Positions 1 to 18,527 of a stretch of 18,527 bases of DNA are shown piece by piece (the stretch's first letter is position 1; every line of letters begins with the position of its first letter). The stretch is from the NCBI GenBank assembly GCA_002401635.1, contig NVTQ01000034.1, forward strand, positions 1-18,527, read 5' to 3'. The translations under genes and the position numbers were made by a program. Source of the DNA: Pseudomonadota bacterium (lineage in GTDB: Bacteria > Pseudomonadota > Zetaproteobacteria > Mariprofundales > Mariprofundaceae). Below the pieces are notes generated by a model. That model ran no database searches. It was not told the DNA's origin and saw only the letters and a list, made by a program, of their open reading frames with translations.

Positions 1-1080
1 CTTATTTTTCCTAAGCTTGTCTCTTGCTTCATTTAGCTTTTTTCGTTGATAGAAGTCTTGTGAATATTTATGTTGAATTGAATCGTAAGTTTCACGAATC
101 AACCGCCCCATTACACCTAATTCATGGACTGACAGCGTAACCCATTCGGGGGCACGAGCAGAGCAGCTAATTGCATACCGGTTTCCAATTACTTTTCCTT
201 GATCGGCTTGACCATGCGCCTTGGTGATATATCCCGCTGCTTTTGCCATATACGCTCCGGCTGCATCAGCGTTTAAAATTTTTTCTAAATGAAAATATCC
301 ATTCCCCCATATCGATTCAATTCGTCTTGACCATGCTTTAAAGTGTTTAGGTTCTACGCGCCAATCTATGAGCATATGTATATGTGGGTTATCTTCACCA
401 TTTTGATTTTGCGGAATCTCAACAACCCAACAGTAGCGCAATTTGTCAGGCCGATTACCGGATGTGTGCCCTGAAAGCTTCTCAACACGCCCCCCCACTT
501 TATACTCCCACCCACGTTGGTACATTTTAACCATGCCGTCCATTGTGCGAGTGGCTTCTCTTTGAACGGTCGTTTCATTTTTTGCAATTTTTTCTCGTAC
601 CTCTTCGGTAAATGTACCGGTCGCAAAGGTCTTGTAACCCTGATATTTCATAGACATATACTCACAGCTTTCAGCAATTTTACGGGCACCACGGTCTGAC
701 AGCATTAAACTTGCTCTTTCACCGTCATTTAACGGCGGAGAGATTGACATTTCAGTGTTAACACGAGTACGTATCCGGTATTGATCACACCAGTCTCTGT
801 ACTCGATCACAGTACACGAGCCAGGAGCATCAACCGGTTTTGATATTGCTGACATTTCAGTTTTTATTTTTTGGTGCTCTCGTCGGCTATTAGCGCCCAA
901 CTCACTAAACGGGCCTTCAGCAACACACGCCAAAGGAACCGGTAAATTTGAAAAATATTTACGACCACGAAAGGCTTGTTTTTGTGCTTCTACAAGCAAG
1001 ATATCGTATGTCGGACTTTTGGTGCCCTTGACTAGACTATTACAACCGGCTTCGCCGGTCGCCAAACAATTATTAAGCAT
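1..1080 (-). CDS. Rolling-circle replication initiator (HUH endonuclease), copy A, 3' end cut by window
   Basis: First 360 residues of the 469-residue protein that is complete at 12203-13612. The part present already includes the HUH motif (NPHIHM, His233 and His235) and the two-tyrosine motif (Tyr277, Tyr284). The start ATG at 1080 has GGAG eight bases upstream and overlaps the preceding gene by eight bases. It differs from copy B only by a synonymous Arg codon change at 883. The missing C-terminus is a window-edge effect. Confidence 0.85.
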   Translation of the reverse strand, partial: MLNNCLATGEAGCNSLVKGTKSPTYDILLVEAQKQAFRGRKYFSNLPVPLACVAEGPFSELGANSRREHQKIKTEMSAISKPVDAPGSCTVIEYRDWCDQYRIRTRVNTEMSISPPLNDGERASLMLSDRGARKIAESCEYMSMKYQGYKTFATGTFTEEVREKIAKNETTVQREATRTMDGMVKMYQRGWEYKVGGRVEKLSGHTSGNRPDKLRYCWVVEIPQNQNGEDNPHIHMLIDWRVEPKHFKAWSRRIESIWGNGYFHLEKILNADAAGAYMAKAAGYITKAHGQADQGKVIGNRYAISCSARAPEWVTLSVHELGVMGRLIRETYDSIQHKYSQDFYQRKKLNEARDKLRKNK

Positions 1081-1417
1081 CGTTAAACTCCAAGTGATTT
1101 AAGCCCACAGAAACTAATGACGCTATATAGCTATTAATTTCACCTATTTTTTCTGTGTCGCAATCACCGGAAAGAATAGCGTTTCTTTTTATTATATTTT
1201 TTTTTAAATCAATTATGTGCGCTTGGGATAGCTCGATAAGTAGCGTTGTATTTTTTAGTTTATTATGCATATTATTATTCCGTTTATCTGATAAAAATTC
1301 ACAGTGACTTATCAATGGTATTAGGATTAAAAAAAAACTTAAAAATACTAAACCATCAAAATTATTCACTGTTTTTAATTTCAACCGTATAATTATTTTT
1401 AATATCAAGCGCTTCAT
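1073..1417 (-). CDS. Small single-span membrane protein, unknown function (copy A)
   Basis: 114 residues: a basic N-terminus (Lys/Arg-rich residues 2-15), one hydrophobic span at about residues 20-37, then a polar tail that may form a helix, predicting N-in/C-out topology. The ATG at 1417 has GGTGGG about eight bases upstream, but the start lies 56 bases inside the preceding gene. A GTG at residue 17 (1369) would remove most of the overlap but lacks a ribosome site. The stop overlaps the replication gene start by eight bases, so the two are probably translationally coupled. I do not recognise the family. A lysis or spanin-like role would fit the topology but is a guess, and its place before the replication gene argues for an early function. 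Confidence 0.55.
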   Translation of the reverse strand: MKRLILKIIIRLKLKTVNNFDGLVFLSFFLILIPLISHCEFLSDKRNNNMHNKLKNTTLLIELSQAHIIDLKKNIIKRNAILSGDCDTEKIGEINSYIASLVSVGLNHLEFNDA

Positions 1418-1688
1418 TGGCTAAACCCACCAGGCAGATTGCAATATTTTTACAGAAATTTGCATCCATATCAGACCATGAACGCTTGACATCAATTACG
1501 TTTAACTTTGATTTTCTTTCCAGATAGTAAATTGCAGAATTATAATATTTTGACCAATTACAACAGAGGTACGATTCACCAGCGCTAGAAATTTCCATTA
1601 GTGATTTTTTCCCACCGAAACTTACAATAAATTTACACGCTGACTCATATTCCAAATATTTCAGTAAGTCTTTTTTATTTTTATTCAC
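1362..1688 (-). CDS. Small soluble protein, unknown function (copy A)
   Basis: About 108 residues from the GTG at 1688, chosen because GGGGG lies five bases upstream; a TTG at 1700 would add four residues. The protein is mixed charged with several cysteines (including a Cys-Cys pair in SYLCCNW), no membrane span and no motif I can name. It follows the Cox-like gene by 16 bases and overlaps the next gene, so it belongs to the early minus-strand transcript. Position between regulator and replication gene suggests an early accessory or host-takeover protein, but nothing in the sequence proves it. Confidence 0.6.
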   Translation of the reverse strand: MNKNKKDLLKYLEYESACKFIVSFGGKKSLMEISSAGESYLCCNWSKYYNSAIYYLERKSKLNVIDVKRSWSDMDANFCKNIAICLVGLANEALDIKNNYTVEIKNSE

Positions 1689-1704
1689 ACAAGCCCCCAA
1701 GAAA

Positions 1705-1902
1705 TTAGTATTTTCTTTCTAATGCTTGCTTCATTAGAAGCGCGTTATTGATAAAAATCTTTTCACTGTCATTTTTTCTAGGCTTTAAAGGATACTCTCC
1801 AGCACTTGCCCTTTGTGATACCGCACGAACAGACAGCCCTGTTCTTTTGGCAAACTCACGAATTGTTAGGTATGGGGTATCTAATTGGATAGTTACAGGC
1901 AT
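1705..1902 (-). CDS. Cox/Cro-like DNA-binding regulator, probable excisionase (copy A)
   Basis: 65 residues. The frame is open to 1968, but the ATG at 1902 is the likely start because GGAGGG lies nine bases upstream, while the earlier ATG has no site. Residues 10-36 (pattern YLTIREFAKRTGLS, then RAxSQRASAGEYP) resemble P2 Cox and other small winged-helix excisionase/regulator proteins: a helix-turn-helix followed by a Gly-x-x-Pro wing. It is the first gene of the long leftward operon and is divergent from the C-like repressor across an operator-like region. By analogy with P2 it should repress the lysogenic promoter and steer the integrase to excision. Family resemblance is from memory of P2 Cox; the dual role is inferred. 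Confidence 0.75.
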   Translation of the reverse strand: MPVTIQLDTPYLTIREFAKRTGLSVRAVSQRASAGEYPLKPRKNDSEKIFINNALLMKQALERKY

Positions 1903-1951
1903 TGGCTGGGTCCCTCCAAATATGTATACTAGAGCAGATAAGCGCATATGA

Positions 1952-1966
1952 GTCACAACAAGTGAC
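1952..1966. promoter_or_regulatory. Operator-like inverted repeat in the genetic switch (copy A)
   Basis: GTCAC-AACAA-GTGAC is a perfect 5-bp inverted repeat with a 5-bp centre, loosely extended by CATAT/ATAT outside. It lies between the divergent regulator genes, and its right arm overlaps the -35 hexamer of the repressor promoter. It is a good candidate binding site for the repressor or the Cox-like protein. The same site is at 14484-14498. Confidence 0.5.
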
Positions 1967-1991
1967 ATATACGAGCCATTAATGGCATAAT
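1962..1991 (+). promoter_or_regulatory. Sigma70-like promoter for repressor-integrase (copy A)
   Basis: GTGACA (1962-1967), an 18-bp spacer and CATAAT (1986-1991), each hexamer one base from consensus. Transcription would start near 1998, which leaves too little leader for the ATG at 2005 but suits the GTG at 2026. In P2, repressor and integrase share one promoter, and the same is likely here. I saw no equally good promoter for the leftward operon. Confidence 0.55.
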
Positions 1992-2025
1992 AAATTACAC
2001 GTACATGCTAGTCAAGGAAATTTTT

Positions 2026-2346
2026 GTGGGTATAGGTGAAAAAATAAGACACATACGTGTTAGTGAAAAACTAACCCAAATAGAATTTACCCAACTGACA
2101 GGTATTAAGCTTCGTACATTAAGGGGATATGAGAGCGAGTCACGCACAGAAATCAGCGTTAAAGAAATACTTAAAATAACCACCCATGAGCGCTTTGAAA
2201 AATATATATTTTTTTTAATGACTGACAAAGAAACAACTGCATTAAAAGATGAAGAATTCTTAGAGCTATTTGAAAACTTGGATAAGGAAAAGAGCAATCA
2301 AGCCTTGGATTTTATGAAATTTTTACTCGGCAAGTCTCACGATTAA
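2026..2346 (+). CDS. P2 C-type lysogeny repressor (copy A)
   Basis: 106 residues from the GTG at 2026, preferred over the ATG at 2005 because AAGGA lies seven bases upstream and the promoter start would be near 1998. Residues 2-38 are an XRE-type helix-turn-helix (GEKIRHIR, TQIEFTQLTG, then RTLRGYESE). The following part (FEKYIFFLMTDK) closely parallels the P2 C repressor, which has TKYTLWFMTN at the same place; P2 C is 99 residues. Like P2 C it lacks a peptidase domain, so SOS cleavage is not expected. It is divergent from the Cox-like gene and upstream of the integrase, the same order as in P2. Its last 24 bases overlap a convergent small gene. Confidence 0.8.
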   Translation: MGIGEKIRHIRVSEKLTQIEFTQLTGIKLRTLRGYESESRTEISVKEILKITTHERFEKYIFFLMTDKETTALKDEEFLELFENLDKEKSNQALDFMKFLLGKSHD

Positions 2347-2487
2347 AATTTCGAAGGTATTTTTTTTAGCCTTGCTTCTTTTTTTGTTTGATGGCTCTTT
2401 AAGCTTTAGGAGAAATACTGAAAATATTTTTTTTTGTTTGCTAGAAAGTTTTTTATAGTTATTTAAGGCAACCTTTGCGGACTCCAT
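2323..2487 (-). CDS. 54-residue basic protein antisense between repressor and integrase (copy A)
   Basis: Open frame of 54 codons starting ATG at 2487, preceded by AAGGAGGTGG eight bases upstream, one of the strongest ribosome sites in the window. The product starts MESAKVALNNYKKLSS, has a short hydrophobic patch (IFSVFLLKL) and a Lys/Arg-rich middle (NKKRSKAKK). It is convergent with the repressor, overlapping its last 24 bases, and divergent from the integrase. A perfect TTGACA (2533-2538, minus strand) lies upstream with a weak -10 (TAGTTT) at 17 bp. No family recognised. The transcript would be antisense to the repressor 3' end, so it may act as RNA as well as protein. Confidence 0.65.
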   Translation of the reverse strand: MESAKVALNNYKKLSSKQKKIFSVFLLKLKEPSNKKRSKAKKNTFEILIVRLAE

Positions 2488-2509
2488 GCTTCCACCTCCT
2501 TTTTTTTCA

Positions 2510-2538
2510 AAACTAAGCTAAAAAAAGGCAGGTGTCAA
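2510..2538 (-). promoter_or_regulatory. Possible promoter of the 54-codon gene (copy A)
   Basis: On the minus strand, perfect TTGACA (2533-2538), a 17-bp spacer, and a poor -10 TAGTTT (2510-2515). Start would be near 2503, just before the ribosome site at 2492-2501. The weak -10 makes it tentative. Confidence 0.35.
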
Positions 2539-2568
2539 TCATTAACTAACACTATAGTGGGCTTGAAC

Positions 2569-3666
2569 ATGAGCATAACAAAAACAAATCAAGGTTACCT
2601 AGTCAATACTCGCCCTAACGGTCACAGCGGCCCAAGATTTAGGCGTACATTTAAATCCCACGCTGAAGCAAAGGCATTTCAAAAGCACATAAACGCAACA
2701 CACAAAGAGACAACAGACTGGGAAAAACCTAAAACGGATAATCGTAAGCTATCTGATATTGCTAAAGATTGGCACACGTATCACGGCCATACTATAGGCT
2801 CTGGTGAAAAAAGACTCCAACAATTAGAAGCTACAGCAGAATCTTTAGGTGATCCTCTCGCTATAAAAATAGATCCAAAAGATTTTTTAGTGTACCGCAG
2901 AAAAAGACTTGAGGATGGTATAACTGAAAATCATCTAAACCACGAATTATCCTACCTAAAATCAGCTTTTAATGAACTTATACGAGTTGATGCTTGGAAC
3001 CTTCCTAATCCATATGGAAAAATTAAAAAACTAAAAATGGATGAAAGAGAACTGTATTTTTTAACATTGGAAGAAATCGAAAGTTTATTATTAGAAATCA
3101 ACCAAGGGAGAAATAAAGATACACTTGTTATTACCAAAATATGCCTGTCTATAGGCTGTAGATGGGGTGAAGCACAAAACCTTAGAGCAGAACAGATACA
3201 CCATGGAAAAATCCACCTTACAAAGACAAAAAACTCCAAAAATCGTAGCGTTCCAATATCTGACCAATTAGCTAACGAAATTTTTATAAACCGCCCCAGC
3301 AGAGGACAACTTTTTGTTAGTGCTTGGGAGTCGTTCGAAAATGCTATAAACCGCTCTGACATACAGCTACCACGAGGCCAAATGACACACGTTTTAAGGC
3401 ACACTTTCGCTAGTCACTTTGTAATGGATGGCGGAAATATACTTAAGCTAAAAGACATACTGGGCCACAAAACTATTCAAATGACCATGATTTACGCGAA
3501 GCTGTCACCTAGCCATCTAGCAACCGCAATCAAATGTAATCCATTAGCAATATTAGCCCGCCCCAGTAAAGACAAGAGTGAAACAGAGAACGAGGTAAAC
3601 TTAAGTAAGGCGGGCCAATTGCGGGCCAATTCCGACAATTTAGAAATTAATCAAAGTGCTCACTAA
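2569..3666 (+). CDS. int: P2-type tyrosine integrase (copy A)
   Basis: 365 residues from the ATG at 2569 (a GTG at 2557 would add four but has no ribosome site). The N-terminal arm-binding region (residues 8-40, NTRPNGHSGPRFRR) matches the style of the P2 integrase start. A core-binding SAM-like domain spans about 60-150 and the catalytic domain about 165-325. Catalytic residues visible: Arg198 (CRWGEA), Lys219 or Lys221 in the beta-hairpin, His274 and Arg277 (HVLRHTFASHF), His300 (LGH) and Tyr309 (MIYA). The pattern PRGQMTHVLRHTFASHF is very close to P2 Int. A 35-residue tail beyond the P2 end encodes two copies of the CGGGCCAATT repeat, so coding and arm-site DNA overlap. It catalyses integration and excision at the adjacent attP. 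Confidence 0.93.
   Translation: MSITKTNQGYLVNTRPNGHSGPRFRRTFKSHAEAKAFQKHINATHKETTDWEKPKTDNRKLSDIAKDWHTYHGHTIGSGEKRLQQLEATAESLGDPLAIKIDPKDFLVYRRKRLEDGITENHLNHELSYLKSAFNELIRVDAWNLPNPYGKIKKLKMDERELYFLTLEEIESLLLEINQGRNKDTLVITKICLSIGCRWGEAQNLRAEQIHHGKIHLTKTKNSKNRSVPISDQLANEIFINRPSRGQLFVSAWESFENAINRSDIQLPRGQMTHVLRHTFASHFVMDGGNILKLKDILGHKTIQMTMIYAKLSPSHLATAIKCNPLAILARPSKDKSETENEVNLSKAGQLRANSDNLEINQSAH
3611..3631 (+). repeat. Integrase arm-type direct repeats, P side (copy A)
   Basis: CGGGCCAATT at 3611-3620 and again at 3622-3631, an 11-bp period, inside the 3' end of int. The same 10-mer occurs three times in the same orientation on the other side of the attP core. Two groups flanking the core at one-turn spacing is what arm-type sites of tyrosine integrases look like. 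Confidence 0.6.
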
Positions 3667-3709
3667 CATCTAACCCACTCATAAGACATTGATTTATATC
3701 GAAAATAAA

Positions 3710-3766
3710 TGGTGCCCGGGAGCGGACTTGAACCGCTACGACCGTGAAGTCGGGAGATTTTAAGTC
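3710..3766 (-). other. attP: attP core: 3' part of tRNA-Leu(UAA) (copy A)
   Basis: Read on the minus strand this is the 3' 57 bases of a tRNA-Leu: anticodon loop CTTAAAA (anticodon UAA), 3' side of the anticodon stem TCTCC, variable arm CGAC/GTCG, T arm AGCGG-TTCAAGT-CCGCT, 3' acceptor strand CCCGGGC, and ACCA. The acceptor 5' half is absent, so this is not a working tRNA gene but an attachment core that would restore the host gene on integration. A GGTAGA at 3774-3779 sits at the D-arm distance seen in real tRNA-Leu, perhaps a relic. It lies 43 bases after int, the usual place. Confidence 0.8.
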
Positions 3767-3859
3767 GTCTAAATCTACCTTTTAAATCAATAACTTACAA
3801 TAAAATCAGTAACTTAAGCACTCATCTATACTTGTTTCCGCTTATGTATACTGACAAGT

Positions 3860-3890
3860 CGGGCCAATTTCGGGCCAATTTCGGGCCATA
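3860..3890 (+). repeat. Integrase arm-type direct repeats, P' side (copy A)
   Basis: CGGGCCAATT at 3860-3869 and 3871-3880 plus a partial CGGGCCATA at 3882-3890, 11-bp period, same orientation as the pair inside int. The spacing and flanking of the attP core support an arm-site role. Iterons for replication are the alternative, less likely because the replication gene is far away. Confidence 0.6.
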
Positions 3891-4017
3891 ACCATGAATA
3901 GAATCTATACAAGAAATATAATTTCATTATCAAATGATAAATCATAATACAGAGTATTTTGGCTAAAACTATACCAATAAGTTGATATGCCGTGTGTTTA
4001 TAACTATATTCCTGTAA

Positions 4018-4046
4018 TTGACCACATTGTAAATCAACTTTATTAT
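4018..4046 (+). promoter_or_regulatory. Sigma70-like promoter for the leader RNA and orphan gene (copy A)
   Basis: TTGACC (4018-4023), 17-bp spacer, TATTAT (4041-4046); each hexamer is one base off consensus and spacing is ideal. Start would be near 4053-4058. It is the best constitutive-looking promoter I see, and it lies outside the lytic operon, so it could be active in the lysogen. Confidence 0.6.
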
Positions 4047-4053
4047 AAGTGTG

Positions 4054-4265
4054 CTGCAATACGCAGTGAAGGGTCCTACGAAACTCTTCAGTTTGCTCCA
4101 CGAGAGCCACTATCAACCGCCAGCGGTTTTTATGCTCAAACTTTCCAGCTTTATGGTTGGGGGAAGTTCTGTCACTTTTTTATTTTAGAGTGATAGGACA
4201 GCTCGTGGGCTGCTTTCGTAGGCTTCTCCTGGCCACCCTTTTTGGTGGCTTCTGATTATTCTTAA
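4054..4265 (+). ncRNA. Structured leader RNA / candidate small RNA with terminator-like hairpin (copy A)
   Basis: About 210 bases between the promoter and the orphan gene hold nested pairings: an outer 9-bp helix CCTACGAAA (4075-4083) with TTTCGTAGG (4214-4222), a second 7-bp helix CCACGAG (4098-4104) with CTCGTGG (4202-4208), an inner hairpin AACCG-CCAG-CGGTT (4115-4128), and a bulged hairpin CTGTCACT (4169-4176) with AGTGA (4189-4193) and ACAG (4198-4201). It ends with GCCACC-CTTTTT-GGTGGC (4232-4249) followed by a T-rich stretch, which resembles an intrinsic terminator. This may be a regulatory leader, a separate small RNA, or a single-strand origin or packaging signal. I know no matching family. 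The open frames crossing it lack ribosome sites. Confidence 0.5.
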
Positions 4266-4285
4266 TAATAGAAGGAAGCTATAGT

Positions 4286-4627
4286 ATGCCTGATTCTGAT
4301 ATATTCTCATTTCAAAGTTTTGTAGAACGCTTCAGCGTGGAAAACCTGAGATTTTCTTCAATGGATGATGCAGTTGGAAATACTGTATCTATTGAACATC
4401 TATTAACTATTTTAAAAACACACCGGCCAACCCAAAAAACGAGTAGAGAGGAAATAGTAGGAACATACGTTTATTACACTGGCCTATGGGAAAAGAACCT
4501 AACTACAAATAATTTAAATACCCAGATTCAAAAAATCGTTGACCGTGGTGGAAAATTTGAACGTCAATCAGCACTAATGTTAGCAATAGAACAAAGGGAC
4601 GAGTTCAAGAAAGACCTCAAGGTCTGA
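4286..4627 (+). CDS. Orphan 113-residue protein next to attP, candidate lysogenic-conversion gene (copy A)
   Basis: 113 residues, ATG at 4286 with AAGGAAG seven bases upstream. The protein is soluble-looking, mostly helical and charged, with no signal, span or catalytic motif I can name; a middle stretch reads YVYYTGLWEKN and the end is EQRDEFKKDLKV. It has its own promoter, long structured leader and terminator, and is the only plus-strand gene on this side of attP. In an integrated prophage it would lie at the end beside the host DNA, where P2-like phages carry tin and old. An exclusion, defence or host-modulating role is therefore plausible but only from position and autonomy. Identical in copy B. 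Confidence 0.75.
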   Translation: MPDSDIFSFQSFVERFSVENLRFSSMDDAVGNTVSIEHLLTILKTHRPTQKTSREEIVGTYVYYTGLWEKNLTTNNLNTQIQKIVDRGGKFERQSALMLAIEQRDEFKKDLKV

Positions 4628-4632
4628 GAAAG

Positions 4633-4653
4633 TGGCCCTTTCGGGCCATTTTT
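4633..4653 (+). terminator. Intrinsic terminator, convergent gene end (copy A)
   Basis: TGGCCC-TTTC-GGGCCA (4633-4648), a 6-bp GC-rich stem, followed by TTTTT. It lies six bases after the orphan gene stop and abuts the stop of the convergent spike gene. On the minus strand the hairpin has a weak ACTTTCT tract, so it may also end the lytic operon. Confidence 0.75.
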
Positions 4654-5623
4654 ACTTTGGCAATGTTTGATAAATATTAGTGCCATAAGCGCTATAGAGA
4701 TCACCTGAAAAATCAAACAATACCCCCCAAGGGTTTGAACTTGACTCATCGCTGATGGGTATACCGCAAGGCTTAAAATTAATGCCATCGTCACTGTACA
4801 TGATCGCTTGAGCCTCAATAAAAACGTATAACAACTCATTGAATACAAATAATGAATTTATTTGTGTGTTTGAGCTTGGCAAGTTGTACCACAACCTAGG
4901 CGTATGATCGATTACACCGCTGCCGTCCAACGCCATTGAAAACAAACTTGTTGAAGAACCCACATACAAACGCCCTAAAAAAACTGCCTGGGATTTAAGC
5001 TCGCCAGGATCGACCGGGCCGAAACTATCAACACGAATCCAATTTGAGGCTCCATCTTCACTCACGAAAATTACAGGACCGGCTTCATTATCTGTCAAAA
5101 AAACAAAGGTGTTTTGATCAACATAAAAACGGATTGCTTGTAATTCGGCTATTGTCAATTCATCATTTGTAGGGAAAAAAACTTGCCCCCACGTATCACC
5201 GTTATTTGTAGATCGATAAAAAAAATTATCATTCACCGCCGCCACAATAACGCCGTTAAAATTAGTAGCCAAGGACCTAGGGCTTACTTGGGGTATACGC
5301 TCAGTCCACACATCGCCGTTACTGTCGCTGGTGTACAGACCTCGATTTGAGGCACCAGGGTTAGCACAACCAAGCACCAATCTATCGTTAACACCTAAAA
5401 GTGACAATGGGTTAAATGGTGCCGGTATCTCTTCGATAATTTTATTAAATTCGTAGCGTAGTAATCGAGGAGCGGAGTTTGAACCATTCCCGATAAACCA
5501 AAAATCATTCAGAATCGCGGAACATGTAAGCTCCTCCGTATCTGAAAAATTTAAATGAATACGTATAAAATTTAAATCACTAATAGCATTATTAGATTCG
5601 GCTCTAAAATTATTGATGGGCAT
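4652..5623 (-). CDS. Asp-box beta-propeller protein, probable receptor-binding spike (copy A)
   Basis: 323 residues, ATG at 5623 with AGGTG five bases upstream. Repeated Asp-box-like motifs (Ser-x-Asp/Asn-x-Gly-x-x-Trp) lie near residues 98-106 (TSDSNGDVW), 138-145 (STNNGDTW), 188-195 and 277-283 (SDDGINF), each after a hydrophobic strand. This is the BNR/sialidase-type beta-propeller pattern. No catalytic sialidase Arg triad is evident, so binding rather than hydrolysis is likelier. It is the last gene of the virion operon, where host-recognition proteins are often found. Residue 229 is Ser here and Pro in copy B, the only amino-acid difference found between the copies. The spike role is inference. 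Confidence 0.7.
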   Translation of the reverse strand: MPINNFRAESNNAISDLNFIRIHLNFSDTEELTCSAILNDFWFIGNGSNSAPRLLRYEFNKIIEEIPAPFNPLSLLGVNDRLVLGCANPGASNRGLYTSDSNGDVWTERIPQVSPRSLATNFNGVIVAAVNDNFFYRSTNNGDTWGQVFFPTNDELTIAELQAIRFYVDQNTFVFLTDNEAGPVIFVSEDGASNWIRVDSFGPVDPGELKSQAVFLGRLYVGSSTSLFSMALDGSGVIDHTPRLWYNLPSSNTQINSLFVFNELLYVFIEAQAIMYSDDGINFKPCGIPISDESSSNPWGVLFDFSGDLYSAYGTNIYQTLPK

Positions 5624-5630
5624 TTAACAC

Positions 5631-6083
5631 CTACACTAGTTTATACGCATTGTGAAAAATAGATGGGTCGAGTGTCTTCCCATTTTCGATTTTTGCCATC
5701 GCCACAAGTAATGATATCTTATCTTGGGGTGTCACTATTTTGCTAAAACTATTTTTATCAATTATTTTTGACACGCTATTAATATAAGTCTTTGTATCAT
5801 TGTTATCTTCTGGCGGTGCCCATCTGTAGATAATGTCTTTTATCGTGTCTATGCCCTTTTTCCGGTACGATTCTAAAATTTTAAAGGCCGCTCTTACGCC
5901 AAGCTCCGGTGAACGAAAAATGACAAAACCTTTGTCGTCTACCCCTATTTGTCCTTGCCATCGATTTGCCGGTGAATAACGTATGTTAAGTGGATTATTA
6001 TTTCTAATTCCCCTTGGAATTTTATTTTTTGAAAAATAAACAATGACAATAGCAGCTAATAATAGTAATGCTTTATCACGCAC
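5631..6083 (-). CDS. Membrane-anchored lysozyme-like muralytic virion protein
   Basis: 150 residues from the GTG at 6083, chosen because GGAGG lies six bases upstream; the frame is open to a GTG at 6122. Residues 4-18 form a hydrophobic N-terminal anchor. Residues 24-100 carry the pattern RGIRNNNPLNIR, RWQGQ, FVIFRSPELGVRAA, then YRWAPPEDNNDTKTYI, which is shared by phage proteins annotated as virion lysozyme-like or transglycosylase, including those of tailless membrane phages. Glu133 (AKIENG) is conserved-looking near the end. The probable role is local peptidoglycan opening at entry. Its start overlaps the previous stop by eight bases. Copy B is cut at the contig junction. Confidence 0.75.
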   Translation of the reverse strand: MRDKALLLLAAIVIVYFSKNKIPRGIRNNNPLNIRYSPANRWQGQIGVDDKGFVIFRSPELGVRAAFKILESYRKKGIDTIKDIIYRWAPPEDNNDTKTYINSVSKIIDKNSFSKIVTPQDKISLLVAMAKIENGKTLDPSIFHNAYKLV

Positions 6084-6504
6084 CAACACCCTCCAGTACA
6101 GATATTCTCGACCCAACGACACTTAACGCATTGATTGCAGTGTTAGGTACTATTCCATTTTCAAATGATATTTGAAAACCAGCAGGTAATTCGATTGAGT
6201 TTTCACCGTTAATTTTTGGCGTTACATTAAAGCCTAAAAAAATAGTTTCAGTGCCAATATTTTGTATCAACAAATAATTTCGAGCTTTACTTGCACCAAC
6301 CACAGAACTAGCGACAGTTGAAATATCTGCTGTCGATGAAGTGAACTTATGATAACCAAAACTGATTTTGTTTTTACGCTTTTTTTTTGTCGCTTTGTAC
6401 GCATCGTTGCTATCTACAGATATGCCGGTTGAAAAACCTACACCATCAGCAATATTACTGTTATCGTTTGGTATGGAGGATTGCTCTATTTTATTTACTC
6501 TCAT
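6076..6504 (-). CDS. Beta-sandwich virion protein, vertex or spike-base candidate
   Basis: 142 residues, ATG at 6504; ribosome site weak (GTGAG). The first ~55 residues are polar with a basic patch (TKKKRKNK). The C-terminal ~70 residues alternate short strands: RNYLLIQNIGTETIFLGF, SIELPAGFQISF, then IVPNTAINALSV and ISVLEG. That C-terminal pattern is familiar from small phage head-decoration and spike-stem domains, in which a strand pair is followed by a 'valid natural-language' Leu-x-Pro-Gly turn and an AINALS strand. It lies between the jelly-roll candidates and the muralytic enzyme. Assignment to the vertex is by context. Confidence 0.6.
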   Translation of the reverse strand: MRVNKIEQSSIPNDNSNIADGVGFSTGISVDSNDAYKATKKKRKNKISFGYHKFTSSTADISTVASSVVGASKARNYLLIQNIGTETIFLGFNVTPKINGENSIELPAGFQISFENGIVPNTAINALSVVGSRISVLEGVGA

Positions 6505-6515
6505 AACAAACTCAC

Positions 6516-6917
6516 TTAAGAAAATATCTTATGACCAATCAAACTAAGTGTTATGTTTGTGTACTCGTCCAATGTTGAGAAGTTGTTAAATTTTATATTA
6601 ATTGATGACCTCGCCTTAAAAAGTCGAGGGATAGGCAGAACAAAAGGTAATGCCCCTGTACCGGCTAGGCTACTAAGTGGTACAGCTTGATCTTGTAAAT
6701 TTCTACCTGATCCACTATCCAGAATGGAGATACCTATTAGCGGCACTATCTTATCGTCGTTAGTTGGCGTTGCAGTTCCGAGTGTTGCATAGTACGCCAT
6801 TTTTTGGACAATAAAATTAGCATCCGCTTCGATGTTAATTACTTCTGTTTGCGTCGCCCCGGCAGCTAGTGTGCTCACAACTGCATTATAAATATAATAG
6901 TCTTTAGTCACGCTCAT
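6516..6917 (-). CDS. Second jelly-roll-like capsid protein candidate
   Basis: 133 residues from the ATG at 6917, preferred because GGTGG lies five bases upstream; a GTG at 6926 would add three. No membrane span. The sequence is beta-rich throughout: a strand with TEVINIEADANFIVQKMAYY, a loop with short polar stretches, then FVLPIPRLFKARSSINIKF and a final strand NITLSLIGHKIF. The 'PRLF-x-A-x-S-x-I' and closing 'IGxKxF' patterns recur in capsid proteins of small marine phages as I remember them. It follows the larger capsid candidate by 47 bases, and the pair could be two single jelly-roll coat proteins. Major versus minor status cannot be told from sequence. Confidence 0.6.
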   Translation of the reverse strand: MSVTKDYYIYNAVVSTLAAGATQTEVINIEADANFIVQKMAYYATLGTATPTNDDKIVPLIGISILDSGSGRNLQDQAVPLSSLAGTGALPFVLPIPRLFKARSSINIKFNNFSTLDEYTNITLSLIGHKIFS

Positions 6918-6944
6918 AACGTCCACCCAAATATTGATAAGTAA

Positions 6945-6966
6945 GGGAGTTTCCCCCCTTTTTTTT
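6945..6966. other. Stable hairpin after the main capsid gene
   Basis: On the minus strand, immediately after the capsid gene stop and an A8 run, GGGGG-GAAA-CTCCC can form a 5-bp stem (one G-U pair) with a GNRA tetraloop. It could protect the capsid mRNA 3' end or modulate read-through into the 133-residue gene. On the plus strand the same DNA is a stem followed by T8, a terminator shape that would stop antisense transcripts. Confidence 0.45.
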
Positions 6967-7573
6967 ACTGAGAGTTACGGAAAAGGTAACCATTTAACGT
7001 TACGCCAATACGTGCTGCAATTGTGCGTGCTGCAATATCACGCAGTTCGATTGAAAAATTTTGATTACTTTCGAGCGCTAAATCTTTTATTACAAACTCT
7101 CGACCAGAGGCCACGCTATAAACATTATTAGTACCGGCTAATGCGGTTGATGTTTCTAACGCAAGTCGATTCACCGGAGGAAATTTCAATAAATTTCCTT
7201 GTGTTATAAAATCCTTTGAGCCAATTTTTAGTATTAAATGACCACCTTTGTAAAAGTTATATACATCATTTGTAAAAGTTGAAATTGCCGATGTTGCCAA
7301 ATCTGCCGAAGGTAAATATTCCACTTGTACGCCGGTAATCTGAAAACGTTGCCCTTTGGGTATTTGACCAGACAATTCCATATTTGTATCACTTTGGGAT
7401 TTGCCGCTTGTCCCAACCGGATCAATAAAAAACCGCTGAGTTGCTGTTACGCTCGCATTGATCGCTACAGTTTGGTAGTCATATAATGGTTGCCAGATTG
7501 CTTCTACTGAGCCAGGAATATTCACTCGTGTACCTGACATTTTTGGAACTGGTAAACCTCTGCGCCTAGACAT
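6965..7573 (-). CDS. Major capsid protein candidate (single jelly-roll type)
   Basis: 202 residues, ATG at 7573 with AAAGGA seven bases upstream. After a short basic start (MSRRRGLPVPK) the rest is beta-strand-like. Recognisable stretches are IPKGQRFQITGVQVEYLP, GGHLILKIGSKDFIT, LLKFPPVNRLA, SGREFVIKDLAL, NFSIELR and RIGVTLNGYLFR. This order (hydrophobic strand, 'G-x-L-x-L-x-IG', 'L-x-x-FPP', then a closing 'R-x-G-V-x-L-x-G-x-L-x-R') is one I associate with coat proteins of small marine tailless phages. Length suits a single jelly roll rather than the ~300-residue double barrel of FLiP or PM2. It is central in the virion block. Assignment rests on pattern and context only. Confidence 0.65.
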   Translation of the reverse strand: MSRRRGLPVPKMSGTRVNIPGSVEAIWQPLYDYQTVAINASVTATQRFFIDPVGTSGKSQSDTNMELSGQIPKGQRFQITGVQVEYLPSADLATSAISTFTNDVYNFYKGGHLILKIGSKDFITQGNLLKFPPVNRLALETSTALAGTNNVYSVASGREFVIKDLALESNQNFSIELRDIAARTIAARIGVTLNGYLFRNSQ

Positions 7574-7636
7574 AATAATTTCCTTTTTTTTATCGGGTAA
7601 TAAATGCGCCCATTAAAGAGCATTGTTTTTTAAAAA

Positions 7637-8149
7637 TTAATCGAACTCATCATCAAAGATATCATCGTCAATACCTAAGAGATCATCGCCTAAGAGGTCG
7701 TCACCTAAATCTAGGTCATCGTCAAACCCCATCAAATCACCGTACCCGTCCATATCGTCATAATCATAAGCACTAAGGCCCAGTGACGGGCCAAGAGCAT
7801 TTTTGCCAGCGCTATACAGTGCTACGGTCATTGCTCCTTGTGCAACCTGTTGGCCTAACGATTTTTTACCAAACTTTGAAACCAGCATACCTAGCCCAAT
7901 GCCCACTAACCCCCTCGCAACCGGAGCCATTGAGCCAGTTTTTAAATTTTCCGGTATGGGTAGCTTGGCCATTGCGACATCAACTGCAAGGGCACCGGCA
8001 GCACCAACGCCTCCAGCCATTGCCGTCTTACCAATAGCAGCTTTATCTACGGGATTGCGCCGGTAGCGTTTCGTGACTTTCGTAACACTTGATAAGCGTT
8101 TCTTTTTTTTAGTGCGCTTTTTAGGATTGACTAACATGAGTTGAGCCAT
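7637..8149 (-). CDS. Basic-to-acidic Gly/Ala-rich minor virion or membrane protein
   Basis: 170 residues from the ATG at 8149, chosen because GGAG lies six bases upstream; the ATG at 8161 has no site. Three clear zones: a Lys/Arg-rich N-terminus (residues 9-32, NPKKRTKKKKR), a Gly/Ala-rich hydrophobic middle with two possible membrane or amphipathic helices (about 42-62 and 78-92), and an extremely acidic tail (129-170) with repeated GDDLL units. The start MAQLMLVNPKKR is of a type I recall from small marine phage proteins. It may link capsid, membrane and genome, or act as an assembly factor, but no specific function can be given. It ends 63 bases before the capsid gene. Confidence 0.65.
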   Translation of the reverse strand: MAQLMLVNPKKRTKKKKRLSSVTKVTKRYRRNPVDKAAIGKTAMAGGVGAAGALAVDVAMAKLPIPENLKTGSMAPVARGLVGIGLGMLVSKFGKKSLGQQVAQGAMTVALYSAGKNALGPSLGLSAYDYDDMDGYGDLMGFDDDLDLGDDLLGDDLLGIDDDIFDDEFD

Positions 8150-8170
8150 AACGTTCTCCATTGAAATTAT

Positions 8171-8425
8171 TTAGCTGTCAACAATTCCACGTTCTGTGAA
8201 ATTAAATTTACCGCCAATAAGTCCCAATGATTTACCGTCATGGTTGGCCACTAGTAATGGCCGGGCAGATACTTTAAATTTATGTATATAATGTTCTATT
8301 TCGCCATCTCGGCGTGTTGTGTACATGATACCGTCACATGTACCGACAACGAGTGCCGTTTTTGGCCAAGCCACGCTTACTTGATCAAATGACTTTGGCT
8401 CTTCTCCGGTAAAATCTCGATACAA
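8171..8425 (-). CDS. Small conserved phage protein with no ordinary start codon for its full frame
   Basis: 84 residues if begun at the TTG at 8425, which has no ribosome site. The frame stays open upstream to a stop at 8536, and the 16 codons from 8473 (IKKNPIAGNEIKKASR) look like the natural N-terminus, but contain no ATG, GTG or TTG. The recognisable part runs RLYRDFTGEEP, DGIMYTTRRDGEIEHYIHKF, SARPLLVANHDG and FNFTERGIVD, a family I associate with small marine phages but cannot name. It may start at an ATT or CTG (8473/8476), or be made by a -1 slip on the A10 run (8479-8488) that ends the previous gene. Beta-rich and soluble; role unknown. Confidence 0.65.
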   Translation of the reverse strand: MYRDFTGEEPKSFDQVSVAWPKTALVVGTCDGIMYTTRRDGEIEHYIHKFKVSARPLLVANHDGKSLGLIGGKFNFTERGIVDS

Positions 8426-8472
8426 CCGTGATGCTTTTTTAATCTCATTGCCTGCAATGGGGTTTTTTTTAA

Positions 8473-8814
8473 TCAGTATTTTTTTTTTGAAATAACGCTT
8501 TTTATTGCTGGATGGGAAAAAGCTTTTATACTCTTAACCATAGCGGCAACAATATTTTTCCCATTGAATACCATCGCTTTTTTTTGATCTGTATCAACTT
8601 TAAACCAGCTCACAAAATAACCTGTATCACCTGTCTTTGTTACGATCTTAATCAAGTACTCTGTATCTAATGGGTTCGGATAATAGCCTTTTTTTGTATT
8701 TAACGTTCTACGTGCTCTTAATCGCTTATTAGGTTTTTCGCCGGTCACCCGAGACTTTTTATAAATCGATGTACCAACAACTTTTTTAGATTTCTTTTTC
8801 TTAGAGGTAGCCAC
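8473..8814 (-). CDS. Small basic virion-type protein, unknown function
   Basis: 113 residues, GTG at 8814 with GGGAG ten bases upstream inside the end of the previous gene. The first 35 residues are strongly basic (SKKKKSKK, then KPNKRLRARR), followed by a compact region with strands EYLIKIVTK and GYFVSWFKV and a basic end (VISKKKY). No membrane span. Nucleic-acid or membrane-surface binding inside the virion is plausible. The gene ends in ten A residues just before TGA, and the next gene lies in the -1 frame, so a frameshift fusion product is possible. Family not recognised. Confidence 0.65.
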   Translation of the reverse strand: MATSKKKKSKKVVGTSIYKKSRVTGEKPNKRLRARRTLNTKKGYYPNPLDTEYLIKIVTKTGDTGYFVSWFKVDTDQKKAMVFNGKNIVAAMVKSIKAFSHPAIKSVISKKKY

Positions 8815-8816
8815 TC

Positions 8817-9299
8817 TTATAGCGCTCCCTTTTTAGTTGCGAACCATAGACCACCTAGCGCTACAGAGATAATAAGTAGTGGTCTAAAATCAAATTTACC
8901 GGTAAGAAATGCATTCGAAAAACCGCCTTCGGTTGTTGCCACAACGATACTAGCTTGAGTCGGAGTTAAACCGTTAGCCATTAACCTGTTACGATCTTCA
9001 ATTTTTGTGAGTAGCGTTTTATATCGATATACCCATGCAGTTATCGCGGCAATTGCAGCAGACACACCAAGCGCACCGATCACAACAGGGGCAATGCCTA
9101 AGTTATCCATTGGGTCCAAATAATGCAAATTTCCGGTTACCTTTTCAATTGTATTTTTAATAATTTTTGCTGCTGAAAGTAAGGACTGTTTTTCTTTTTC
9201 AAAAGCTTGTGGTACTTGCGTATTATGTAAATCTACAACTTTACTGGCCCAATCACGGGCTTTTTTCTGGAGGAAGTTTAAGCTATCTTCATCATTCAT
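8817..9299 (-). CDS. Two-span membrane protein, probable virion membrane component
   Basis: 160 residues, ATG at 9299 overlapping the previous stop in an ATGA, so translation is probably coupled. The N-terminal 60 residues are polar and helical. Hydrophobic spans lie at about 67-91 and 139-154, separated by a charged loop with an NGLTPTQA turn; both ends would be on the same side. Small multi-span proteins in a capsid operon are typical of phages with an internal membrane (PM2, PRD1, FLiP). A holin function is an alternative given size and two spans, but the long soluble N-terminus makes it less likely. Confidence 0.65.
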   Translation of the reverse strand: MNDEDSLNFLQKKARDWASKVVDLHNTQVPQAFEKEKQSLLSAAKIIKNTIEKVTGNLHYLDPMDNLGIAPVVIGALGVSAAIAAITAWVYRYKTLLTKIEDRNRLMANGLTPTQASIVVATTEGGFSNAFLTGKFDFRPLLIISVALGGLWFATKKGAL

Positions 9300-9745
9300 T
9301 TTCGAATCTTCATTACGAAAAATATTGCGGCTACCGCTGCCAAGCCAATCAACCCATATTGCATATTTTTTGCGATACCGGCTGATGCATTAACAGCAAC
9401 CCTAGTGATAGCTTGCTCAGTTGCTGGGGTAATTTGTGGTGCTATTTTGATGGATGGCGTATAGTCATCTACATTTGCCGGGGGCAAACCCTGCGTTGCC
9501 CTTTTCAGTTGCATATCCAATATTTTTTCTTGCTGTTTATATTTCATAACTTGAGGGGCGACATTTTTAATCGTATCAGCTGCACCTTTAAGCAATCCAC
9601 TCCAGTCGAATGAACTAAAAAAATTTCCTAAATTTTGATACTCGCCACGCTCTAACTCATGTCGCTTCATAATTACACGATATATAAACGGGTCTTTTTT
9701 CGATAACCAGGAAAAAAAAGCTTTAGCAGCTGACTCTTTAGACAT
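9296..9745 (-). CDS. Tail-anchored small virion protein, unknown function
   Basis: 149 residues, ATG at 9745 with GGAG ten bases upstream. It is mostly soluble and helical, with one hydrophobic span close to the C-terminus (about 128-145, GLIGLAAVAAIFFVM) followed by KIRK, so it should be anchored with a short basic cytoplasmic or internal tail. A Pro/Ala-rich linker (ITPATEQAI) precedes the span. It is coupled to the next membrane gene by a four-base overlap. Topology fits an internal-membrane virion protein; the family is not recognised. Confidence 0.65.
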   Translation of the reverse strand: MSKESAAKAFFSWLSKKDPFIYRVIMKRHELERGEYQNLGNFFSSFDWSGLLKGAADTIKNVAPQVMKYKQQEKILDMQLKRATQGLPPANVDDYTPSIKIAPQITPATEQAITRVAVNASAGIAKNMQYGLIGLAAVAAIFFVMKIRK

Positions 9746-9750
9746 AACGG

Positions 9751-10641
9751 TTAAGCTCCTGCCACTAGTGCGATTGCGACAGGTATCCCAATCGCCAAAA
9801 TTTTAGATATATCGGTATTAGTCGTCTTGGATACTTGATTTTTGGTCACCCTTGCACCTTCATTCACTGCCATCACTCTAGCTTCTTGCGGTTGATATCC
9901 CTCTTGCCGGTATTGCCTATAAAACTGAGGTACAGCAATTTTCATACCTTCGTTCAAGGCTATATTTTTAAAAGCTTTAGAATCACCCCACTTTTCCAAT
10001 ATTTGTTTATTGCTTAAACCTTGCGCCTTGTAGCTCGCTATGACTTCTCTGTATTCTGGGCTGGCTGCTATATTATCCACTTTTGTATCAAGCGCTTTAG
10101 CCAAATCCATGTCTTTTTTTGTTGGCTGGCTTTTTGCTACTGTGAGCATGTGGTTGTTATACCGTTGCTGCTTATCTGCAATACGCTTTTGCATTACATT
10201 AAGTACTTTTTTTTGTTTCTTTTTAGCCCTTTTTACATAACGCTTTTTTACCAATTTCGACACACCTTTACTGGCAACTTTTTTGAGTGCTGCTTTTGCA
10301 ACGGCTGATTTTAATGCTACACCTTTCATCGCTGCTGCTGCACCACCCCAACCGGCCCCACCCATTAGCGCGCCCATCGCCGGTCCTAAATAGATAGATC
10401 CGACTGCAAGCGCAACGCCGCGGACAATTTTATTTTTTGCAACTTTCTTTTCAAATTTTCGAATTTTTTTAGGGACTATTTTTCGGCGTATCTTTCGACG
10501 TAATTTATTAACTTTTTTTACGACTTTTTTAATCTTCTTAAAGCGCTTTTTAACTCGCTTTTTAAGCTTTTTAAAAAAGCCTCCTAGCTCATCATCATAA
10601 TAACCCAGGCTGTCAAATTCGTTCGAATCCACTTTATCCAA
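9751..10641 (-). CDS. Lysine-rich, partly hydrophobic virion protein, possible genome-condensing or penetration protein
   Basis: 296 residues from the TTG at 10641 (a GTG three codons later is possible; both have poor ribosome sites). A short acidic start (SLGYYDDELGG) is followed by a dense Lys/Arg block (24-70), a Gly/Ala-rich hydrophobic zone (75-112), a second basic block (113-160), a polar helical region, and a hydrophobic C-terminus (280-296, LAIGIPVAIALVAGA). The polybasic blocks suit DNA binding and the hydrophobic parts suit membrane attachment. Together they suggest a protein bridging genome and internal membrane, or a membrane-active entry protein. It lies six bases after the transglutaminase-fold gene. 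Confidence 0.65.
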   Translation of the reverse strand: MDKVDSNEFDSLGYYDDELGGFFKKLKKRVKKRFKKIKKVVKKVNKLRRKIRRKIVPKKIRKFEKKVAKNKIVRGVALAVGSIYLGPAMGALMGGAGWGGAAAAMKGVALKSAVAKAALKKVASKGVSKLVKKRYVKRAKKKQKKVLNVMQKRIADKQQRYNNHMLTVAKSQPTKKDMDLAKALDTKVDNIAASPEYREVIASYKAQGLSNKQILEKWGDSKAFKNIALNEGMKIAVPQFYRQYRQEGYQPQEARVMAVNEGARVTKNQVSKTTNTDISKILAIGIPVAIALVAGA

Positions 10642-10647
10642 AATCTC

Positions 10648-11142
10648 TTAATTGTGTTGGGTTAACATAGATTTTATATTTTTTGGTCCACGCCCCATTT
10701 TCCATTTTTCGGTTGCTTCTAAGGTTATCCACTGATTTGATATGTTGACTTGGGGGAATACATGAGTAAATTTTTGGGGCGTGAAACCAATTGCTAAAAA
10801 ACGTGTTTTATGGCCAATAGCTTCGAGTAAGGAGGCAATCAGAATTGAATGGTCATCACAATCACCCTGGCCAATCCGCAGTGTTTGAACGGGTGTTTGC
10901 AGTGTTTCGACGCCTCTAATATCTTTCACGTATCTAATTCTATCTCGAACGAATGCGTGTATTTTTCTCGCCTCAGAAAACCACTTTTTTTGCGGCAAAC
11001 TAGAAACTAATTTCAGAGCCAATTCGCGTATCACTGGTGACTTTTTAAAAGCTTTTGTAATGTGTGACATTGCTCGCAAAGTATCCCGTATTCCAGCCTC
11101 ACCGTTTGCTACTGTCAACAGTTTATATGTCGGTTTCATCAC
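10648..11142 (-). CDS. Transglutaminase-fold cysteine protease/acyltransferase-like protein
   Basis: 164 residues, ATG at 11142 (a second ATG follows at once), overlapping the previous gene by 20 bases. The core has the transglutaminase-like order: GQGDCDDHS with Cys95 at the start of a helix, THVFPQV with His127, and WITLEAT with Glu142 in the usual acid position (Asp in most members). Residues 56-75 (EARKIHAFVRDRIRYVKD) are the helix that typically precedes the core. Such domains cleave or crosslink peptides. In a virion operon the likely jobs are maturation or crosslinking of capsid proteins, or acting on the host wall. No signal peptide. Confidence 0.8.
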   Translation of the reverse strand: MMKPTYKLLTVANGEAGIRDTLRAMSHITKAFKKSPVIRELALKLVSSLPQKKWFSEARKIHAFVRDRIRYVKDIRGVETLQTPVQTLRIGQGDCDDHSILIASLLEAIGHKTRFLAIGFTPQKFTHVFPQVNISNQWITLEATEKWKMGRGPKNIKSMLTQHN

Positions 11143-12163
11143 TATCTTTTGTGTTAGTTAATGGCGTTATATCAGTGTTAGCATCATCTTTCAATGGCTC
11201 TTCATTGTGCATATTTAACAAATTTTTAACGTGTATGATTAATGTATCAAACCACTGCATATGAGCGGATACACCACGATTAAAATTTATTAATTTTTTT
11301 AAGACGTCATCACTTAGCAACATATTTATCAATATATCATTATTTATTTGATCAATGATTAGTGCTGCATATACTTCTGGGTCCGCATTTTTTTTGGCTG
11401 CGTTGATCAATATATTTATACCATTTTGCATTTTCATGTTAGGTTTCTTTTTTATATTGTTGTCTTGTATTTCAGGTTGAACATTAGGCTGTTGAATTGC
11501 CGCTGTAATTAAGGGAGTAGCTTTTTCTAACAGTTCTGAAAACCCGGATTCTTTTTCTGCTTGAACTCCCCCAACATTGATACCTAAAGACTTCAACACG
11601 TCCATCGATTGCGTAAGCTGCTCAAGACCATTGCCAGATTGACCGTCGCTGCTAAAAAGGGCTTTATACTGGACCATTCTCGCCAGAAAATCGCCTTCAC
11701 TCGGAGGGCTTTCCACTCTATGTCTCTCTGACATAAGATGCATTATTTGAGTATTTTGCTTTTGTATTGCATCAAGTACGGTTTGCATTAATGCAGTATT
11801 TCCAGTGCTGGCTTCGCTCAGTTGACAGGCAATTGATATAAGTTTATTGGCTTTAATTTTACCGTTCGAGTACAACAATAATCGATAGTCACCACCACCG
11901 TACGATATTTTTAAATGCTCTTGTAACTGACCATAATCGTATTTATCCGCTGGGTACCGCGCAACAAACTCCATTGCGCTTTTACCATCTGTTAACTGTC
12001 GAGACACATTAACAAACGCTTCTGGATCTTCTTTTAATGCATTTAAAAAAGCATCTGTTTTTATATCTGCATCCGTTGATGAGTCCGCCGGCTCATTTTG
12101 AAAAGTATCATAAACATCTGTGATATTGTCATCAGATAACAGTAGTTCGGCTTTTTTTCCCAT
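11123..12163 (-). CDS. Large helical phage protein, internal or assembly protein candidate
   Basis: 346 residues, ATG at 12163 with AAGG six bases upstream. The only strong landmark is at about 65-111: ARYPADKYDYGQLQEHL, YGGGDYRLLLY, then GKIKANKLISI, a beta-type module I recall in uncharacterised proteins of small phages. Around it lie long charged helical regions (about 115-170 and 180-215), a low-complexity stretch, and a hydrophobic-helix-rich C-terminal third (250-325) without a clear membrane span. No Walker A motif is present, so it is not a packaging ATPase. It is the first gene after the replication gene. Scaffold or portal-like vertex function would fit its place but is speculation. 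Confidence 0.65.
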   Translation of the reverse strand: MGKKAELLLSDDNITDVYDTFQNEPADSSTDADIKTDAFLNALKEDPEAFVNVSRQLTDGKSAMEFVARYPADKYDYGQLQEHLKISYGGGDYRLLLYSNGKIKANKLISIACQLSEASTGNTALMQTVLDAIQKQNTQIMHLMSERHRVESPPSEGDFLARMVQYKALFSSDGQSGNGLEQLTQSMDVLKSLGINVGGVQAEKESGFSELLEKATPLITAAIQQPNVQPEIQDNNIKKKPNMKMQNGINILINAAKKNADPEVYAALIIDQINNDILINMLLSDDVLKKLINFNRGVSAHMQWFDTLIIHVKNLLNMHNEEPLKDDANTDITPLTNTKDSDETDI

Positions 12164-12202
12164 TTTTGACCTTCTTAGTTAACTACTTAGATTAAGTAGG
12201 TT

Positions 12203-13612
12203 TTAGTAGTTATATGAAGCGTATGCTTCATAAGCGCTGAGTGAATCACTAACCTGATTACATTTTTTTTCAATGTAAGCTGATAAATCACTCTCCTCCC
12301 AGGCCGCACGAATTTTTTTTCGCCAATAAATCCATTTTGTACTTGCTGGCGCATCGGCACCCCAGCCAACCGTTTCCGCTCGACTAAAAAATTTCATAAA
12401 GGTATGCCGGTCCTTGATAATAAGATGATATTTATAGGCACGTATTGGTATTGCATTTAATTTTTTTCTAACTTTCGATAGCTTAATCCCTATCTTCATT
12501 TTTATTATTTTGATTGTTGCGGCATCTAAATTCTTATTTTTCCTAAGCTTGTCTCTTGCTTCATTTAGCTTTTTTCGTTGATAGAAGTCTTGTGAATATT
12601 TATGTTGAATTGAATCGTAAGTTTCACGAATCAACCGCCCCATTACACCTAATTCATGGACTGACAGCGTAACCCATTCGGGGGCACGAGCAGAGCAGCT
12701 AATTGCATACCGGTTTCCAATTACTTTTCCTTGATCGGCTTGACCATGCGCCTTGGTGATATATCCCGCTGCTTTTGCCATATACGCTCCGGCTGCATCA
12801 GCGTTTAAAATTTTTTCTAAATGAAAATATCCATTCCCCCATATCGATTCAATTCGTCTTGACCATGCTTTAAAGTGTTTAGGTTCTACGCGCCAATCTA
12901 TGAGCATATGTATATGTGGGTTATCTTCACCATTTTGATTTTGCGGAATCTCAACAACCCAACAGTAGCGCAATTTGTCAGGCCGATTACCGGATGTGTG
13001 CCCTGAAAGCTTCTCAACACGCCCCCCCACTTTATACTCCCACCCACGTTGGTACATTTTAACCATGCCGTCCATTGTGCGAGTGGCTTCTCTTTGAACG
13101 GTCGTTTCATTTTTTGCAATTTTTTCTCGTACCTCTTCGGTAAATGTACCGGTCGCAAAGGTCTTGTAACCCTGATATTTCATAGACATATACTCACAGC
13201 TTTCAGCAATTTTACGGGCACCACGGTCTGACAGCATTAAACTTGCTCTTTCACCGTCATTTAACGGCGGAGAGATTGACATTTCAGTGTTAACACGAGT
13301 ACGTATCCGGTATTGATCACACCAGTCTCTGTACTCGATCACAGTACACGAGCCAGGAGCATCAACCGGTTTTGATATTGCTGACATTTCAGTTTTTATT
13401 TTTTGGTGCTCTCGCCGGCTATTAGCGCCCAACTCACTAAACGGGCCTTCAGCAACACACGCCAAAGGAACCGGTAAATTTGAAAAATATTTACGACCAC
13501 GAAAGGCTTGTTTTTGTGCTTCTACAAGCAAGATATCGTATGTCGGACTTTTGGTGCCCTTGACTAGACTATTACAACCGGCTTCGCCGGTCGCCAAACA
13601 ATTATTAAGCAT
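12203..13612 (-). CDS. Rolling-circle replication initiator (HUH endonuclease), complete copy
   Basis: 469 residues, ATG at 13612 with GGAG eight bases upstream, overlapping the previous stop by eight bases. Motif 1 is about residues 150-158 (TFATGTFTE), the metal-binding HUH motif is NPHIHMLIDW (His233, His235), and the catalytic region is YMAKAAGYITKA with Tyr277, Lys280, Tyr284 and Lys287. Two tyrosines, each with a following lysine, fit the phiX174 gpA/phage replication class, which nicks, stays covalently bound and terminates with the second tyrosine. The C-terminal ~130 residues are basic and helical without helicase motifs, so host helicase would be needed. It implies rolling-circle replication through single-stranded DNA. 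Confidence 0.9.
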   Translation of the reverse strand: MLNNCLATGEAGCNSLVKGTKSPTYDILLVEAQKQAFRGRKYFSNLPVPLACVAEGPFSELGANSRREHQKIKTEMSAISKPVDAPGSCTVIEYRDWCDQYRIRTRVNTEMSISPPLNDGERASLMLSDRGARKIAESCEYMSMKYQGYKTFATGTFTEEVREKIAKNETTVQREATRTMDGMVKMYQRGWEYKVGGRVEKLSGHTSGNRPDKLRYCWVVEIPQNQNGEDNPHIHMLIDWRVEPKHFKAWSRRIESIWGNGYFHLEKILNADAAGAYMAKAAGYITKAHGQADQGKVIGNRYAISCSARAPEWVTLSVHELGVMGRLIRETYDSIQHKYSQDFYQRKKLNEARDKLRKNKNLDAATIKIIKMKIGIKLSKVRKKLNAIPIRAYKYHLIIKDRHTFMKFFSRAETVGWGADAPASTKWIYWRKKIRAAWEESDLSAYIEKKCNQVSDSLSAYEAYASYNY

Positions 13613-13949
13613 CGTTAAACTCCAAGTGATTTAAGCCCACAGAAACTAATGACGCTATATAGCTATTAATTTCACCTATTTTTTCTGTGTCGCAATCACC
13701 GGAAAGAATAGCGTTTCTTTTTATTATATTTTTTTTTAAATCAATTATGTGCGCTTGGGATAGCTCGATAAGTAGCGTTGTATTTTTTAGTTTATTATGC
13801 ATATTATTATTCCGTTTATCTGATAAAAATTCACAGTGACTTATCAATGGTATTAGGATTAAAAAAAAACTTAAAAATACTAAACCATCAAAATTATTCA
13901 CTGTTTTTAATTTCAACCGTATAATTATTTTTAATATCAAGCGCTTCAT
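13605..13949 (-). CDS. Small single-span membrane protein, unknown function (copy B)
   Basis: Identical to the protein at 1073-1417: basic N-terminus, one hydrophobic span, polar tail. Start has GGTGGG upstream, lies 56 bases inside the preceding gene, and the stop overlaps the complete replication gene. Confidence 0.55.
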   Translation of the reverse strand: MKRLILKIIIRLKLKTVNNFDGLVFLSFFLILIPLISHCEFLSDKRNNNMHNKLKNTTLLIELSQAHIIDLKKNIIKRNAILSGDCDTEKIGEINSYIASLVSVGLNHLEFNDA

Positions 13950-14220
13950 TGGCTAAACCCACCAGGCAGATTGCAATATTTTTACAGAAATTTGCATCCA
14001 TATCAGACCATGAACGCTTGACATCAATTACGTTTAACTTTGATTTTCTTTCCAGATAGTAAATTGCAGAATTATAATATTTTGACCAATTACAACAGAG
14101 GTACGATTCACCAGCGCTAGAAATTTCCATTAGTGATTTTTTCCCACCGAAACTTACAATAAATTTACACGCTGACTCATATTCCAAATATTTCAGTAAG
14201 TCTTTTTTATTTTTATTCAC
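13894..14220 (-). CDS. Small soluble protein, unknown function (copy B)
   Basis: Identical to the protein at 1362-1688. GTG at 14220 follows GGGGG by five bases; TTG at 14232 is an alternative. Early gene between the Cox-like regulator and the replication block. Confidence 0.6.
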   Translation of the reverse strand: MNKNKKDLLKYLEYESACKFIVSFGGKKSLMEISSAGESYLCCNWSKYYNSAIYYLERKSKLNVIDVKRSWSDMDANFCKNIAICLVGLANEALDIKNNYTVEIKNSE

Positions 14221-14236
14221 ACAAGCCCCCAAGAAA

Positions 14237-14434
14237 TTAGTATTTTCTTTCTAATGCTTGCTTCATTAGAAGCGCGTTATTGATAAAAATCTTTTCACTG
14301 TCATTTTTTCTAGGCTTTAAAGGATACTCTCCAGCACTTGCCCTTTGTGATACCGCACGAACAGACAGCCCTGTTCTTTTGGCAAACTCACGAATTGTTA
14401 GGTATGGGGTATCTAATTGGATAGTTACAGGCAT
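14237..14434 (-). CDS. Cox/Cro-like DNA-binding regulator (copy B)
   Basis: Identical to 1705-1902. This copy heads the complete leftward operon that runs through the intact replication and virion genes down to 4652, so it is the one whose operon is fully visible. Start ATG at 14434 follows GGAGGG by nine bases. Confidence 0.75.
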   Translation of the reverse strand: MPVTIQLDTPYLTIREFAKRTGLSVRAVSQRASAGEYPLKPRKNDSEKIFINNALLMKQALERKY

Positions 14435-14483
14435 TGGCTGGGTCCCTCCAAATATGTATACTAGAGCAGATAAGCGCATATGA

Positions 14484-14498
14484 GTCACAACAAGTGAC
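14484..14498. promoter_or_regulatory. Operator-like inverted repeat in the genetic switch (copy B)
   Basis: GTCAC-AACAA-GTGAC, same as 1952-1966, overlapping the -35 of the repressor promoter. Confidence 0.5.
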
Positions 14499-14523
14499 AT
14501 ATACGAGCCATTAATGGCATAAT
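14494..14523 (+). promoter_or_regulatory. Sigma70-like promoter for repressor-integrase (copy B)
   Basis: GTGACA, 18-bp spacer, CATAAT; same as 1962-1991. Confidence 0.55.
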
Positions 14524-14557
14524 AAATTACACGTACATGCTAGTCAAGGAAATTTTT

Positions 14558-14878
14558 GTGGGTATAGGTGAAAAAATAAGACACATACGTGTTAGTGAAA
14601 AACTAACCCAAATAGAATTTACCCAACTGACAGGTATTAAGCTTCGTACATTAAGGGGATATGAGAGCGAGTCACGCACAGAAATCAGCGTTAAAGAAAT
14701 ACTTAAAATAACCACCCATGAGCGCTTTGAAAAATATATATTTTTTTTAATGACTGACAAAGAAACAACTGCATTAAAAGATGAAGAATTCTTAGAGCTA
14801 TTTGAAAACTTGGATAAGGAAAAGAGCAATCAAGCCTTGGATTTTATGAAATTTTTACTCGGCAAGTCTCACGATTAA
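14558..14878 (+). CDS. P2 C-type lysogeny repressor (copy B)
   Basis: Identical to 2026-2346. GTG start after AAGGA. XRE helix-turn-helix in the first 40 residues and a P2 C-like middle. Divergent from the Cox-like gene at 14237-14434. Confidence 0.8.
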   Translation: MGIGEKIRHIRVSEKLTQIEFTQLTGIKLRTLRGYESESRTEISVKEILKITTHERFEKYIFFLMTDKETTALKDEEFLELFENLDKEKSNQALDFMKFLLGKSHD

Positions 14879-15019
14879 AATTTCGAAGGTATTTTTTTTA
14901 GCCTTGCTTCTTTTTTTGTTTGATGGCTCTTTAAGCTTTAGGAGAAATACTGAAAATATTTTTTTTTGTTTGCTAGAAAGTTTTTTATAGTTATTTAAGG
15001 CAACCTTTGCGGACTCCAT
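14855..15019 (-). CDS. 54-residue basic protein antisense between repressor and integrase (copy B)
   Basis: Identical frame and AAGGAGGTGG ribosome site as at 2323-2487. Overlaps the last 24 bases of the repressor gene on the other strand. Confidence 0.65.
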   Translation of the reverse strand: MESAKVALNNYKKLSSKQKKIFSVFLLKLKEPSNKKRSKAKKNTFEILIVRLAE

Positions 15020-15100
15020 GCTTCCACCTCCTTTTTTTTCAAAACTAAGCTAAAAAAAGGCAGGTGTCAATCATTAACTAACACTATAGTGGGCTTGAAC

Positions 15101-16198
15101 ATGAGCATAACAAAAACAAATCAAGGTTACCTAGTCAATACTCGCCCTAACGGTCACAGCGGCCCAAGATTTAGGCGTACATTTAAATCCCACGCTGAAG
15201 CAAAGGCATTTCAAAAGCACATAAACGCAACACACAAAGAGACAACAGACTGGGAAAAACCTAAAACGGATAATCGTAAGCTATCTGATATTGCTAAAGA
15301 TTGGCACACGTATCACGGCCATACTATAGGCTCTGGTGAAAAAAGACTCCAACAATTAGAAGCTACAGCAGAATCTTTAGGTGATCCTCTCGCTATAAAA
15401 ATAGATCCAAAAGATTTTTTAGTGTACCGCAGAAAAAGACTTGAGGATGGTATAACTGAAAATCATCTAAACCACGAATTATCCTACCTAAAATCAGCTT
15501 TTAATGAACTTATACGAGTTGATGCTTGGAACCTTCCTAATCCATATGGAAAAATTAAAAAACTAAAAATGGATGAAAGAGAACTGTATTTTTTAACATT
15601 GGAAGAAATCGAAAGTTTATTATTAGAAATCAACCAAGGGAGAAATAAAGATACACTTGTTATTACCAAAATATGCCTGTCTATAGGCTGTAGATGGGGT
15701 GAAGCACAAAACCTTAGAGCAGAACAGATACACCATGGAAAAATCCACCTTACAAAGACAAAAAACTCCAAAAATCGTAGCGTTCCAATATCTGACCAAT
15801 TAGCTAACGAAATTTTTATAAACCGCCCCAGCAGAGGACAACTTTTTGTTAGTGCTTGGGAGTCGTTCGAAAATGCTATAAACCGCTCTGACATACAGCT
15901 ACCACGAGGCCAAATGACACACGTTTTAAGGCACACTTTCGCTAGTCACTTTGTAATGGATGGCGGAAATATACTTAAGCTAAAAGACATACTGGGCCAC
16001 AAAACTATTCAAATGACCATGATTTACGCGAAGCTGTCACCTAGCCATCTAGCAACCGCAATCAAATGTAATCCATTAGCAATATTAGCCCGCCCCAGTA
16101 AAGACAAGAGTGAAACAGAGAACGAGGTAAACTTAAGTAAGGCGGGCCAATTGCGGGCCAATTCCGACAATTTAGAAATTAATCAAAGTGCTCACTAA
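15101..16198 (+). CDS. int: P2-type tyrosine integrase (copy B)
   Basis: Identical to 2569-3666: catalytic Arg198, His274, Arg277, His300 and Tyr309 all present. The start ATG is at 15101. Its 3' end carries two arm-type repeats at 16143-16163. Confidence 0.93.
   Translation: MSITKTNQGYLVNTRPNGHSGPRFRRTFKSHAEAKAFQKHINATHKETTDWEKPKTDNRKLSDIAKDWHTYHGHTIGSGEKRLQQLEATAESLGDPLAIKIDPKDFLVYRRKRLEDGITENHLNHELSYLKSAFNELIRVDAWNLPNPYGKIKKLKMDERELYFLTLEEIESLLLEINQGRNKDTLVITKICLSIGCRWGEAQNLRAEQIHHGKIHLTKTKNSKNRSVPISDQLANEIFINRPSRGQLFVSAWESFENAINRSDIQLPRGQMTHVLRHTFASHFVMDGGNILKLKDILGHKTIQMTMIYAKLSPSHLATAIKCNPLAILARPSKDKSETENEVNLSKAGQLRANSDNLEINQSAH
16143..16163 (+). repeat. Integrase arm-type direct repeats, P side (copy B)
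   Basis: CGGGCCAATT at 16143-16152 and 16154-16163, inside the 3' end of int, as in copy A. Confidence 0.6.
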
Positions 16199-16241
16199 CA
16201 TCTAACCCACTCATAAGACATTGATTTATATCGAAAATAAA

Positions 16242-16298
16242 TGGTGCCCGGGAGCGGACTTGAACCGCTACGACCGTGAAGTCGGGAGATTTTAAGTC
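16242..16298 (-). other. attP: attP core: 3' part of tRNA-Leu(UAA) (copy B)
   Basis: Same 57-base tRNA-Leu 3' segment as 3710-3766. Again there is no tRNA 5' half beside it, so this junction is phage-to-phage, not phage-to-host. Confidence 0.8.
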
Positions 16299-16391
16299 GT
16301 CTAAATCTACCTTTTAAATCAATAACTTACAATAAAATCAGTAACTTAAGCACTCATCTATACTTGTTTCCGCTTATGTATACTGACAAGT

Positions 16392-16422
16392 CGGGCCAAT
16401 TTCGGGCCAATTTCGGGCCATA
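16392..16422 (+). repeat. Integrase arm-type direct repeats, P' side (copy B)
   Basis: Two full CGGGCCAATT and one partial copy at an 11-bp period, as at 3860-3890. Confidence 0.6.
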
Positions 16423-16549
16423 ACCATGAATAGAATCTATACAAGAAATATAATTTCATTATCAAATGATAAATCATAATACAGAGTATTTTGGCTAAAA
16501 CTATACCAATAAGTTGATATGCCGTGTGTTTATAACTATATTCCTGTAA

Positions 16550-16578
16550 TTGACCACATTGTAAATCAACTTTATTAT
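16550..16578 (+). promoter_or_regulatory. Sigma70-like promoter for the leader RNA and orphan gene (copy B)
   Basis: TTGACC, 17-bp spacer, TATTAT; same as 4018-4046. Confidence 0.6.
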
Positions 16579-16585
16579 AAGTGTG

Positions 16586-16797
16586 CTGCAATACGCAGTG
16601 AAGGGTCCTACGAAACTCTTCAGTTTGCTCCACGAGAGCCACTATCAACCGCCAGCGGTTTTTATGCTCAAACTTTCCAGCTTTATGGTTGGGGGAAGTT
16701 CTGTCACTTTTTTATTTTAGAGTGATAGGACAGCTCGTGGGCTGCTTTCGTAGGCTTCTCCTGGCCACCCTTTTTGGTGGCTTCTGATTATTCTTAA
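16586..16797 (+). ncRNA. Structured leader RNA / candidate small RNA (copy B)
   Basis: Same nested pairings as copy A: outer helix 16607-16615 with 16746-16754, second helix 16630-16636 with 16734-16740, and terminator-like hairpin 16764-16781. Confidence 0.5.
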
Positions 16798-16817
16798 TAA
16801 TAGAAGGAAGCTATAGT

Positions 16818-17159
16818 ATGCCTGATTCTGATATATTCTCATTTCAAAGTTTTGTAGAACGCTTCAGCGTGGAAAACCTGAGATTTTCTTCAATGGATGA
16901 TGCAGTTGGAAATACTGTATCTATTGAACATCTATTAACTATTTTAAAAACACACCGGCCAACCCAAAAAACGAGTAGAGAGGAAATAGTAGGAACATAC
17001 GTTTATTACACTGGCCTATGGGAAAAGAACCTAACTACAAATAATTTAAATACCCAGATTCAAAAAATCGTTGACCGTGGTGGAAAATTTGAACGTCAAT
17101 CAGCACTAATGTTAGCAATAGAACAAAGGGACGAGTTCAAGAAAGACCTCAAGGTCTGA
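16818..17159 (+). CDS. Orphan 113-residue protein next to attP (copy B)
   Basis: Identical to 4286-4627, with the same AAGGAAG ribosome site and downstream terminator. Function unknown; position beside attP suggests a lysogenic accessory gene. Confidence 0.75.
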   Translation: MPDSDIFSFQSFVERFSVENLRFSSMDDAVGNTVSIEHLLTILKTHRPTQKTSREEIVGTYVYYTGLWEKNLTTNNLNTQIQKIVDRGGKFERQSALMLAIEQRDEFKKDLKV

Positions 17160-17164
17160 GAAAG

Positions 17165-17185
17165 TGGCCCTTTCGGGCCATTTTT
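17165..17185 (+). terminator. Intrinsic terminator, convergent gene end (copy B)
   Basis: TGGCCC-TTTC-GGGCCA stem plus TTTTT, same as 4633-4653. Confidence 0.75.
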
Positions 17186-18155
17186 ACTTTGGCAATGTTT
17201 GATAAATATTAGTGCCATAAGCGCTATAGAGATCACCTGAAAAATCAAACAATACCCCCCAAGGGTTTGAACTTGACTCATCGCTGATGGGTATACCGCA
17301 AGGCTTAAAATTAATGCCATCGTCACTGTACATGATCGCTTGAGCCTCAATAAAAACGTATAACAACTCATTGAATACAAATAATGAATTTATTTGTGTG
17401 TTTGAGCTTGGCAAGTTGTACCACAACCTAGGCGTATGATCGATTACACCGCTGCCGTCCAACGCCATTGGAAACAAACTTGTTGAAGAACCCACATACA
17501 AACGCCCTAAAAAAACTGCCTGGGATTTAAGCTCGCCAGGATCGACCGGGCCGAAACTATCAACACGAATCCAATTTGAGGCTCCATCTTCACTCACGAA
17601 AATTACAGGACCGGCTTCATTATCTGTCAAAAAAACAAAGGTGTTTTGATCAACATAAAAACGGATTGCTTGTAATTCGGCTATTGTCAATTCATCATTT
17701 GTAGGGAAAAAAACTTGCCCCCACGTATCACCGTTATTTGTAGATCGATAAAAAAAATTATCATTCACCGCCGCCACAATAACGCCGTTAAAATTAGTAG
17801 CCAAGGACCTAGGGCTTACTTGGGGTATACGCTCAGTCCACACATCGCCGTTACTGTCGCTGGTGTACAGACCTCGATTTGAGGCACCAGGGTTAGCACA
17901 ACCAAGCACCAATCTATCGTTAACACCTAAAAGTGACAATGGGTTAAATGGTGCCGGTATCTCTTCGATAATTTTATTAAATTCGTAGCGTAGTAATCGA
18001 GGAGCGGAGTTTGAACCATTCCCGATAAACCAAAAATCATTCAGAATCGCGGAACATGTAAGCTCCTCCGTATCTGAAAAATTTAAATGAATACGTATAA
18101 AATTTAAATCACTAATAGCATTATTAGATTCGGCTCTAAAATTATTGATGGGCAT
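17184..18155 (-). CDS. Asp-box beta-propeller protein, probable receptor-binding spike (copy B)
   Basis: Same 323-residue protein as 4652-5623 except Pro at residue 229 in place of Ser (G17471 versus A4939). Asp-box motifs unchanged. Confidence 0.7.
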   Translation of the reverse strand: MPINNFRAESNNAISDLNFIRIHLNFSDTEELTCSAILNDFWFIGNGSNSAPRLLRYEFNKIIEEIPAPFNPLSLLGVNDRLVLGCANPGASNRGLYTSDSNGDVWTERIPQVSPRSLATNFNGVIVAAVNDNFFYRSTNNGDTWGQVFFPTNDELTIAELQAIRFYVDQNTFVFLTDNEAGPVIFVSEDGASNWIRVDSFGPVDPGELKSQAVFLGRLYVGSSTSLFPMALDGSGVIDHTPRLWYNLPSSNTQINSLFVFNELLYVFIEAQAIMYSDDGINFKPCGIPISDESSSNPWGVLFDFSGDLYSAYGTNIYQTLPK

Positions 18156-18162
18156 TTAACAC

Positions 18163-18403
18163 CTACACTAGTTTATACGCATTGTGAAAAATAGATGGGT
18201 CGAGTGTCTTCCCATTTTCGATTTTTGCCATCGCCACAAGTAATGATATCTTATCTTGGGGTGTCACTATTTTGCTAAAACTATTTTTATCAATTATTTT
18301 TGACACGCTATTAATATAAGTCTTTGTATCATTGTTATCTTCTGGCGGTGCCCATCTGTAGATAATGTCTTTTATCGTGTCTATGCCCTTTTTCCGGTAC
18401 GAT
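18163..18403 (-). CDS. Muralytic virion protein, copy B, 5' end lost at chimeric junction
   Basis: C-terminal ~80 residues of the protein at 5631-6083. The gene is interrupted at 18403 where the sequence changes to eukaryote-like DNA, so the membrane anchor and the first conserved motifs are missing. This is most likely a joining artefact rather than a biological truncation. Confidence 0.75.
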
Positions 18404-18497
18404 CGACACTGCGTTTGTGTACGAAAACGAGGTTGAGGTTGGACAGGGAATTGCCAACTCCATCAAGGCAGGAGTGGTCAAGCGGGAGGATTTATGG
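18404..18497 (+). CDS. Exon fragment of a eukaryote-type aldo-keto reductase
   Basis: In the frame beginning ATC at 18402 the sequence reads IDTAFVYENEVEVGQGI, then KAGVVKREDLW. This is the conserved aldo-keto reductase start, with the catalytic Asp (IDTA) and Tyr (VYENE) and the EVGxxI helix, in the longer KREDLW form common in animals, fungi and plants. Right after TGG (18495-18497) comes GTAAGC, a good 5' splice donor, and the frame stops three codons later, as expected for an intron. The first two bases of the Ile codon lie in the GAT shared with phage. It is more GC-rich than the phage. It is not part of the phage. Confidence 0.75.
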
Positions 18498-18527
18498 GTA
18501 AGCATTTAACTAAGCAGCTCTGATGTG
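18498..18527 (+). other. Probable start of a eukaryotic intron
   Basis: GTAAGC at 18498-18503 directly follows the aldo-keto reductase exon. The remaining bases have no continuing frame. Too short to say more. Confidence 0.5.

What the first reader, a model, noticed from the sequence alone, without database searches (positions are those of the whole stretch)
1705..16198. P2-style lysogeny module on a small tailless HUH phage
The sequence shows a P2 C-like repressor, a divergent Cox-like protein and a P2-type integrase in P2 order, joined to an HUH replication gene and a virion block with no tail, terminase or portal genes. P2 is a tailed myovirus. Tailless small phages with this control set are, to my knowledge, little described. 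It suggests modular exchange of a whole switch between unrelated virus realms.
Basis: partly seen in the sequence, partly recalled or inferred. Interest (0 to 1): 0.8.

Follow-up and report, generated by a model that had tools for sequence, protein, structure and literature searches.

The report
Tailless temperate phage with swapped shell
This looks like a small tailless bacterial virus whose on/off switch resembles that of the tailed phage P2, whose DNA-copying gene resembles that of PM2-like tailless phages, and whose shell genes resemble those of a little-known salt-loving phage, hinting that viruses can exchange their whole shell.

Summary
Contig C85 is a 12,532-bp unit present about 1.47 times. 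It carries a P2-type C repressor, a divergent Cox, a P2-type integrase and an attP-like site with paired arm repeats around a tRNA-Leu-like 3' half. It also has an HUH Rep and no convincing tail, terminase or portal gene. The interpretation needs changing. The P2-type switch is not this phage's oddity: the same int/C|cox/Rep...lysozyme order occurs with a PM2 coat in contig L141, and an inovirus record carries Cox plus P2-type Int. What is unusual is the virion block. No PM2 coat or ATPase was found. [quoted passage not shown] The coat candidate is predicted jelly-roll-like. Five related 15.7-18.8-kb contigs carry this block with other or unrecognised replication genes, two with family B DNA polymerase. 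Best reading: a temperate tailless phage with a PM2-type backbone and an SSIP-1-like shell. It rests on one contig; host and virion are untested.

The parts
1..12532 (.). one repeat unit; the contig continues with 12533-18403 = copy of 1-5871 (2 mismatches)
1705..1968 (-). Cox-like excisionase/repressor (second copy 14237-14500)
   Evidence: phrog_575 E 6e-15; 42% to F108 Cox over 50 aa
1962..2015 (.). cox-C gap with two facing sigma-70-like promoter matches
   Evidence: total count (11) not above shuffles (9.1, sd 3.0)
2005..2346 (+). P2 C-type repressor (second copy 14537-14878)
2557..3666 (+). P2-type tyrosine integrase (second copy 15089-16198)
   Evidence: PF24624, PF00589
3611..3631 (+). 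two arm-type repeats CGGGCCAATT (11-bp spacing) inside the 3' end of int (second copy 16143-16163)
   Evidence: binding not tested
3705..3766 (-). attP core candidate: tRNA-Leu-like 3' half (second copy 16237-16298)
3860..3891 (+). two exact and one degenerate arm-type repeats (second copy 16392-16423)
4286..4627 (+). ORF of unknown function
   Evidence: no family above cut-off
4652..5623 (-). possible beta-propeller (DUF6242, Sortilin, BNR hits below cut-off); receptor binding is a guess
5631..6122 (-). lysozyme/transglycosylase-like protein homologous to those of NO16-type phages
   Evidence: phrog_873 E 7e-39; 40% to its NO16 counterpart
6076..6504 (-). 142-aa protein at the edge of the virion block
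   Evidence: weak match to L018 at the same place (E 0.07 and 0.044)
6516..6926 (-). p136, possible second jelly-roll capsid protein
   Evidence: homologs in L016, L017, L018, L032, L033; SSIP-1 gp47 E 7e-4; fold
6965..7573 (-). 202-aa predicted major capsid protein, jelly-roll-like model
   Evidence: 138 homologs; model pLDDT 87; folds
7637..8161 (-). p174, basic N-terminus
   Evidence: conserved in 5 of 5 small relatives
8171..8425 (-). p84
   Evidence: conserved in 5 of 5 small relatives
8473..8814 (-). p113, strongly basic (26% K+R)
   Evidence: weak match to L032, E 0.002
8817..9299 (-). p160, hydrophobic segment
   Evidence: homologs in L016, L032, L033
9296..9745 (-). p149, hydrophobic C-terminus
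   Evidence: homologs in L016, L032, L033
9751..10641 (-). p296, basic (24% K+R), hydrophobic C-terminus
   Evidence: no homolog at E < 0.05
10648..11142 (-). transglutaminase-like protein (TG), homolog of SSIP-1 structural protein gp34
   Evidence: PF01841 E 6e-10; gp34 E 9e-12, 5e-33 by profile
11123..12163 (-). p346, conserved first protein of the virion block
12203..13612 (-). HUH rolling-circle replication initiator, NO16/PM2-type
   Evidence: PF23343; Vibrio phages; motifs
13605..14232 (-). two small ORFs between Rep and cox (p114, p112; first copies 1073-1700)
18404..18527 (.). contig end that departs from the repeat unit; probable assembly chimera

Best explanation
A 12.5-kb temperate tailless phage. 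The P2-type set works as in P2/186: C holds lysogeny, Cox opposes C and drives excision, and Int recombines attP with the 3' half of a host tRNA-Leu gene. The HUH Rep copies the circular genome by rolling circle. The virion is icosahedral, built from a 202-aa single-jelly-roll coat protein plus a second small beta protein, probably with an internal membrane, as in SSIP-1. The genome is a PM2-type backbone - int, C, cox, Rep, lysozyme - whose double-jelly-roll/ATPase virion block is replaced by an SSIP-1-like block. Shown: homologies, gene order, arm-repeat/tRNA anatomy, predicted fold. Inferred: function of each part, circularity, membrane, lysogeny, direction of the swap, packaging without a phage ATPase.
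Against: No virion, lysogen or host has been seen. The virion block is read only once in the contig: the repeated stretch covers 1-5871, so the Rep-p346 and lysozyme-p142 junctions have no second copy. The gp46 link is weak (E 3; P 0.017 with gp45 next at 0.027). p136's fold matches tie with non-viral beta proteins. No Foldseek PDB match reached E 0.001 for either model. No C operator repeats were found; promoter matches are not above chance. One further arm-like site with 1 mismatch lies at 4642, outside attP. No attB: 0 of 397 other genomes have the 26-nt tRNA end with at most 1 mismatch; tRNA-Leu genes of the MAG's genus are only 74-78% similar. None of the five small relatives matches this Int. 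Of 40 loci with both Int and Rep only L082/L141 (one contig) and L162 show a PM2 coat match, so 'PM2-type backbone' rests on few contigs.
Confidence: 0.7

Rival explanations
1. Assembly chimera: a PM2-type phage with a P2 switch and an SSIP-1-like phage were joined by the assembler.
For: The last 124 bases of the contig leave the unit, so a faulty join probably exists in this contig; the virion block and both its junctions are read once only; the full combination is seen in one contig; the contig may be misbinned.
Against: The virion block is flanked by Rep on one side and lysozyme on the other, the place the PM2 virion block has in L141, and both flanks belong to the same repeated backbone. 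The lysozyme and p142 genes overlap by 47 bp at one border and Rep and p346 are 39 bp apart at the other. GC is 37-39% in switch, lysozyme and virion parts, Rep 42%, the two small ORFs 30%. Homologs of coat and Rep share an exact longest-contig length and source in 2 cases (about 0.40 expected), Rep and Int in 2 cases (0.25 expected), coat and Int in none besides the window (0.40 expected) (from the lists): a hint only.
Confidence: 0.12
2. A satellite or phage-plasmid that borrows part of its virion from a helper phage.
For: No packaging ATPase found (pattern scan; Pfam); small genome.
Against: It encodes a coat candidate, a second small beta protein, hydrophobic and basic proteins and a lysozyme; five contigs of 15.7-18.8 kb keep the same block.
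Confidence: 0.1
3. An ordinary PM2/NO16-type phage whose double-jelly-roll coat has diverged beyond recognition.
For: Rep and lysozyme are NO16-type; PM2-coat contigs carry the same switch.
Against: No P2_N/P2_C or ATPase match in 20 proteins; virion profiles match SSIP-1-type contigs and no ORF of L141, L061 or L162; the coat candidate is a 202-aa mainly beta protein.
Confidence: 0.05
4. A filamentous (inovirus-like) phage with HUH Rep, Cox and P2-type Int, as Yong-M4-251.
For: That inovirus record has Cox, a replication initiator and a 42% identical Int.
Against: No Zot family match in the window's 20 proteins; in the all-protein BLAST no window protein but Int matched that record at E 0.01 (Cox pairwise E 0.004); coat candidate is mainly beta.
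Confidence: 0.03

Closest known systems
[quoted passage not shown]
   Same: TG = structural gp34; p136 ~ gp47; coat ~ gp46 (weak); gp46-gp47 adjacency
   Different: 43.8 kb; integrase only distantly similar (36 aa); ATPase gp40 annotated as structural; no Rep, Cox or C match
PM2-coat contig IMGVR_UViG_2524614873_000001 (L141/L082)
   Same: int, C | cox, two small ORFs, Rep..., lysozyme in the same order
   Different: PM2 coat and ATPase instead of the SSIP-1-like block (PHROGs labels the ATPase 'terminase large subunit')
Vibrio phage NO16 (Asemoviridae)
   Same: homologous Rep and lysozyme; temperate, non-tailed
   Different: double-jelly-roll coat, ATPase; dif-like sites, XerCD suggested
Bacteriophages P2 and 186 (Peduoviridae)
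   Same: Int; C (P2 only; 186 CI gave no match); Cox/Apl (186 Apl weak, P2 Cox no pairwise match); gene order; attP arms around a core, in 186 a truncated tRNA
   Different: tailed phages; A-type replication gene
Synechococcus phage Yong-M4-251 (inovirus record)
   Same: Cox, P2-type Int, replication initiator on 11.3 kb
   Different: annotated inovirus coat; no virion-block protein matched it
Flavobacterium phage PhiCjT23 (lipid-containing temperate ssDNA phage)
   Same: small temperate icosahedral phage with a replication initiation protein (passages of PMC9719478)
   Different: dif/XerCD integration; PM2/FLiP-related coat; sequences not compared here

Membership tests
P2-type lysogeny module | C repressor of the P2 group | tested here: met
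   phrog_147 E 4e-17; SEN5 C 40%, P2 C 35%
P2-type lysogeny module | divergent Cox-like protein | tested here: met
   phrog_575 E 6e-15; F108 Cox 42%; P2's own Cox gave no pairwise match
P2-type lysogeny module | integrase with P2-type N-terminal domain, next to C | tested here: met
   PF24624 E 3e-32; order as
P2-type lysogeny module | attP with arm sites on both sides of the core, one set in the int 3' end | tested here: met
   as a sequence pattern only
P2-type lysogeny module | C operators and face-to-face promoters | tested here: inconclusive
   no repeats found; facing promoter matches but not above chance
Peduoviridae (as a virus) | tail, portal and terminase genes | tested here: not met
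   weak hits named in the observation check
Asemoviridae / PM2-type Vinavirales | double-jelly-roll coat P2 | tested here: not met
   no P2_N/P2_C match in 20 proteins
Asemoviridae / PM2-type Vinavirales | FtsK-like packaging ATPase | tested here: not met
   pattern scan found a Walker A-like string only in the lysozyme ORF
Asemoviridae / PM2-type Vinavirales | homologous HUH Rep and lysozyme | tested here: met
SSIP-1-like virion | transglutaminase-like structural protein gp34 | tested here: met
SSIP-1-like virion | coat proteins gp46 and gp47 side by side | tested here: inconclusive
   gp47 E 7e-4; gp46 E 3 by HMMER, first of 56 by hhalign at P 0.017; that gp46/gp47 are the coats is inferred
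SSIP-1-like virion | ATPase gp40 | tested here: not met
   no homolog among ORFs of the window unit and the held relatives
SSIP-1-like virion | internal membrane, icosahedral particle | not testable with these tools
   hydrophobic segments only
Single-jelly-roll viruses (sphaerolipovirus-like, Portogloboviridae) | coat fold | tested here: inconclusive
Inoviridae | Zot-type ATPase | tested here: not met
   no Zot match in 20 proteins

The most novel reading that the evidence does not exclude
A whole virion module was exchanged between unrelated tailless lineages: a PM2-type genome (P2-type switch, HUH Rep, lysozyme) wears an SSIP-1-like single-jelly-roll shell. The same shell block travels with circularly read genomes and with a genome that has terminal inverted repeats and family B DNA polymerase, apparently without its own packaging ATPase, so these contigs form an undescribed family-level group of small relatives of the isolate SSIP-1.
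Probability: 0.53. Interest if true: 0.8.

Novelty: new variant of a known kind. Interest (0 to 1): 0.62.

Why it matters
Virus realms rest largely on shell proteins, on the view that the shell is the stable core while replication genes come and go (general knowledge). Here backbone and switch stay in place while the shell differs, which would be a direct test case. It also gives SSIP-1, whose coat fold a 2018 review marks 'single jelly roll?' and whose family it leaves open (PMC6260650, table passage), a family of 138 coat homologs that can be modelled and tested.

Tried and rejected
Single-sequence scans of viral contigs with coat and Rep found nothing; alignments were needed. Coat versus phages and plasmids: no match. 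Genome scan with the coat alignment: none confirmed; with p136: two MAG contigs. Rfam: none. Coat in 99 other genomes (relatives and same phylum): 0. NCBIfam and PADLOC added nothing for the small ORFs. Tandem lysogeny as the cause of the repeat: not excluded; two intact attP-like copies and contig ends inside genes fit a circular or concatemeric genome at least as well. Host: the MAG assignment is doubtful. The tRNA end with up to 3 mismatches occurs in 10 of 60 other genomes, all outside the MAG's order; named Int and Rep homologs (a minority of the rows) include Bacterioplanoides, Hahella, Gilvimarinus, Cellvibrionaceae and Marinimicrobium, but also Burkholderia, Methylovorus and Magnetococcales. 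Host left open. BFVD's top match I1ZBH9 (211 aa, E 4e-5, TM 0.48) has the length of SSIP-1 gp46, but the tool gave no name. p174's best SSIP-1 match was gp41 (P 0.007), p84's gp55 (P 0.08); not used. That 18404-18527 reads like an aldo-keto reductase fragment is recalled motif knowledge, from no call. Fold families named in rows that I call jelly rolls are so called from recall.

Papers: ten searches, seen as listings of titles and abstract beginnings; none of the listed entries described this combination. Seen further: PMC9966536 abstract and first part of Results; PMC12324425 abstract (a different element); passages of PMC6356626, PMC9239159, PMC5894146, PMC6260650, PMC12451628, PMC9719478. 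The original SSIP-1 paper is not held. Odds: on rechecking, the virion block proved to be read only once, so I lowered the best explanation from 0.72 to 0.70 and the novel case from 0.55 to 0.53, and raised the chimera from 0.10 to 0.12.


Full report
WHAT IS THERE. The window is contig C85 of a 2.1-Mb, 128-contig draft genome estimated 79% complete. Positions 1-5871 recur at 12533-18403 with two mismatches, so the contig holds a 12,532-bp unit about 1.47 times; the last 124 bases leave the unit and match nothing else in the draft genome. The repeated part holds the end of Rep, the small ORFs, cox, C, int, attP, the propeller and part of the lysozyme gene; the virion block is read once. This fits a circular or concatemeric genome; a tandem array is not excluded.

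THE SWITCH. Cox, C and Int each match P2-group proteins by profile and by pairwise search. Cox: phrog_575 E 6e-15, 20 phage records, F108 Cox 42% over 50 aa, 186 Apl 32% over 37 aa, P2 Cox no pairwise match. C: phrog_147 E 4e-17, 78 phage records, SEN5 C 40% and P2 C 35%; among solved structures P2 C (E 0.0024) comes second to PezA (E 0.0005). Int: PF24624 and PF00589, 356 phage records, P2 38%, 186 40%. In a tree of 67 rows (window, 60 of the 120 listed homologs, 6 references) window Int sits in a 10-row clade (99/96), apart from P2/SEN5 and from 186/F108/Yong-M4-251. The module is P2-type, not a recent copy of P2's own.

THE att SITE. CGGGCCAATT occurs exactly four times in the unit, both strands scanned, at 3611, 3622, 3860 and 3871; a copy with one mismatch lies at 4642 and a degenerate fifth attP copy at 3882. 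The first two lie inside the 3' end of int. Between the sets, 3705-3766 resembles the 3' half of tRNA-Leu: of 73 other genomes of the MAG's family 6 match, at 8 loci (74-85% identity), and all 8 are tRNA-Leu genes, 7 with anticodon TAA and 1 with CAG. The records of P2 and 186 annotate the same plan: P2 has its P' arm overlapping int, 186 has 3+2 predicted arm sites around a truncated tRNA-Ile. No attB was found: 0 of 397 other genomes of the phylum carry the tRNA end with at most one mismatch. With up to three mismatches 10 of 60 do, none in the MAG's own order. The MAG assignment is therefore doubtful.

REPLICATION AND LYSIS. Rep has PF23343 and matches 27 phage records, all Vibrio, 20 of them listed, 11 of these NO16 or NO16-like; the four opened are filed under Varidnaviria. 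Over 123 rows (window, three Vibrio phages, the 119 listed homologs other than the window's own) H233, H235, Y277 and Y284 are invariant. The 163-aa lysozyme-like protein is 40% identical to its NO16 counterpart. For NO16 the authors suggest XerCD integration at dif-like sites (abstract, PMC9966536).

THE VIRION BLOCK. Of ten proteins between 6076 and 11142, and p346, only the transglutaminase-like protein has a Pfam or phrog match at E <= 0.001. The 202-aa protein has 138 homologs at E <= 0.01 among 423 candidates, none of the 120 listed with a Pfam domain, and no match in 50,697 phage or 72,556 plasmid records. Alignment scans found relatives: L018 (= L007), L017 (= L008) and L016 in viral contigs and MAG contigs L032 (Desulfobacterales) and L033 (Zixiibacteriota). 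TG, p84, p174, the coat and p136 match in all five, in one order; p346 matches four of five by BLAST and all five by profile. Replication genes differ or are unrecognised: L018 and L032 encode family B DNA polymerase (PF03175); contig L018 has 123-bp terminal inverted repeats, L016 and L017 have 91- and 97-bp direct terminal repeats; L017 has a resolvase; L016's and L033's replication genes were not recognised (one L016 candidate scanned, none of L033's). None of the five matches the window's Int. A Walker A pattern scan found no convincing ATPase in the window or the five; the scan is crude.

LINK TO SSIP-1. Among the phage records TG matches only SSIP-1 gp34, annotated structural. Iterated profiles give gp34 E 5e-33, gp47 E 7e-4 for p136, and gp46 E 3 for the coat. 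Against 56 SSIP-1 proteins (the long gp43 left out) hhalign ranks gp47 first for p136 (P 6e-4) and gp46 first for the coat (P 0.017, next gp45 0.027). gp46 and gp47 are neighbours, as coat and p136 are. A review calls SSIP-1 membrane-containing with PRD1-adenovirus-type architecture and two coat types (PMC6356626, passages); another lists T=49, 'single jelly roll?', family open (PMC6260650, table passage).

THE CONTROL THAT CHANGES THE STORY. Scanning viral contigs with the Int and Rep alignments kept 80 loci each (both lists capped). In 40 of the 160 loci both a P2-type Int and the Rep are found; two contigs are counted twice (L082/L141, L134/L197). Of the 40, only L082/L141 and L162 show a PM2 coat match; the others show none of the tested PM2 coat, ATPase or window virion markers in the stretch held. 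L141 reads: int, C, cox, two small ORFs, Rep (46% identical), ATPase, PM2 coat (P2_N and P2_C), lysozyme. L061 has C, cox, int, ATPase, PM2 coat and lysozyme with a P2-A-type Rep. L162 has Int, Cox, Rep, ATPase and PM2 coat. None of eight window virion profiles matches an ORF of these three. So a P2-type switch with this Rep on a tailless phage is an existing kind, and the window differs from L141 chiefly in its virion block. Plasticity of the replication module in PM2-like viruses and ATPase-less double-jelly-roll viruses (Odin group) are in print (PMC5894146, passages).

VERDICT. Observation confirmed; interpretation partly right. I file the switch as a P2-type module, the Rep and lysozyme as PM2/NO16-type, and the virion block as SSIP-1-like. 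I do not file the phage as a member of Peduoviridae, Asemoviridae or Inoviridae, since defining features failed. The full combination rests on one contig; function, host and particle are untested.

Noticed in passing
L022, L023, L024, L025, L026, L027, L028 and L009 (35-66-kb viral contigs): Large contigs carry distant coat homologs by iterated profile, seven of these eight also a transglutaminase-like homolog, some also p346, p84 or p136 homologs: possible larger cousins nearer SSIP-1 in size.
   Followed up: partly
window 18404-18527: Contig end foreign to the repeat unit; reads like part of an aldo-keto reductase (recalled motif).
   Followed up: partly
L062-L081: Loci, mostly 6-13 kb, with P2-type Int and often P2-type C but no PM2 coat match; two with a Zot match. 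Other small phages may use the P2-type switch.
   Followed up: no
L043 (PQ189286): PM2-coat Vibrio element annotated with integrase, excisionase and LexA-like repressor around a homologous Rep; its integrase and repressor gave no match to the window's, its excisionase only a 28-aa one to Cox: switch exchange within this backbone.
   Followed up: partly
window 4286-4627 and 13605-14232: Three small ORFs without a family; no PADLOC match.
   Followed up: partly
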